NCBI GenBank assembly: GCA_016939365.1
Contig: JAFGHD010000067.1
Span: 1 to 59,662 of the forward strand
Direction of reading: 5' to 3'
DNA length: 59,662 bases
DNA from: Bacteroidales bacterium
GTDB lineage: Bacteria; Bacteroidota; Bacteroidia; Bacteroidales; JAFGHD01
Notes under the pieces: generated by a model
What the model was told of the DNA's origin: nothing
Seen by the model: only the letters and a program-made list of their open reading frames with translations
Database searches by the model: none
In this document: positions 1 to 59,662 of the stretch, in pieces
How positions within the stretch are numbered: position 1 is the stretch's first letter
Layout: every line of letters begins with the position of its first letter
Program-made: the position numbers and the translations under genes

Positions 1-131
1 AAAAACCTTATTGATAATCAATTTCTTACATCTTTTGTTACTGGAAATTGAGTGGGTTCTGAGGAGAAATGTTGCAAGTTGGGTTAAACATTATGAGCCT
101 TATGGTTGTTTATTGGGAAAACGTTCCATCA

Positions 132-638
132 ATGATGAAAGCGCTCTTCCAAAAAATCCCGGGAGCTATCCTAATGGTAATCATACTGGTCTCATGCGCT
201 CAGAAGGGAGAACCCGGAGTGAGGAAGGTGCATTTTGAAGAGATTGAACCACTGTTCAGCACTAAAGGCGATACGGTGTATGTGATCAACTTCTGGGCAA
301 CATGGTGCAAACCCTGTGTCGCGGAGCTTCCCCATTTTACCGAACTGGAAAATTTATTCAGGAGCAGACCCGTCAGGGTTGTTCTGGTAAGCCTGGATTT
401 TCCGGACAGGCATGAAAGCGATCTGTTGCCGTTTATCAGGGATCATAAGTTCCGCACAGAGGTCATACATCTGATCGATACCGATGCCAACCGTTGGATA
501 GACAAGGTGAACCCTTCCTGGTCAGGTGCCATCCCTGCGACATTGGTGCAACGGAATGGCGAATCTGAATTCCATGAAGGATCACTGTCGTATGAAAAGC
601 TCCAATCTATTGTCGAACAAAAATTGGCTGAGTCATGA
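132..638 (+). CDS. TlpA/ResA-like thioredoxin-fold lipoprotein
   Basis: Predicted envelope thiol-disulfide protein of about 168 aa. From the ATG at 132 (or 135) the product has a clean lipoprotein signal: a basic and hydrophobic stretch ending in the lipobox LVSC. An in-frame ATG at 69 would add about 21 residues before this signal and is less likely. The mature part carries the thioredoxin active site WCKPC in the context FWATWCKPCVAELP, the pattern of TlpA/ResA proteins, which reduce periplasmic disulfides. Its TGA overlaps the ATG of the next thioredoxin-fold gene by 4 bp (ATGA), so the two are translationally coupled. The natural partner is not visible. The family call is firm; the exact role is not. 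Confidence 0.85.
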   Translation: MMKALFQKIPGAILMVIILVSCAQKGEPGVRKVHFEEIEPLFSTKGDTVYVINFWATWCKPCVAELPHFTELENLFRSRPVRVVLVSLDFPDRHESDLLPFIRDHKFRTEVIHLIDTDANRWIDKVNPSWSGAIPATLVQRNGESEFHEGSLSYEKLQSIVEQKLAES

Positions 639-1237
639 AAACACTTTTTTTAGCTTGCTCACTCGCCTTATCAGGTCTTTTGGCAGCACAGGAAGGGTAT
701 CAGGTGGGTGATGTGGCACAGGATTTCCGTCTGAAAAATGTGGATGGTACCATGGTTTCAATGTCAGATTATCCTGATTCCAAAGGCTTTATTGTCATAT
801 TCACCTGCAATCACTGTCCCTATGCCGTGGCGTATGAAGACCGGATCATTGCTATCGACCGAAAATACAGAAACCAGGGTTTCCCGGTCATTGCCATCAA
901 CCCCAATGATCCCCGGATCGTTCCCCAGGATTCATTTGAGAACATGATCAAAAGGGCGGAAGAAAAGAAGTTCCCCTTTCCCTACCTGATTGATGAGGGG
1001 CAGAAGGTGTTTCCGGTTTACGGGGCTACGAGAACACCCCATGTTTTCGTGCTCCAAAGGCAGAAGGAGGGTCTTGTGGTAACCTACATCGGCACGATTG
1101 ACGACAATTATGCCGATGCCGGTGCGGTGAAGACCTGTTACCTTGAGAACGCCCTGGATGCCTTGCTGGACGGCGGTATACCCGATCCCAGCCTGACCAA
1201 AGCTATCGGCTGCTCGATCAAGGTAAAAAAAGACTGA
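635..1237 (+). CDS. Secreted thioredoxin/AhpC-TSA family protein
   Basis: A 200-aa protein with a type I signal peptide (cleavage probably after LLAA) and a peroxiredoxin-like thioredoxin fold. The active-site region reads FTCNHCPYA, a CxxC variant common in Bacteroidota thioredoxin-family proteins often annotated as redoxins. A conserved cis-proline region lies in GATRTPHVF. It overlaps the upstream TlpA-like gene by 4 bp, so both probably act together in periplasmic redox chemistry. It is convergent with the dehydratase gene that follows. I cannot tell whether it is a peroxidase or a disulfide reductase. Confidence 0.85.
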   Translation: MKTLFLACSLALSGLLAAQEGYQVGDVAQDFRLKNVDGTMVSMSDYPDSKGFIVIFTCNHCPYAVAYEDRIIAIDRKYRNQGFPVIAINPNDPRIVPQDSFENMIKRAEEKKFPFPYLIDEGQKVFPVYGATRTPHVFVLQRQKEGLVVTYIGTIDDNYADAGAVKTCYLENALDALLDGGIPDPSLTKAIGCSIKVKKD

Positions 1238-1278
1238 ATAAAGTCCGATTCTGGCAGTAAATCCTCAAATGTCAACCT

Positions 1279-3165
1279 CTACTCACCCGGTACCGGTTTA
1301 GGGTCCAGTACGTTGAATTTCGAATTTTGCGAAATATATTCCGGGACGATAGATTTCATTGCCCGTACCGTTCGGTCATCGTCTCCGCCGGATGCCTCCT
1401 GTATGAGCAGGCTGATTCGATTTGATATTTCCTGGATGTCATACTCGCGAACCTTGCCGATCATGATCCGTGGGTGATGCGTGGGCAGACTGTTTTCTTC
1501 CGAAGTCAGCAGTTCTTCATAAAGCTTCTCCCCGGGTCTCAGCCCGGTGTATCTGATTTCGATATCCCTGCCGATCTCCAGACCTGCAAGACGGATCATC
1601 TTCTTTGCCAGGTCGGTGATCCTGACCGGCTGACCCATGTCGAAAAGGAATATTTCACCACCTTGTCCCATCACGCCTGCTTCGAGGACGAGCTGACAGG
1701 CTTCCGGTATGGTCATGAAAAACCGTGTCACTTCGCGATGGGTGACTGTTACTGGCCCGCCTTTTTCGATCTGTTTTCTGAACAGATTGACTGCCGATCC
1801 GTTGGATCCCAAAACATTTCCGAAGCGGGTGGTGATGAATTGTGTCTGGGAGGTTTTATTGAGGGACTGGGTATATATTTCCGCGATACGTTTGGATGCC
1901 CCCATGACACTGGTGGGATTGACCGCTTTGTCGGTTGAGATCATGATGAATTTCCGGATCCCGTGTTTGACAGCCAGGTCAGCCAGAATACGGGTACCCT
2001 TCACATTGGTGATAATAGCTTCGGCCGGGTTGCCCTCCATCATGGGTACATGCTTGTAAGCGGCGGCATGGTAAATGATGTCAGGGCGATGGGACCGGAT
2101 CAACTGATCCATCCGGGATTCGTTGCAGATATCACCGACTGCTATGGTATAGGAAGCATCCGGGTGATGGTCATTCAATTCGATATCCAGCTCGAACAGT
2201 TCACTTTCCGCCTGATCGATCATGAGAAGCATTTCCGGGCCATACCGGATGATCTGTCTGACCAGTTCGCTGCCGATCGAACCGGCGGCTCCGGTCACCA
2301 TGATCCGTGTTCCCTGAAGCTCCTTACTTACTTTATGCTCATCAAGGCGGATGACCTCCCTCTCGAGAAGGTCCTCGATGCGCATGGCACGGATCTGGTT
2401 CGCGCTGAGCTGGCCGTTGATCCAGTGACTCACCGGCGGGACGCTGAGCACCCTGATACCCCTTTCAAGGCATACCTCTGCAATCTGCTGCCTGCGTTCC
2501 GGTTTAAGCTGCTGGATCGCGATGATGACATGATCGGCCCCTTGATCCCTGATCAGCTCGGGAAGCCTGGCCGGATGATGAATGGTTACCCCTTCCAGCT
2601 TTTTCCCATGTTTGCGCGGGTCATCGTCAATAAATGCAGCCACCTTGAAATGGGTGCCGGCATCGCGATCCAGCGCTCTTTTGGTGATCAGGCCTGCCTC
2701 TCCCGCACCAAATATGATGACCCTCGTTCGCCTGCCGGAAGGATTGACCATCTCCAGGTATGCGATCTTTACCAGTATCCTGAAGGTGGTCATCGAAAAG
2801 ATCACCGTGATGAATTCAATAATAATGATGGAAAAGGGTATGATGAAACGCTGGTTGATGAAGTGGTATGTTATCAGGTTCAGAATTGCGAACAGAAGAC
2901 TTCCGGCCAGGATGACCAGGAATATCCTTACCGCATCCTGTGTGCTGGTATATCGGATGATACCGGCATAGGTCCTTGCCAAAATAAAGCTGGCTCCCCT
3001 GACTGCCAGAATGATACCTGCTACCTCCGGCAGGTATTTCAGCTCTCCCTCCGGTATGTGGAAGTTGAACCTCAGCATATAGGCAAGGACTAAGGAAAAG
3101 AGTACGATGGTGATATCGATGAGAAAAATCAGCCAGCGGGGCGTGTTCTGCCGGGTCAACAACAT
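1279..3165 (-). CDS. Membrane-anchored nucleoside-diphosphate-sugar 4,6-dehydratase/epimerase, CapD/FlaA1/WbpM type
   Basis: A 628-aa polysaccharide biosynthesis protein. It has about four N-terminal membrane segments (roughly residues 11-30, 48-64, 81-100, 108-126), a first Rossmann region (FGAGEAG, about 152-158) and a second SDR domain with the NAD motif TGAAGSIGSE (291-300) and the STDKAVNP catalytic region. This is the full-length architecture of the WbpM/CapD family, whose characterised members convert UDP-GlcNAc to the 4-keto-6-deoxy sugar for capsule, O-antigen or glycan synthesis. It faces gcvT across about 105 bp. A TACTTTTG -7 element sits about 22 bp upstream of the ATG. The exact sugar substrate is not determined by the sequence. 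Confidence 0.9.
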   Translation of the reverse strand: MLLTRQNTPRWLIFLIDITIVLFSLVLAYMLRFNFHIPEGELKYLPEVAGIILAVRGASFILARTYAGIIRYTSTQDAVRIFLVILAGSLLFAILNLITYHFINQRFIIPFSIIIIEFITVIFSMTTFRILVKIAYLEMVNPSGRRTRVIIFGAGEAGLITKRALDRDAGTHFKVAAFIDDDPRKHGKKLEGVTIHHPARLPELIRDQGADHVIIAIQQLKPERRQQIAEVCLERGIRVLSVPPVSHWINGQLSANQIRAMRIEDLLEREVIRLDEHKVSKELQGTRIMVTGAAGSIGSELVRQIIRYGPEMLLMIDQAESELFELDIELNDHHPDASYTIAVGDICNESRMDQLIRSHRPDIIYHAAAYKHVPMMEGNPAEAIITNVKGTRILADLAVKHGIRKFIMISTDKAVNPTSVMGASKRIAEIYTQSLNKTSQTQFITTRFGNVLGSNGSAVNLFRKQIEKGGPVTVTHREVTRFFMTIPEACQLVLEAGVMGQGGEIFLFDMGQPVRITDLAKKMIRLAGLEIGRDIEIRYTGLRPGEKLYEELLTSEENSLPTHHPRIMIGKVREYDIQEISNRISLLIQEASGGDDDRTVRAMKSIVPEYISQNSKFNVLDPKPVPGE

Positions 3166-3186
3166 CCTGAAATTCTTTTATTTCCG

Positions 3187-3194
3187 CAAAAGTA
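3187..3194 (-). promoter_or_regulatory. Candidate -7 element for the CapD-type gene
   Basis: The minus strand reads TACTTTTG, a full match to the Bacteroidota -7 consensus TAnnTTTG, ending about 22 bp before the ATG at 3165. I see no clear TTG at -33. Confidence 0.45.
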
Positions 3195-3239
3195 GCACTT
3201 ATTGGCTTAGGATTCGGAATTATCCTGTTTCTAAATTAC

Positions 3240-3247
3240 TACATTTG
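3240..3247 (+). promoter_or_regulatory. Candidate -7 element for gcvT
   Basis: The plus strand reads TACATTTG, matching TAnnTTTG, 24 bp before the gcvT ATG at 3271. With the minus-strand element at 3187-3194 it makes a compact divergent promoter region. The -33 TTG is weak. Confidence 0.45.
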
Positions 3248-3270
3248 CCCATCCGATATAAAGATTCTGA

Positions 3271-4380
3271 ATGATGAACAAGCACACTCCTTTCACGGGG
3301 TTCCACGAAGAGCTGGGAGCCCGGATGGTACCTTTTGCCGGGTATCTGATGCCCGTTCAGTATGAAGGTGTAGTGGCCGAGCATCTGAACGTCCGTTCCA
3401 AACTGGGCGTTTTTGATGTATCCCACATGGGGGAGTTCTGGGTAAAAGGCCCCCGCGCTGAAGCATACCTGCAAAGGATCACTTCGAATGATGTTTCCAA
3501 GTTGTTTGACGGCAAGGTACAGTATTCATGTTTCCCCAACGGCAGGGGCGGCATCGTCGACGACCTGCTGGTCTACCGGATCAATGCAGATACATTCCTG
3601 CTTGTGGTCAATGCTTCCAATATCGAGAAAGACTGGGCATGGTGCGTGGAACAGGGTCACGCCTTTGGTCTCCTACCGGGAAAGGATCTGATCAATGCTT
3701 CCGATGAGACGGCCCAGCTGGCAATTCAGGGGCCGGCGGCACTGGGAGCGATGCAGGAGCTGACAACGGATCCCATTACAGATATGGAATATTATACCTG
3801 GAAGTATCTTGAGTTCGCGGGGGTTCCGGATGTGCTTCTCTCCACCACGGGATATACGGGTTCCGGTGGATGTGAAATATATATGAAAAATGTCGATGCG
3901 CCCCGTGTTTGGAAAGCCGTTCTGCAAGCAGGAGAAAAGTACGGGATCAAACCTATCGGTCTGGGCGCCCGGGATACGCTCCGCCTCGAGATGGGTTTTT
4001 GTCTCTATGGCAATGACATCAACGATACCACTTCTCCCATCGAAGCCGGATTGGGCTGGATCACCAAATTTACAGATACCAAGGATTTTATTGACAGATC
4101 ATTGCTTCTGAAACAAAAGGAGGAGGGAGTATCACGCCGTCTGCGCGGCTTTGAAATGATCGACAAGGGAATACCGCGACAGCATTACCCTGTCTGCCTT
4201 GAGGATGGCACCACAATCGGCGAAGTCACATCAGGAACCATGTCGCCGTCACTGAACATCCCCATCGGGATGGCTTATATAAACAGTGAATACTCAGGCC
4301 TGGGACATGATATCTTCATCTCCATCAGGGGTAAACTATTGAAGGGCAGGATCGTTAAGCTGCCCTTTTACAAAGGCTGA
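3271..4380 (+). CDS. gcvT: Glycine cleavage system T protein (aminomethyltransferase)
   Basis: A 369-aa protein, the usual length for GcvT, which transfers the one-carbon unit from aminomethyl-lipoyl GcvH to tetrahydrofolate and releases ammonia. The N-terminal region has the GcvT landmarks FDVSHMGE and GGIVDDLLVY; the Asp in the latter (residue 97 or 98) corresponds to the conserved folate-site aspartate of the family. The C-terminal barrel has a GEVTSGTMSP motif. Two ATG codons in tandem start the gene. The other cleavage-system genes (gcvH, gcvP, lpd) are not in this window, as is common in Bacteroidota. comB and the M49 peptidase follow on the same strand. Confidence 0.95.
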   Translation: MMNKHTPFTGFHEELGARMVPFAGYLMPVQYEGVVAEHLNVRSKLGVFDVSHMGEFWVKGPRAEAYLQRITSNDVSKLFDGKVQYSCFPNGRGGIVDDLLVYRINADTFLLVVNASNIEKDWAWCVEQGHAFGLLPGKDLINASDETAQLAIQGPAALGAMQELTTDPITDMEYYTWKYLEFAGVPDVLLSTTGYTGSGGCEIYMKNVDAPRVWKAVLQAGEKYGIKPIGLGARDTLRLEMGFCLYGNDINDTTSPIEAGLGWITKFTDTKDFIDRSLLLKQKEEGVSRRLRGFEMIDKGIPRQHYPVCLEDGTTIGEVTSGTMSPSLNIPIGMAYINSEYSGLGHDIFISIRGKLLKGRIVKLPFYKG

Positions 4381-4562
4381 TTGAAAGAAAGAATTACCAT
4401 ACCGGATCATCATCCGTGTCGTGGTCTTATTGACGGGATCTATCCAGTCTGCTGACCCTCTTCCAAAGGTATGACCTGTGCCATTTGTCACCATCGGAAA
4501 AGAATAAAAACCTCCTTCAACAATGAGCCGCTTGTGGAGAAACGACAATTCCGGAATGGGCG

Positions 4563-5306
4563 ATGAGTATTGATGTACGATCCGTTGGGGTGTGTCTGTC
4601 ACCCGCACTTATGCCTTACAGCCACCTGAAGGACGATCAGATCATCATAGTGGCAGACATACTGAGGATGAGCACCTCCATATGTGTAGCCTTTGATCAT
4701 GGTGTGGTAGCTGTTCATCCTGCAGCTACAGTCAGGGATGCAAAAATGTTGCAGTCCAGAGGATTTCTTCTGGCCGGGGAACGGGGAGGCAGAAAACTCC
4801 CTTTTGCGGATTACGGGAATTCTCCGGAGGAGTTCATGACCCCTGAGTTGGCAGGCCGCAAACTGGCATACACCACTACCAATGGAACGCAGGCACTGAT
4901 CAGGGCTGCAGAAAGGAGTCCATGGGTGCTGATCGGATCTTTCCTGAACCTTCCTTTGATCTGCAAATGGGCCGGAGAGAAGGGCAAAGATGTGATGGTT
5001 CTGTGCGCGGGCTGGAAAAAACAGTTCAGCCTGGAGGATGCCTTTTATGCCGGTGCCTTGGTTGAGTGCCTCATGAACAGCCACCGGTATCAGATCGCTT
5101 GCGACGCGGCTATCGCATGTTTCACTCTTTGGATGGCTGGCAAGGCCGATCCCGTTGCTTTTGTCAGAAGGGGCATGCATCCCGGCCGGCTCCGTGCGGC
5201 GGGTCAGAAGGATGTGATTAACTTTGCCCTCCTTACCGGAACTTCAGGTGCTTTGCCTTCCTGGAACGGAAATGAAATCATCGATATCTCAAAATCAGGA
5301 CAATAG
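4563..5306 (+). CDS. comB: 2-phosphosulfolactate phosphatase family protein
   Basis: A 247-aa ComB-family protein. ComB dephosphorylates 2-phosphosulfolactate to sulfolactate, first described in coenzyme M synthesis but widespread in bacteria without that cofactor. Family hallmarks seen are the N-terminal VCLSPALMPY, IVADILRMSTSI with its conserved Asp, the AGERGGRKL segment, the TTTNGTQAL loop and VLCAGWKKQFSLEDAFYAG. It ends with TAG one base before the lipoprotein peptidase ATG, so the two are probably co-transcribed. No other sulfonate gene is in the window, so the physiological substrate is open. Sulfonolipid or sulfolactate metabolism are possibilities, not evidence. Confidence 0.88.
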   Translation: MSIDVRSVGVCLSPALMPYSHLKDDQIIIVADILRMSTSICVAFDHGVVAVHPAATVRDAKMLQSRGFLLAGERGGRKLPFADYGNSPEEFMTPELAGRKLAYTTTNGTQALIRAAERSPWVLIGSFLNLPLICKWAGEKGKDVMVLCAGWKKQFSLEDAFYAGALVECLMNSHRYQIACDAAIACFTLWMAGKADPVAFVRRGMHPGRLRAAGQKDVINFALLTGTSGALPSWNGNEIIDISKSGQ

Positions 5307-5307
5307 A

Positions 5308-7365
5308 ATGAAAACCTTTAAACTAATCACAGGAATGACCTTGATGGCCATATTTACCGGATGCGCACCGCGCGAAGGAAAAGAAAAACAGGAAAATGCC
5401 ACCGGCCAGCCCGGTGACTTCAAGTTCCTTCTGGAACAATTTGCAGATCTCAAGATCATGCGATACCAGGTTCCGGGCTTTGATGAACTCACTCCCCGGC
5501 AGCGGGTATTGATCTACTACCTCAGTGAAGCTGCACTTTGCGGCCGTGATATCGTGTTCGACCAGAATTTCAGGTACAATCTCATCGTCAGGAAAACACT
5601 CGAAGAGATTTTTACCCATTATGAGGGTGACAGAAACCATCCCGACTTCGGAAAATTCACCGTTTACCTCAAGAGGGTATGGTTTTCAAACGGTATCCAT
5701 CATCATTATTCCACTGATAAAATCGACCCCGGTTTTTCAGGTGCCTATTTTGAAGAGCTGGTCAGGAACAGTCCGGGAGCCGTTTTACCCCTCCGGGAAG
5801 GTCAAACGGTCAGGGAATTTGTGGCATGGTTGTCTCCCATTCTCTTTGATCCAAATGTAGCTCCCAAAAGGATCAGTCTGGATCCTTCCACGGACATGGT
5901 GCAAAGTTCTGCGTGTAATTTTTACGACGGCTTGACGCAGCAGGAAGCTGAATTATTCTACGAGAAGATGAAGGATCCCTCGGATCCGGATCCGGTATCT
6001 TACGGGTTGAATTCCAGGTTGGTAAAAAAAGACGGGCAGATCGTGGAAGAGGTTTACCGTGTGGGAGGCCTGTACGGACCTGCCGTGGAGAAGGTGGTAT
6101 ACTGGCTGGAACAGGCTTCCGGCGTTGCAGAAAATGAGCACCAGCATGCGGTCATCAGTAAGCTGATAGACTATTACCGTACCGGGAACCTTGAAACGTT
6201 CGATGAATATAATGTGCTCTGGGTGAACGATCTGGATTCTCGGATCGATTTTGTGAACGGTTTCATTGAGGTGTACGGCGATCCGCTGGGAATGAAGGCA
6301 ACCTGGGAATCGGTGGTTAATTTCAAGGATATGGATGCGACGCGGCGCACCGAGATCATCAGCTCCAATGCACAGTGGTTCGAAGATCATTCGCCGGTGG
6401 ATGCCCGTTTCAGGAAAAAGAAGGTGAAGGGCGTGAGTGCCAAGGTGATCACCGTAGCACAGTTGGGCGGGGATTGTTATCCTTCAACCCCTATCGGGAT
6501 CAACCTGCCTAATGCCGACTGGATCCGGAAGGAGCATGGGTCCAAGTCGGTGACTATGGAGAATATCACCTATGCCTATGACCAGGCGGCTCTGGGAAAT
6601 GGATTCCTGGAGGAGTTCTGTGCTTCGGAGGAGGAGATCGGGCTGGCTAAAGAGTGGGGTTCACTCGGCAGCAACGTGCATACCGATCTTCACGAATGCC
6701 TGGGACACGGATCCGGACAGCTGCTACCCGGGACCAGCCCTGAGGCTTTGAAGAATTATTCCTCTGCCCTTGAGGAAGCACGCGCAGACCTGTTCGCACT
6801 CTATTACATCATGGATCCGAAAATGGTGGAGCTGGGTGTCCTGCCATCCCTGCATCCGGCCAGGGCGGAATACAATACCTATATCAGGAACGGGCTGATG
6901 TCCCAGCTGACCCGTATTGAGCCCGGTAAGAATATCGAGCAGGCGCATATGAGAAACAGGCAACTGGTGGCCTCATGGTGCTGTGAAAAAGGCCGTGACC
7001 GGAACATCATCGAAAAATTTAGCCGCGATGGGAAGACATTCGTCAGGATTAATGATTACGAGGGATTACGGGGGCTCTTCGGTGAATTGCTCGCGGAAGT
7101 GCAACGCATCAAATCGGAGGGCGATTACAAGGCCGGAATGAAACTCGTGGAGGGCTACGGCGTACAGGTGGATACTGTCTTGCACCAGGAGGTGCTGGAA
7201 CGCTTCCGGAAACTGAATATTGCTCCTTATGGCGGATTTGTCAATCCGCTGATCACCCCGGTCATGCAAAACGGCCAGGTGACCGATGCGGAAATCAGTT
7301 ATCCGGACGACTACACCAAGCAGATGCTTTATTATTCTGAAAAGTACTCATTCCTGGATCAGTAG
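5308..7365 (+). CDS. Dipeptidyl peptidase III (M49) lipoprotein
   Basis: A 685-aa zinc exopeptidase of family M49, which releases dipeptides from peptide N-termini. The zinc motif HECLGH (HExxGH, residues 462-467) is followed by EEARAD (about 489-494), which supplies the third ligand, as in human and yeast DPP III. The ATG at 5308 gives a lipoprotein signal with lipobox FTGC, so it should be anchored in the envelope, unlike the cytosolic eukaryotic enzymes. An upstream in-frame start at 5224 would run through comB and is rejected. Bacteroidota members of this family are often mislabelled dihydrofolate reductase. Nothing here supports that name. Confidence 0.92.
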   Translation: MKTFKLITGMTLMAIFTGCAPREGKEKQENATGQPGDFKFLLEQFADLKIMRYQVPGFDELTPRQRVLIYYLSEAALCGRDIVFDQNFRYNLIVRKTLEEIFTHYEGDRNHPDFGKFTVYLKRVWFSNGIHHHYSTDKIDPGFSGAYFEELVRNSPGAVLPLREGQTVREFVAWLSPILFDPNVAPKRISLDPSTDMVQSSACNFYDGLTQQEAELFYEKMKDPSDPDPVSYGLNSRLVKKDGQIVEEVYRVGGLYGPAVEKVVYWLEQASGVAENEHQHAVISKLIDYYRTGNLETFDEYNVLWVNDLDSRIDFVNGFIEVYGDPLGMKATWESVVNFKDMDATRRTEIISSNAQWFEDHSPVDARFRKKKVKGVSAKVITVAQLGGDCYPSTPIGINLPNADWIRKEHGSKSVTMENITYAYDQAALGNGFLEEFCASEEEIGLAKEWGSLGSNVHTDLHECLGHGSGQLLPGTSPEALKNYSSALEEARADLFALYYIMDPKMVELGVLPSLHPARAEYNTYIRNGLMSQLTRIEPGKNIEQAHMRNRQLVASWCCEKGRDRNIIEKFSRDGKTFVRINDYEGLRGLFGELLAEVQRIKSEGDYKAGMKLVEGYGVQVDTVLHQEVLERFRKLNIAPYGGFVNPLITPVMQNGQVTDAEISYPDDYTKQMLYYSEKYSFLDQ

Positions 7366-7584
7366 CCCGGCAGGTTTTCTGCCAATCCTGATTATTGCAT
7401 CGTTTTCACATCGGCAGTTACGGTCATATCAATACCTGTTTTGCCAGGATGCAGGATCCTAACCGGGGTATCGGCATATTGAATTGATGATGAGCCGGAG
7501 CTTTATGGTTCATTCTGCTCCTTTACGAACAATTCCTTCTGTCCAATGTTGATTGTACATGTGTCATCATTAACTTTCTAATTT

Positions 7585-9921
7585 ATGATCAGGTATTCAC
7601 TATCAGTCCTGTTTTTTGTGGTTATCCATGCCCAGGCTCAGGATATCTACACTCCTGAATGGGTAGCCAGGGCTGCCTTTTTTGACAAAACCCCGCCTTT
7701 GAGGGACATGCCTGTGGTTCTTCCCGGACAACTGGAAACGGGCTGGAAAGACGGCATTATACTGAATGAATCGCTGGGATACAAACCCGGCGATACCAGT
7801 CTGGAAACAGATGCCGCAACACTCCAGGAATACTTCGGCAAGGATGAAGTGAAGGGTCCCATCGTGAATGTGGGCGGCACCGGCAATGTGAATGGCGTTT
7901 TCCCCCCGGATACCGATGGGGATGTAGGCCCGGATCATTATTTCCAGATGATCAATCTTTCGTTTGCCATTTACGACAAGCAGGGAACGAAACTTTACGG
8001 TCCAGTGGCCAACAGCACGCTTTGGAGCGGGTTTCCGGGCCCATGGTCGGGAACCAACGATGGTGATCCCATCATACTCTATGATGAGCTGGCAGACCGT
8101 TGGGTCGCCAGCCAGTTTGCCATTTATACATCCAACAGCAAATATTACGAACTGGTGGCTGTTTCTGAGACCGGCGATCCACTCGGTGCCTGGTACCGTT
8201 ATGCATTTGAGTTCAACCTCTTTCCCGACTATCCCAAGCTGGCTGTCTGGCCGGATGGGTACTATGCCACGTTTCACATGTTCTCCGGAAGCTATGCCGG
8301 TATGGGAGTGGCTGTCTTTGAAAGGGATAAGATGCTGACCGGCGATCCCGATGCACAGATGATCTATTTCGGACAGTACTCCAGCAAGTTCGGATTTCTG
8401 CCTTCTGATGTGGACGGTGATCCGCCGCCATCAGGAACCCCGAACTTCATCACCGGCATCAACATGTTCGGCAATCATAACATGGAGGTGTGGGAATTGC
8501 AGGCCGACTGGGTCAATCCGGGCAGTTCCACCTTCACCCTGGCGCAAACGCTGACACCTGCCGGTTTCAATCCGAATGTGAACGGTATCACCCAGCCGGG
8601 TACGGGAACCCAGCTGGATGCATTATCACAGGTGCTGATGTTCCGGTTGCCTTACCGGAATTTTGGAACCCATGAAGCCATGGTGGCCAACCATACCATC
8701 TGGACAGGGGGGCGTGCCGCGATACGGTGGTACGAGCTGAGGGATGAAGGAGCCGGATGGTATATTTACCAACAGGGAACCTATGCCCCAGATAACGAGA
8801 ACCGTTGGATGGGCTCCATTGCCATGTCGGGTAACGGAAGCATCGCACTGGGATTCTCTGTTTCAGGCAGCACCACCTATCCTTCCCTACGTTACACGGG
8901 ACGGACGCCTGACGCTCCTGCCGGTGAGATGAACATCGACGAGGTGGAGATCATTGCCGGGGCCAGCTCTCAAACCGGCATCGAACGCTGGGGGGATTAT
9001 TCCTGCATGTCAGTCGACCCGGTAAATGACACCACTTTCTGGTTCACATCGGAATACATGAAAAGCAGTGGATGGGGCACCCGGATATGCGCATTTGACT
9101 TCGGTGAAATACTGGCACCCACAGCGTGGGCCGGTGCAGATACGACGATTTGTGAAGATGAGCTGTTCAGCACAGCGGGAGAGGCCTTATACTATGCTTC
9201 AGTTCTCTGGGAGACATCCGGTGACGGCATTTTTCAGAACGCCAGCACCATGAATGCCAAATACCTTCGGGGTCAGCAGGACATCCTCAGCGGATCGGTC
9301 ACCCTGACACTTACCGCATACGGATACAACAGCGGGCAAATGGCCAGCGACGATATGGTGCTGAGTATCCGGAGAGCGCCATCAGTCTTTGCCGGCAATG
9401 ACACCACGATCCATTACAACCAGTCACTTCAGCTCAACGGAGAGGCCATGTTCTATTCATCCCTGATCTGGACATCGGCAGGGGACGGTTTCTTTTCTGA
9501 TCCCACAACGCTCAATCCGGTATATACTCCGGGACCCGGTGACATTGCAGCCGGTGAAGTGATGCTTACCCTGAAGGCGTTTCCAGAAGCGCCATGTGAA
9601 GATGCGGATAGCGATGTCATGAAACTGCTGCTGGATCCCACCACAGGCGCAGGGGAACAGTTTACATCTGAAAGGGGATTGTCCGTCATTCCCAACCCGA
9701 CCGATGGCCGGATCGACGTGGTACTGGCAGATTCCTATGACCCGGAAGGGCTTGTTGTGGTACGCGATATGCTGGGTGCTGAAGTGGCACGACTGGAAAT
9801 GGCCCATACAGGTGGCAGGCTTTCCGCTCATATTAACCTTGCCGGCAATCCCGGAGGTGTTTATTTGCTTGAGATACTCAACGGCGATCAACGACTGATC
9901 AGAAAGGTGATTCTGAAATAA
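7585..9921 (+). CDS. Large secreted protein with T9SS C-terminal sorting domain
   Basis: A 778-aa secreted protein with a signal peptide ending near HAQAQ. The N-terminal 500 residues have a repeated aromatic and Asp-rich pattern (GPDHYFQMINLSF, DYPKLAVWPDGYY, WGDYSCMSVDP) that suggests a propeller or lectin-like fold, but I do not recognise a named family. Residues of about 515-690 hold two related modules starting AGADTTI and AGNDTTI, each with a W-x-T-(S/A)-GDG(I/F)F motif, resembling PKD/Ig-type repeats. The last 80 residues (VIPNPTDGRIDV ... GGVYLLEI ... KVILK) form a type A T9SS sorting domain. Expected location is the cell surface or medium. It stands alone, about 220 bp after the peptidase gene. 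Confidence 0.85.
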   Translation: MIRYSLSVLFFVVIHAQAQDIYTPEWVARAAFFDKTPPLRDMPVVLPGQLETGWKDGIILNESLGYKPGDTSLETDAATLQEYFGKDEVKGPIVNVGGTGNVNGVFPPDTDGDVGPDHYFQMINLSFAIYDKQGTKLYGPVANSTLWSGFPGPWSGTNDGDPIILYDELADRWVASQFAIYTSNSKYYELVAVSETGDPLGAWYRYAFEFNLFPDYPKLAVWPDGYYATFHMFSGSYAGMGVAVFERDKMLTGDPDAQMIYFGQYSSKFGFLPSDVDGDPPPSGTPNFITGINMFGNHNMEVWELQADWVNPGSSTFTLAQTLTPAGFNPNVNGITQPGTGTQLDALSQVLMFRLPYRNFGTHEAMVANHTIWTGGRAAIRWYELRDEGAGWYIYQQGTYAPDNENRWMGSIAMSGNGSIALGFSVSGSTTYPSLRYTGRTPDAPAGEMNIDEVEIIAGASSQTGIERWGDYSCMSVDPVNDTTFWFTSEYMKSSGWGTRICAFDFGEILAPTAWAGADTTICEDELFSTAGEALYYASVLWETSGDGIFQNASTMNAKYLRGQQDILSGSVTLTLTAYGYNSGQMASDDMVLSIRRAPSVFAGNDTTIHYNQSLQLNGEAMFYSSLIWTSAGDGFFSDPTTLNPVYTPGPGDIAAGEVMLTLKAFPEAPCEDADSDVMKLLLDPTTGAGEQFTSERGLSVIPNPTDGRIDVVLADSYDPEGLVVVRDMLGAEVARLEMAHTGGRLSAHINLAGNPGGVYLLEILNGDQRLIRKVILK

Positions 9922-10001
9922 CCGGAGAAGTTCGGAAAAAATTGATCAAAACGGGCATTTTTCGCGGTAAAAAAGGCGTCCGTTATTACGCTCAGGCCTG
10001 A

Positions 10002-10859
10002 TCAGCCATTGGCGATCAGAAGGATGGCAAGAAGGGCAAGAAGTATCCCGACCCAGTTGACCGGCCTGAGTTTTTCCCTGAAAACGAAAAATCCGGTGAG
10101 TGCGGATAGTCCTACCACGCTGACGTGAATGACCGGTACCACGGTAGAGACATCGAATAAATCGAGGGCTTTCAGGAAGCAAAGCGTGGAGTACCAGTTG
10201 ATCAGGCCCAGGAAGGTGCCGCCTGCCCATTCGGCAACGGAGGGCCATTTCCGGTTCCTGATCATGTCGGCTGCGAAAACAGCTCCCCCTGTGACCAGTG
10301 AAAAAAGGAAAGAAGTCGAAAGGAACAATACAAATTCCCCCTGTATATAATAATATTGCGCGAATTTCATCAGTGAATCGTTGAATCCCATCATGATGAA
10401 GAGCAGGAGGGGAAAGATGAGCCGGTCACGTGCGGTAACCAACGGATCCTTTCCGCGGTGAAAGGTGAGGTAAAAAGCGAGCAGGGCTGAGACGATACCC
10501 AGTATCTTGAATGCTCCCGCCGTGTCATGGAAGATCAGAAGGCCGATCATGACGGGGATGACCACTGACATCCGGCTGGCGATGGCAGTCATCACCACAC
10601 CCGATTTCCGGGCCGTGAGGCCGAACATGAAAAATCCTCCCACAAGCCCTATGCCGAACAGGATGGAAACCGGAAACCATGGTCGGGCAGGCAGATCGGC
10701 AAACGAGAAAGTTCCTGTCTCATTGATATAGCCGAATCCGCTGGCGACAATATAATTCACTGTGATGGCAGGGACAATACGGATACTGAAACGCTCAAAG
10801 AGCCGGAATGTCACGATGATGGCCGTAGATGCCAAAACGGCGAGCAGGATATAGACCAT
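10002..10859 (-). CDS. EamA/DMT-superfamily permease
   Basis: A 285-aa membrane protein with about ten hydrophobic segments in two halves, typical of the drug/metabolite transporter (EamA) superfamily. The C-terminal half shows the family pattern VSVVGLSALTGFFVFREKL followed by NWVGILLALLAILLI. The gene follows the molybdenum hydroxylase subunit by 2 bp on the same strand and is the last gene of that operon. A role in moving purines or related metabolites is a guess from position only. Confidence 0.85.
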   Translation of the reverse strand: MVYILLAVLASTAIIVTFRLFERFSIRIVPAITVNYIVASGFGYINETGTFSFADLPARPWFPVSILFGIGLVGGFFMFGLTARKSGVVMTAIASRMSVVIPVMIGLLIFHDTAGAFKILGIVSALLAFYLTFHRGKDPLVTARDRLIFPLLLFIMMGFNDSLMKFAQYYYIQGEFVLFLSTSFLFSLVTGGAVFAADMIRNRKWPSVAEWAGGTFLGLINWYSTLCFLKALDLFDVSTVVPVIHVSVVGLSALTGFFVFREKLRPVNWVGILLALLAILLIANG

Positions 10860-10861
10860 GG

Positions 10862-13165
10862 TCAGCGACGGTTTTTCTGTTTGATGTCTTCTATGGCCAG
10901 CAACACCGCTTCATGGGTAGCCGGGATGTTCAGCTCCGGTTCAAACCGGTGGTTCCCTGTTGCGGAAACGGCATCCTTTACTGCCAGCCAGACCGACAAG
11001 GCGAGCATGAAAGGTGGCTCTCCGACCGCCTTGCTCTGACGGATGGTGTTCGGATTCGGGGCATCCTTCAGCAGTTCCACCCTGAATTCCCCGGGCATGT
11101 CACCTATTGTGGGAATTTTATAGGTGTCAGGGGAACAATTCAGCAGTCTGCCCTGCCGGTCATATTTCAGTTCTTCCATGATGACCCATCCGAGCCCCTG
11201 GATAAAACCGCCTCTTATTTGTCCCAGATCAAGGCTTACATTGATGGATTTGCCCGCATCATGAAGGATATCGGTGCGCAACAGACGTACCGCTCCTGTC
11301 AGTATATCCACTTCCACTTCAGAGACTGCCATTCCCAGGGCGAAATAGTGAAATGGTTTGCCTTTGCCTTTTATCTTGTCGAAATGGATGTCCGGAGTCC
11401 TGTAGAATCCCGTGGCGCTCAGGCTGATCTGCTCCCGGCAGGCGAGGGGGATCAACTGATGGAATGGGATCGAGCGCCGGGTATCCTTACTGTCGGATAC
11501 CTGACCGTTTCTAAAAACGATATGTTTTGCCTCCGAGGGTTTCTGGTGTGAAGCGCTGAATAGGGTTGCTGCATAAACGGAGAGCCGTTGCTTCAGCTTG
11601 TCTATGGCATTTTTCACCGCCATACCGTTCAGATCGGTTCCCGAGGATGCTGCCGTGGCGGATGTATTGGGGACAAATGCAGTACTGGTGGGGCCGATTC
11701 GGATGTGTTCCGGGTCAATACCCAACTCGACCGAAGCGATGCGGATGATCTTGGTATGCAATCCTTGACCCATTTCCGTACCTCCGTGGCTGATGAAGAC
11801 CGTTCCATCCCGGTAAATGTTCACCAGTGCGCCGGCCTGGTTGAGGAAAGATGTGGTAAATGATATCCCGAACTTTACAGGTGTAAGGGCCATTCCTCTT
11901 TTGCAGAATTCATGATCCCGGTTGAAACGGTTGATGTCCCTGCGTCGCATCCGGTAGCTCGCTGTCCTGGTAAGGCGGTTAAAGATGGTCTCCAGCCTGT
12001 TCAGCTCAAAGGCCTGATCGTAATGGGTCAGGTGGCGGGGAGGTTTATTGTAGAAATTGATTTTCCGGATTTCAATGGGGTCTTTTCCGAGGTAACGGGC
12101 GATCCTGTCGATGATGTTTTCGATGACAGCCATTCCCTGTGGTGCGCCGAAGCCCCTGAATGCGGTGTTCGGGGGTTTGTTTGTCATCCATGCGGTTCCC
12201 CTGACCCTGACATGGGGTATATAATAGGCGTTATCGACGTGAAACATGGCCCTTTCAAGGATTGCCATGGATAGGTCTGTTGCGGCCCCTGCATCGCTGT
12301 TAAGTTCGACATCAAGGGCCTGCAACTCGCCTGAAACGTTAAATCCTACACTGTACCTTGTGAGGAATCGTTGTCTTTTACCGGTTATGGTCTGGTCTTC
12401 TTCACGGGTCAGCTGTAGAATGACCGGCTGCCTGACTGCCCAGGCCAATAGTGCCGCCCATGCTGCCGTGTGGTTGGCCTGGGTTTCCTTACCTCCGAAG
12501 GCGCCCCCCATCCTCCTTACTTCCACCACTAACTCGTTGCGGGACAATCCCAGCACTTCGGCAACAATGCCCTGTGTCTCTGATGGATGTTGTGTGGAGC
12601 TGTAAATTTTCATCCCGGTGCCTTCACCCGGCACGGCCAGGGCAGATTGCGTCTCGAGGTACCAATGCTCCTGGCCGCCAGTGGATAAACTTCCTTCAAG
12701 CATGTGATCCGACTGCTTCAGCACTCTGTCGGGATCGCCCTTCAGGATCATCCGCGGCATCTGGATCGGGAAGTCCTTTTCGATCGAGATTTCGACATCG
12801 GGAATGAAATCCAGGGGTTCATAGTCAATCCGGATCGATGCGGCTGCTTTTCTGGCCGTATCCTTATCCCTGGCCGCCACAAGGCATACGGCCTGCCCGA
12901 TAAACATGACCTCCTCCTGTGCCAGGCAGGGTTCGTCATGGATCACAGGCCCCAATTGATTGGTGCCGGGTATGTCCTTCCATGTCAGGACAGCGGATAC
13001 ACCTTGCATCCCTTGAGCAGCAGAGATGTCCACTTTTCGGATCCTTGCGTGGGGCCAGGGACTGTACACTATATGACCGTACTGGACCGGCATATGGACA
13101 GCCATATCGCCTACAAAAACCGCTTCACCCGTCACATGCAGGATGGCGCTCTCATGTTTCAACAT
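10862..13165 (-). CDS. xdhB: Xanthine dehydrogenase-family molybdopterin-binding subunit
   Basis: A 767-aa large subunit of the xanthine oxidase family, which binds molybdopterin and hydroxylates purines or other heterocycles. Motifs in order: the ETQSALAVPGEG substrate-channel region, RRMGGAFGGKE, TAFRGFGAPQG, GGTEMGQGLHTKI, and near the C-terminus AVGEPPFMLALSV, whose Glu matches the catalytic glutamate of the family. The ATG at 13165 overlaps the end of the FeS/FAD subunit by 14 bp. Subunit naming varies: xdhB is used for this chain in some species and for the FAD chain in others. The real substrate (xanthine or another heterocycle) cannot be fixed from sequence. Confidence 0.92.
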   Translation of the reverse strand: MLKHESAILHVTGEAVFVGDMAVHMPVQYGHIVYSPWPHARIRKVDISAAQGMQGVSAVLTWKDIPGTNQLGPVIHDEPCLAQEEVMFIGQAVCLVAARDKDTARKAAASIRIDYEPLDFIPDVEISIEKDFPIQMPRMILKGDPDRVLKQSDHMLEGSLSTGGQEHWYLETQSALAVPGEGTGMKIYSSTQHPSETQGIVAEVLGLSRNELVVEVRRMGGAFGGKETQANHTAAWAALLAWAVRQPVILQLTREEDQTITGKRQRFLTRYSVGFNVSGELQALDVELNSDAGAATDLSMAILERAMFHVDNAYYIPHVRVRGTAWMTNKPPNTAFRGFGAPQGMAVIENIIDRIARYLGKDPIEIRKINFYNKPPRHLTHYDQAFELNRLETIFNRLTRTASYRMRRRDINRFNRDHEFCKRGMALTPVKFGISFTTSFLNQAGALVNIYRDGTVFISHGGTEMGQGLHTKIIRIASVELGIDPEHIRIGPTSTAFVPNTSATAASSGTDLNGMAVKNAIDKLKQRLSVYAATLFSASHQKPSEAKHIVFRNGQVSDSKDTRRSIPFHQLIPLACREQISLSATGFYRTPDIHFDKIKGKGKPFHYFALGMAVSEVEVDILTGAVRLLRTDILHDAGKSINVSLDLGQIRGGFIQGLGWVIMEELKYDRQGRLLNCSPDTYKIPTIGDMPGEFRVELLKDAPNPNTIRQSKAVGEPPFMLALSVWLAVKDAVSATGNHRFEPELNIPATHEAVLLAIEDIKQKNRR

Positions 13166-14618
13166 GACCGGTAACCGTTTCGTGGTGAAACTTCATCAGC
13201 AGGTTGGCGGCGGCCAGTTTCCGGAATTCAGCACCTGACCGGGCGTCACTGATGGGATGGAATTCGTGCCGGATGATTGTCATGGCATGAAGTATATGTT
13301 CCCTTGTCCAGGGTTTCCCTTTCAGGAATTTTTCTGTATCGAAGGCCCGGCGGGGCATTTCGGCCATCCCTCCGAAAGTCAGGATGACCCAGGTGACCGT
13401 ACCCTTATCGAGCCTTAAGCGGAATGCTCCACTGACGGTGGCGATGTCCACGTCCTTTCTTTTGGAGACTTTGTAGAAACGGAAATGATCGTCAGGTTTC
13501 GGAAGCGGAAGGGTCACGGAACGGATCAGTTCGTCCTGGCCGAGAGCCGTATTACGATATCCGGTGATGAATTCCTCCGCATCCAGGGTGCGTTCACCTC
13601 CGGCGCCTGACAGAGTTAAGGCTGCCTCGCAGGTGATCAGAAAGGGAAGCATATCCCCGATGGGAGAAGCAGTACCCAAATTGCCCCCCAATGTAGCCAC
13701 CTGCCGGATCTGTCGGGAGGCAAACAGACCCAGCATTGAGTGCAATGCAGGAAAAATCTTTTCAGTTTCCCTTCTGACCTCCTCAAGCAGCAGCCCCGAT
13801 CCGATCCTGAGGTACCCTTCTGCGTGTTCGAAGTGCTTCAATTCGCATATGGCTCCCATATCCAGAATTTCCGGGATCATTTCATGTTTTTTGGATTGTC
13901 TCAGTGCAATATCCGTTGAACCGTTCACCACAACAGCAGCAGGAAACTCCCTTCTCCACTCGAGTGCCTGTTTCAGGCCTGCCGGTCTCAGGTAGCGCTG
14001 TCCATTATTTTCGATCATCAGATCTTCAGGCGTTTCGTTGAATTCCTTCAGGAAGGTGATGATCTTTCCCTGGAACCTGTCGAAACGGTCGGTCTGTTTA
14101 TTGCTGAAGGCTGCTTCTGCGGCCTCCTGGATGGGTTGATATCCGGTGCAACGGCAAAGGTTGCCTGCAAGCGCTTCCTGTATCTCATAACGGGTGGGAA
14201 TGCCCGGTTGCCTGTAAAGAGCGAAAAGGGACATTAGGATACCCGGGGTGCAAAAACCGCATTGACTGCCGTAGTGATCCACCAGTGACTGTTGAAGCGG
14301 ATGCAGGTTCACCCGGTGGTTGTCCGTGTCAGCAATATCTTCCACCGTGATGAGCTGCTTGCCGTGCAGAGCTGGAAGGAACAACAGGCAGGAATTGACC
14401 GCCCTGTAATCGATACTCCCGTTGCTGTATTGTCCCAGAACCACGGTACAGGCGCCGCAGTCTCCTTCTGCACACCCTTCCTTTGTCCCTGTCCGCCCCT
14501 TTACCAACCTCAGGTAATTCAGAACGGTGGTTGACGGCAGAATGCCTTCACGGGCAAAGTCAAGAGTCACCGGCTGGTCACCCAGAACAAAACGGATCAC
14601 GTGGGATTTCTTTTTCAT
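13152..14618 (-). CDS. xdhA: Xanthine dehydrogenase-family 2Fe-2S/FAD subunit
   Basis: A 488-aa small subunit carrying two 2Fe-2S clusters and FAD. The plant-type cluster uses Cys49, Cys54, Cys57 and Cys77 (GCAEGDCGAC, NSCL). The second uses Cys120, Cys123, Cys155 and Cys157 (QCGFC, LCRCTGY). The FAD domain contains VNGSTDIALRQ and LGGNLGTASPIGD. The start is the ATG at 14618, whose ATG overlaps the TGA of xdhC in ATGA. A longer reading frame to 14837 encodes low-complexity sequence antisense in character to xdhC and is rejected. It passes electrons from the molybdenum subunit encoded just downstream. Confidence 0.92.
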   Translation of the reverse strand: MKKKSHVIRFVLGDQPVTLDFAREGILPSTTVLNYLRLVKGRTGTKEGCAEGDCGACTVVLGQYSNGSIDYRAVNSCLLFLPALHGKQLITVEDIADTDNHRVNLHPLQQSLVDHYGSQCGFCTPGILMSLFALYRQPGIPTRYEIQEALAGNLCRCTGYQPIQEAAEAAFSNKQTDRFDRFQGKIITFLKEFNETPEDLMIENNGQRYLRPAGLKQALEWRREFPAAVVVNGSTDIALRQSKKHEMIPEILDMGAICELKHFEHAEGYLRIGSGLLLEEVRRETEKIFPALHSMLGLFASRQIRQVATLGGNLGTASPIGDMLPFLITCEAALTLSGAGGERTLDAEEFITGYRNTALGQDELIRSVTLPLPKPDDHFRFYKVSKRKDVDIATVSGAFRLRLDKGTVTWVILTFGGMAEMPRRAFDTEKFLKGKPWTREHILHAMTIIRHEFHPISDARSGAEFRKLAAANLLMKFHHETVTGHVET

Positions 14619-15385
14619 CTTCCCTTTTTCGTGTTTCTGACGTCTATCAGCTGGGCGAGTATGCTGACTGCAATTTCGTCGGGAGTGTGGGCGGCAAAGG
14701 GTATCCCGATGGGCATATGTATTTCGTTGATTTGTGTTTCGGGTATGTCTGACTCGTCGTTCAGCTTTTGTCTGGCACGTGCCGCTTTTTCGCTGCTGGC
14801 GATCATGCCGAGGTAGGCGTAGGGCTTTCTGATGCATATCATGAGCAGTTCTTCATCGGAAGAGTGATCGGGAGTCATGATGACTATGAAGCTGTTTTCA
14901 CCGAATGCATTCTTCTGTGCCGCGACAGTGTATCCCTCCGGGATCAGGGTCACATGTTCCAGCTCCGGCAGCTCTTTTTTTTCCGCCCTCGGATCAATCA
15001 AAAAGATATGGAATCCCATTCCCCTTGCAAGCCTTGCCAGGGCTTTGCCCACGTGACCTGCACCAAAAATGAAAAGTTTTGCAGGAGGCTCAATGGGGTC
15101 AATGAACACATGCACCTCTCCGCCACAAGCCATTCTGAAGTCTGTATCCAGGTCGAATTTCACCAGCCGGGCGGAGCCTCTCTGAAGGGCCTCCACTGCC
15201 TCCCGGATCACACGTTGCTCAAGCGCACCCCCGCCTACTGTTCCTGATGATCCTCCCTCAGGGGTAACCAGCATTTTAAACCCCGGTTTCGCAGGTGTCG
15301 ATCCCGATGCATGCACGACTGTACATAGTGCAACATGTTTCCCCAGTTTTACGGCTTCTGCCGTTTGGAGAAAAATACCGTTCAT
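14615..15385 (-). CDS. xdhC: XdhC/CoxI-family molybdenum cofactor insertion protein
   Basis: A 256-aa accessory protein of the XdhC/CoxI family, which binds molybdenum cofactor and loads it, after sulfuration, into xanthine dehydrogenase. The N-terminal domain has VVHASGSTPAKPGFKM and GTVGGGALE; the C-terminal Rossmann domain begins LFIFGAGHVGKAL. The ATG at 15385 is preferred to a TTG at 15394, which would overlap the glycosyltransferase stop; with the ATG the gap is 1 bp. It ends in a 4-bp overlap with the FeS/FAD subunit, so the three genes form a tight xdh unit. Confidence 0.9.
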   Translation of the reverse strand: MNGIFLQTAEAVKLGKHVALCTVVHASGSTPAKPGFKMLVTPEGGSSGTVGGGALEQRVIREAVEALQRGSARLVKFDLDTDFRMACGGEVHVFIDPIEPPAKLFIFGAGHVGKALARLARGMGFHIFLIDPRAEKKELPELEHVTLIPEGYTVAAQKNAFGENSFIVIMTPDHSSDEELLMICIRKPYAYLGMIASSEKAARARQKLNDESDIPETQINEIHMPIGIPFAAHTPDEIAVSILAQLIDVRNTKKGR

Positions 15386-15386
15386 T

Positions 15387-16649
15387 TCAGGCAAATTTGC
15401 TGTAAAAATCGAGAAATTTTCCGGCTATGGCTTCCCAGCTGTATTCTTCCCGGGCCAGACGTGCAGCATTCTGGCCGGCCTGCTGTCTTGACAACGGCTC
15501 CTTGATCAGGTGCGACATCACTCCGGCGAACTCATCCGGATCGGATGCATTCACCAGGAAACCGTCTTTTCTGTGAGTAATGACATTGGAGATGCCACCG
15601 AATTTCGAAGCGACCACTGCTTGCCCGCATGCCATGGCCTCCTGCGCAGTCATGCCGAGCGGTTCGAAAAGGGAGGGGAGAACGAAAAAAATGCCCTGTC
15701 GGTAATAGGTTACGAGTTTTTCGTCGGGAACATATCCGATCACATGAACACTGTTTTTAAGATGCCTGGATTCAATGATCCTGTGAATATTATGGAACAC
15801 CTTTTCTTCAATGGCCTTCGGCCTGGGAGAGCCTCCGCCGATGACAAGGTGTACCCCGGCATGTTCTTTCCGGAACAATGCGAAAGCTTCGAGCAGCAGA
15901 TCATGCCCCTTGTTCTCATCAATACGGCTCAGGTTGAATATATAGGGGGAGGGCAGATCACAGGTCTCCTGCTCACCTTCCTTCAGTGGTCTGAACCTGT
16001 GTATGTCCACACCGGGAGGGATGATCCCAATATTGGGTGCATCAAAGGGGTAGAGTTTTTTCATTTTTCCCAGTTGCACTTTCGATGTGAGTGTCTGGCC
16101 GTTCACCGATCTGAAAATCCGCATCTCCTCGTTGATACGGTGCGAAAAGTTATATTTTTCCTCCATCTCAGCAGCATTGCCGCCCATCTGGTCACGTTTC
16201 CAGGCACCCAGTGAGTGTGCTGTAAAGAAGACCGGCTTGCTGAGTGCTGAGGCCACTTCCAGGGATACGATCCCTGCATCGACATAGTGCCCGTGAAACA
16301 GGTCGTAATTGAGCCCGTTTTTGCCGATGAATTCCATCATGTTGAATGCCAGTTCGGGAAGAACGGGATAGATGGATTCCTTGGATATGAATTCCCAGCC
16401 TCCTGCCGGTATCCGGATGACCCTGACACCGGGGTGACCAGGTACCGGATCCACCTGCCTCTTCTCAGGTTCAAACCAACGCGTGTAGATATCCACTTTT
16501 ACACCCTGAAGAGAGAGTGCCTTTGCAAGCTCCAGTACATAAACAACCTGTCCTCCGGTGTCGGTCCTGCCCAGTTGGGGTACCGGGTCGAAATACCCGT
16601 GTGTGCTGAGCATGGCAATATATTGAAAAGTTTTTGCAGAATCAGTCAT
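15387..16649 (-). CDS. GT4 glycosyltransferase, sucrose/mannosylfructose-phosphate synthase-like
   Basis: A 420-aa retaining glycosyltransferase with GT-B fold. The N-terminal STHGYFDPVPQLGRTDTGGQ resembles sucrose-phosphate synthase and mannosylfructose-phosphate synthase, and the C-terminal donor site has the E-x7-E pattern in SLFEPLGMTAQEAMACG. The ATG at 16649 is chosen over a TTG at 16676. It sits between a P-loop kinase (41-bp gap upstream) and xdhC (1-bp gap downstream) on one transcript. That pairing with a kinase suggests a phosphorylated sugar acceptor or product, but no dedicated phosphatase is present. Sucrose-like product formation is inference only. Confidence 0.8.
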   Translation of the reverse strand: MTDSAKTFQYIAMLSTHGYFDPVPQLGRTDTGGQVVYVLELAKALSLQGVKVDIYTRWFEPEKRQVDPVPGHPGVRVIRIPAGGWEFISKESIYPVLPELAFNMMEFIGKNGLNYDLFHGHYVDAGIVSLEVASALSKPVFFTAHSLGAWKRDQMGGNAAEMEEKYNFSHRINEEMRIFRSVNGQTLTSKVQLGKMKKLYPFDAPNIGIIPPGVDIHRFRPLKEGEQETCDLPSPYIFNLSRIDENKGHDLLLEAFALFRKEHAGVHLVIGGGSPRPKAIEEKVFHNIHRIIESRHLKNSVHVIGYVPDEKLVTYYRQGIFFVLPSLFEPLGMTAQEAMACGQAVVASKFGGISNVITHRKDGFLVNASDPDEFAGVMSHLIKEPLSRQQAGQNAARLAREEYSWEAIAGKFLDFYSKFA

Positions 16650-16689
16650 GTGGGTTGAAATTGATCCATTTTTCAAATCCAGCCGGTTT

Positions 16690-17343
16690 TCAGGTCAACT
16701 TTCCCGTTTGCCGGGTAACTTGTATCACCTCCCAGTTCATAGTAATGATATAATCGGCCAGGCTCTTATGCTTGCTGATGATTTCATGTTCAATGGACAA
16801 TACCCTTTCAAGAAATTCATCCTGCTGCTCCCGGTTCCTTTGCCTCCTTGCTTCCAGGGTGTCATGAAGGTCACGGTCAATAAACACCCGGATATCTGTG
16901 CTTCTCAGAACAGAGGTATATGTTCCTTCAGCAATGAATACCGTTATTCCGGCAAGGTCAATTGTTTCTGATCCTATGGAGTCATCTCTGAAGCTGACCA
17001 GGGGTTTATTCAGGCTGCTGTGCCCCGCCTTCGCTTCAGACAGGTGGCGGTCAAGCAGGTCCAGCCTGACTTCCTGCATACCTACCCGGTGAATATCCTC
17101 TCTTCGATTCCGTTCGTTGGTATGCGGGGGAAGGATAAAATAATCGTCCTGCTGGAAAATAAATGCCCTGTATCCTTGCAGGTCGAACTCTCCGGCCAGT
17201 GCAGCCGCTATTTCGGATTTTCCTGCACCTGATTCACCTGCGATGGTCATGACTGTTCTTTCGCTTACCGGAAGGATGTGCTCCAGCAGCGATTTGGCTG
17301 CATTCCTGTGGTGGTCGCCGATGATGAGGATATCGTCCTTCAT
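16690..17343 (-). CDS. Uridine kinase/phosphoribulokinase-like P-loop kinase
   Basis: A 217-aa P-loop protein. Walker A is GESGAGKS (residues 36-43), followed by FQQDDYF, which matches the substrate-binding Asp region of uridine kinases, and by RRQRNREQQDEF, which looks like the Arg-rich lid. This places it in the uridine kinase/phosphoribulokinase/pantothenate kinase superfamily. Its position as first gene of the glycosyltransferase-xdh operon is consistent with a sugar or nucleoside kinase. The substrate is unknown. It is divergent from prmC across about 200 bp. Confidence 0.75.
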   Translation of the reverse strand: MKDDILIIGDHHRNAAKSLLEHILPVSERTVMTIAGESGAGKSEIAAALAGEFDLQGYRAFIFQQDDYFILPPHTNERNRREDIHRVGMQEVRLDLLDRHLSEAKAGHSSLNKPLVSFRDDSIGSETIDLAGITVFIAEGTYTSVLRSTDIRVFIDRDLHDTLEARRQRNREQQDEFLERVLSIEHEIISKHKSLADYIITMNWEVIQVTRQTGKLT

Positions 17344-17381
17344 TGTTCGTTTGCCATTGCTTTTGAAATCCGTTTAATGGG

Positions 17382-17389
17382 TATTTTTG
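17382..17389 (+). promoter_or_regulatory. Candidate -7 element upstream of prmC
   Basis: TATTTTTG matches TAnnTTTG; a TTG at 17357-17359 lies about 22 bp upstream as a possible -33. This would give a leader before either prmC start (17463 or 17544). Confidence 0.4.
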
Positions 17390-17543
17390 TCCTGCCACCG
17401 GGATGTTTGCAATTCGTTTTCCTGCCGGGTTCGGTCAGGGAGGAAAAAAACATTCCCGGATCATGACCGGCAGGGCTGAATCACCCGTAATTCCGGATGA
17501 AACATCCGGGTACGAAATCAAAAATACATTTTTTCAGTTCATC

Positions 17544-18413
17544 ATGGATGTCCCTTCCAATAAAACCGACGAACTCCGGAAGCATTACGTGAAACGGCTG
17601 GAACCCTTATACGGGGCTCGTGAGTCGGAATCACTTGTAGCTGTTTTATTCAGGGATTTGCTGGGGATATCCAGAGTCGATCTGGTGATGTTTCCGGGCC
17701 GGACCCTGAAGGAATCGGATCTGCTGCGGCTCCATTTCGGTGTCAAATCCTTGCTGAAAAGCGTGCCGGTTCAGTATGTGACGGGGAAGGCCCATTTCTC
17801 AGACTTTGAACTCATGGTCGGTCCCGGTGTGCTGATACCCAGGCCAGAAACAGAAGAAATGGTTGAACTCATCATCAGGGAATTTGGCGACAGGAGGGGC
17901 CTGACTGTAGCCGATATAGGCACCGGTTCAGGCTGTATTGCACTTGCACTGAAAAAGAGGCTGAATAATTCAGAGGTCTTTGCGACGGATGTCTCATCGG
18001 AGGCATTGGCATATGCCAGGCGTAATGCCTGGACTTACGATTTGGACATACGTTTCAGCCTTTTGGACATACTCGACTTTACGAATCACAGCCTGTATCC
18101 TGCGGCGGATATCATTGTCAGCAATCCACCCTATATTCCCGAGGAAGAAAGAGAAACCCTCCCCCCGAACATTCTTTTTTATGAACCGGCCAGGGCTCTG
18201 TTCGTGCCGGGCCGGGATCCGGTCGTGTTTTACAGTGCTCTTGCCCATCTTGCATCATTGAAGCTGAAACGGGGCGGTACCCTGTTCTGTGAATTGCATG
18301 AAAGATATGGTGAAACAGCGGCCGGGTTGATGAAATCCCACGGCTTTACTGATGTGAGGATTATCAGGGATATGCAGGGTAAAAACCGGATCCTTGCAGC
18401 TTCGGGTATGTGA
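17544..18413 (+). CDS. prmC: Release factor glutamine methyltransferase
   Basis: A protein of about 289 aa that methylates the GGQ glutamine of peptide chain release factors with SAM. Seen: the N-terminal helical domain, QYVTGKAHF and the family signature GPGVLIPRPETEEMV, motif I VADIGTGSGCIALAL, and the NPPY catalytic motif in VSNPPYIPEEE (Asn about 194). The ATG at 17544 aligns with the usual family N-terminus; an in-frame ATG at 17463 would add 27 unremarkable residues. It precedes the response regulator by about 80 bp and is probably a separate housekeeping unit. Confidence 0.93.
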   Translation: MDVPSNKTDELRKHYVKRLEPLYGARESESLVAVLFRDLLGISRVDLVMFPGRTLKESDLLRLHFGVKSLLKSVPVQYVTGKAHFSDFELMVGPGVLIPRPETEEMVELIIREFGDRRGLTVADIGTGSGCIALALKKRLNNSEVFATDVSSEALAYARRNAWTYDLDIRFSLLDILDFTNHSLYPAADIIVSNPPYIPEEERETLPPNILFYEPARALFVPGRDPVVFYSALAHLASLKLKRGGTLFCELHERYGETAAGLMKSHGFTDVRIIRDMQGKNRILAASGM

Positions 18414-18414
18414 A

Positions 18415-18458
18415 TTAAAGAAACCTTAATATATTCTTTACAAAGAGTTAAGAATAGG
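18415..18458 (+). promoter_or_regulatory. Pho-box-like array: four TTAA-type elements at 11-bp spacing (response regulator promoter)
   Basis: TTAA occurs at 18415, 18426 and 18448, and TTTA at 18437, exactly 11 bp apart. The last element lies 15 bp before TAGTTTTG at 18463. PhoB/OmpR-family regulators bind direct repeats with an 11-bp period, and the cyanobacterial SphR box has a TTAA core. This suggests autoregulation of the response regulator that follows. Binding is inferred. Confidence 0.7.
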
Positions 18459-18462
18459 GGGA

Positions 18463-18470
18463 TAGTTTTG
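18463..18470 (+). promoter_or_regulatory. -7 element for the response regulator
   Basis: TAGTTTTG is a full match to TAnnTTTG, 15 bp downstream of the last TTAA of the array and 22 bp before the ATG at 18492. The same 15-bp spacing recurs at the small CarboxypepD_reg-like gene promoter (37845-37867). Confidence 0.6.
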
Positions 18471-18491
18471 CCGGCATCCTTTCTGCCGGTA

Positions 18492-19172
18492 ATGGAAAAT
18501 AATGAAGATACCATTCTTCTGGTTGATGACGATCCGGATATCCTGGAATTTCTTGGGTATAACCTGAGAAAAAACGGATTCAGGGTTTATACTTCCACTA
18601 ACGGGACGGAAGCCATTGAAAGAGCGCGCGAGGTATTGCCCCAGTTGATCATCCTTGATGTGATGATGCCGGGAATGGACGGCATCGAGACATGTGCAGA
18701 AATCCGGAAGATGGGTGAACTGAGGAATACACTGATCGCCTTCCTGAGCGCACGTGGGGAGGATTATTCTCAGATTGCCGGATTTGAGGCCGGTGCTGAT
18801 GATTATATCCGGAAACCGGTAAAACCCAATGTGCTGGTCCACCGGGTGAAGGCTCTGCTCAGGAGATTCGCCTCCCAGGAGGATGACAGGCTGATACGGC
18901 TCAATAATCTCGTGATTGACCGTGATAAGTACATCATTATCCACAATAAAAAGGAAATTTCACTCCCCAAAAAGGAATTTGAGTTGCTGTCCTTTCTGGC
19001 CACCCATCCCCGTAAAGTGTTTTCCCGGGAAGAGATATTTCTGGAGGTCTGGGGGGATGATGTGGTCGTGGGAGATCGTACCATCGATGTTCATATCAGG
19101 CGGATCCGTGAAAAGATCGGCATGAACGTAATCAAGACCATCAAAGGAGTGGGCTATTCATTTTTATTATGA
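18492..19172 (+). CDS. PhoB/OmpR-family response regulator, orphan
   Basis: A 226-aa two-component regulator. The receiver domain has the acidic cluster VDDDPD (Asp12-14), phosphoacceptor Asp56 in LIILDVMMPGMDG and the conserved Lys in YIRKPVKPN. A winged-helix DNA-binding domain fills residues of about 130-226 (LPKKEFELLSFL, VVGDRTIDVHIRRIREK). The ATG at 18492 is chosen; an upstream start at 18468 would overlap the -7 element. No histidine kinase is adjacent. Because the 11-bp TTAA arrays occur at its own promoter and at five other sites in the next 22 kb, it is the best candidate for the factor that reads them, in the style of PhoB. That link is inference. Confidence 0.9.
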   Translation: MENNEDTILLVDDDPDILEFLGYNLRKNGFRVYTSTNGTEAIERAREVLPQLIILDVMMPGMDGIETCAEIRKMGELRNTLIAFLSARGEDYSQIAGFEAGADDYIRKPVKPNVLVHRVKALLRRFASQEDDRLIRLNNLVIDRDKYIIIHNKKEISLPKKEFELLSFLATHPRKVFSREEIFLEVWGDDVVVGDRTIDVHIRRIREKIGMNVIKTIKGVGYSFLL

Positions 19173-19634
19173 ATTCATAAGGCGGTACAGGAATTCATAG
19201 GCGGTTGTCCCGATGCCCGGTGCGAAGCTTTCCCGTGGTCCTGCGATATTGAGCCTGATAATTGAATTTTCCTCAAGCCATTCCCTGATCATCCGGTATG
19301 ACTCATTACCCCCAGCCAGTTTCACTGCAAGAAAAGGCCGGGACCATTTTTTGCATAATCTCATGGTAAGGGCCGTTCCCGGATCAAAACGGTCTGCATA
19401 CAGGATCAGGGTGCCATCACTTTGCAGTATGTTACGGAGAGTCCTTGAGGGATAGGAAGGGGAGTTGGTTTCGCGGAGGGGGTATTTGGGATCAATCGCT
19501 CCGTCTTCAGCCATTCTTCCTTTCGGACACCATCCCGAGCAGGAAAGGCCTAAAGCCAGTGCCACATCCAGTGCAGCCCGGTCAATACCCGTCTGACCGC
19601 CAGAAATAACAGTCATGTTGCTGAAATACAGCAT
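19167..19634 (-). CDS. YpsA-like SLOG-fold protein (putative molybdenum carrier)
   Basis: A protein of about 155 aa with SGGQTGIDRAALDVAL at its N-terminus and GWCPKGRMAEDG, the signature of the circularly permuted YpsA/putative molybdenum carrier family (SLOG superfamily, nucleotide-ligand binding). A start at 19616 (MTVISGGQTG) is equally plausible. Its 3' end overlaps the response regulator end by 6 bp in convergent orientation, and its 5' end lies 10 bp from the TTAA array at 19645. The molybdenum-carrier label is a family name; the ligand is unknown, although a molybdenum hydroxylase operon is nearby. Confidence 0.8.
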   Translation of the reverse strand: MLYFSNMTVISGGQTGIDRAALDVALALGLSCSGWCPKGRMAEDGAIDPKYPLRETNSPSYPSRTLRNILQSDGTLILYADRFDPGTALTMRLCKKWSRPFLAVKLAGGNESYRMIREWLEENSIIRLNIAGPRESFAPGIGTTAYEFLYRLMNS

Positions 19635-19644
19635 GATATGTTGG

Positions 19645-19688
19645 TTAACTTTTTTTTAATGTTAACTTAAACAAGACTTAAAAGGGTT
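19645..19688 (+). promoter_or_regulatory. Pho-box-like array: four TTAA elements at 11-bp spacing (first TBDR promoter)
   Basis: TTAA occurs at 19645, 19656, 19667 and 19678, four perfect cores exactly 11 bp apart, about 70 bp upstream of the TBDR ATG and 11 bp upstream of the divergent YpsA-like gene. No strong TAnnTTTG follows; TTTCTTTA at 19704 (26 bp after the last core) is the best phase-matched candidate. A promoter that depends on an activator would be consistent with the weak -7. Confidence 0.75.
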
Positions 19689-19750
19689 GCACATGATAAA
19701 CTCTTTCTTTACATCCAGATTTTCAGCGACTTTATTTATCCAAAAGGATT

Positions 19751-22669
19751 ATGCTTAAGAGGATTACGTGTTTATTGCTCCTTATTTCCGGTGTTGTTCT
19801 GCTTTATTCGACCTCCACTGCCCAGAAAGGTGAAATCGCCGGATTTGTCCAGGATAGAAAAACAAGGGAGACGCTTATCGGTGCAAATGTAATCATCAAG
19901 GGGACAACTTTGGGTGTATCCACGGACATTGACGGCAAGTTCAGACTGGCTGGGGTGGATCCTGGGATATTTAGCATTGAAGTGTCTTACATCTCATATA
20001 GGAAGCTGGTTATCGAAGGTGTTGAGGTCAATCCCGATCAGACAACGGATCTGGAAATTTTCCTGGAGGAAGATGCCCGGATGCTGGAAGGCATTGTAGT
20101 CAGGGAAAGGAGAAAAACCGATACGGAGATATCGATCATCAGCGCGGTCAAAGCTTCCAATGTGGCTGTTACGGGAATGTCGCGGCAACAGATTTCACGG
20201 TCGCTGGATAAAAATGCAGCAGAGGCCATGCGCCGTGTCCCCGGCGTGACGATCATGGATGGTCGCTTCATCGTCGTCCGAGGCCTGTTAGACAGGTATA
20301 ACACAGTTTGGCTCAACGGATCGGCGACACCCAGCTTTGAGTCCGATAAAAGATCCTTTTCATTTGACATACTCCCGACTTCTTCCCTTGACCGCATGAT
20401 GATCTACAAAACTCCTGCTCCCGAGCTTCCGGCCGATTTTGCAGGGGCTTCCATACAGCTTTTCACACGAAACATACCTGAAAAGAACAGCCTGTCCATC
20501 GGATACAAAATGGGATTCAGGGAAGGTACCACTTTCAGGGACTTCTACACTTATGAAGGTGGTAAAACTGACTGGCTCGGTTTTGATGACGGCACACGGG
20601 CTTTGCCCGATAATTTCCCATCCACACAGGAGATTGAAGAACTGCACAACTGGGATGACCTTGGGCTTCCACCAGAGGAGATGCAAAAAATCCTCGCTGC
20701 CAAGAGGGCAAGTCTGGAAGAACTGGGTCGCTCATTCAATAAGATATGGGACAGGCAAAACATCACAGCCCCTATTGATAACTCCCTGGAGGTGGAATTC
20801 AACCACCGGCTCACAATCGGTAAGATGATTGCTTCAAATATTACCGCATTGACCTATCGAAATGAGTTTAATCACAATGTGATCCGGAATTCGAAATACC
20901 TGTACAATGAGGATCTGGGCATCATAGATACCAACTTCAATTTTTCGGATCACTATTACCGTAACGAGATCATGGTGGGTTTACTGCACAACTGGTGCTT
21001 GATGCTGAAGGACGGCACCATGATCGAATTCCGGAACCTGTTGAACCAGATTTCCTTTGATAACTATGCGATCAGGACAGGACGGGATTATTACAGGGAA
21101 GCTGAAATCGAATCCCACGAACTGGGATACATGAGCCGGAGTACATATTCCGGTCAACTCGGAGCCAAACATGAACTATATACGCATTCCTCGATCGACT
21201 GGTCTGCCGGCTTTGCTTACGCCGACAGAAAAGATCCGGATATCCGCCGCCTTTACGGTACCTTGAATGATGATACAGCCAGTGCCTACTACGGACAATA
21301 TTCCATTGAGTTCCTGGCCGATGCCACCCCTGAGCTGAACGGAAGGCTCTTCTTGAGTCTGGATGAAAGGATCTGGAACGGAGCGGTAAACTACAGATAT
21401 AAGGTGCATCTGGGCAATTTTCATCCTGAGATCAGGGCTGGTGTCTATTACGAAGGCAAGAACAGGCATTTCATTGCCAGAAACCTGGGATTTGTCAGGG
21501 CTTTCTCAAACCAGTTCAATACTGATATTGAATACATCAGGCCTTTCGGGCAGATGTATGCTGATTCGAACATCACATATCCCACGGGTATCCTTCTTGA
21601 CGAAAAGACACATGCAGAAGACTCCTATAAGGCCGAAAACACGCTCATTGCAGCCTACCTGGCATTCAATATCCCGATTACCATCCGGCTCAATCTTTAT
21701 GCAGGGGTCAGGATGGAGCAGAACAGGCAGAAACTGTATGATTTTTATAAAAACTCTGCGGACGATTCACTGGCGATCGTGATTGATACGATGAATTTCT
21801 TTCCGTCAGCCAATCTGTCCTGGGACTTGACAGAACGAAGCAAGGTACGCCTGGCTTACGGAATGACAGTGAACAGGCCTGAATTCAGGGAAATAGCACC
21901 CTATTCATATTATGATTTTGTGAATGCTTCACAGATGTACGGGAATGGTAGTCTCCGGAATGCCTATATACACAGTTTTGACCTGCGTTATGAATACTAT
22001 CCGTCTTCATCCGAGATGATCACTGCCGGGGCCTTTTATAAGCTTTTCATCGATCCGATCGAAAACACCCTCATTCCGGTAACCACTGACAAGTGGACTT
22101 TCCAGCCGTGGAATGCAAAGGAATCCACCAGTCTGGGGTTTGAAATGGACATTAAGAAGTCCTTCTGCGGGCTCGCTGAGACCAATGGGTTCTTGCATTC
22201 CTTCAGGGATATCAGCCTGGTTTTCAACGCCGCCTGGATCTGGAGTGAAGTGAGGGAAAAAAAGGCATTTGTCAGGGATGAGAAGAGACCGATGCAGGGA
22301 CAGTCACCCTATATCGTAAATGCTGGAATTCACTACGATAATAGGGATATCGGCCTTGTAGCCAGCATCCTTTACAATGTTATCGGGAAACGGATTGTCT
22401 TTGTGGGAGATCCGAACACCCCGCATACCTATGAAATGCCCAGAAACCTCCTGGAGTTCTCATTTACCAAGTCAGTCGGAGAACACCTGAAAATCCGGGG
22501 TGGTGTTGAGGATATCCTGGATGAGCCTGTCAAGTATCAGCAATCTGTTGAGTTCCTTGAAGATACCAACGAAGATGGCGTCGGGGATACGAACAAAACT
22601 TATGATCAGGTGCTGAAATCATTTTATCCGGGTCGCAAATACAGCCTGGGTATTGTATATACCTTCTGA
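19751..22669 (+). CDS. TonB-dependent receptor with CarboxypepD_reg-like N-terminus
   Basis: A 972-aa outer-membrane receptor. After the signal peptide (ending near STAQ) comes a CarboxypepD_reg-like domain (about residues 27-115, GFVQDRKTRETLIGANVIIKG style), then the plug with AAEAMRRVPGVTIMDGRFIVVRGL and the barrel ending in an aromatic residue (GIVYTF). The plug motif APELPADFAGASIQL resembles that of the second TBDR at 33841. There is no SusD-like partner. It heads an operon with three cohesin-like genes, ending at the terminator at 26713, and has a four-element TTAA array upstream. Substrate unknown; organic phosphorus is an inference from the regulatory sites and neighbours. Confidence 0.92.
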   Translation: MLKRITCLLLLISGVVLLYSTSTAQKGEIAGFVQDRKTRETLIGANVIIKGTTLGVSTDIDGKFRLAGVDPGIFSIEVSYISYRKLVIEGVEVNPDQTTDLEIFLEEDARMLEGIVVRERRKTDTEISIISAVKASNVAVTGMSRQQISRSLDKNAAEAMRRVPGVTIMDGRFIVVRGLLDRYNTVWLNGSATPSFESDKRSFSFDILPTSSLDRMMIYKTPAPELPADFAGASIQLFTRNIPEKNSLSIGYKMGFREGTTFRDFYTYEGGKTDWLGFDDGTRALPDNFPSTQEIEELHNWDDLGLPPEEMQKILAAKRASLEELGRSFNKIWDRQNITAPIDNSLEVEFNHRLTIGKMIASNITALTYRNEFNHNVIRNSKYLYNEDLGIIDTNFNFSDHYYRNEIMVGLLHNWCLMLKDGTMIEFRNLLNQISFDNYAIRTGRDYYREAEIESHELGYMSRSTYSGQLGAKHELYTHSSIDWSAGFAYADRKDPDIRRLYGTLNDDTASAYYGQYSIEFLADATPELNGRLFLSLDERIWNGAVNYRYKVHLGNFHPEIRAGVYYEGKNRHFIARNLGFVRAFSNQFNTDIEYIRPFGQMYADSNITYPTGILLDEKTHAEDSYKAENTLIAAYLAFNIPITIRLNLYAGVRMEQNRQKLYDFYKNSADDSLAIVIDTMNFFPSANLSWDLTERSKVRLAYGMTVNRPEFREIAPYSYYDFVNASQMYGNGSLRNAYIHSFDLRYEYYPSSSEMITAGAFYKLFIDPIENTLIPVTTDKWTFQPWNAKESTSLGFEMDIKKSFCGLAETNGFLHSFRDISLVFNAAWIWSEVREKKAFVRDEKRPMQGQSPYIVNAGIHYDNRDIGLVASILYNVIGKRIVFVGDPNTPHTYEMPRNLLEFSFTKSVGEHLKIRGGVEDILDEPVKYQQSVEFLEDTNEDGVGDTNKTYDQVLKSFYPGRKYSLGIVYTF

Positions 22670-22684
22670 AAAGAGTTTAACACT

Positions 22685-24691
22685 ATGAGTATGACGCAAA
22701 AATTATTTCGCAAAGCATCCTTCGTTATTATTACGGCAGCGCTGTTCTGCAGCAGCATTCAGGGTCAGACGGTATCCCTGCAGAATATCACTACAGTTCC
22801 TGGTTCTGAGGTGTTGATGCCCCTGAATTTTACCGGGATGAACAATGTAGGTGCCGTGTCGCTCTGGATCATTTATGATCCGGTGGTGCTTGAATTTGTG
22901 GATATTGCCAATCTGATATCCGAGGCACAGGGAACCCTTGCCAACTCCCTGACCTATGGCGGGTATACAGTTGTAGGCCTGTCATGGCTGGCGCCCGGTC
23001 AGCAGGGGGTGGATTTTCCTGACGGCAAATTCCTGGATATCCGTTTCAATTTCACCAATGGCTCTTCCGACCTGATCTTTCATGCGGATTGCGAGATCGT
23101 CGACTGGGAGCTCAATCCCATTACACCTGACTACACGAATGGCAAAGTTGCACCATTGACCGGTGCTACGATGTCGGTGTGGACGGGAACGGGTGAATGG
23201 AGCGATCCTGTTCACTGGAGCAATGGGGTGCCCGGTGTCAATACTCAGGCGGTCATCGCCGATGGAGCAGTGGACATTCAGTCGGGTGCCAACTGCAATG
23301 ACCTTATTGTTCAACCCAACGTTACGGCCAGGGTATATCCCGGATTCTTCCTGTCTGTTTTTGATACCCTCGAGATCCATGGAACATTTGAAATCCTCTC
23401 GGATGCAACAGGCACCGGATCATTTATCCATTCCGGCGTGCAACTGCTCAATGGCACGGTGAATCTTCAAAGGTTTCTTTCAGGCGACGGCAGCCTGGCT
23501 CACCTGGTATCCTCACCGGTCGACAATGCCACAGCAGGAGTCTTTTCAGGATGTACGGTTGAAAGATTTTCCGAGACAAACCAGCAGTGGATTCTGTCAG
23601 GAACAGGCGATCCCATGAATCCCGGTTCAGGTTTCCGGATTTTTTCCCCGACGGACAACACCTATTCCTTCAGCGGCCTCATCAACTCCGGTGACCTTCC
23701 GGTCAGCGGTCTTACCTATACTGCTGGCGGGGGCGCTTTCCCTCCCGGTTTCAACCTGGTGGGAAATCCTTTTCCTTCAGCAATAAACTGGAATCTTGGC
23801 GATTGGATCAGGAACAATATCAATGGAAGCATCTATTGCTGGGATGGTATCCGGTTTGTTTCCTGGAACGGGGAGATTGGGTGCTTGTATGATGGTATTG
23901 TTCCGGCGATGCAGGGATTTTTTGTCCAGGCTTCGTCAGGCAATCCTCAGTTAACCATTCCGGATAACAGCCGCATTCACGACAATCAACCTTATTACAA
24001 AGCGGAGAAGGAGGTGGAGAACCTTTTGGTACTGACGTTTGGTGACGGGATCGGCACACCTGATAAATCATTCGTTCAGTTCAAATCAATATCTGCTGCA
24101 GGTTTTGATAACCAGTTCGATGCACATAAGCTTCCCGGCGATGGAAATGAACCGGAGATTTATACATTCACATCAGGACAGGAGCCACTGTCGATCAATG
24201 TATTCCCCGCCCCCGCACTGCAGGATACTTCTATCCCGCTGGGTTACAATGTAAACCAGGCAGGTGATTACACAATCACCCGGGAGCAGTTCACTATTTA
24301 CGGCAGGCCGATCTATCTGAAGGACTTTGAGACCGGTGATACGATAAACCTGAAATCAGATTCCGTCTATACATTCTATTCATATCCGGGGAACTTCGAC
24401 AGCAGGTTCCGCATCTGTTTCTTCGTGCCCATCGCTTCGGCAGGAGAGCAAATTATCCCGGAAGGCAATGTGTATTATTATGACCGGATGCTTCATGTGA
24501 TTTTACCGGAAACGACCAGCAACCTCGAAGTAAGTGTGATCGATCTGAACGGAAGAACGCTATACCGGAACCGTTTCCAAGGCAGCAACCACCTGGACAT
24601 TCCTCTGGAGGGTTATAGCGGTTTGGCAATAGTCAGACTTGCAGGTGAAAGCGCCGCAATGTCCCGTAAAGTACTCATATACGGTAAATAA
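22685..24691 (+). CDS. Secreted cohesin-like protein with C-terminal T9SS-type domain
   Basis: A 668-aa secreted protein. After a signal peptide (ending SSIQGQ) is a cohesin-like domain (about residues 28-160) with MPLNFTGMNNVGAVSLWIIY, DPVVLEFV and SWLAPGQQGVDFPDGKFLDIRF. Next is a W-rich region (WTGTGEWSDPVHWSNG), a middle domain with HLVSSPV and GFNLVGNPFPSAINW, and PAMQGFFVQAS, patterns common in large T9SS proteins. The end (VSVIDLNGRTLY ... GLAIVRLAG ... KVLIYGK) is a T9SS-type C-terminal domain. It is a paralogue of the protein at 29945 over its whole length. It lies 15 bp after the TBDR and so is co-transcribed. Dockerin binding is untested. Confidence 0.82.
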   Translation: MSMTQKLFRKASFVIITAALFCSSIQGQTVSLQNITTVPGSEVLMPLNFTGMNNVGAVSLWIIYDPVVLEFVDIANLISEAQGTLANSLTYGGYTVVGLSWLAPGQQGVDFPDGKFLDIRFNFTNGSSDLIFHADCEIVDWELNPITPDYTNGKVAPLTGATMSVWTGTGEWSDPVHWSNGVPGVNTQAVIADGAVDIQSGANCNDLIVQPNVTARVYPGFFLSVFDTLEIHGTFEILSDATGTGSFIHSGVQLLNGTVNLQRFLSGDGSLAHLVSSPVDNATAGVFSGCTVERFSETNQQWILSGTGDPMNPGSGFRIFSPTDNTYSFSGLINSGDLPVSGLTYTAGGGAFPPGFNLVGNPFPSAINWNLGDWIRNNINGSIYCWDGIRFVSWNGEIGCLYDGIVPAMQGFFVQASSGNPQLTIPDNSRIHDNQPYYKAEKEVENLLVLTFGDGIGTPDKSFVQFKSISAAGFDNQFDAHKLPGDGNEPEIYTFTSGQEPLSINVFPAPALQDTSIPLGYNVNQAGDYTITREQFTIYGRPIYLKDFETGDTINLKSDSVYTFYSYPGNFDSRFRICFFVPIASAGEQIIPEGNVYYYDRMLHVILPETTSNLEVSVIDLNGRTLYRNRFQGSNHLDIPLEGYSGLAIVRLAGESAAMSRKVLIYGK

Positions 24692-24750
24692 TATTTTATC
24701 AAAGATTATTGAATGTCAACCAGGCAACATTAGTAAGAAATCCCAAAGCA

Positions 24751-25473
24751 ATGAAAAACCATTACATTTCCCTATCTGCAGCCATTTGTTTCATTTTCTT
24801 CCAGGCAGGCGGATCATTCGGACAGGCAGCAAATCTCGACACGCTGAAAGCTGAGAATATCGGCGACACCGTTTACATGCCGCTCGAGTTTTATGGTCTG
24901 ATCAATGTTGGAGCCTTTTCTCTGTGGATATCCTATGATACGACGGTTCTTCAGTTCATCGACATTGACAGTCTGATCCCTGAAGCCTCAGGAACATTGG
25001 CGAATTCACTCATTCAAAACAATGTGCCTGTTGTGGGCCTGTCGTGGCTTGCCACCAGCGGTGGTGTGGATTTTCCGGACGGGAAATTCCTTGACATCCG
25101 TTTTGTTTACCTGGGAGGCACATCTGATCTTGATTTCACAGACCAGTGTGAGGTGGTAGACTGGGAGGCTACTCCCATAAATGTGACTTATACCGGAGGG
25201 AGCGTATCTCAATCTACGACAGAAACGGTTGAGTTAGAAAAGCCTGATGCCAGGATCTGGTCTTCTGACAGGATGGTCAATATCCAGGCATCTGATCTGC
25301 TGTCAAATGCCATGATCGAAATCACTGACCTGTCGGGAAGGATACATTTTAGCGAATTCTTCATGAAATTCAATGGCCTTTACCAGATACCACTTGAACT
25401 CAGCAACCAGGTCGTTATTGTCAGACTGATCAGCAAAGAAGGAATGAGCATTGAGAAATTACTGGTCAGATAA
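24751..25473 (+). CDS. Short secreted cohesin-like protein with T9SS-type C-terminus
   Basis: A 240-aa protein with a signal peptide (ending GSFGQ), one cohesin-like domain (about residues 25-155, VGAFSLWISY, TTVLQFIDI, GLSWLATSGGVDFPDGKFLDIRF, CEVVDWEATPI) and a short C-terminal sorting-type domain (IEITDLSGRIHF ... VVIVRLISKEG ... KLLVR). It lacks the middle domains of its longer neighbours, so it is almost a free cohesin module. The ATG at 24751 gives the signal peptide directly; the frame extends to 24709 without improving it. Third gene of the TBDR operon. Confidence 0.8.
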   Translation: MKNHYISLSAAICFIFFQAGGSFGQAANLDTLKAENIGDTVYMPLEFYGLINVGAFSLWISYDTTVLQFIDIDSLIPEASGTLANSLIQNNVPVVGLSWLATSGGVDFPDGKFLDIRFVYLGGTSDLDFTDQCEVVDWEATPINVTYTGGSVSQSTTETVELEKPDARIWSSDRMVNIQASDLLSNAMIEITDLSGRIHFSEFFMKFNGLYQIPLELSNQVVIVRLISKEGMSIEKLLVR

Positions 25474-25501
25474 CAATCATAAACCATCAAACATAAATAT
25501 C

Positions 25502-26686
25502 ATGAAAAAATCAGTTACATTTTTTGGAAGAACGGCTGTTTTACTCATATGCATTTTTTGGTTATCGGATCGCCTGCAGGCGCAGACTGCCACTCTGGCT
25601 GATATTACCGCCAATCCGGGCCAGGGCGTTCTGGTTCCGCTGAATTTCACAGGATTGACCAATGTGGGAGCGGTTTCTTTGTTCATTATCTACGATACTA
25701 CCGCCTTGTCTTTCACGGGCATTACCAATCTGATCCCCGAGGCGGCGGGTACGCTTGCCAACGCACTTGTGATGAACAATTACAATGTGGTGGGTTTATC
25801 CTGGCTGGCACCCGGATCATCAGGTGTGAACTTCCCCGACGGTAAGTTCCTTGATATTGAATTTCATTTCAAGGGAGGTTCTTCGGGGCTGGTTTTCTAT
25901 GAGGCGATGTGTGAGATCGTGGACTGGGACCTGAATCCAATTCCCGTGGTTTACACCAACGGCAGCATTTCCGCACCGGGCATCAACCTTGACCTGAAGG
26001 TCTATCTTGAGGGTCCATACAATACGAATACCTCGGAAATGAACACTAGTCTGAACACACAGGGATTCATTCCTTTAAACCAGCCCTATGGGCCCGCACT
26101 TCCCTATTACGGCAATAATAATCCCAAGTGGTATTACACGGGTACAGAAAGTGTTGCGGTCATCCCCGGTGGAGTCGTGGACTGGGTACTCATTGAGCTG
26201 AGGGATGCCTCTTCTGCAGCCAATGCTACAGGTGCCACAGTAGAGGGAAAGCAGGCGTTGTTCCTCCTGGCTGACGGCAGTGTGGTTAACCTGGACGGGG
26301 GTTCCACTCCGGTCTTCAATGTTACCATCGATCAGGGTCTTTTTGTGGTTGTCTGGCACCGGAACCATATAGCCATCATGAACGACCTGCCCATTCCGGG
26401 TGTTGGAAATACTTACACTTATGATTTTTCAACAGGTTCCGCCCAGGTATTCGGAGGCGTAAACGGTCACAAGCAGATTGAACCAGGTGTTTGGGGAATG
26501 ATCAGTGCAGAGGGAAATGCAGACAGCCAGGTCAATAACGGTGATAAGATCGAGGTGTGGAAACTGGATGCCGGCTCAAGCGGATATCTCGGAGGGGATT
26601 TCTCTCTTGACGGACAATGCAACAGCCAGGATAAGGTGGATCAATACGTGCCCAATGCGGGCTCCAGTTCACAGGTACCCAATTAG
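25502..26686 (+). CDS. Secreted protein with cohesin-like N-terminus and dockerin-like C-terminus
   Basis: A 394-aa secreted protein. Residues of about 30-160 are a cohesin-like domain (VPLNFTGLTNVGAVSLFIIY, LSWLAPGSSGVNFPDGKFLDIEF). The middle region begins LDLKVYLEGPYN and includes PALPYYGNNNPKWYYTGTESV and WVLIELRDASSA, a segment found in several Bacteroidota secreted proteins. The C-terminal ~55 residues contain two calcium-loop-like repeats, GNADSQVNNGDKIEVWK and GDFSLDGQCNSQDKVDQY, which fit a dockerin type I-like pair. It therefore has no obvious T9SS C-terminal domain. Both partner-type modules on one chain could allow self-assembly, which is inference. Last gene of its operon. Confidence 0.78.
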   Translation: MKKSVTFFGRTAVLLICIFWLSDRLQAQTATLADITANPGQGVLVPLNFTGLTNVGAVSLFIIYDTTALSFTGITNLIPEAAGTLANALVMNNYNVVGLSWLAPGSSGVNFPDGKFLDIEFHFKGGSSGLVFYEAMCEIVDWDLNPIPVVYTNGSISAPGINLDLKVYLEGPYNTNTSEMNTSLNTQGFIPLNQPYGPALPYYGNNNPKWYYTGTESVAVIPGGVVDWVLIELRDASSAANATGATVEGKQALFLLADGSVVNLDGGSTPVFNVTIDQGLFVVVWHRNHIAIMNDLPIPGVGNTYTYDFSTGSAQVFGGVNGHKQIEPGVWGMISAEGNADSQVNNGDKIEVWKLDAGSSGYLGGDFSLDGQCNSQDKVDQYVPNAGSSSQVPN

Positions 26687-26712
26687 GATATACGGAAATA
26701 CCCTGACAAAAG

Positions 26713-26740
26713 GCCTGCCATTTCATATGCAGGCTTTTTT
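26713..26740 (+). terminator. Rho-independent terminator after the first TBDR/cohesin operon
   Basis: Stem GCCTGC (26713-26718) pairs with GCAGGC (26729-26734) around a 10-nt loop and is followed by six T. It lies 26 bp after the stop of the cohesin/dockerin gene and separates it from the beta-helix operon. Confidence 0.75.
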
Positions 26741-26788
26741 ATGCATTTATAATCAGTTGATTGTTAGCAGATAATGTCAGGCAGAGAG

Positions 26789-26821
26789 GTAACAATTTTT
26801 TAACAGATAATTAAACTTCAG
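26789..26821 (+). promoter_or_regulatory. Pho-box-like array: three elements at 11-bp spacing (beta-helix/dockerin promoter)
   Basis: GTAAC at 26789, TTAAC at 26800 and TTAAA at 26811 are exactly 11 bp apart. TACTTTTA at 26848 (one mismatch to TAnnTTTG) is 37 bp after the last core, two helical turns further than the 15 bp seen at the response regulator. The gene starts at 26887. Confidence 0.65.
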
Positions 26822-26886
26822 GACACGTGCTTTCAATTCTGCCACAATACTTTTATCCCAGTTTTTAACCAAAAACACAAGCGATT

Positions 26887-29800
26887 ATGAAAAAGCTACT
26901 TTTTCTGGCAACATTTTGTGTTGCAATGTTTCAGTTCATTTTTGGTCAGAATACGATTGACAATCCGTTTTTTGACCATGTGCCTTACATCGGTGCTTTC
27001 GGTTCGGTTGACTGGACGGATGGTTGGTCCAACTTCGATCCCCAGAATACGGTTTATCCGTCAACGACCATCACCATTCCGGCCGGCGACATCACTGCAA
27101 ATACCACCTGGTCTTCCGGGACATCCCCGTTGCTGGGAGGGGCTTCTTTCGCAAACCCGAAGCTTATGGATCCTTTTTTCACTCCGGTAACCTATATCGG
27201 TGCTTTTGACGGTACCAATGACTGGACGTCGGGATGGGCTGAGTTTGACCCGCAGAATGCCGTGTACCCGCCGACGACCGTTACCATTCCGGCCGGTGAT
27301 ATCACCAGCAACACGTTGTGGACCAATACCAATATTTATAAGCTTGACGGATGGGTCTATGTGAAGAACGGGGCTACCTTGACGATACAGGCAGGCACCA
27401 TTATCCGTGGTGACAAGGGAAACAAAGGCGCCCTGATCATTGAAAAGGGCGGCAAACTGATTGCCGAAGGCACTGCTGCCCAGCCGATTGTCTTCACTTC
27501 CAACCAGGCAGCAGGCAGTCGTGACTACGGTGACTGGGGCGGTCTGATCCTCTGCGGTAATGCAGTGATCAATGTTCCAGGAGGCGTGGCCACTATCGAA
27601 GGCGGCGTTGGCGCCCAATATGGGGGAACAGATGATTCTGACAATTCCGGAACCATCAAGTATGTCCGTATCGAGTTTCCGGGTATTGCCTTCCAGCCCA
27701 ACAATGAGATCAATGGTCTGACCATGGGCGGTGTCGGAACAGGAACACAGATCGATTATGTTCAGGTTTCATATTCCGGTGATGACTCCTTCGAATGGTT
27801 CGGCGGCAAGGTCAATGCAAAGCACCTGATCGCGCTCCGTGGATGGGATGATGATTTCGATACCGATTTCGGCTACAGTGGTAAGGTTCAGTTTGCCGTC
27901 TCACTCAGGGACCCGGCCATTGCCGACGTTTCCAGTTCCAACTCGTTCGAATCAGACAACGATGGATCCGGTTCATCCAACACACCCATCACGAGTCCGT
28001 TGTTCTGCAATGTCAGCATTTTCGGACCCAAGGTTGAACTAGGCACTACTGTCAATTCGGATTACAAACGTTCCATGCACCTGAGAAGGAATACCCGCTG
28101 CAGCGTTTACAACTCAGTATTTGCCGGATTCCCCATAGGACTTTACATTGATGGTGCCGCAGCCCAGGCCAATGCCACAAACAACGACCTTCAGATTGAG
28201 AACTGCATTTTGTCCGGTATGGTGACCAATTTTACTTCGACTTTCGAACAGAATTACTTCACCGCACCGTTCAGGAACAACTCGGTGCTGACCAATAATT
28301 CTCAGCTGAATGTCGCTGATCCTTTCAACCTTACCAATCCTGATTTTCAGCCGCAGACCGGGAACAACGTCTACAAGCTGGACGGTTGGGTTTATGTGAA
28401 ATCAGGTGCTACCCTTACCATTGATCCCGGTACGGTCATCCGTGGTGACAAGGGAAACAAGGGTGCCCTGATCATTGAGCGCGGCGCAATGCTGGTTGCT
28501 GAAGGCACGAAGAATGCCCCGATCGTATTCACTTCCAACCAGGCAGCCGGCAGCCGTGACTACGGCGACTGGGGTGGCGTGATCCTCTGCGGCAATGCGG
28601 TGATCAATGTCCCCGGTGGTGTGGCCACCATCGAAGGCGGTGTCGGAACGCAGTACGGCGGAACCAATGACAATGACAACTCAGGAGTTCTGAAGTATGT
28701 CCGCATTGAATTCCCCGGAATCGCCTTCCAGCCCAATAACGAGATCAATGGCCTCACCATGGGAGCCGTCGGCAATGGAACTACCATCGATTACTTTCAG
28801 GTCTCCTATTCGGGTGATGACTCCTTTGAATGGTTCGGAGGTTTCGTCAATGCCAAGCACCTCATTGCCCTGCGCGGATGGGATGATGATTTCGATACCG
28901 ACTTTGGTTTCAGAGGGATGATCCAGTATGCCGTTTCCCTCAGGGACCCTGCCATTGCAGACGTTTCGAGCTCCAACTCGTTCGAATCGGACAACGATGG
29001 TTCCGGTTCATCCAATACCCCGGTCACCCAGCCGATATTCAGTAATGTGAGCGTTTTCCTGAATAACAGCGTAACGCTTAATTCAGACTACAAAAGAGAT
29101 ATGCACCTCAGAAGGAATACCCGTTGCAGCGTGTTCAACTCCATATTTGCCGGATTCCCCATCGGTCTATACATTGACGGTGCGGCTGCACAGCTGAACG
29201 CTACCAATAACGACCTGAAAATTCAGAATACCATCCTGGCTGATGCTGCCTCCACATTCTTTACATCGGGTTTCGAGCAGACCTATTTCGAGACTGCTTT
29301 CAGGAAGAACGGAACGCTGTCCGACATCGCCGATCTGATGATCACCGATCCGCTGAATCTGACCAACCCGGATTTCCTTCCGTTGGCCAACTCACCCATA
29401 CTGTTCCGCTCATACTGGTGTAAGGAAGTTGCGGGAACACTGACATATGACAACACTGCCGGAACACCGCTGTCCAATGTGACCGTCTATGTGAATGACG
29501 GATCAAAGGGCGTGGTGATGCAGACCGTTACCAACACCTCCGGTCAGTATACATTTCCGTATGTCTTCGAAGGCGCCTATACGCTGACAGCATCATCCAC
29601 CACAGCTTTTGGTGGCCTGAACTCCACCGACGCACTGGTGATCCGCCGTCACTCCCTCGGTCTCCTTACCCTCACCGGCCTCAGGCTTCTTGCTGCCGAT
29701 GTGAATGAGTCAAGCAGCATCAATACCACCGATGCATTGCTGGTGAGAAGACGTTCACTCAGCCTTCCGGTACCCTCCTGGAGCGCTCCCGACTGGCTGT

Positions 29801-29907
29801 TTGAAAATCCGGGCATAAGCATTGCGGGCTCCAATATCACCCAGAATTTCAAGGGTATATGTTCCGGTGATGTGAATGGTTCCTATACCCCACCCGTTGC
29901 CAAATAA
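26887..29907 (+). CDS. Tandem beta-helix surface protein with C-terminal dockerin-like domain
   Basis: A 1006-aa secreted protein (signal peptide ending FIFGQ). Residues 26-75 and 95-145 are two copies of a short module (YIGAF...DWT.GW..FDPQN.VYP). Residues of about 149-493 and 494-838 are two copies of a roughly 345-residue beta-helix-like domain (KLDGWVYVK.GATLTI, GTIIRGDKGNKGALI, DYGDWGG, EFPGIAFQPNNEINGLTMG, DDSFEWFGG, GWDDDFDTDFG, SSNSFESDNDGSGSSN, MHLRRNTRCSV). A carboxypeptidase-regulatory/SpaA-like domain follows (SNVTVYVNDG ... YTLTASSTTAF), then a dockerin-like pair (LNSTDALVIRRHS, ADVNESSSINTTDALLVRRRS) and GDVNGSY. No T9SS C-terminal domain is evident. It is homologous to the lipoprotein at 32399. 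Ligand unknown. Confidence 0.85.
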   Translation: MKKLLFLATFCVAMFQFIFGQNTIDNPFFDHVPYIGAFGSVDWTDGWSNFDPQNTVYPSTTITIPAGDITANTTWSSGTSPLLGGASFANPKLMDPFFTPVTYIGAFDGTNDWTSGWAEFDPQNAVYPPTTVTIPAGDITSNTLWTNTNIYKLDGWVYVKNGATLTIQAGTIIRGDKGNKGALIIEKGGKLIAEGTAAQPIVFTSNQAAGSRDYGDWGGLILCGNAVINVPGGVATIEGGVGAQYGGTDDSDNSGTIKYVRIEFPGIAFQPNNEINGLTMGGVGTGTQIDYVQVSYSGDDSFEWFGGKVNAKHLIALRGWDDDFDTDFGYSGKVQFAVSLRDPAIADVSSSNSFESDNDGSGSSNTPITSPLFCNVSIFGPKVELGTTVNSDYKRSMHLRRNTRCSVYNSVFAGFPIGLYIDGAAAQANATNNDLQIENCILSGMVTNFTSTFEQNYFTAPFRNNSVLTNNSQLNVADPFNLTNPDFQPQTGNNVYKLDGWVYVKSGATLTIDPGTVIRGDKGNKGALIIERGAMLVAEGTKNAPIVFTSNQAAGSRDYGDWGGVILCGNAVINVPGGVATIEGGVGTQYGGTNDNDNSGVLKYVRIEFPGIAFQPNNEINGLTMGAVGNGTTIDYFQVSYSGDDSFEWFGGFVNAKHLIALRGWDDDFDTDFGFRGMIQYAVSLRDPAIADVSSSNSFESDNDGSGSSNTPVTQPIFSNVSVFLNNSVTLNSDYKRDMHLRRNTRCSVFNSIFAGFPIGLYIDGAAAQLNATNNDLKIQNTILADAASTFFTSGFEQTYFETAFRKNGTLSDIADLMITDPLNLTNPDFLPLANSPILFRSYWCKEVAGTLTYDNTAGTPLSNVTVYVNDGSKGVVMQTVTNTSGQYTFPYVFEGAYTLTASSTTAFGGLNSTDALVIRRHSLGLLTLTGLRLLAADVNESSSINTTDALLVRRRSLSLPVPSWSAPDWLFENPGISIAGSNITQNFKGICSGDVNGSYTPPVAK
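27331..29400 (+). repeat. Internal tandem duplication of the beta-helix domain
   Basis: Copy 1 is about 27331-28365 and copy 2 about 28366-29400, each near 1035 bp. Protein landmarks recur in the same order in both copies (KLDGWVYVK at each start, NLTNPDF near each end), and long DNA stretches are nearly the same, so the duplication is fairly recent or kept similar by gene conversion. Confidence 0.8.
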
Positions 29908-29944
29908 GGATTGTTGAACCAGTTATCAACCATAAAAAAAGAAA

Positions 29945-31900
29945 ATGATGAAAACAAAATGCTTCAAATACTTAACATCTGTCATTGCATTGGCGATAGT
30001 TACCATGGCAGCAGTTCAGGCTCAGAACAACGTCTGGCTCCAGAACGTTGCGGGAGTGCAGCAGGGAAGCACCATGAGTGTCGCACTGAGCACCGACGGA
30101 ATGAACAATGTGGGTGCCATTTCCATACAGTTCTACTATGATAATACGGTTTTGGCCTATAGCAATATTACCGTCATCATGCCCGAGGCTTCCGGAATGT
30201 TGGGAAATGCTCTTCCTACGGTTCCTCCGCAGATCGGCTTATCATGGCTGGCCGCAGGATCAAACGGCGTCAATTTCCCTGCAGGCGATATTCTGACCAT
30301 TGATTTCGATGTGATCGGTTGCGGTGATGTGAACCTCGATTTCAATCTCGGCGCTTGCGAAGTGGTTGACTGGGATGTTAATCCCATCCTGATCAATTAT
30401 ACGAGCGGTTCGGTGCAGATGACCAGCGTTCTTACAGCTGTCTGGACCGGTACTGCTGATGAGAACTGGGGAAACCCGGCGAACTGGGACGGAGGTATTT
30501 TACCCGGATGTAACACTGATGTGGAGATCGACTTTTCTCTTAACGACCCCGTAGTACCTTCCAGTAAAGCGGTTTATTCAGTGAACAACCTCACTATTAA
30601 AGGCTATGGTGCATTGACCGTTTTGGGAACGCTTGTTGTGAACAACAACTTCAACATCTATTCCAATTTCTTTGGGTATGCAGGTTCGATCCTTGAAGAT
30701 GGTGGTCTGGTCGTTAACGGCAATACTATTGTAGAAAGATATATCGTAGCTCCGACCTGGCACCTGATCTCCTCGCCCGTTGCCAATGCCACCTCCGGAA
30801 TGTTTACCGGATACTATCTGCAGCGTTATATGGAACCGACCAATAGCTGGATGGATATTATTCCCACCTCTGTACCTCTTGTTCCGGTTGAAGGTTATGC
30901 ATTCTGGGCGCCTGTTTCCATAGCCCCCAATTTCTCCGGCACTCTGAACAATGGTGCTTTCAGCTATAATATGACCAATACACTTACACAGCCTTACGGA
31001 TGGAACCTTCTGGGAAACCCATATCCGTCAGGAATGGACTGGGACATGGTTGCTGCCATGAATCCCGGCATGAATGCAGGGGTTTATTACCTTGACGCCG
31101 TTTCCGGAAACTACATCCTGTATATGCCGGGTATGGGCGGTGCTAATCAGTTTGTACCCCCGATGCAGGGCTTTTTCGTGAGCGCCGGTTCAGCAACTGT
31201 TTTTTCATTGGACTACAGTGTCCGTACACATGCCTCCGCGCCTTACTTTAAGAATGAACTGTGCAATACTGTAGTACTTCAGGCAGAAGGCAATGGTCTG
31301 ACGGACAAGGCTTATGTCCGTTTCGACGAGAATTCCAATGCCGGTTTCGAAGGCCAGGCTGACGCCTATAAGCTGTTCAGCCCGTTCAATCCTGAACTGC
31401 CGCAGTTCTTCACGATCAGCGGAGATCTGAACCTTGCGTTCAATACCCTGCCGGAAACCTCGCAGGTGAACGCAGGTTTCTCCTCCGAGACCAGTGGTGA
31501 TTATACCCTCAGCATTTCTGAAATTAAGGATATGGACTACCTGGTTCTCAGGGATAAGGTCACCGGAACCGAGACCAACCTGATGGAAGGCAGCTACACG
31601 TTCAACTACACTGCCGGTGAGAATCCCGACAGGTTCATTCTGTTCTTTGCTCCGCTCTCCATAGATGAACTTTCCGCAGAGAACGTCATCATTTTCGGAG
31701 CCGGACAGAATGTGGTGATCAACCTGCAGGATAATGTCTCCGGTAATGTGCATATCTTCAACCTGATGGGCCAGGAAGTGGCTTCAGCAAAAGTTGAAGG
31801 CGGCCACAACCAGATTTATGTCCCGACCACCGGTCAGCTCGTGGTGAAGGCCTACCTGGACAACGGCACTGTTTCGGTCGAAAAGGTCACCTTACAGTAA
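29945..31900 (+). CDS. Secreted cohesin-like protein with T9SS C-terminal domain (paralogue of the 22685 gene)
   Basis: A 651-aa protein (two ATG codons at 29945 and 29948) with a signal peptide ending AAVQAQ and a cohesin-like domain (about residues 27-155; TDGMNNVGAISIQFYY, SWLAAGSNGVNFPAGDILTIDF, CEVVDWDVNPI). Then follow WTGTADENWGNPANWDGG, a middle domain with HLISSPV and GWNLLGNPYPSGMDW, PPMQGFFVSAG, and a C-terminal sorting domain (VHIFNLMGQEV ... GQLVVKAYLDNG ... KVTLQ). Same domain order as the 668-aa protein at 22685, so the two are duplicates in adjacent operons. It follows the beta-helix/dockerin gene by 37 bp and would be made with it, giving one cohesin and one dockerin protein per transcript. 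Confidence 0.83.
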   Translation: MMKTKCFKYLTSVIALAIVTMAAVQAQNNVWLQNVAGVQQGSTMSVALSTDGMNNVGAISIQFYYDNTVLAYSNITVIMPEASGMLGNALPTVPPQIGLSWLAAGSNGVNFPAGDILTIDFDVIGCGDVNLDFNLGACEVVDWDVNPILINYTSGSVQMTSVLTAVWTGTADENWGNPANWDGGILPGCNTDVEIDFSLNDPVVPSSKAVYSVNNLTIKGYGALTVLGTLVVNNNFNIYSNFFGYAGSILEDGGLVVNGNTIVERYIVAPTWHLISSPVANATSGMFTGYYLQRYMEPTNSWMDIIPTSVPLVPVEGYAFWAPVSIAPNFSGTLNNGAFSYNMTNTLTQPYGWNLLGNPYPSGMDWDMVAAMNPGMNAGVYYLDAVSGNYILYMPGMGGANQFVPPMQGFFVSAGSATVFSLDYSVRTHASAPYFKNELCNTVVLQAEGNGLTDKAYVRFDENSNAGFEGQADAYKLFSPFNPELPQFFTISGDLNLAFNTLPETSQVNAGFSSETSGDYTLSISEIKDMDYLVLRDKVTGTETNLMEGSYTFNYTAGENPDRFILFFAPLSIDELSAENVIIFGAGQNVVINLQDNVSGNVHIFNLMGQEVASAKVEGGHNQIYVPTTGQLVVKAYLDNGTVSVEKVTLQ

Positions 31901-31936
31901 TTTCATCACAGCTCTTAACCCAAATAAAACATAGTC

Positions 31937-32155
31937 ATGAAAAAAACAGTGAAAAAGATATTGATCACAGTTCTGACCCTGGCGATCCCGGTAATCATGA
32001 TGGCACAAACCCCGCCACATCCGAACGGAGGAAATGCTCCCGGATCAGGAAATACCCCCGTGGGTGGGGGAGCTCCGATCGATGGCGGTATAACCGTAAT
32101 GCTGTTGATGGGTGCTGCTTACGGACTGAAACGTTATGTGAAATATCGGGGTTAA
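31937..32155 (+). CDS. Small exported PID-CTERM-like protein
   Basis: A 72-aa protein with a signal peptide (ending MMAQ), a Pro/Gly/Asn-rich linker, and a C-terminus of the form GGGAPIDGGITVMLLMGAAYG followed by the basic tail LKRYVKYRG. The Pro-Ile-Asp motif, hydrophobic segment and basic end form the tripartite pattern of Bacteroidota PID-CTERM sorting signals (family name from memory). Such small proteins are common next to T9SS genes. The mature part is almost only the linker. It follows the cohesin protein by 36 bp and precedes a terminator. Confidence 0.7.
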   Translation: MKKTVKKILITVLTLAIPVIMMAQTPPHPNGGNAPGSGNTPVGGGAPIDGGITVMLLMGAAYGLKRYVKYRG

Positions 32156-32179
32156 CCCCATATTTATCATAGTCTGCCT

Positions 32180-32215
32180 GAAAGGCTGCTGCTTGTGCGG
32201 CAGCCTTTCTTTTTT
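32180..32215 (+). terminator. Rho-independent terminator after the beta-helix/cohesin operon
   Basis: GAAAGGCTGC (32180-32189) pairs with GCAGCCTTTC (32200-32209) around a 10-nt loop, followed by a run of T. It lies 25 bp after the small PID-CTERM-like gene. Confidence 0.85.
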
Positions 32216-32307
32216 CACCGGATTTTGGAATCGGCAGATCAGGGCCGCCCAATAATCGCTGCTCCCCATGGATATGTTATGTAATCATTAAGTTTATGCC
32301 GGCAGAA

Positions 32308-32340
32308 TTAACATAAAAATAACACAAACTTAAGATTCAT
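32308..32340 (+). promoter_or_regulatory. Pho-box-like array: three elements at 11-bp spacing (beta-helix lipoprotein promoter)
   Basis: TTAAC at 32308, ATAAC at 32319 and TTAAG at 32330 are exactly 11 bp apart. TTCTTTTG at 32356 (one mismatch to TAnnTTTG) begins 26 bp after the last core. The gene starts at 32399. Confidence 0.65.
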
Positions 32341-32398
32341 TTATTGTCAAGGCCATTCTTTTGCATCGGCAATTCAGTATCAAAAAAACAACGAACAA

Positions 32399-33760
32399 AT
32401 GAAAAACAGAAATTTCCAAATGATGCTGCTGCTGACCCTTGCGGTTCTTGTGGCATTGGCATCCTGTAAGAAAGATGACGACGAACAGACAGAGACACCG
32501 GAACCCAGCGAGTACACGATCGTCGACAATGGGAACGGTACGGGAACCACTACCTGGAAAGCGGGCAAGACCTATATCCTGGAAGGGATGGTATTTGTCA
32601 ATGATGGCCAGGTGCTGACAATCGAGCCGGGTTGTGTGATCAAGGGCAAACCGGGTCAGGGAGAAAATGCAAGTGCACTGATCGTCGCCAGGGGCGGAAT
32701 GATCATGGCTGAGGGAACCGCACAAAATCCGATCATTTTTACTGCTGAGGCCGATAACCTTCAGGGTTCCGTTGCGCTCAAGGACCGCGGTTTGTGGGGC
32801 GGACTGATCATTCTTGGGAAAGCCAGGCTCAATTCAACACCCGGTGAAACGGCTATTGAGGGTATCCCCACCAGTGAGCCAAGGGGCCTTTACGGAGGTA
32901 ATGATGACAATGACAACTCAGGAGTTTTGAAATATGTTTCCATCCGTCATGGAGGTACCGATATCGGAGAAGGTAACGAGATCAACGGACTGACCCTGGG
33001 TGCTGTCGGATCCGGAACAGAGATCGAGTATATTGAGGTCTTAGCGAACAAGGATGATGGTGTTGAGTTCTTCGGCGGCAAACCCAATCTGAAGCATGTC
33101 ATCGTGGCTTACAGCGGAGACGATTCTTTCGACTATGATGAAGGGTACCGGGGATTTGGCCAGTTCTGGTGTGCCATACAGGATGACGCCGCAGGTGACC
33201 GGGTAGGCGAGCATGACGGAGGTACCGATCCGGAGACGGCCCAGCCTTATGCCACTCCGCATATCTTCAATGCCACATACATCGGAAGGGGCGCCGGCGC
33301 GGGATCCAGGGTGATCACCTTCCGGGACAATGCAGGCGGACACTATGCCAATTCCATCTTTGTCAATCAGGAGAAAGGAATTGATATCGAAATGACACCG
33401 GATGCTGAGAATTCCTTCAACCGCTTCAAGACGGGTGACCTTACCCTGCAGAACAACATCTTCTTTGGAGTAGCTGATGGGACGGCATCAGGACTGTTCA
33501 AGGTTTCCTTTATTACCGGTTCTTCAGCCAATCCCGATTCTGCCACGGCTGTCCAGACCTTCTCCGGCTATTTTGCCACAGCGGGCAATACCGTTGAAGA
33601 TCCCGGTGTTACGGCCGCCAACCCCGTTCCTTCGAATGCCGGGGGAACCATGGCCAGCTATCCGGATCCGTGGTTTGCCAATGTCGCCTACAAAGGTGCA
33701 TTTGAGCCAGGTGCAGCCAATTGGGCCGAGGGATGGACACTTACCTTTGCTTCCAAATAA
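32399..33760 (+). CDS. Beta-helix lipoprotein, single-domain homologue of the 26887 protein
   Basis: A 453-aa lipoprotein: signal with lipobox ALASC, an acidic linker (KKDDDEQTETPEP), then EYTIVDNGNGTGTTTWKAGKTY and one beta-helix-like domain (VLTIEPGCVIKG, LWGGLIILG, NDDNDNSGVLKYVSIRHGG, EINGLTLGAVGSGTEIEYIEV, DDGVEFFGGKPNLKHV, DDSFDYDEGYRG). It ends PDPWFANVAYKGAF...NWAEGW, the same short module that is found at the start of the 1006-aa protein. It precedes a TBDR by 80 bp and is probably its surface-exposed partner, in the place SusD has in glycan systems. Ligand unknown. Confidence 0.85.
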   Translation: MKNRNFQMMLLLTLAVLVALASCKKDDDEQTETPEPSEYTIVDNGNGTGTTTWKAGKTYILEGMVFVNDGQVLTIEPGCVIKGKPGQGENASALIVARGGMIMAEGTAQNPIIFTAEADNLQGSVALKDRGLWGGLIILGKARLNSTPGETAIEGIPTSEPRGLYGGNDDNDNSGVLKYVSIRHGGTDIGEGNEINGLTLGAVGSGTEIEYIEVLANKDDGVEFFGGKPNLKHVIVAYSGDDSFDYDEGYRGFGQFWCAIQDDAAGDRVGEHDGGTDPETAQPYATPHIFNATYIGRGAGAGSRVITFRDNAGGHYANSIFVNQEKGIDIEMTPDAENSFNRFKTGDLTLQNNIFFGVADGTASGLFKVSFITGSSANPDSATAVQTFSGYFATAGNTVEDPGVTAANPVPSNAGGTMASYPDPWFANVAYKGAFEPGAANWAEGWTLTFASK

Positions 33761-33783
33761 TTGCTGAAAAGATCATACCCATC

Positions 33784-33815
33784 GAAGCTGCCGGTAACCA
33801 TATGCCGGCAGCTTC
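33784..33815 (+). other. Strong intergenic hairpin between the beta-helix lipoprotein and TBDR genes
   Basis: GAAGCTGCCGG (33784-33794) and CCGGCAGCTTC (33805-33815) form a perfect 11-bp stem with a 10-nt loop. No T-run follows, so it is not a standard terminator. It may stabilise the upstream message or cause partial attenuation so that the lipoprotein is made in excess over the receptor. Confidence 0.6.
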
Positions 33816-33840
33816 ATGTCTTATATAAATACCAGGTCTG

Positions 33841-36648
33841 ATGAAACAACTGTATCTCCTGTTTCCATTGCTCCTGCTCGGGTTTTTCCTTGCTGCCCAG
33901 AAAGGGATCATACGCGGTAAGATCATCGATGCCGAAACGGGTGAGGAACTAATCGGCGCTGCAGTGATCCTTGAAGGCACGACTATCGGTGCTTCCGCCG
34001 ATCTGGATGGAAATTTTTCCATTGAAAACATTGATCCCGGGACTTATGACGTCAAATGCCAATACATTTCATACGAAACACAGATCATCCGGGGAGCAGA
34101 GATCAGGGAGGGAGAGGTTTATATTTTGAACATCAAGTTGAAACCCGTCAGCCTGGGATTGGAAGAGGTTGTTGTGGAGGCCCGGCAGATACGCAGAACG
34201 GAAGCGGCCCTGCTCACGCTTCAGAAGAAGTCGGCAACGGTGCTGGACGGTATATCAGCCCAGCAGATCTCCCGGACCGGTGACAGTGATGCCGCATCTG
34301 CCCTCAAGAGGGTAACCGGTGTCTCGGTTGAAGGCGGTAAATATGTCTATGTCAGAGGGCTTAGTGACCGCTATACCATGACATTGCTGAACGGTGCAGA
34401 GTTGCCCGGACTGGATCCCAACCGCAATACGGTTCAGATGGACTTGTTTCCCAGCAATCTGATCGAGAACATGATTGTCCACAAGGCCTTTTCACCCGAC
34501 CTGCCGGGAAGTTTTACCGGTGGACTTGTGGATCTGCAGACAAGGGACTTTCCGGAAACTTTAACCTTTCGCTTCTCAACCTCGCTGGGTTACAATGATC
34601 AGACCAGCCTGAACAGCAGCTTCCTGACCTATGAGGGAGGCGACCTGGACTGGCTGGGCGTGGACGATGGCACCCGTGAGGTTCCTGTCTCTCCGCAAGA
34701 CATCCCGGTTTATCCTGTCAACAGGGACCTGCTCGATCAGACCACCATGGAGTTCAGCAAGATCATGGCCCCTGTGGAGGATGCATCGTTTCTCGATCAC
34801 AATCATTCCTTGTCGCTTGGAAACCAGACGAAACTCTGGGGCAGACAGCTGGGTTATATCGCAGGCATCAGCTATTCCAGGGATTATAGTTATTATGACG
34901 ACGGTGCGGTCGGTTTCTACCGCCTGCTGGATCCCACATCTGAGGTGCTCAACAGGGAATACAGTTACAGCGACCGCCAGGGAGAGATGAACGTGCTCTG
35001 GGGCGGCATGGTGAACTTCAGTTACAAGATATCAGACCAGCATAAGCTGGGAATCAATCTGATCCATAACCAAAGCGGTTCCCGGTCGGCCAGGTATATG
35101 ACCGGAGAGGTGCCATCAGACGGGATCGGAAGATTCAGGGAGACCCGCACCCTGAAATTCATCGAACGTTCGCTTTCATCTGCTCAGGTAAGGGGGGAAC
35201 ACCATCTGAAGGAAATGGCGGATATCAGGATTACCTGGCTCAGTTCCACAGCCTTATCCAGGCAGGATGAACCCGACCTGCGGTTCTTTACAAACAGCTT
35301 CTACCCCGAAGCACCCCAGGGAAGCCGGTATTCGATTAATCCTTCTGAATACAGGGTTCCGGCCAGATATTACCGGGACATGGAACAGATCAACGTCGAC
35401 AATAAAATACATTTTGAGCTTCCCTTTCATTATCTTGGGATATCCTCGAAGTTCAGGAGCGGTGCTTCGTGGGTTTACAAGAAACGGACATTTCATGAGT
35501 CCCGGGTTGATTACCTGAGTCAGGTGACCTACTTCAACGGCAACGTCAATGAATATCTTGACGATCAGTTCATCGGGCAGAACCACCCCCTGTATGACCC
35601 TGTTACCCGTCAGAATTACGGACTTTATGTGCAGGATGGCTCTAACCTGAAAAACAGTTATTCCTCCAGCGAATCGGTGCTGGGGCTTTATGCTATGCTG
35701 GATATGCCGGTACTTCAGGGAGTCAGGATTACAGCAGGCGTCAGGTACGAAACCACCGACCTGTACAGCAAGTCGGAGAATCCGAAGTATGAGCCCGGGG
35801 AATTGATGGAATCGGACCTCCTGCCGTCATTGAACCTGACCTGGTCACTGACCGGTAAAACCAACCTCAGAGCCGGTTACAACAGAACGCTCGCCCGTCC
35901 CACATTCAGGGAGATATCACCCGGTGATTCTGAAGACTTTCAGGGGGGCATCGTCTATATTGGCAATCCCGATTTGAGGCGCACCCTGATTGATAACCTC
36001 GACATCCGTTTCGAGACTTTTATGAGGTCCGGCGAGATCATTTCTGTCAGCGGATTTTACAAGAAATTCAATGACCCTATCGAACTGGCCGACGACATCC
36101 GTGCCAACAATCCCCAGCTCACATGGATCAATACCGACAGGGCCAATGTGTTCGGATTTGAACTTGAACTCAGGAAACAACTGGATTTCCTGAGGATTCT
36201 CAGGAACGTGAATATAGGTGCCAACGCAGCCTTTGTCCGCTCGCTGGTCTCCATTGATTCGCTCGAACTGATCCTGATCCGGACTTATGATCCGGATGCT
36301 GAGGACACCCGGAGCATGTTCGGTCAGGCACCGTATATTTTTAACGCACTTCTGGGTTATGTGAGCGACTCCATCGGGCTGGATGTGAGCCTCAGCTTCA
36401 ACATCACTGGCGAGAAGCTGGCCGTTGTCATGAGGGGTGGAACACCCGACGTTTTTGAACAACCGGCAGGGCTGCTGAATCTGAACCTCTCGAAAAGGAT
36501 AGGTAAACGCATTTCCCTGAGCGCCGGAGTGGAGAACATCCTGAACCCCGAGAGGAAATTTACGTATACCTATAAAGATATGGAGTACATTTACCGGAGC
36601 TATTCCACCGGCCGGAAGTTCAAGGCGGGAATTTCATTCCGGATTTAA
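33841..36648 (+). CDS. TonB-dependent receptor, paired with the beta-helix lipoprotein
   Basis: A 935-aa outer-membrane receptor with a signal peptide (ending FFLAAQ), a CarboxypepD_reg-like domain (about residues 22-105; GKIIDAETGEELIGAAVILEG), and a plug with QISRTGDSDAASALKRVTG and VYVRGLSDRYTMTLLNGAELP. The motif SPDLPGSFTGGLVDLQTRDFPE is of the same type as in the first TBDR. The barrel ends GRKFKAGISFRI. It lies 80 bp after the beta-helix lipoprotein, with a hairpin between them, and before a MORN-like protein. No SusD is present. Substrate is not indicated by the protein itself. Confidence 0.92.
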   Translation: MKQLYLLFPLLLLGFFLAAQKGIIRGKIIDAETGEELIGAAVILEGTTIGASADLDGNFSIENIDPGTYDVKCQYISYETQIIRGAEIREGEVYILNIKLKPVSLGLEEVVVEARQIRRTEAALLTLQKKSATVLDGISAQQISRTGDSDAASALKRVTGVSVEGGKYVYVRGLSDRYTMTLLNGAELPGLDPNRNTVQMDLFPSNLIENMIVHKAFSPDLPGSFTGGLVDLQTRDFPETLTFRFSTSLGYNDQTSLNSSFLTYEGGDLDWLGVDDGTREVPVSPQDIPVYPVNRDLLDQTTMEFSKIMAPVEDASFLDHNHSLSLGNQTKLWGRQLGYIAGISYSRDYSYYDDGAVGFYRLLDPTSEVLNREYSYSDRQGEMNVLWGGMVNFSYKISDQHKLGINLIHNQSGSRSARYMTGEVPSDGIGRFRETRTLKFIERSLSSAQVRGEHHLKEMADIRITWLSSTALSRQDEPDLRFFTNSFYPEAPQGSRYSINPSEYRVPARYYRDMEQINVDNKIHFELPFHYLGISSKFRSGASWVYKKRTFHESRVDYLSQVTYFNGNVNEYLDDQFIGQNHPLYDPVTRQNYGLYVQDGSNLKNSYSSSESVLGLYAMLDMPVLQGVRITAGVRYETTDLYSKSENPKYEPGELMESDLLPSLNLTWSLTGKTNLRAGYNRTLARPTFREISPGDSEDFQGGIVYIGNPDLRRTLIDNLDIRFETFMRSGEIISVSGFYKKFNDPIELADDIRANNPQLTWINTDRANVFGFELELRKQLDFLRILRNVNIGANAAFVRSLVSIDSLELILIRTYDPDAEDTRSMFGQAPYIFNALLGYVSDSIGLDVSLSFNITGEKLAVVMRGGTPDVFEQPAGLLNLNLSKRIGKRISLSAGVENILNPERKFTYTYKDMEYIYRSYSTGRKFKAGISFRI

Positions 36649-36669
36649 TACAAGTGCATTTCAAGATCA

Positions 36670-37149
36670 ATGATTATGTCACATTATAGATTGCCCCAGA
36701 TATGCCTGGTTTTCCTGATCCTGCTGGTATTTGGGATTGAGGGAACATCCCAGGACCTGGAATATATGGACGGTCAGTATTATAAGAACGGAATGTTGTA
36801 TACCGGCCGGCATGTCGAGTATTACGAAAACGGGAATCCGTGTGTCGAGAGAAACATCAGCAACGGTATCGAGGATGGAATGGTGATCTTTTATTTCCCG
36901 GACGGATCAATGAGGGAACAAAGATCATACAGAGAGGGGGAAAAGGACGGGTTATGGGTGACCTGGAATGAACAGGGTGTTAAAACCGCAGAAGCACGCT
37001 ATCAGGATAACCTCAAGCACGGCAAGTGGTATATCTGGGATGATTCGGGCCAGCTCCTGTATGAAATGGAATACGATATGGGCAAGAAGTCAGGTACCTG
37101 GAAGATGTTTGACAGCACGGGTAATCTGATTGATGAAAGAAAATACTGA
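36670..37149 (+). CDS. Secreted MORN/YwqK-like repeat protein
   Basis: A 159-aa protein with an N-terminal signal or anchor segment (ICLVFLILLVFGI) and repeats of the form YY.NG.., F.DGS.REQ.SY.EGEKDGLW, which match MORN-variant repeats (YwqK family). NCBI-style naming as an antitoxin is historical, and nothing suggests a toxin-antitoxin pair here. It follows the TBDR by 21 bp and ends that operon. Probably an envelope or secreted protein of unknown role. Confidence 0.75.
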   Translation: MIMSHYRLPQICLVFLILLVFGIEGTSQDLEYMDGQYYKNGMLYTGRHVEYYENGNPCVERNISNGIEDGMVIFYFPDGSMREQRSYREGEKDGLWVTWNEQGVKTAEARYQDNLKHGKWYIWDDSGQLLYEMEYDMGKKSGTWKMFDSTGNLIDERKY

Positions 37150-37458
37150 TCTCCAAGCATAAACTTTTACCGGGTTTTCTGAATGGCTGATAAGCCGAAG
37201 TGCATATCGGTGCTTCCCGATACAACTGATTCTCCGGGGACTGACTTGGATTAATGCCGGCATTGGGGAATGAAGGAACTTCCCCCAAATTGGCTGGTCA
37301 GTGAGCATCTTTGCCCTGGGGACTTCAGCCCGGTTGCTTTTTCCTGATTCGTGCAGGGGTGAAAATTGGTTCGTGAAGGGAGGGATGAATGTCCCGGATG
37401 AAAAAAAAGCGGGATATTTCACCCGCCGGCCATTCATATTGTTAGCTATGAAGCGCGA
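37150..37458. other. Non-coding convergent interval
   Basis: About 310 bp between the MORN-like gene and the small minus-strand gene. Apart from the minus-strand terminator at 37401-37426 I see no gene, repeat or regulatory motif in it. Confidence 0.5.
37401..37426 (-). terminator. Rho-independent terminator for the small CarboxypepD_reg-like gene
   Basis: On the minus strand GCGGG, an 8-nt loop and CCCGC are followed by eight T (complement of 37401-37408). It lies about 33 bp after the stop of the 121-aa gene. Confidence 0.7.
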
Positions 37459-37824
37459 TTAATCGTCGGCTTTCAGCTTGATCTCCAGTTCCTGATTGGA
37501 GCCGGTCACCTCCATGTTTTCAATGAGGCTGTTTTTGTAAGAAATGAAGGAAGCGATGAGGGTATATGTGCCCGGGGTCATCGTTTTGAAAGTAAAACGT
37601 CCGTCCAGGTCGGTATATGCCTTAAGCCCGGTACCATCGATCATGATTTCCACGCCGGTAAGCATTTCTCCGGAATCAATGTCCTTGACCACTCCTGAGA
37701 TGCTTAAAGTGGGAACCGGCCCATTGGCCGGACGTTCACCGGAGGAATCCGAACCCTTGTCGTTTCCTGCAAAACACAACGTCGAAACTGAGAATATCAA
37801 GGTCAGAAAGAGGATTTTTTTCAT
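37459..37824 (-). CDS. Stand-alone secreted CarboxypepD_reg-like domain protein
   Basis: A 121-aa protein: signal peptide (ending LCFAG), a short linker (GNDKGSDSSGERPANG), then one CarboxypepD_reg-like domain (ISGVVKDIDSGEMLTGVEIMIDG, TDLDGRFTFKTMTPGTYTL) ending EIKLKADD. This is the module that forms the N-terminus of both TBDRs here, but without plug or barrel. It has a four-element TTAA array and a perfect -7 element upstream and a terminator downstream, so it is a single-gene unit that is likely strongly regulated. Function unknown; a periplasmic partner of the TBDRs is one possibility. Confidence 0.85.
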   Translation of the reverse strand: MKKILFLTLIFSVSTLCFAGNDKGSDSSGERPANGPVPTLSISGVVKDIDSGEMLTGVEIMIDGTGLKAYTDLDGRFTFKTMTPGTYTLIASFISYKNSLIENMEVTGSNQELEIKLKADD

Positions 37825-37844
37825 AAAATCATTTTTTATCGATA

Positions 37845-37852
37845 CAAAAGTA
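37845..37852 (-). promoter_or_regulatory. -7 element for the stand-alone CarboxypepD_reg-like gene
   Basis: The minus strand reads TACTTTTG, a full match to TAnnTTTG, starting exactly 15 bp after the gene-proximal TTAA of the array, the same spacing as at the response regulator promoter. It ends 20 bp before the ATG. Confidence 0.6.
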
Positions 37853-37863
37853 CCGGCACAGGG

Positions 37864-37900
37864 TTAAGGGATTATTAAGGGAATATTAATTTATTGTTAA
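37864..37900 (-). promoter_or_regulatory. Pho-box-like array: four perfect TTAA cores at 11-bp spacing
   Basis: TTAA cores begin (plus coordinates) at 37864, 37875, 37886 and 37897, all exactly 11 bp apart. Read on the minus strand they are TTAAC, TTAAT, TTAAT, TTAAC. The distal core overlaps the stop codon of the PiT gene, so the array sits between two minus-strand genes and most likely drives the downstream small gene. Confidence 0.75.
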
Positions 37901-40215
37901 TTTCCCTTGGGGGGGCTGGCATTTGCATCCTGGTCAATGACATTTTGTTCTCCTGAAATCCCATTGATGTGATGGATGAAATCCCTGTGTGATTTCAAGA
38001 GATTGACCAAGAAAAGTGTAAGATTTTTACTTTCGGCGAGTATGTTCAGGAAGAGTAAGGTGTTTTTGGTACCTACCTCTTTTTGTTTAACTCTTTTGAC
38101 CTGTTTTCTTCTGAGCTGGTCGATGAACTGAAGAATATGCTGCTGATTGCTCACGACAGGTTCAATATGGAGAAGTTCCAGATTGCTGATCAGTGTTTTG
38201 AAAGTATCAATCAGTCCCGATATCTTTACATTCAGCTGATTCAGGTCTTCCGTCTGAGACTCAGACAGTCCCTTGTGGTTGTTATCGACGTGTTCCACAC
38301 TGGGTTTTGTGATAAAATTGAGGCAATGTGCGATTTCTCTGAGATAATCGAGAACCTGGACATAGTGGTGGGCAGATTCGATGGAGTCGTCCTCAATGCG
38401 GAGGATGATTCCATTGACGTTATCTTTCAGGTCTTTTGACCTTCTGTTGATCTCTTTAACGGTTTTTGCATTGGCTTTCAGAACCTTAATGTTCTCGTGA
38501 GCCAATCCCTGGGTGTTCAGGCTTAGGATTTGCGGGATTTTGGTAATCAGATCGTGGACTTCTTTGGAACAGCTTTCAAATATCTTTTTATGACTCAGGG
38601 ATCCTCTTTCATCTTCATCAGAGCTGAGGGATTTTTGTTTTGACAATCTTTTCCTGTGGATGCTATGGGTTTTGTAAACAAGAAATACCGAAAGGAGGAC
38701 AAACATGGCAATAGTGATGAAACCGCCATAATAGATCACCAATCCGATCAGGAAAGATACCAGAAACGCAGAAAGGGCAGTAACGAACCAGCCTCCAACG
38801 ACTGACAGTACACCGGTGATCCGGTATACTGCGCTTTCCCTGCCCCATGCCCGGTCTGCAAGGGAAGTGCCCATGGCAACCATGAATGTGACATAGGTGG
38901 TGGACAGGGGTAGTTTGAGTGATGTGCCCAGTGCAATAAGTATGCTGGCCACCACCAGATTGACCGAAGCACGTATCATGTCAAATTCAGGGATAATGCC
39001 GCGGGTGCCGTCTCTTTGATCTACTGCAGCGGGAGGCTCGAAGCGTGATTCCAGCTTCTGAGTGAATTTGCCCGGTATCCAACGGTTAAACCATATTGAG
39101 GCTGCCCGGGATTGATGTACCAGAAATCTTGAAAAGACGGTGGAGCTGAATCTTTCCCTTCCTTCCTGCTGTCTGCTGAGCTGGATGGTCGTAGCCACAA
39201 CCGATTTCGCCTTTCTGGAGGTCCACAGGGTGATCACCATCACAACTCCTGCCAGCAACAGGATAAATGTGGGGGTGCTTACAGCCCCCTGCATATCCGT
39301 CATCAGGAACTGGTCAGCTGCAACCCCTGATTCCGCGGAGAAAAACTGGTATGATTTCAGGCCTGCCAGCGGAACACCTATAAAATTGACCATGTCGTTA
39401 CCTGCAAATGCCATGGCCAGTGCGAATGTGCCAATCAGGATTATGACCTTCAAAATGTTGATGTTCACCAGCCATTTGAGTATCTGCAGTAATATGGTCC
39501 ATCCGGCAAGGCTGTATAATACAATCAGGAATGTATTGTTATGGATCCAGTTTAAACTCTCCGGTGAGATGAAGGATGAGCCTTTCGCCCCCTTGATGAT
39601 CATGAAATAGGTGATGGCCGATATGGCCGTTCCTCCCCAAAACGCACCGAAATACTTAAGGGTTCTGGAGTAATTGAAGGTAAAAATGAGCCGTGTGAAA
39701 TATTGGATGATCGCCCCGGCTGAAAATGCGATTACAACGGATACCAGGATGCCTGAGATGATGGCCAACGCCTTTGCTGAATTGATATAGTTGCCAAGAT
39801 CCATCACAGTTTCCGGGGACTTGCTGATTTTGATCAGGGAAATTGCCACAGAAGCTCCCAGCAGTTCAAATACAATGGAAACAGTGGTGGAGGTGGGCAG
39901 GCCGAATGTATTGTAAACATCCAGTAGGATCACATCCGTGATCATAACAGCGAGGAAGATGATAATGATCTCTGAGAAGAAGAATTGTTCCGGATGAAAG
40001 ATTCCCTTTCTGGCCACTTCCATCATTCCGCTCGAAAATGTCGCTCCGAAAAGGACTCCCGCCGCGGCAACCAACATGATGACCCTGAATGGTGCTGCCC
40101 TCGCACCAATGGCGGAATTCAGAAAATTCACCGCATCATTGCTGACCCCGACGATGAGGTCTGAGACAGCCAGAAGAAAGAGAACAACTATGAGTATCAG
40201 ATAGACATTATCCAT
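37897..40215 (-). CDS. PiT-family inorganic phosphate transporter with long C-terminal helical domain
   Basis: A 772-aa transporter. The two PiT signature repeats are present: VGVSNDAVNFLNSAIGARAAP near the N-terminus and AGNDMVNFIGVPLAG in the middle. About ten membrane segments reach to about residue 540. The remaining ~220 residues are charged and helical (KEVHDLITKIPQIL, ESAHHYVQVLDYLREIAHCL) and resemble PhoU-type four-helix segments. E. coli PitA is about 500 aa, so this is a much longer form. The ATG at 40215 is used; the frame opens earlier only at a TTG (40251). Two TTAA cores 11 bp apart and a TAGATTTG -7 lie upstream. Role: Pi uptake across the inner membrane. Confidence 0.92.
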   Translation of the reverse strand: MDNVYLILIVVLFLLAVSDLIVGVSNDAVNFLNSAIGARAAPFRVIMLVAAAGVLFGATFSSGMMEVARKGIFHPEQFFFSEIIIIFLAVMITDVILLDVYNTFGLPTSTTVSIVFELLGASVAISLIKISKSPETVMDLGNYINSAKALAIISGILVSVVIAFSAGAIIQYFTRLIFTFNYSRTLKYFGAFWGGTAISAITYFMIIKGAKGSSFISPESLNWIHNNTFLIVLYSLAGWTILLQILKWLVNINILKVIILIGTFALAMAFAGNDMVNFIGVPLAGLKSYQFFSAESGVAADQFLMTDMQGAVSTPTFILLLAGVVMVITLWTSRKAKSVVATTIQLSRQQEGRERFSSTVFSRFLVHQSRAASIWFNRWIPGKFTQKLESRFEPPAAVDQRDGTRGIIPEFDMIRASVNLVVASILIALGTSLKLPLSTTYVTFMVAMGTSLADRAWGRESAVYRITGVLSVVGGWFVTALSAFLVSFLIGLVIYYGGFITIAMFVLLSVFLVYKTHSIHRKRLSKQKSLSSDEDERGSLSHKKIFESCSKEVHDLITKIPQILSLNTQGLAHENIKVLKANAKTVKEINRRSKDLKDNVNGIILRIEDDSIESAHHYVQVLDYLREIAHCLNFITKPSVEHVDNNHKGLSESQTEDLNQLNVKISGLIDTFKTLISNLELLHIEPVVSNQQHILQFIDQLRRKQVKRVKQKEVGTKNTLLFLNILAESKNLTLFLVNLLKSHRDFIHHINGISGEQNVIDQDANASPPKGN

Positions 40216-40248
40216 CCCCTGAAGTTGGATATTCCTGATATGGCAAGG

Positions 40249-40256
40249 CAAATCTA
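40249..40256 (-). promoter_or_regulatory. -7 element for the PiT gene
   Basis: The minus strand reads TAGATTTG, a full TAnnTTTG match, starting 36 bp after the nearer TTAA core and ending 33 bp before the ATG at 40215. Confidence 0.5.
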
Positions 40257-40288
40257 ACCATTATATCAGGTCATGCCGTCCTGAAATA

Positions 40289-40303
40289 TTAAGTTATTGT
40301 TAA
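40289..40303 (-). promoter_or_regulatory. Pho-box-like pair: two TTAA cores at 11-bp spacing (PiT promoter)
   Basis: On the minus strand TTAAC begins at 40303 and TTAAT at 40292, 11 bp apart. Only two cores are seen, fewer than at the other sites, so this is the weakest member of the set. Confidence 0.5.
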
Positions 40304-40599
40304 TTTTTCCAACGAATCGGTTGATAAAGAACATGACCATGAAGGAGCCCGGTCTGGCTGTTTTGTTATTTCTATCCATGGAAAAAAACAGTTGTGACCA
40401 TTCTCCATCTGATCAGTATCTGCATAATTATGTCTGTATTTTTCTTTCGCTGTTTCTTCCTTCCTGGAGAGGAGATACACAACCCAGGTAATTCATCGCG
40501 GAGAGGAGTCCGGAAAGATGTTCTGTAATTATTTCAGCAGCATTTCTGAGTCGGTTACTAAATCAGCCATTGACATCATGCGCGTCTATTTCGGATCCC

Positions 40600-40746
40600 A
40601 TGTGCCGGAAGAGCGATTATAACCTTGGGGTATCGACGGAAATAATTGTTGACAATGGGGGAGGAACAGGCACGGTGACATGGAGCCATGAATGCAACTA
40701 TCTTATATCGGGTCTGGCGTATGTAAATGCTGCTTTTTTGATATGA
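40600..40746 (+). pseudogene. Fragment of a beta-helix lipoprotein gene
   Basis: The frame from ATG 40600 to TGA 40744-40746 encodes 48 aa. It contains EIIVDNGGGTGTVTWSHECNY and LISGLAYVN, which align with EYTIVDNGNGTGTTTWKAGKTY and ILEGMVFVN near the N-terminus of the lipoprotein at 32399. MCRKSD at the start recalls the ASCKKDD lipobox region, but the signal peptide is gone and the beta-helix domain is absent. This is best explained as a decayed paralogue or a recombination remnant of the beta-helix family. Confidence 0.7.
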
Positions 40747-40810
40747 ATTAGGCCTCAGAATGGTCTTTACCGGGGCCATCCGGATTGGTCGAATGAAACT
40801 GAAAAACTTT

Positions 40811-42505
40811 TTATTTTTCCCTCAGGGAGTGGTATATGGTCACAATGAGATCGCCGATCAACGAAATTTGGGTGATCAGGTCAGCATAAAATGTGCCGTT
40901 TTGGTATGAATAAGCCCCTTTTTTGATCTGAATCCGGTTCTCTTCCAGGAACTGATCCCTGAGATTGTCCATTTTTGATTTAAGCATATTCATCATTTCT
41001 TGGGCATTCTCTCCGGAGTCAGATTCAAATCCTTTTTTCATCATCTGGAAGGCCTGATTGACCTCTTCGAAATAGCTGAACAGGTTGTTTCGCATCTCCT
41101 GGTTGAACCATACATTCTGCTGGTTTTTCCGGTCAATGATGTCTGCCATGATGTTACAGGTATCCGCAATGTTCTCCAGATGATCAATGATCTTCAGCAT
41201 ATTTCTTAACCTGATCGACCCGTCTTTGCTCAGATTGCTCTCAGACAGCCGGGTCAGATACTGTGCGATTTCAAGTTCAATATTGTCAGCGATCTGTTCA
41301 TATTTTCTGATGCGATCGAGGATACGGATGTATTTTTTTTGCCCCTTTTCCATAAGTAATTCGGGCAGAAGACCAAACATCCTGTGAACCCTGTTGGCAA
41401 ACTGACCGATCTCCCTTCTGCTTTGCACCAGTGAAAGTTCCGATATGGACAGCAGGCCGGTGCTGAAGAATTTCAAGCGGTACAATTCCTCTTCCTCTTC
41501 CGTAATGGGAATGAGTTTTCCTAAAAGACGGTTGATGTTTCGCGTAAATCCAATAAAGATCAGGGTGTTGATGGTATTGAACAGGGTGTGGAACAGTGCC
41601 AGGCTCAGAGGTATGGCAGGGATGGTGGTGAAGGGTGAGTTCTGCCCCGTTTGGATCATGATCAGGTTCACAGCATCAAGGAAAGGTCTGAAAAGTATGG
41701 ATGCCCAGAGAATACCAACCAGGTTAAAGAGGAAATGTGCGATGGCTGTCCTTTTCGCCGGTCTGTTGGCCACCAGTGAAGCGAGGATCGCGGTAATGGT
41801 GGTTCCGAGGTTTTCTCCGAGTACCATGGCTGCCCCTGCGCTGAAAGACACCCACCCATTGGTGGCAAGTACAAATGTGAATGCCATCATAGCACTTGAG
41901 GACTGAAAGATCATGGTCAGGATTAATCCCAGGGTCATAAAGGAAATAAATGTCAGAAAACTGCCTCTATCTGATCCCGGCATAATGCCAAGCAATCCCG
42001 ATTGCTCATTCACTGCCGGCATGTTTTCCTTAAGGAAGTACAATCCCAGGAACAGGATGACGAACCCGATCATGAATTCACCCCAGGATTGCCTGTTCTT
42101 TCCTGCTGAGAAAAACATCATGGGCAGGGCGATCGCTGCAAGAGGCAGCAGGAATTCGGAGAGGTTGAAACGGAAACCCAGCAATGAGATGATCCATCCT
42201 GTTATGGTAGTACCTATGTTGGCACCCATCACCACGGCAATGGATTCATAAACGCTGATCAGGCCTGCATTCACGAAGCTGACCAGCATTACCGTGCTGG
42301 CTGAAGAGGATTGTATTGCCGCCGTTACCACAATCCCTGTGAACAGGCCCCGGATATTGCCTGAAGTAACAGTGGAAAGGAAATGCCTGAGCCGCTTTCC
42401 CGCGACCTTTTGCAGTGCCTCGCTCATCAGCTTCATCCCGAAGAGGAAAAGCCCCAGGCTTCCGACAAGGGTAAGTATCATCTGGACGAGCTGAAGGATC
42501 TTCAT
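40811..42505 (-). CDS. Na/Pi cotransporter family protein with PhoU-like C-terminus
   Basis: A 564-aa protein of the NptA/SLC34-related family. The two inverted-repeat signatures are present: AIQSSSASTVMLVSFVNAGL with MGANIGTTITGW, and MIFQSSSAMMAFTFVLATNG with LGENLGTTITAI. The last ~200 residues form a PhoU-like helical domain (MLKIIDHLENIADTCNIMADI). Such proteins move phosphate with sodium, inward or outward. It starts 20 bp after the DUF3298 gene and is in that transcript, with no clear 11-bp TTAA array, unlike the PiT gene. Confidence 0.9.
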   Translation of the reverse strand: MKILQLVQMILTLVGSLGLFLFGMKLMSEALQKVAGKRLRHFLSTVTSGNIRGLFTGIVVTAAIQSSSASTVMLVSFVNAGLISVYESIAVVMGANIGTTITGWIISLLGFRFNLSEFLLPLAAIALPMMFFSAGKNRQSWGEFMIGFVILFLGLYFLKENMPAVNEQSGLLGIMPGSDRGSFLTFISFMTLGLILTMIFQSSSAMMAFTFVLATNGWVSFSAGAAMVLGENLGTTITAILASLVANRPAKRTAIAHFLFNLVGILWASILFRPFLDAVNLIMIQTGQNSPFTTIPAIPLSLALFHTLFNTINTLIFIGFTRNINRLLGKLIPITEEEEELYRLKFFSTGLLSISELSLVQSRREIGQFANRVHRMFGLLPELLMEKGQKKYIRILDRIRKYEQIADNIELEIAQYLTRLSESNLSKDGSIRLRNMLKIIDHLENIADTCNIMADIIDRKNQQNVWFNQEMRNNLFSYFEEVNQAFQMMKKGFESDSGENAQEMMNMLKSKMDNLRDQFLEENRIQIKKGAYSYQNGTFYADLITQISLIGDLIVTIYHSLREK

Positions 42506-42524
42506 AAAGTGTTAAAATATATCG

Positions 42525-43754
42525 TCAATAAATCCACCTCACAGGGCTGACATCTCTGAGCAGTTCCTTGATCTCTCCGAAGTCAAGGAAAATATCTATC
42601 ACTCCCAGTGCATGCGGACCGATAGAATAAAGATTGTAAACGAATCCCATTCCATCCTGGTGGATGTAGAAATTTTCGGTTTGATCCACTTCATCGGCAA
42701 AGAACCCGGCATCACTGAGTCTCTCCCCGGGGCTGATACCGAACATTTCCCTGATCTTCCGGTTGAGTGCTGTCCTGAGGACAGGAAGGCTGTCCGCATT
42801 GAAAAGATCAGACAGTGTGATCCGGCTGCCTGTGAAGGCGTCGAAAACCATGAACCCTTCCATGTTCAATCCATGGGCTCCTCCGCTGAAAACATATTTG
42901 CTCAGTTTCAGGCAAACGATGCCCGATTCGTTGAATTCCACGGTGGTACTGTATCTCTTTTCCCAATTGAAAGAGGCACCTGCATTGTGGAGATCCAGTC
43001 CTTCCGCAGATAACCTATACGTTTCGAAAAAGTCTGAAATCAGCAGATCCGCTCCTTCATCCGGTGTTGACAAAGCCCCGGGTCCCCCATAGGCCCAATT
43101 CCATAGGGCGGCTTCAATGGAGTCACATGCCTGCCGGGATATGGAACATTCAGGTATCAGAATGGCAAGGGTGAACAATGCACGGGGAGAATGAATTCCG
43201 GCATCTTCTCCGGGAAAGAGGTATGTGGAATCCGTCCTCGAAAAATACCGGAATGAAAGGTTGTTTTCATTGTTTTCGGTAAGATAAAACCGGAGTTTCC
43301 GTTCCTCATCCTCTGTCTTCCAGAAGCCCGAAATACTGTCGTGGCGGTATACGTGTCCCATGAACTCGGAGCCGTTGCTGCCGAACTCCCTCATTGTAAT
43401 GGTTGCACCATCCACTGTACCGGTCAGTGGAATGGTCTTTCCATAATGCATCCCGGAATCCTGTTTCGCTTTCGGAAAGAAGTAATAGTAAAACCCGGTG
43501 ATCTCACTGCCCGTGATATTCAGGTCAGCGGTGACCATTATGTAATCTCCGATTTTACCGGTCAGATGAAGGTAGGTATCTCTTACAAAGTCTGTATTTT
43601 GGCCCGTTGATGATGATGCAAGGATGAACAATATTGCAGTTGCCCATCCATGCAGAAAGTTTTTGCAACGGGAGGTCTCTGCGGAGCCTAAAATTCCGGT
43701 AATCCGCTCATATAAGCAGATACTTGATGGATGGACAGAACGGAAGTTATTCAT
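42525..43754 (-). CDS. Secreted DUF4163/DUF3298 (RsiV-like) protein
   Basis: A protein of about 409 aa. An N-terminal hydrophobic segment (WATAILFILASSSTGQ, about residues 38-53) looks like a late signal peptide, so the true start may be internal. The C-terminal part has VFSGGAHGLNMEGFMVFDAFTG and ITLSDLFN, the hallmark of DUF3298, preceded by a DUF4163-like region. These domains occur in PdaC and the anti-sigma factor RsiV, but no catalytic or sigma partner is seen here. The ATG at 43754 (in place of a GTG at 43760) overlaps the end of the phosphohexomutase gene by 8 bp. Confidence 0.78.
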   Translation of the reverse strand: MNNFRSVHPSSICLYERITGILGSAETSRCKNFLHGWATAILFILASSSTGQNTDFVRDTYLHLTGKIGDYIMVTADLNITGSEITGFYYYFFPKAKQDSGMHYGKTIPLTGTVDGATITMREFGSNGSEFMGHVYRHDSISGFWKTEDEERKLRFYLTENNENNLSFRYFSRTDSTYLFPGEDAGIHSPRALFTLAILIPECSISRQACDSIEAALWNWAYGGPGALSTPDEGADLLISDFFETYRLSAEGLDLHNAGASFNWEKRYSTTVEFNESGIVCLKLSKYVFSGGAHGLNMEGFMVFDAFTGSRITLSDLFNADSLPVLRTALNRKIREMFGISPGERLSDAGFFADEVDQTENFYIHQDGMGFVYNLYSIGPHALGVIDIFLDFGEIKELLRDVSPVRWIY

Positions 43755-45507
43755 AACCACCCCATAGGTTCAGGTCCCTGATGATATCTTCCAGCCGTTT
43801 GTCAAGGGCCTGTGATACTTCTGTTATCCGGCTTTGATCGTCCAACCTATCCCGGACGCTGAAGTAATACTTGATTTTAGGCTCTGTACCTGAAGGTCTT
43901 ACAGAGATTTTACTTCCATCCTCAAGGACGAACTGAAGAACGTTCGACCTTGAGATATTAACGGGACTGACGGTGTTGCCGGCGAGATCCCTCGATTCAC
44001 CGGTCAGGTAGTCGATAAGGGTGGTTACCCTGGAGTGATTGATCTCCGTCGGGGGATTTTTTCTGTAATTATCCATGATCTGTCCGATCTCTTCGGCACC
44101 TTTTTTCCCTTTTCGTACCAGTGAATAAAGCTTCTCCCGGTACATGCCGAATTGCGTGTAGATCTCTGTGAGGACATCCATAACGGTTTTCCCGCGTGAA
44201 GCTGCCCATGCAGTCATTTCAGCAAAAAAGCAACATGAGACAACGGCATCTTTATCCCTGACATCATCTCCAATCAGGTATCCGAAACTTTCCTCACCAC
44301 CACCAATGAATTTTTTCTTTCCTTCGAGATCCCTGATTATTTCAGCAATAAATTTGAATCCGGTCAGCGTGTCAAAATGCTCCACTCCGAAGTGCCGGGC
44401 AATATCGGCTATCAGTTCGGTGGTCACGATGGTTTTGACGATGAACTCATTGCCTGTCAGCCGGCCCAACTCTTTATGCCGAAGCAGGAGGTAATAGGTA
44501 AGCAGGACGGCGGTTTGATTGCCGTTGAGCAACTCGAAATCCCCGCTTTTGTTTCTGACGGCTATCCCAAGCCGGTCGGCATCTGGGTCGGTGGCCATCA
44601 CAAGAGAGGCATCTACTTCATGTGCCATCCTTATGGCCATACTGAGTGCTTCCGGTTCCTCGGGATTGGGAGATTTGACCGTTGGGAAGCTGCCGTCCGG
44701 TATGGTTTGTTCTTTCACGGTGTGCACCTGTCTGAAACCGAAAGCTTCCAGTGCCATGGGAACGAGCCGGGTACCGGTGCCGTGCAGCGGTGTGTAAACG
44801 ATGCCTATATTCTTGTGTCGGTCGATAAGCCCGGGTGACAGCGATAGGGTTTTAAGCTTCCCTATGTATTCCATATCCATCCGGTCACCGATCATGGTGA
44901 CCCGATGGATGTTACGTTTCCATTTTACCTGTTCAACACTCCTGATACTTTTCACCTCTTTGATCACATTCACATCATGGGGATGGATCAACTGGCTTCC
45001 GTCTTCCCAGTAAGCTTTATATCCATTGTATTCCGGTGGATTATGGGAGGCGGTGATCACAACGCCGCTCTGGCATCCCAGATGCCTGATGGCAAAGCTG
45101 AGTTCAGGGGTGGGTCGGATGTCGTCGAAAAGGTAAACCCGGATGCCGTTCGCTGAGAAGACATCAGCGGTAATTCCGGCAAAAAAGGTGTTGTTGCGGC
45201 GCGAATCATATGCAATCACCACGCTGATCTCACTGATACCGGCAAAGCATTTTTTCAGGTAATTGGACAGTCCCTGGGTAGCCATTCCCACAGTATACCG
45301 ATTCATCCGGTTGGTACCTGCACCCATTACCCCCCGCAGCCCGCCCGTACCGAATTCCAGGTCACGGTAGAAGGCATCGGTAAGCCCTTCGGGGTCTTCT
45401 TTTATCATCCGGTCCACTTCCCTTGCCGTTTCTTCGTCAAAACCGGGGCCTGTCCATCTCAGCGCCCTGTCGAGGATTTGCGGATCAACTTGCTTGCCTG
45501 TATTCAT
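43747..45507 (-). CDS. Phosphoglucomutase/phosphomannomutase
   Basis: A 586-aa alpha-D-phosphohexomutase. Seen in order: the FGTGGLRGVMGAGTNRMN N-terminal signature, active-site Ser154 in TASHNPPEYNG, metal loop DPDADRLG, sugar loop GGGEESFGY and phosphate-binding RPSGTEPKIKYY. It interconverts hexose 1- and 6-phosphates and feeds nucleotide-sugar synthesis such as the neighbouring ugd/uxs/rfbD set. It is the first gene of a minus-strand unit with the DUF3298 and Na/Pi cotransporter genes. Length fits the PgcA-like group of Bacteroidota. Confidence 0.93.
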   Translation of the reverse strand: MNTGKQVDPQILDRALRWTGPGFDEETAREVDRMIKEDPEGLTDAFYRDLEFGTGGLRGVMGAGTNRMNRYTVGMATQGLSNYLKKCFAGISEISVVIAYDSRRNNTFFAGITADVFSANGIRVYLFDDIRPTPELSFAIRHLGCQSGVVITASHNPPEYNGYKAYWEDGSQLIHPHDVNVIKEVKSIRSVEQVKWKRNIHRVTMIGDRMDMEYIGKLKTLSLSPGLIDRHKNIGIVYTPLHGTGTRLVPMALEAFGFRQVHTVKEQTIPDGSFPTVKSPNPEEPEALSMAIRMAHEVDASLVMATDPDADRLGIAVRNKSGDFELLNGNQTAVLLTYYLLLRHKELGRLTGNEFIVKTIVTTELIADIARHFGVEHFDTLTGFKFIAEIIRDLEGKKKFIGGGEESFGYLIGDDVRDKDAVVSCCFFAEMTAWAASRGKTVMDVLTEIYTQFGMYREKLYSLVRKGKKGAEEIGQIMDNYRKNPPTEINHSRVTTLIDYLTGESRDLAGNTVSPVNISRSNVLQFVLEDGSKISVRPSGTEPKIKYYFSVRDRLDDQSRITEVSQALDKRLEDIIRDLNLWGGYE

Positions 45508-45891
45508 AACGTGTCTGGTTGTTTAATAACCAATACCGCGGATCATCCGGTTGCTGTGCCTCTGCATTACAGTTCACCAATATCTTTCATCACCTTGAAG
45601 TATTGGGAACCCCGGTGCATTAGGACTCCTTTTGCCCGCCAGTGCTTCCCTCCCGGAGGGCCTCCGTCATAAAAGAGACAAAATTAAGTAAAAGTGGAAT
45701 TTCAGGGATTATCGATCATTCCCTGAAAATGCGGGCAACATTCCGGAATGGTAAGGCAAACGGGCCGGATGATGATCATCCCCAGTATCTGTAGCCTTGT
45801 ACAGCATGAGAAATGGCTTTCTGCCTCTATCTGTGGAAGCAGGTGAGGGTAGGAATGCCATCAGGATTCATCAGAGGGTAGGCCGAATGGT
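45508..45891. other. Intergenic stretch without a gene
   Basis: About 384 bp between pgm and rfbD. The only motif seen is a minus-strand TAATTTTG at 45679-45686 that could be the -7 of the phosphohexomutase operon. No gene, tRNA or repeat was recognised. Confidence 0.5.
45679..45686 (-). promoter_or_regulatory. Candidate -7 element for the phosphohexomutase operon
   Basis: The minus strand reads TAATTTTG, matching TAnnTTTG, about 170 bp upstream of the ATG at 45507; this would leave a long leader. No -33 was seen. Confidence 0.3.
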
Positions 45892-46764
45892 TTATTTTTC
45901 AATTCGTGAAATGCACAGTTTCAGGCTCTCCGGCCAGCGAGGGATCGTTATTCCGAAGGTGCTTCTGATCAGACGGGTATCGAGCACGGCGTGGGGTGGT
46001 CTTAGTGCCGCAGTGGGGAATGCTGACGTGGGAACCGGCGTTACCCGGCAGGGGAGACCGGCAAAAATACGGATGGCTTCAGCAAATTCATACCGGCTGC
46101 ATGATCCTGTGTTGCTGTAATGGAACAGCCGGACACCGGGAGAATGGATCACTTCAGGTAATATTTGCAGAATGGCAAGGGCCAGATCGCGTGCATAGGT
46201 TGGGGATCCGTACTGGTCATTCACGACTTTGATCTCTTCCCTCTCTATGCAGAGCCGAAGGATCGTCCTCACAAAGTTGCTGCCGTATTCAGAGTAGAGC
46301 CATGAGGTACGAAGGATTACTGCACTTTGTGCGTGGGCGGTCACCAACTGTTCTCCTTCCAGTTTCGACCTGCCGTAAACCGACAGGGGCACGGTAACGC
46401 CCGATTCGGAATAGGGCGATCTTTGATTACCGCTGAATACGTAATCCGTGGAAATATGGATTAAGGGTATTTGATGCTTTGATGAAGCACGTGCCAGTAT
46501 CCCAGCACCCATGGCATTCACTGCATGACAGATGTCCTGTTCCTCTTCGGCCCGGTCGACAGCTGTATAGGAGGCGCAGTTGATCACCGCATCGAAATGC
46601 CGTTCCTTCAGAAAGGTTACAGTCCCTTTTTCATTGGTGATATCCAAGTCATCAAGGTCGGTAAATATCAGTTGGAAGGAGGGAAAATGAACGGATTCAT
46701 GCTTCAGCGACCGGCCAAGCTGTCCGTCACCGCCGGTTACCAGTATATGCAATGATTCAGTCAA
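45892..46764 (-). CDS. rfbD: dTDP-4-dehydrorhamnose reductase family protein
   Basis: A 290-aa RmlD-family SDR reductase that makes the final rhamnose precursor in dTDP-rhamnose synthesis, or acts on a related 4-keto sugar. The NADPH motif [11 protein letters not shown] begins about 9 residues in, so the start must be close; the best start is a TTG at 46764, overlapping the uxs stop by 8 bp. Other motifs are [25 protein letters not shown], and [11 protein letters not shown] with the catalytic YxxxK. Third gene of the ugd-uxs-rfbD operon. No rfbA/B/C genes are in the window, so the true substrate is not certain. Confidence 0.88.
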
Positions 46765-47698
46765 GAGAGAGCCGTTTGAAGTATTCGATGGTTTTTTCCA
46801 GCCCTTTATCTAGTCCGGTGACAGGCTTCCAGTCCAGTTCCCTTTCTGCCAGCGTGATATCCGGTTTTCTTTGCATCGGATCGTCGGCAGGCAGTGGTTC
46901 AAAGACAATACGGGAGCCTGAATTGCACAGTTTGATGATTTTTTCGGCCAGGTCGATGATCCTGAACTCCATAGGATTGCCCATATTTAGAGGGCCTGTC
47001 AGCTGTTCAGGTGACTCCATGAAATCCGCCATCCCCTTTATGAGGTCGTCCACATAGCAGAAACTGCGGGTTTGTGTTCCGTCGCCATAAACGGTGATGT
47101 CCCTGTTCTTTAGAGCCTGGACGATGAAGTTGGAGATCACACGGCCGTCGTTCGGATGCATCCTGGGGCCGTATGTGTTGAATATCCGGAGGATCTTGAT
47201 CTTTACGCCATTGTAGTGATGGTAGTTGATGAACAGGGATTCGGCGCATCGTTTTCCTTCGTCATAGCAGGAGCGCGGACCGATGGGGTTGACATTGCCC
47301 CAGTAATGTTCCGGCTGTGGGTGAACCAGCGGGTCACCATATACTTCGCTTGTGGATGCCTGAAGGATCCGTGCCTTCACCCTTTTTGCAAGCCCCAGCA
47401 TATGTATGGATCCCAGCACGGATGTCTTGATTGTTTTAATGGCATTGTACTGGTAGTGGACGGGTGATGCCGGACATGCCAGGTTGTAGATCTCATCCAC
47501 CTCAATGAAATACGGCATGGTGATGTCATGCCTCACAATTTCAAACAATGAATGATCCCTGAGGTGCATGATATTCTCCTTTCTTCCGGTGAAGAAATTG
47601 TCGAGGCAGATCACCTCATTGCCTTGTGCAAGAAGGAACTCACAGAGGTGGGAGCCGAGGAAGCCGGCGCCTCCGGTGACCAGTATCCGCTTTTTCAT
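46757..47698 (-). CDS. uxs: UDP-glucuronate decarboxylase (UDP-xylose synthase)
   Basis: A 313-aa extended SDR. The NAD motif is [10 protein letters not shown] (8-17), the substrate region is [13 protein letters not shown], and the active site has [18 protein letters not shown] (Tyr145, Lys149). These are diagnostic of UXS, which decarboxylates UDP-glucuronate to UDP-xylose. Its ATG overlaps the ugd TGA in ATGA, so product flow from UDP-glucose dehydrogenase is direct. It ends inside the start of rfbD. Supplies pentose units for surface polysaccharide or glycan. Confidence 0.93.
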
Positions 47699-49035
47699 GC
47701 CTTGTGGTTTTTGTCGTTGGCCTTCAGACCGATGCAGAAATACTGAAAACTGCGCTTTTTCATTTCACCGGCATCATAAATATTCCGTCCATCGAAGACT
47801 ACAGGGGCTTTCATGGCTTTACTCATCCGGTCGAAGTCGGGCACCCTGAATTCGGGCCATTCTGTAATGATGGCCAGACAATCGGCATTTTCAAGTGCTT
47901 CGTACTGATCGTCTGCGTAGCGGACATTATCCTCCAGCTTTTTCCTGGCTTCCGTCATGGCCACCGGATCATAAACTGTAACGTGGGCTTCTGCCTCGAG
48001 CAGCTTTGCGATGAGGGAGAGGGACGGGGCTTCACGGATATCGTCCGTCTGCGGTTTGAAGGAGAGTCCCCATACGGTCACTTTTTTACCTCTGAGGTTC
48101 CCGGCATAATAATGCATCATTTTCCTGAAGAGGACTGTTTTCTGGTCTTCATTCACCTGATCGACGGCAGACAATATCCGCAGGGGATAATGGTATTCCT
48201 CAGCAGTCCTGATGAGCGCCTTGACATCTTTCGGGAAACATGATCCGCCATAGCCTGTGCCGGGGTATATGAAGCGCGGCCCGATCCGCGGATCACTCCC
48301 GATCCCTTTTCTGACCTGGTTCACATCCGCTCCGACCAGCTCGCAGAGGTTGGCAATATCGTTCATGAAGCTGATCTTGGTGGCCAGCATTGCGTTGGCA
48401 GCGTACTTGGTCATTTCAGCCGAGGTGATGTCCATGAAAATGATGGGATGTCCGTTCAGCGTGAATGGCTTATATAGTTTCTTCATCAGTTCCACGGCTT
48501 TTTCAGAATCGGTTCCGACCACGATCCGGTCAGGTCTCAGAAAGTCGTTCACTGCAGCGCCTTCCTTGAGGAATTCAGGATTAGATGCCATGTCGAAAGG
48601 AATACCCACGCCTCTCTTGTCCAGTTCTTCCTGAACGGCAAGTCTGACTTTATCAGAAGTACCCACCGGTACGGTACTCTTGTTCACCACCAGCAGGTAC
48701 CGGTTCATGTTCCTGCCAATCTCGCCGGCTACTGTGATCACATGGCTCAGGTCGGCACTTCCGTCTTCGTCGGGAGGAGTTCCCACTGCGATGAAGATCG
48801 CTTCGGATTGGTTCAGCACTGATGCAAGATCGGTAGAAAAGTGCAATCTTCCTTTCTCCAGGTTCCTGACTACCATCTCCTCCAGACCGGGTTCGAAGAT
48901 CGGGACAATACCTTGGCGCAAATCCTCAATCTTCTGCCGATCAATGTCAATGCAGGTAACATCTATCCCGACCTCGGCAAAGCAGGTTCCTGTGACCAGC
49001 CCCACATAACCGGTTCCGACAATTGTGATCTTCAT
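47695..49035 (-). CDS. ugd: UDP-glucose 6-dehydrogenase
   Basis: A 446-aa enzyme that oxidises UDP-glucose to UDP-glucuronate with two NAD. Seen: NAD motif [10 protein letters not shown] (7-16), [44 protein letters not shown] and catalytic Cys266 in [10 protein letters not shown], then [13 protein letters not shown]. It is the first gene of the operon with uxs and rfbD, and a TATCTTTG -7 lies 21 bp upstream of its ATG. Confidence 0.95.
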
Positions 49036-49055
49036 ATTTATCAGGTTCAGCGCTG

Positions 49056-49063
49056 CAAAGATA
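49056..49063 (-). promoter_or_regulatory. Candidate -7 element for ugd-uxs-rfbD
   Basis: The minus strand reads TATCTTTG, matching TAnnTTTG, 20 bp before the ATG at 49035. The -33 is not clear. Confidence 0.5.
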
Positions 49064-49134
49064 ATAAGTTAGCCCATCGGCCGGTGACCGGGCCAGTGTA
49101 TTGCTTGACGGTATCGGAGCGCCGTGTTGAGTAT

Positions 49135-49611
49135 TCAGAAGGCATTGATCAGGAAGTAATATCCCATGATCAGGGAGATGCCCAGTTTCATCAGCGTACC
49201 GGCCACAAATCCGACAAAGGATCCCAATCCGGATCTGAGGGCAGTAGCCGTATCCTTTCCTCCGGCAAGTTCTCCCAGGAATGCACCTGCGAATGGACCC
49301 ACGATGATACCAAAGGGAGGTATGATGAACATGCCGATGATCAGACCGACGGTGGCGCCACGGATGCCCATTTTGGATCCGCCGAGTTTTTTCGTGCCCC
49401 ATATGGGTACCAGATAGTCCAGCAATGTAACACCTGCCGTTACCAGCGCCCAGATGATGATGAACCTGGATGAGAAGGGTGGCAGGGATTTAAGCTGCAG
49501 CAATACCAGTGCGACCCAGCTCAGTACCTGCCCTGGGATCACGGGTAGCACCGAGAAGATGATGCCGATAATCAGGATCACGAGCCCTGAAATGGTGAGG
49601 AAAATATCCAT
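49135..49611 (-). CDS. DUF456 family membrane protein
   Basis: A 158-aa protein with hydrophobic glycine-rich segments (IIGIIFSVLPVIPGQVLSWV, GATVGLIIGMFIIPPFGIIVGPFAGAFLGE), the pattern of DUF456 membrane proteins. No function is established for the family. It begins 1 bp after the deaminase stop and is the last gene of a four-gene minus-strand run (rhomboid, aat, deaminase, DUF456). Confidence 0.85.
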   Translation of the reverse strand: MDIFLTISGLVILIIGIIFSVLPVIPGQVLSWVALVLLQLKSLPPFSSRFIIIWALVTAGVTLLDYLVPIWGTKKLGGSKMGIRGATVGLIIGMFIIPPFGIIVGPFAGAFLGELAGGKDTATALRSGLGSFVGFVAGTLMKLGISLIMGYYFLINAF

Positions 49612-49612
49612 A

Positions 49613-50089
49613 CTAGTAAGTGGGCCGGGTGTCCATGTTGTTCCAGGAACGGAAGATTTCCATGGCTTCCTTCTTCATGATCTGTTCCATGGGTATCTGG
49701 CGGTGGGAGTTGGGTTTTTCAAACTCAAGATAGATATCCTCGTCGTCAAAGCCGGCCAGGGCGGCGTCTTCCCGCCCGGCGGCGTACCAGATTCTGTCGA
49801 TCCGCGCCCAGTATATAGCGCCCAGGCACATCGGACAGGGTTCACAACTGGAATAAATCTCACATCCTTCCAGGTGGAAGGTGTCCAGGTTGATACATGC
49901 GTCGCGTATGGCATTGACCTCGGCATGGGCGGTGGGATCTTTATCCTGAAGTACCGTATTCCGGCCTTGTCCGATTATTTTGCCGTCCTTTACGATAACT
50001 GCACCGAAAGGACCGCCATGAAAGGTCGCCAGGTTTTCCCGTGCCAGCATGATGGCATGACGCATGAAGGGATTTTTCTTCTTGTCCAT
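49613..50089 (-). CDS. Nucleoside/guanine deaminase (cytidine deaminase superfamily)
   Basis: A 158-aa zinc deaminase. Zinc ligands are His55 (HAE with catalytic Glu57) and Cys85/Cys88 in SCEPCPMC, followed by GAIYWARIDRIWYA. Length and FGAVIVKDGKIIG fit the GuaD-type guanine deaminases rather than TadA tRNA deaminases, although the two are close. It ends in TAG one base before the DUF456 gene. Purine salvage would fit loosely with the xanthine dehydrogenase genes elsewhere in the window. Confidence 0.88.
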   Translation of the reverse strand: MDKKKNPFMRHAIMLARENLATFHGGPFGAVIVKDGKIIGQGRNTVLQDKDPTAHAEVNAIRDACINLDTFHLEGCEIYSSCEPCPMCLGAIYWARIDRIWYAAGREDAALAGFDDEDIYLEFEKPNSHRQIPMEQIMKKEAMEIFRSWNNMDTRPTY

Positions 50090-50101
50090 TCCGGGGCAAA
50101 T

Positions 50102-50776
50102 TTACCACTTTCCTTTTCTGGTTGGATATTTGAGTGCATCTGAAAGCATGTCCAGGAACTCCGAACGCGGAATATTTTCAGCGCCCATGCGGGCAAGGTG
50201 GTCAGTCGGTGTCTGGGCGTCGATGAAACGGAACTCCCATTTCCGGAGATGCTGTACCAGATGGAAAAGTGCGATTTTGGAGGCATCCCTGTCCAGATGG
50301 AACATCGACTCACCAAAGAAGGCCCTGCCCAGTGAAATACCGTAGAGACCCCCGGCAAGGCAACCCTTCATGTATACCTCGACCGAATGAGCAAATCCCA
50401 TGTGGAACAGTTGGTTGTAAGCCTTTTTTATATCTGGTGTGATCCATGTCCCCTTTTGCCCGGAACGGGGGATGGCGGCACAATGGGAGATGACCGTACT
50501 GAAATCAAAGTCGAACCGTACTTCATAAGGCCTGTTGCGCATCGCCTGTACAAGACTTTTGGATGCGCGGAGCCTGTCCGGAAAGAGTATCATCCGGGGA
50601 TCGGGCGACCACCACATGATCGGATCACCCTCGCTGAACCACGGAAATATTCCCATGGAATAGGCTTTCAGCAGACGGTACGGGTGCAGATCCCCGCCAA
50701 AGGCCAATAGCCCTTCCTTGCCCGCCTCACGGGGATCTGGAAAATCATGCTCATCCGGAAGCAGATAAACAGCCAT
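50102..50776 (-). CDS. aat: Leucyl/phenylalanyl-tRNA--protein transferase
   Basis: A 224-aa enzyme of the N-degron pathway that transfers Leu or Phe from tRNA to N-terminal Arg or Lys of proteins, marking them for ClpS/ClpAP. Family landmarks: GLLAFGGDL, GIFPWFSEGDPIMWWSPDPR, GTWITPDIKKAY, HSVEVY and GGLYGISLGRAFFGESMF. Length is normal. It starts 4 bp after the rhomboid gene and is followed by the deaminase. Confidence 0.95.
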   Translation of the reverse strand: MAVYLLPDEHDFPDPREAGKEGLLAFGGDLHPYRLLKAYSMGIFPWFSEGDPIMWWSPDPRMILFPDRLRASKSLVQAMRNRPYEVRFDFDFSTVISHCAAIPRSGQKGTWITPDIKKAYNQLFHMGFAHSVEVYMKGCLAGGLYGISLGRAFFGESMFHLDRDASKIALFHLVQHLRKWEFRFIDAQTPTDHLARMGAENIPRSEFLDMLSDALKYPTRKGKW

Positions 50777-50779
50777 AAA

Positions 50780-51469
50780 TCAATTTTTCTCCTTTTCCGG
50801 CGGATGGTAGGAGATGTTGATCTCCTCATCTCTGTTGCCCATCCCCAGGGATTCCTGTTCCCTTTCTTCCTCCTCCATCTCCCACTCGTATTTTTTTCTT
50901 TGCGGTCCCTGTTTCCGGTAGAAGACGGCAAGGATGGCCCCCGCAGCCAATCCCCAAAGATGTGACTCCCATGAAATATTTCGTTCCGGAAAGAAGTCGG
51001 GGAAAATACCCCATACCATGCTCCCGTAGAGAAAGGTGACCAGAAGGGTGATCGCCAGAAGCCGTGTATCACCTTTCAGGATACCGCTCAGGAACAGGAA
51101 TGAAGCGATCCCGTATACCAGACCGCTGGCACCTATGTGCCACGATTCCCTGCCGCCGACCCAAACCCAAAGGCCAGTCATGATCCAGACCAGTGCGACA
51201 ATCCTGACAGAGAACGATCTATAGAAGTAAAAGAGGACACTGCCCAGCACAAACAGCGGAATGGAGTTGGCAAAAAGATGTTTCATGTCACCGTGGATCA
51301 GGGGAGAAGTGATGATCCCCGGCAATCCTTCCGCTGATAAGGGTTTGATCCCAAGAAAATAGAGGTCGAAATGGAATAGTATTTCTGACAGCTTGATGAT
51401 CCACAGCAACAGGATGAACAGCGACGGAACGATCATGCTCAGGAGGAGGGATTTCGCATCGTTTCGCAT
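50780..51469 (-). CDS. Rhomboid-family intramembrane serine protease
   Basis: A 229-aa membrane protein with about six transmembrane segments. The catalytic Ser115 lies in IGASGLVYG (GxSG) and His170 in ESHLWGLAAG, the rhomboid dyad. HGDMKHLFANS matches the conserved loop 1 His-Asn region. The C-terminal ~40 residues are charged (EWEMEEEEREQE) and cytoplasmic. First gene of the rhomboid-aat-deaminase-DUF456 run. The substrate is unknown. Confidence 0.9.
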   Translation of the reverse strand: MRNDAKSLLLSMIVPSLFILLLWIIKLSEILFHFDLYFLGIKPLSAEGLPGIITSPLIHGDMKHLFANSIPLFVLGSVLFYFYRSFSVRIVALVWIMTGLWVWVGGRESWHIGASGLVYGIASFLFLSGILKGDTRLLAITLLVTFLYGSMVWGIFPDFFPERNISWESHLWGLAAGAILAVFYRKQGPQRKKYEWEMEEEEREQESLGMGNRDEEINISYHPPEKEKN

Positions 51470-51569
51470 CTGTGGACCGGATTGGAAGAGCTAAGATAAA
51501 CAAAAGCCGGGACCCGAACCGGAGCTGATCATTCATGCCCTGCATGGATTTATAAAGCTTTTTTACCAT

Positions 51570-51577
51570 TATCTTTG
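51570..51577 (+). promoter_or_regulatory. Candidate -7 element for the 353-aa T9SS protein
   Basis: TATCTTTG matches TAnnTTTG and ends 21 bp before the ATG at 51599. No TTG at -33. Confidence 0.45.
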
Positions 51578-51598
51578 TCAAGATCAAACATCATTACC

Positions 51599-52660
51599 AT
51601 GAAGAAGCCGGTTTTTTTGCTTGTTGCCTTTTTTTTCTGTGCAGCCGCCAATAGCCAGATCACCATCACCACAGATGATATGCCCTCGGTGGGCGATACC
51701 ATTCGGACGAGCACAACGGTGAACCTGGGCGGTATTGATTATGAACAGACCGGAAGCGGATTCACCTGGGATTTTTCTGCATTGGTTCCACTCAATCAAC
51801 AGTTGGATACCTTCGTCAGCGTGCAGTCGGTACCGCTGGCCTACTGGCTGGTGTTCCTCACTGCTGCCAACCTGGCCCATACCATGCCGGAGTTTGAGCA
51901 GATCCCTGGTTTCCAGGTGACTGATGTGTTTGATTTTTACAAGAACTCTCCGGCGGATTACCGGATGGTGGGATACGGGGTCACGCTGAACGGATTGCCC
52001 ATTCCCCTGAAGTTCGAAAACCCTGACATCATGTACCGGTTTCCTCTGGATTACGGCCATGTGGATTCCTCATTCTCGGATTACGAGATCGCCGTTCCCG
52101 GGATGGGGTACCTGGGCGGGTGGAAAAAAAGGTATAACGAGGCTGATGGCTGGGGTACGCTGATCACACCTTTCGGTTCCTTTGAGACCCTGCGGCTGAG
52201 AAGCGATGTGATCCAGTTTGACAGCCTTTATATTGATTCCCTGGGATTCGGAATGCCGTTGATGAGGGAGTTCATTGAGTATAAATGGATGGGGAAGGGG
52301 TGGGGGCTTCCGCTCTGTCAGGTGACTGACGATGGGCTCGCTCCGGTCATTGCATACATCGACTCGGTGAGAAATCTGAATCCGGTGACAGCGGCATCTG
52401 TTGTTTCAGGCAATAATGACTTGCAGCTATTTCCCAATCCGGCCTTCGATGATCTATGGATCCGCGGCACTTTTCACAATTCCGTCATCACAGTGATGAT
52501 CACCGATCCGTCCGGCAGGATCGTCATGTATGAAACCCTTCCGGTTCATGGAGACGGAATTCCTTTAAGGATCAGCCTCAAGGATATTACTCCCGGATTG
52601 TACCTTCTTGGGATCAGGGACGGGGATCAATGGCACTGGTCGAAGGTGATGGTTAAATGA
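51599..52660 (+). CDS. Secreted protein with T9SS C-terminal sorting domain
   Basis: A 353-aa secreted protein. The ATG at 51599 gives a signal peptide ending AAANSQ. Residues of about 22-270 form an unrecognised domain with PSVGDTIRTST, the aromatic GSGFTWDFSAL and YRFPLDYGHVDSS, seen in other Bacteroidota T9SS proteins. The C-terminal ~75 residues (LFPNPAFDDLWI ... ITPGLYLLGIRDG ... KVMVK) are a type A sorting domain. Stand-alone gene with its own -7 element. Confidence 0.83.
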   Translation: MKKPVFLLVAFFFCAAANSQITITTDDMPSVGDTIRTSTTVNLGGIDYEQTGSGFTWDFSALVPLNQQLDTFVSVQSVPLAYWLVFLTAANLAHTMPEFEQIPGFQVTDVFDFYKNSPADYRMVGYGVTLNGLPIPLKFENPDIMYRFPLDYGHVDSSFSDYEIAVPGMGYLGGWKKRYNEADGWGTLITPFGSFETLRLRSDVIQFDSLYIDSLGFGMPLMREFIEYKWMGKGWGLPLCQVTDDGLAPVIAYIDSVRNLNPVTAASVVSGNNDLQLFPNPAFDDLWIRGTFHNSVITVMITDPSGRIVMYETLPVHGDGIPLRISLKDITPGLYLLGIRDGDQWHWSKVMVK

Positions 52661-52672
52661 AATCAGAAGCCT

Positions 52673-52708
52673 GTCCGCCGAATCCCGATTCATCGGGAAC
52701 AGGCGGAC
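52673..52708. terminator. Nested hairpin between convergent genes
   Basis: Outer stem GTCCGCC (52673-52679) with GGCGGAC (52702-52708) and inner stem TCCCGAT (52683-52689) with ATCGGGA (52692-52698). It lies between two genes whose 3' ends face each other. There is no T-run on either side, so a terminator role is only likely. Confidence 0.4.
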
Positions 52709-52769
52709 CAGAAGTCAGAATGACTGAGTTTTTCCGTTGAGTGATTGATATTTGCAGGCCGGGGGAGGA

Positions 52770-54572
52770 TCATCGGGCTTTATCAGGTATTTTGTCAACA
52801 TTGAAGTATTCATAATCCCTTCCAGCAGATTCAGGATATCCGTATGCCTGGGGGTAAAGCAACTTCCCCTTGTCACAAAATGCGTTTTCCTCTCCCTTTT
52901 CTTCTTCAACCGGCCGGCCCAGTTCATGAATGACAGGATCATCCCGGTCGGCATAGACCACCCATGAAACGAACCTTCCTGGTTCTCCGGTAATCAGGAA
53001 TCCGTCATTCTGCCATTTGTATGCAGTAAGGAAAGGCACATCAATACAGGTCAAAGCAACTGTTGCTTCATTTTCCTTAGTTAATGCGACAAAGTAATCC
53101 GGGAGTTTGACCTGTGCCCGGCCATCCCGGTCGAGTTGTATCTTCCCCCTGTAAATTAATAAGTTTTCAGGCGATTCCACGAAGTTGTGCCTCAGCAGTT
53201 TGTTTTCAGGGTCGAGTGGGTGATCGATCACAAAGGAGCCGGCGCCTTTCCCAAGTGTTCCTGTCACATACACATCTCCTGAAAAATATCCTGCGATATA
53301 TACTGAACTTTGAGCAAAAAGGCCATAGTCATCAATGGAGGAAGCCCATACGCCTGTTCCATGCTGGCTGAACGCATAAAGGGCATCTTCTGTTTCGGTT
53401 GCATAAATATGTACCTTACGAAGAGGGGATGTGGTACCAATCCCTATTCTGCCGGCATTTTCTATGAACATTCTCGTGTTTCCGTTTGTCTGAAAAAGCA
53501 TATCTGCCCAGGAGCCACCACCGGCATTCGCGTTTATGACGAAGCCGTTCCCGCCTCCTTCATGAATGAGCTCACCATAAACCGTTGAGTAGGAGGGGTC
53601 TTCGCCGACACGGATATGGTCATTTACATGCAGAATGGCATCCGGTGAGTTTGTTCCAATCCCTACTTTTCCGTTATTCTTAATAATGAACAGATTACTA
53701 ATAGAGTTTTGTGCCAGAAACGGGTCACCGCCCTCTGCCCTCACCACCAGCCCATGAGCGGATGCCGAAGAGGATTCATTGTGAATACCCACCAGCCAGT
53801 CGCTATGCGACTTTTTTACATGCACTGGATAACTTGGAGATTGTGTTCCTATGGCTGCTTTTTCCGATACGTAGCAGTCACCTATGAAAAAGCCGGCAAA
53901 ACCTCCTGCGCTGTAACCCCTGACCGCAACGCCGCCAAATGCATTGTACCCGTAGACACCCCAGCTGTTGCTTGTTAATCCTTCTCCGAGGATTCCTGAT
54001 CCGCTGCATGCCGACGTTTCGCCACAAACGCCGTAACTGCCAAAACTTTCTCCATAAATACCAATACTGGAATTATCATATACAGCCAGCTTGCCATTCT
54101 GGGTCTGGGTACCAATACCTACAAATCCCGGGTTATTGGCGAAAAGGTTGTCGCCATCCCTGGTCCAGTCGGAACTCTTTTCGGAATAAAGAGCATAAGG
54201 TACAGAAGATAACTCTGAGGTGCCCAGCTGGGTATAATAGGCTCCCACTTTATAATCTATCTGCATAAATTTAGCGCCTGTGCCCTAATCTATTCCGGAA
54301 AAGGTACCTATAATGGGAGTACCCAGTCCTATGTCCAAATTTGCCATACCGAACTGATTTGTCGTTTCGAGGAATGTTTCCTGGTACACAATGTTGCCGC
54401 CGGCATTGCCGTTTCTTATGCTTATCCTGAAATCAATAGTCTGATTTGACAGGATTTGACCAGAAGCATCCCTCACTACCGCCTAATATTTGAAGGATTG
54501 GGGTGGCTGGGCAACAACAGGAGCAGCCAGCACATCAAGAGCCAGCAACACAAAAAAGCAGAGTCTTTTCAT
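52770..54572 (-). pseudogene. GIGT-repeat surface protein gene with two in-frame amber codons
   Basis: One reading frame of about 600 codons from ATG 54572 to the stop at 52770, interrupted only by TAG at 54485-54483 and TAG at 54287-54285. The pieces join to a known Bacteroidota pattern: signal peptide (MKRLCFFVLLAL ... VVAQ), QSFKY-stop-AVVRDASG, GGNIVYQETFLETTNQFG, GTFSGID-stop-GTGAKFMQIDY, QLGTSELSSVPYALY, then repeats of VGIGT..P. The family has Q (CAG) at the first stop and W (TGG) at the second, so each is one transition from the normal codon. No frameshift is seen. The longest intact piece (start 54266) is 498 codons without a signal peptide. Probably a recent pseudogene. Confidence 0.85.
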
Positions 54573-54885
54573 GTCTGTGAATTTTTGAGTTATATATTTC
54601 TGTCGATGATCCTGATAAAAGGGATGAGGTCAGCCTTTATCCCAAGTGAAACTGATCTATCTGGTCGATATAAAGATAGTCTATCTGATGGGAATTTCAA
54701 AAAAATCATCCATCCAACATGATCAAGGTGTCCGGAATATGTCCGCTTCTGTACGCAAATGCTCATATTTTCCCCTGCGTTTGTTCCGTAATAAATTGTT
54801 TCTGTTGGTATTGTCATCAGTGGCATACGGCTTGTCAGCCTTCCGGCATGCCCATTTGGTTAAACTACACTTACATAAACAAAAA
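54573..54885. other. Intergenic stretch upstream of the M1 peptidase
   Basis: About 313 bp between divergent genes. The peptidase frame is open through much of it but the encoded residues do not resemble a signal peptide or the family. No clear promoter or repeat was found. Confidence 0.4.
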
Positions 54886-56790
54886 ATGAAGAAATCCATC
54901 CTTGTTTTCTCGTCCTTCATTGCTGCGGCATCAATCATGTCGCAGCCCAAAGGCCTGTTCATGCCGGAACCCATCAGGAAAGCCATTGAAAACCATACCA
55001 GAACCCATGAGGGTTTACCGGGAGCGGCATATTGGCAGAATTCTGCGGGTTATGACATCGAAGCGGAGATGAATCCTCAAACCAGGCTTCTGATCGGTTC
55101 GGAGACCATAACTTACCGTAACAACAGCCCTGACAGCCTCAGGGTAGTGGTCATCAAGCTGCTCCAGAACATCTACAAAAAGGGAATGGCCAGGGATTTT
55201 CCCATGGATACGGATTTGGTCAACGACGGCGTGATCATCGAAGAGATCCATGTGAGGGGTGAGAGGGTCGATTTGGCGGATCAGCAAAAGGTGAGGGAAT
55301 ACGGCACCAACCTGTTCCTTATCCTGGGTAAAGACAATGCCGTACCGCCGGGGGCGGATATCATGCTGTCTGTAAAGTGGCATTACACCGTCACAGATCT
55401 CTTCATAAGGACCGGAGTCTACCGTGATTCCTCATTCTTCATGGGATACTGGTTTCCACAGGTGGCGGTATATGATGACATAGACGGTTGGGATACCGAA
55501 CAATATACCGGCCTCCAGGAAACATACAATGATCTGGCCGATTTCGATGTCCGCATCACGATCCCTTCTCCATATATCGTATGGGCGACCGGTGACCTCG
55601 GGAACAGCAGTGAGATTTTCAGTGCGGCCGTGCAATCCAGGATCGAACGCTCCATGGAAACCGGGGAGATCATACACATCCTCACCATGGATGATCGGGC
55701 TTATACTTTCAGGGATGATGCCGAGAGGAACACATGGCACTACCACGCCGGGGGGGTGCCCGATTTCGCCTGGGCAGCCGGTTGCCATTATCTCTGGGAT
55801 GCCACCAGTGTAATAGTTGATTCTGCAACAGGGCGAAGGACATGGGTAAATGCAGTGTATCCCCCGGATGCTAAATGCTTCACAAAGGCCATCGGATGGG
55901 CTGCCCATTGTATTGAGTATTTTTCAACTGAGTTTCCCGGTATACCCTTTCCTTTCAACAAGCATATTTCATATAATGGACAGGCCCATTCCGCCATGGA
56001 GTTCCCCATGATCGCCAATGATTGTGACCATGAAAACGAGGAGTATATCACCGAGATCGTGGCCCACGAAATTGCCCATACCTACATCCCCTTCACGATC
56101 CTTACCAATGAGCGGCATTGCGCCTGGATGGATGAAGGTCTTGTCAAGCTTTTTGGGGAGCTCTTCACCGAAGAGTACGGGAATGACCGGGAGAACTTCA
56201 GGTATCTGAACACCACCCAGATATATACACATCACGCAGGATCACCTTTTGACCTGCCCCTGATCATGGTATCCTCTGCATTGGACCCGTATCATAATTT
56301 CGGTCACAGCTACGCAAAGGCAGTGGCCTCGCATTTGTACCTTTTCGAGATGCTTGAGGCGGAAGGTGAAGGAAATTCCCTGAAGGAGTATTTCAGGCGC
56401 TGGACCGGGAAACATCCCACTCCATATGATTTCTTTGCAACCATGGGACATGTTGCAGGCCGCGATCTTTCATGGTTCTGGGAACCGTGGTTTTTCAACT
56501 TCGCGGTGCCTGATCTGGCTATTGGAGTGGTAAAGCAGGATGGCCCCGGAAATCCAGTCATTCGCGTGGTCAACAAGGGGGGATTGCCTCTGCCCATCCA
56601 CATCGAGGTCACCTACGACAATGGCGAAAAGGAAACAATCGACAGATCCGTAGCTGTTTGGGAAGAGGGAAACCTCTTCACGGAGCTGACAGTGGACACA
56701 GACCAGCCGGTTATTCAGGTAATCCTTGGAGATCCCGGGATCATTGATATCCATCCTGTGGATAACCAGTGGAAAGCAGGCAACATGTAA
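54886..56790 (+). CDS. M1-family metallopeptidase, secreted
   Basis: A 634-aa zinc peptidase. The start at 54886 gives a signal peptide (KKSILVFSSFIAAASIMSQ); the frame is open back to 54646 but the extra 80 residues look non-coding. HEIAH at residue 394 is followed 18 residues after the second His by Glu in AWMDEG, the M1 HExxH-x18-E zinc site. HSAMEFPMI stands in place of the aminopeptidase GAMEN motif, so it is a divergent M1 member. Y in GHSYAKAV may be the catalytic Tyr. Expected in periplasm or outside. Stand-alone. Confidence 0.9.
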   Translation: MKKSILVFSSFIAAASIMSQPKGLFMPEPIRKAIENHTRTHEGLPGAAYWQNSAGYDIEAEMNPQTRLLIGSETITYRNNSPDSLRVVVIKLLQNIYKKGMARDFPMDTDLVNDGVIIEEIHVRGERVDLADQQKVREYGTNLFLILGKDNAVPPGADIMLSVKWHYTVTDLFIRTGVYRDSSFFMGYWFPQVAVYDDIDGWDTEQYTGLQETYNDLADFDVRITIPSPYIVWATGDLGNSSEIFSAAVQSRIERSMETGEIIHILTMDDRAYTFRDDAERNTWHYHAGGVPDFAWAAGCHYLWDATSVIVDSATGRRTWVNAVYPPDAKCFTKAIGWAAHCIEYFSTEFPGIPFPFNKHISYNGQAHSAMEFPMIANDCDHENEEYITEIVAHEIAHTYIPFTILTNERHCAWMDEGLVKLFGELFTEEYGNDRENFRYLNTTQIYTHHAGSPFDLPLIMVSSALDPYHNFGHSYAKAVASHLYLFEMLEAEGEGNSLKEYFRRWTGKHPTPYDFFATMGHVAGRDLSWFWEPWFFNFAVPDLAIGVVKQDGPGNPVIRVVNKGGLPLPIHIEVTYDNGEKETIDRSVAVWEEGNLFTELTVDTDQPVIQVILGDPGIIDIHPVDNQWKAGNM

Positions 56791-56985
56791 TTGGTGACTT
56801 CTTGTCAATATCTGAAAATAATGAAGCGAGTGATTGTTCAGAGCCGAACAGGGATGTCTGCCAATGAACACTTTCAGCCACAAATTCAGCATGTGCTGAC
56901 CCGCGTAATGAAATGATTATCTGATTAATAAGAAACATGGCACAATTCCTGAATTATAATTTCAGAACCAACCTGATCTAATCAA

Positions 56986-57495
56986 ATGAAAACCCTGGGC
57001 TTCTTATTCATGTTGAGCGTCCTGGCCATGCCACCGGTGAACGGTGCGGATATCCCGCTGTCTGACCGAGAAGGCGGATATCCGAATGATGTGGAACGAC
57101 TGTATATCCTCGGTGAGGAATCCCTTCTGAATGTGTTGATCCCAAATGAACAGTGGGATAGTAATTACTACAAGCCCGGACTTCATGATGCACCTCCGGT
57201 CATTTACCAGCTCAATGAGGTGGTGGTGGATGAGGGGCTTCCGGAATCAACACTCAGTTGTATCAGAAACTGTGTGCAATATCCTGCCGTTGCATATGAA
57301 AACAGGATTGAGGGAGTCGTGTCCCTTTTGCTTGAGTTTGACAAGGACGGAAATGCAATGGTCAGGGAATCCTATTCGAATCATCCCATGCTTGAAGAGT
57401 ATGTGACCAGCAACCTGGATCATATGAAACTGAGGAATTGTTTCGTTTGGACGGGCCGGACATACCATGCCATGTTTATTTTCAGGATCCGTTGA
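56986..57495 (+). CDS. Small secreted protein with TonB C-terminal-like domain
   Basis: A 169-aa protein with a signal peptide (ending VNGAD). The C-terminal half, YPAVAYENRIEGVVSLLLEFDKDGNAMVRE, follows the TonB C-terminal pattern (YP..A...I.G.V...F.VD.DG), and the end LRNCFVWTGRTYHAMFIFRIR fits its final strands. It lacks an N-terminal membrane anchor and Pro-rich linker, so it is not a canonical TonB. Role unknown. A terminator follows. Confidence 0.7.
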   Translation: MKTLGFLFMLSVLAMPPVNGADIPLSDREGGYPNDVERLYILGEESLLNVLIPNEQWDSNYYKPGLHDAPPVIYQLNEVVVDEGLPESTLSCIRNCVQYPAVAYENRIEGVVSLLLEFDKDGNAMVRESYSNHPMLEEYVTSNLDHMKLRNCFVWTGRTYHAMFIFRIR

Positions 57496-57540
57496 CACCA
57501 CCCACCAACCCTTCATAATTCCTCTTCATGATCATTTTTT

Positions 57541-57572
57541 GAATCCCGGTTCTGCCGGGATTCTTTTTTTTT
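57541..57572 (+). terminator. Rho-independent terminator
   Basis: GAATCCCGG (57541-57549) pairs with CCGGGATTC (57555-57563) around a 5-nt loop, followed by a run of T. It ends the TonB-C-like gene just before the helicase gene. Confidence 0.85.
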
Positions 57573-57632
57573 CATAGATGGCAAGAACCTCAACCACTCC
57601 TGATTTTTTCTAACTTCGCCCAAATTTCCCGG

Positions 57633-59662
57633 ATGCCTTTTATTCTCTACAGGTCTTCCGCCGGTTCAGGGAAAACATACACCCTGGTGCGCGAATATCT
57701 TCGGCTGGCTTTGACTTCGCCTATGCAGTTCCGTCACATTCTCGCCATTACCTTTACCAACAAGGCGGCAGATGAAATGCGGCAGCGGATCACCGGAACA
57801 TTGGCCCGTTTGTCCGAAGGGGGTGAGGAGTGCATGAAAGGTATGGGCGCCGAATTGACCTTGCTGCTTGGTATTGACGGTAAAGAGTTGGCCTCAAGAT
57901 CCGGAAAGGTACTCAGGGAAATACTCCATGGATACGAGGAGTTTTCGGTGGGGACGATCGACAGTTTTATGCACCGCATCATCCGCATCTTCGCACGGGA
58001 TATTCATCTGCCTTTAAGATTCGAAGTGGAAATGGACCGGGACGAACTTCTCGCCCGGGCAATAGACCTGCTGATCAGCCGGGTGGGACCGGACAGTGTC
58101 GTGACAGATATACTGGTAAATTTCATTGAACATAAATTCAGGGAGTCCGGGAACTGGCGTATCGAAAAGGATATCACGGAGGTGGCCAGGGAGCTTTTTA
58201 TGGAATCCGGGCAAAAGGAGATCAGCAGAATGAGCCGGACCAGCCCCTCCGATATCCTTGCAGCAGCGGATAAAATCATTGCATGGAACAGTCACCTGAG
58301 GCGTACGGTCTCAGAGGCGGCGTCTGTTGCCATCCATGCAATAAAGGCCTCTGGAATTCAGATGGATTCCTTCTACCGCGGCAACGCCGGTATCGCAAAG
58401 TACTTTGAATACATAGCGCAGGGAAACCTGAGCAAATGGAAGCCCAATTCCTACGTCATCACTACTGTTGAGGAAAACAAATGGTTCAGCAGCAAGTGCC
58501 CGGCCAGCGAGAAAGAAGCCATTGAAGGTATCCGGGATGTCCTGCTCGGCGCTTTCCATGAAATTCAGGAAAAAGGCAGCCGTAAGATCCCGAAGTACCT
58601 TTTCTACGAGATGGTCATCAAAAACATCTATCCTTTTTCCTTACTGGTCGAAGTGGAGAAGCATCTGGAGGAGATAAAATCAAGCCGGCAGGTTATTCAC
58701 ATATCAGAATTCAACCGCAGGATCGCAGCCATCGCCATGAATGAACCCGCTCCTTTCATATACGAGAGGCTCGGACAGAAATACCGTCATTTCCTGCTCG
58801 ATGAGTTTCAGGATACCTCTGTATTGCAATGGCAAAACCTCCTCCCACTGGTTGAGAATTCGCTTTCAGAGGGCCATACCACCCTGGTGGTTGGCGACGG
58901 CAAGCAGGCAATCTACCGCTGGAGGAACGGGGAGGTAGAGCAGTTTGTCAGGCTTCCGGAGATTTATAATGCGGAAGGACACCCCTGGATGCAACAGCGG
59001 GAATCGATCCTGCGGGCAACCTTTGAACCCCGTGAATTGAAAATGAATTACCGGTCCGGCCCGGGAATCATTGAATTCAACAACGGCTTTTTCACTTTCG
59101 TGGCCGGGTCATCTGACTCGCGGCTCCGTTCGATATATCAGGGTCTTGTCCAGGAGTACCCCGGTGGCAATGAAAACGGCCGGGTTCAGATTGAATTTCT
59201 CGATGATTCAGGCCCGACAAGTGATTATGAGCAGAAAAGTCTGAAGAGGGTAATGGAACTGGTTGAGAAACACACCGGGATGGGCTACCGCCTGAGGGAT
59301 ATTGCTGTATTGTGCCGGAAAAATGAAGAAGCCAGCCTGATGGCACGTTACTTACTGCAACAGGGATATCCTGTGGTCTCCGCCGAATCCCTGCACCTGG
59401 ACGCCTCACGGGAGGTGAATTTTCTAATGGCATGCCTGAAGTATATGGTGGACCCTGATGACATGACTGCAGTAGCGCACATCCTCAACTTCCTTTCCGT
59501 TACAGGCAGGATACCCGGGGATCTTCACAACCTGATTGCAGAATATGTACATTACACCGAACCGGGCACCAACGGGGCGCGGGATCTTTTTAATTACCTG
59601 ACTGCACTGGGATTGCCCGTATGCCGTAACACAATTGAAGGACAGTCCCACTTTGAAATACT
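57633..59662 (+). CDS. UvrD/AddA-like superfamily 1 DNA helicase, cut by the window end
   Basis: Open from the ATG at 57633 to the window edge (about 676 codons), so the 3' part is missing. Motifs of SF1A helicases: Walker A SSAGSGKT (8-15), ITFTNKAADEMRQRI (motif Ia), TIDSFMHRI, LLDEFQDTS (Walker B, Asp about 390), VVGDGKQAIYRWRNG (motif III) and MNYRSGPGIIEFNN (motif IV). The pattern with a long insertion between motifs matches the AddA-like exonuclease helicases of Bacteroidota, usually over 1000 aa with a C-terminal nuclease. The partner AddB-like gene would be sought outside the window. Confidence 0.9.
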   Translation, partial: MPFILYRSSAGSGKTYTLVREYLRLALTSPMQFRHILAITFTNKAADEMRQRITGTLARLSEGGEECMKGMGAELTLLLGIDGKELASRSGKVLREILHGYEEFSVGTIDSFMHRIIRIFARDIHLPLRFEVEMDRDELLARAIDLLISRVGPDSVVTDILVNFIEHKFRESGNWRIEKDITEVARELFMESGQKEISRMSRTSPSDILAAADKIIAWNSHLRRTVSEAASVAIHAIKASGIQMDSFYRGNAGIAKYFEYIAQGNLSKWKPNSYVITTVEENKWFSSKCPASEKEAIEGIRDVLLGAFHEIQEKGSRKIPKYLFYEMVIKNIYPFSLLVEVEKHLEEIKSSRQVIHISEFNRRIAAIAMNEPAPFIYERLGQKYRHFLLDEFQDTSVLQWQNLLPLVENSLSEGHTTLVVGDGKQAIYRWRNGEVEQFVRLPEIYNAEGHPWMQQRESILRATFEPRELKMNYRSGPGIIEFNNGFFTFVAGSSDSRLRSIYQGLVQEYPGGNENGRVQIEFLDDSGPTSDYEQKSLKRVMELVEKHTGMGYRLRDIAVLCRKNEEASLMARYLLQQGYPVVSAESLHLDASREVNFLMACLKYMVDPDDMTAVAHILNFLSVTGRIPGDLHNLIAEYVHYTEPGTNGARDLFNYLTALGLPVCRNTIEGQSHFEI

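Follow-up and report, generated by a model that had tools for sequence, protein, structure and literature searches.

TTAA-type direct repeats with an 11-bp period, six arrays of which lie within a 59,662-nucleotide contig of a Bacteroidales bacterium (the window), appear to constitute the Bacteroidota Pho box of a phosphate-starvation switch, to which a PhoR-phosphorylated PhoB-type regulator is predicted to bind; judging from sequence comparisons, we put the probability of this reading at roughly 0.87. Many Bacteroidota most likely carry arrays of this kind upstream of their phosphate-uptake genes. The reality of the arrays, their register with the promoter, their conservation in a sister species, the content of the genes behind them and their ranking of phosphate (Pi)-induced genes in F. 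johnsoniae together make this identification very likely.

The initial annotation described six TTAA arrays of exact 11-bp period, and these proved real and beyond chance, except that the pair before the PiT gene lies at 40289 and 40300 rather than 3 bp away at 40292/40303. The cores of the first array are at 18415 (TTAA), 18426 (TTAA), 18437 (TTTA) and 18448 (TTAA), and those of the second, all TTAA, at 19645, 19656, 19667 and 19678. The third array has GTAA at 26789 and TTAA at 26800 and 26811; the fourth has TTAA at 32308, ATAA at 32319 and TTAA at 32330, then TTAT at 32341; the fifth has TTAA at 37864, 37875, 37886 and 37897; and the PiT pair, the sixth, is a two-core half array. The description of the cores as TTAA-type also stands in the main, with 17 of the 20 perfect and those at 18437, 26789 and 32319 deviating. 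The step from core to core is always 11 bp, and all arrays read one way, toward their gene. Like a Pho box, they comprise at least two direct repeats of 7–8 bp with an 11-bp period.

Chance or base composition, by which AT-rich spacers would yield TTAA runs with no regulator involved, is an extremely improbable source of these arrays. Three TTAA cores at 11-bp steps place TAA in three frames on both strands, so that such arrays are barred from long reading frames and gather between genes; intergenic position is thus forced, and we rejected it as evidence. The identity and direction of the genes after the arrays, unlike intergenic position, do count. Against chance, the pattern TTAAN7TTAAN7TTAA with up to two mismatches matched ten times in the window, compared with a mean of 1.44 (maximum 6) in 100 shuffles. 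Across the draft genome the same three-core pattern with up to one mismatch gave 25 sites (13 for a reversed-pattern control), eight of them in the window, which is 1.6% of the genome. A matrix trained on other families, with the window, the same-genus sister species (G1031) and Flavobacterium loci outside the training set, gave nine overlapping matches above 14 bits that cover five of the six window arrays, compared with an average of 0.05 (largest 1) in 20 simulated windows; its training loci were selected for phosphate genes, a possible bias, and scores at L100, L083, L105 and the other training loci are inflated by their membership. The two-repeat PiT pair was not recovered by this window-independent matrix.

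The repeat unit in relatives is TTAACATTnnC, with a period of 11 bp. The Bacteroidota -7 promoter consensus is TAnnTTTG, located shortly before the gene start, and in relatives the distance from the start of the last core to the TTTG of this box is 19+11k nt. Boxes of this type stand near the gene starts in the window, matching TAnnTTTG exactly at 18463, 37845 and 40249, with one mismatch at 26848 and 32356, and with two at 19704. All five matrix-recovered window arrays are in exact register with the -7 box, with zero slip. The arrays therefore have the location of a Pho box, just upstream of the -10 or -7 element and in place of the -35 or -33 element, with the PiT pair one base out of register, its -7 box TAGATTTG (40249-40256, reverse strand) lying 40 nt after the second core. 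When arrays were sought with no -7 condition (n = 30), a strong -7 box accompanied 12, eight of these in exact phase and ten at most one base off; the limits of 6 bits for -7 strength and of 12 and 14 bits for arrays were our choice, and the -7 matrix was trained on 13 loci from a pattern that already required register, a possible bias. A combined array and -7 pattern gave 24 matches across 395 genomes of the phylum and three for its reversed control. Plain patterns showed no enrichment, whether two cores plus a -7 box with two mismatches in this genome (46 versus 54 in the control) or three TTAAC units in F. johnsoniae (53 versus 102), and the matrix was used in their place.

On the forward strand, the first array (18415..18451), which also occurs in the sister species, precedes an orphan PhoB paralogue of the OmpR/PhoB family with receiver and Trans_reg_C domains (18492..19172); in its -7 box TAGTTTTG (18463-18470), TTTG lies 19 nt past the start of the last core. 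The second (19645..19681), likewise kept in the sister, precedes a CarboxypepD TonB-dependent receptor (19751..22669), with a weak -7-like sequence TTTCTTTA (19704-19711) whose TTTA lies 30 nt past the last core; the -7 of this promoter is nearer to consensus in the sister than in the window. The receptor and the next three genes, two of which carry cohesin domains (22685-24691 and 25451-26686), form a putative operon. The third array (26789..26814), with -7 box TACTTTTA (26848-26855; TTTA 41 nt past the last core), stands before a secreted protein with Dockerin_1 and CarboxypepD domains (26887..29907), for which beta-helix was the label of the initial annotation. By eye, this protein resembles the product of the gene behind the L105 array. 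The fourth array, three cores plus TTAT (32308..32344), with -7 box TTCTTTTG (32356-32363; TTTG 30 nt past 32330), precedes a lipoprotein (32399..33760) that has no Pfam match and is homologous to the Pi-induced F. johnsoniae lipoprotein FII (38%) and to an FIII candidate (34%); beta-helix (IPR011050) is the label given to FII in PMC8115612. A second CarboxypepD TonB-dependent receptor (33841..36648, forward) and the small repeat protein after it (36670-37149) probably share one operon.

The remaining arrays are on the reverse strand. The fifth (37864..37900), the strongest in the window at 42.1 bits, precedes with its -7 box TACTTTTG (37845-37852) a 121-aa exported protein consisting of a single CarboxypepD_reg-like domain (37459..37824), a relative of which (32% identity) is encoded close to PhoB in Marinifilum flexuosum. 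The weak half array (40289..40303) precedes the PiT (PHO4) phosphate transporter (37897..40251). Because the TTG annotated as its start codon overlaps the -7 box, the ATG at 40215 is the likelier start. A neighbouring Na/Pi symporter (40811..42505, reverse strand) had no array of its own in the matrix scan.

Arrays with in-register -7 boxes are found at four orthologous promoters of the sister species, those at 18415, 19645, 26789 and 32308. Core letters are identical at 81 of 84 positions and spacer letters at 83 of 162, a comparison that is somewhat favourable in that the sister sites were located with the same matrix; this difference again speaks against composition as the origin of the repeats. 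Elsewhere in this genome, the scan for Pho-type targets foreseen by the initial annotation returned a mixed result: arrays stand before phosphate genes on contigs C1, C197 and C84, but also before a TetR-efflux operon (C107) and a small gene beside recQ (C48), neither with a known phosphate role. A DNA search with a candidate small RNA gave no match in nine relatives, a negative that carries no weight.

Arrays collected from 295 genomes with no condition on the gene lie mostly before genes for phosphate porins, PiT, Na/Pi symporters, Pst and PhoB, placing them before phosphate-acquisition genes as expected of a Pho box. Behind 23 such arrays we counted Porin_O_P six times, PhoU_div three times, and Na_Pi, PHO4, PBP_like_2 and a response regulator twice each. 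The class-wide search exceeded its control by a small margin (36 matches versus 22). The reversed-pattern control was free to fall inside genes (9 of 22 sites between genes, six with a gene start in reach). No phosphate transport genes occurred among the control sites displayed, a further point against chance, although one of the 22 control genes is also a CarboxypepD receptor. Because a control with 14-bp spacing was inflated by 7-bp tandem repeats, its counts were dropped and its downstream genes, present at 16 of 30 loci, were used.

We also compared matrix scores with published Pi induction in the genome taken for F. johnsoniae. Seventeen Pi-induced operon heads were separated from 600 genes with an AUC of 0.878, and from 395 genes with free upstream DNA with an AUC of 0.859. 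Sixteen of the heads are in Table 1 of PMC8115612, while 3253, absent from that table, was included as a presumed operon head; Fjoh_4889 was given its gene after its score was known, and the AUC is 0.871 without it and 0.864 also without 2478, a gene with no Pfam match of its own. Gene names were assigned from gene order, Pfam and the paper's table, with no annotation; 16 operon-internal genes were excluded, Fjoh_0542 was placed among the other genes, Table 1 genes 2225 and 3841 are absent from the stretches examined, and 0023, 0074 and 3187 lie outside the set. None of 300 column-shuffled matrices did as well; their mean AUC of 0.60–0.64 is a residue that composition could explain, but the optimum fell at a period of 11 and zero shift of the -7 box, with several other shifts nearly equal (AUC 0.84–0.85). 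The best site among these regions belongs to Fjoh_0542 (OprP), published as not induced, and the induced genes phoB (0544), 4577, 3859 and 4171 score low. The F. johnsoniae PhoBR locus, with a TonB receptor and FII, is reported as strongly Pi-induced in PMC8115612, and the main text seen there has no motif, promoter or binding-site wording; the F. johnsoniae arrays are more degenerate than those of the window. The proposal that the region is a phosphate-limitation regulon is well supported by class-wide gene content, the sister-species footprint and published F. johnsoniae Pi-starvation data.

Winged-helix regulators often bind once per helical turn, and the arrays might accordingly bind a different OmpR/PhoB-family member, such as an ArcA-like redox regulator with TTAA half sites every 11 bp, the phosphate genes belonging to a wider stress regulon. 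At E ≤ 1e-30 the PhoB model finds six matches in the genome, showing that further regulators are present, and PMC9603813 likens the DAP-seq motif of Riemerella anatipestifer PhoP to that of E. coli ArcA. We consider this improbable, as phosphate uptake dominates the genes behind unconstrained arrays, the F. johnsoniae ranking tracks Pi induction, and arrays preceding PhoB-type genes are seen again in other families. The most conserved letters of the PhoP motif, from the same phylum, are TTTAACA, in agreement with the arrays; the same passages report EMSA shifts, including a TonB-dependent receptor promoter, and 583 peaks, with 50 target genes alone differentially expressed, and the main text seen there contains neither 'Pho box', 'direct repeat' nor 'pstS' and no -7 register.

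Known Pho boxes share the geometry of the arrays. According to the parts of PMC1906773 consulted, the cyanobacterial SphR box consists of at least three direct repeats CTTAACCT (8 bp plus a 3-bp linker, an 11-bp period) before pst and phoA genes; its unit resembles the window unit C-TTAACATT, but it belongs to another phylum and promoter type, whereas the window arrays are register-locked to a TAnnTTTG -7 box. The E. coli PhoB box, as described in portions of PMC4415409 and PMC1906773, is likewise built of direct repeats, 11 bp each and occupied head to tail, some 10 bp before the -10 element, but differs in its unit (CTGTCAT), usually two repeats, and a sigma-70 -10 rather than TAnnTTTG. In passages of PMC3547664, B. 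fragilis needs PhoB to express pstC when Pi is low, and the protein binds a 512-bp fragment of the pstC promoter, for which those passages give no box sequence. Within the open-access literature we found no printed Pho-box definition for Bacteroidota, no description of the promoter register or phylum-wide reach of the arrays, and no orphan PhoB of this kind.

The regulator at 18492 had been proposed as the binder of the arrays, a view that needs correction: it is an orphan with no kinase adjoining, and the main binder may instead be a second PhoB, encoded on a different contig together with a PhoR-like kinase (C64:633-2362). The two regulators are 66% identical with nearly equal recognition stretches, and the window regulator is 58% identical to the regulator taken for the PhoB Fjoh_0544. 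PhoB is the best-scoring curated regulator model for the window copy, which scores 218 of the 296.2 bits required by TIGR02154 and 201 of the 270 required by NF053854; the C64 copy likewise falls below both cut-offs (207 bits each), and we therefore call the regulator PhoB-type rather than a TIGR02154 equivalog. An orphan PhoB clade with the array occurs in three further genomes. The regulator survey covered 50 of 80 named loci, leaving out other phyla and L303, with two more lacking a regulator frame (2 of 32 in an earlier set); in the tree, L249 and L263 are labelled as pairs though the neighbour is not visible. It is possible, if rather doubtful, that the C64 PhoB alone uses the boxes and that the window copy is a regulon member with other targets or decaying function. 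Pairing with PhoR, limited to the C64 copy, would fit such a division; the closer match of the window copy to the PhoB model (218 versus 207 bits), the similarity of the two proteins and the recurrence of the orphan clade argue against it.

In the preferred reading, PhoR would phosphorylate the PhoB-type regulator under phosphate starvation, and monomers would bind head to tail, one per 11-bp TTAACATTnnC unit, the last sitting where a -33 element would otherwise lie. Polymerase carrying the housekeeping sigma factor of Bacteroidota would then initiate from the TAnnTTTG -7 box, which is held in helical register: its TTTG begins 19, 30 or 41 nt past the start of the last core. In this genome the C64 PhoB beside PhoR probably starts the response, and the odds are about even that the orphan PhoB, behind its own Pho box, acts on these boxes too, as a second regulator in a feed-forward arrangement.

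It is an evenly balanced proposition that Bacteroidota, and other classes of the phylum, have a Pho-promoter class of their own, in which the -33 element gives way to a run of three to five TTAACATTnnC units in locked register with the -7 box. Such promoters would drive a conserved module for scavenging phosphate at the outer membrane (TonB receptor, beta-helix lipoprotein and one-domain CarboxypepD protein), and in one Bacteroidales lineage they would be governed by a duplicated orphan PhoB that has a Pho box of its own and so acts as a feed-forward amplifier. A rule of at least three TTAACATTnnC units with an in-register TAnnTTTG would allow Pho regulons to be predicted in Bacteroidota genomes, and would link Pi-induced TonB receptors and beta-helix exoproteins, whose switch has so far been undescribed, to PhoB. 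The arrays would also offer a clean case for how an activator cooperates with the unusual -7 promoter, and the orphan PhoB copy would render the feed-forward design testable.

Six intergenic arrays of TTAA cores at 11-bp steps had been proposed in the initial annotation; when the cores were re-read all six stood, with the pair upstream of the PiT transporter moved to 40289 and 40300. TTAA is exact in 17 of the 20 cores, and the spacing is 11 bp throughout. With up to two mismatches, TTAAN7TTAAN7TTAA occurs 10 times in the window versus 1.44 expected. With up to one mismatch, 25 sites occur in the 3.67-Mb draft genome, in which the window is contig 77 (59.7 kb), and the window accounts for 8 of these; the reversed control gave 13. 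Together with the evidence below, these counts make it very likely that the arrays are Pho boxes, as predicted.

Despite the palindromic core, the units of an array share one orientation, toward the gene. Loci of other families (97 units) define the unit as TTAACATTnnC, with the C of TTAAC at 84%, the next three letters at 62%, 58%, and 75%, and the final C, after two unconstrained bases, at 45%. The Bacteroidota -7 box has the consensus TAnnTTTG, and 3' of the arrays its TTTG begins 19 nt downstream when measured from the first base of the last core, or 30 or 41 nt downstream, which adds one or two turns. A matrix trained without the window, scanned on both strands and permitting a one-base register slip at a small penalty, gave nine overlapping matches above 14 bits in the window, at 37864 (minus strand), 32308, 19645, 26789, and 18415, all nine with zero slip; 20 simulated windows averaged 0.05 matches. 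Among 30 arrays sought without any -7 condition, 12 have a strong -7 box, in exact phase in 8 and at most one base off in 10, with a nominal p of 1.6e-6 that is optimistic because some of the source genomes are related. The PiT pair carries an exact TAGATTTG, yet one base out of register.

Elsewhere in this genome, reading by eye placed a 5'-nucleotidase-like gene, a calcineurin-like phosphoesterase, and sixA-ppk-ppx downstream of arrays on contigs C1, C197, and C84, respectively; a TetR-efflux operon follows the array on C107. The array on contig 48 (33234; locus L001, 1501-1555) scores 30.5 bits, has an in-register -7 box, and lies between recQ and a small gene. One-mismatch matches within reading frames on C3, C13, and C128 look like noise. 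One four-core array, on contig 95 (68641-68779; locus L045, 2042-2180), has its -7 box in register but no protein gene to drive on that strand. About 60 nt beyond it lies a strong terminator-like hairpin with a run of T (69 nt folding at -15.9 kcal/mol, z -3.9), making its transcript a candidate Pho-controlled small RNA; an uninformative search of 9 relatives gave no DNA match.

The sole same-genus genome among 41 searched, G1031 (blastn segments 64-77% identical), keeps the cluster order: regulator, TonB receptor, three genes, dockerin-type protein, a further gene, lipoprotein, TonB receptor, and small repeat protein. All four orthologous promoters there have arrays and in-register -7 boxes, and in an ungapped comparison with the window core letters are identical at 81 of 84 positions, spacer letters at 83 of 162. 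Between two array-preceded genes of the window, one encoding a dockerin protein (26887-29907), lie cohesin-domain proteins (22685-26686), and the two kinds may form a cohesin-dockerin pair within a phosphate locus. Arrays also occur at small exported proteins with a single CarboxypepD_reg-like domain (window 37459-37824; L276 6754-7125; L307 5637-5993), relatives of which are found near PhoB in named bacteria (Marinifilum flexuosum, 32% identity).

Across 395 genomes of the phylum, three exact cores with an in-register -7 box gave 24 matches in 23 genomes, and the reversed control 3. Thirteen of the 23 loci outside the organism's own genome precede, by eye, metallophosphatases (2), PstS (1), a porin-PstS pair (1), OprP-like porins (2), or CarboxypepD TonB receptors (7); the remaining 10 gave no assignment. 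Three repeats of TTAACN6, sought in 295 genomes of the class with no -7 or gene condition, matched 36 times (reversed control 22); 30 loci were read, 23 having a gene start within 450 bp. By Pfam these 23 genes include Porin_O_P (6), PhoU_div (3), Na_Pi_cotrans (2), PHO4 (2), PBP_like_2 (2), and response regulators (2); others, such as DNA polymerase III delta and spermine synthase, appear once each. None of the array-associated phosphate-transport families turned up at the 22 control genes (16 behind sites with 14-bp spacing, 6 behind reversed-pattern sites), judging from the protein starts read and from the 25 families listed out of 44; what did appear there includes an elongation factor, porphobilinogen deaminase, HisG, MnmE, and, once each, a pyrophosphatase and a CarboxypepD receptor. 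Tandem heptamers of TTAACCA or TTAACTT type are frequent between genes in many Bacteroidia and confound controls at 7- and 14-bp spacing.

Pi-responsive genes of F. johnsoniae have been tabulated by Lidbury et al. (PMC8115612). We placed 17 operon heads through gene order and Pfam in 800 kb of a genome taken as F. johnsoniae; that paper lists 16 as induced, and 3253 is a presumed head. A matrix trained on loci outside Flavobacterium ranked the 17 heads over 600 other genes with an AUC of 0.878. Taking as background 395 genes whose free upstream stretch is 80 bp or longer gave 0.859; with that background, 300 column-shuffled matrices averaged 0.603 and none equaled the real value. Among periods of 8-14 bp, 11 was best (10 bp, 0.777; 12 bp, 0.707), and among -7 shifts of -6 to +6 zero was best (0.880), with several near it (0.84-0.85). 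Against this, the top-scoring site lies at Fjoh_0542 (OprP), reported as not induced, and scores are low for phoB 0544, PlcP 4577, and two ECF heads (3859 and 4171). The window lipoprotein is homologous to the induced FII (38% over 322 columns) and to the FIII candidate (34%).

The top PhoB-model match in the genome is the window regulator (218 bits versus 207 for the copy on C64, which by eye has a PhoR-like kinase directly 3'); both miss the curated PhoB cut-offs. Identity is 66% between the two copies and 58% between either copy and the regulator taken as Fjoh_0544. A tree of 43 regulators puts the window copy in a clade with those of G1031, genome G1051, and Lentimicrobium (support 91/84, bootstrap not settled); all four lack an adjoining kinase and each has an array (23.8, 27.7, 26.8, and 25.1 bits). 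The sister group holds the PhoR-linked copies of this genome and G1031, which have no array (-8.2 and -14.1), and the kinase-paired L244, which has one (23.2). Among named Bacteroidota, array scores of at least 12 were reached by 6 of 33 PhoB genes paired with a kinase and by 4 of 13 without one, and an array before phoB is therefore not the rule. L307, from isolate SZUA-471, brings three arrays together, at PhoB, at a lipoprotein and TonB receptor, and at a one-domain CarboxypepD protein and small repeat protein, and by eye appears to be a compact form of the window module. Loci L303 and L316, whose PhoB shares 55-56% identity with that of the window, are labelled Glaciecola and Actinomyces, which looks more like contamination or mislabelled bins than real members.

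Repeats every 11 bp are a classical trait of Pho boxes (PMC4415409, PMC1906773); among known ones, the cyanobacterial CTTAACCT comes closest in sequence to the window arrays. PMC3547664 reports binding of the pstC promoter by B. fragilis PhoB, and PMC9603813 a DAP-seq motif for R. anatipestifer PhoP in which TTTAACA is best conserved, likened there to ArcA, along with EMSA shifts. The open-access literature searched held no printed account of the exact unit, the -7 promoter lock, the phylum reach, or the orphan PhoB.
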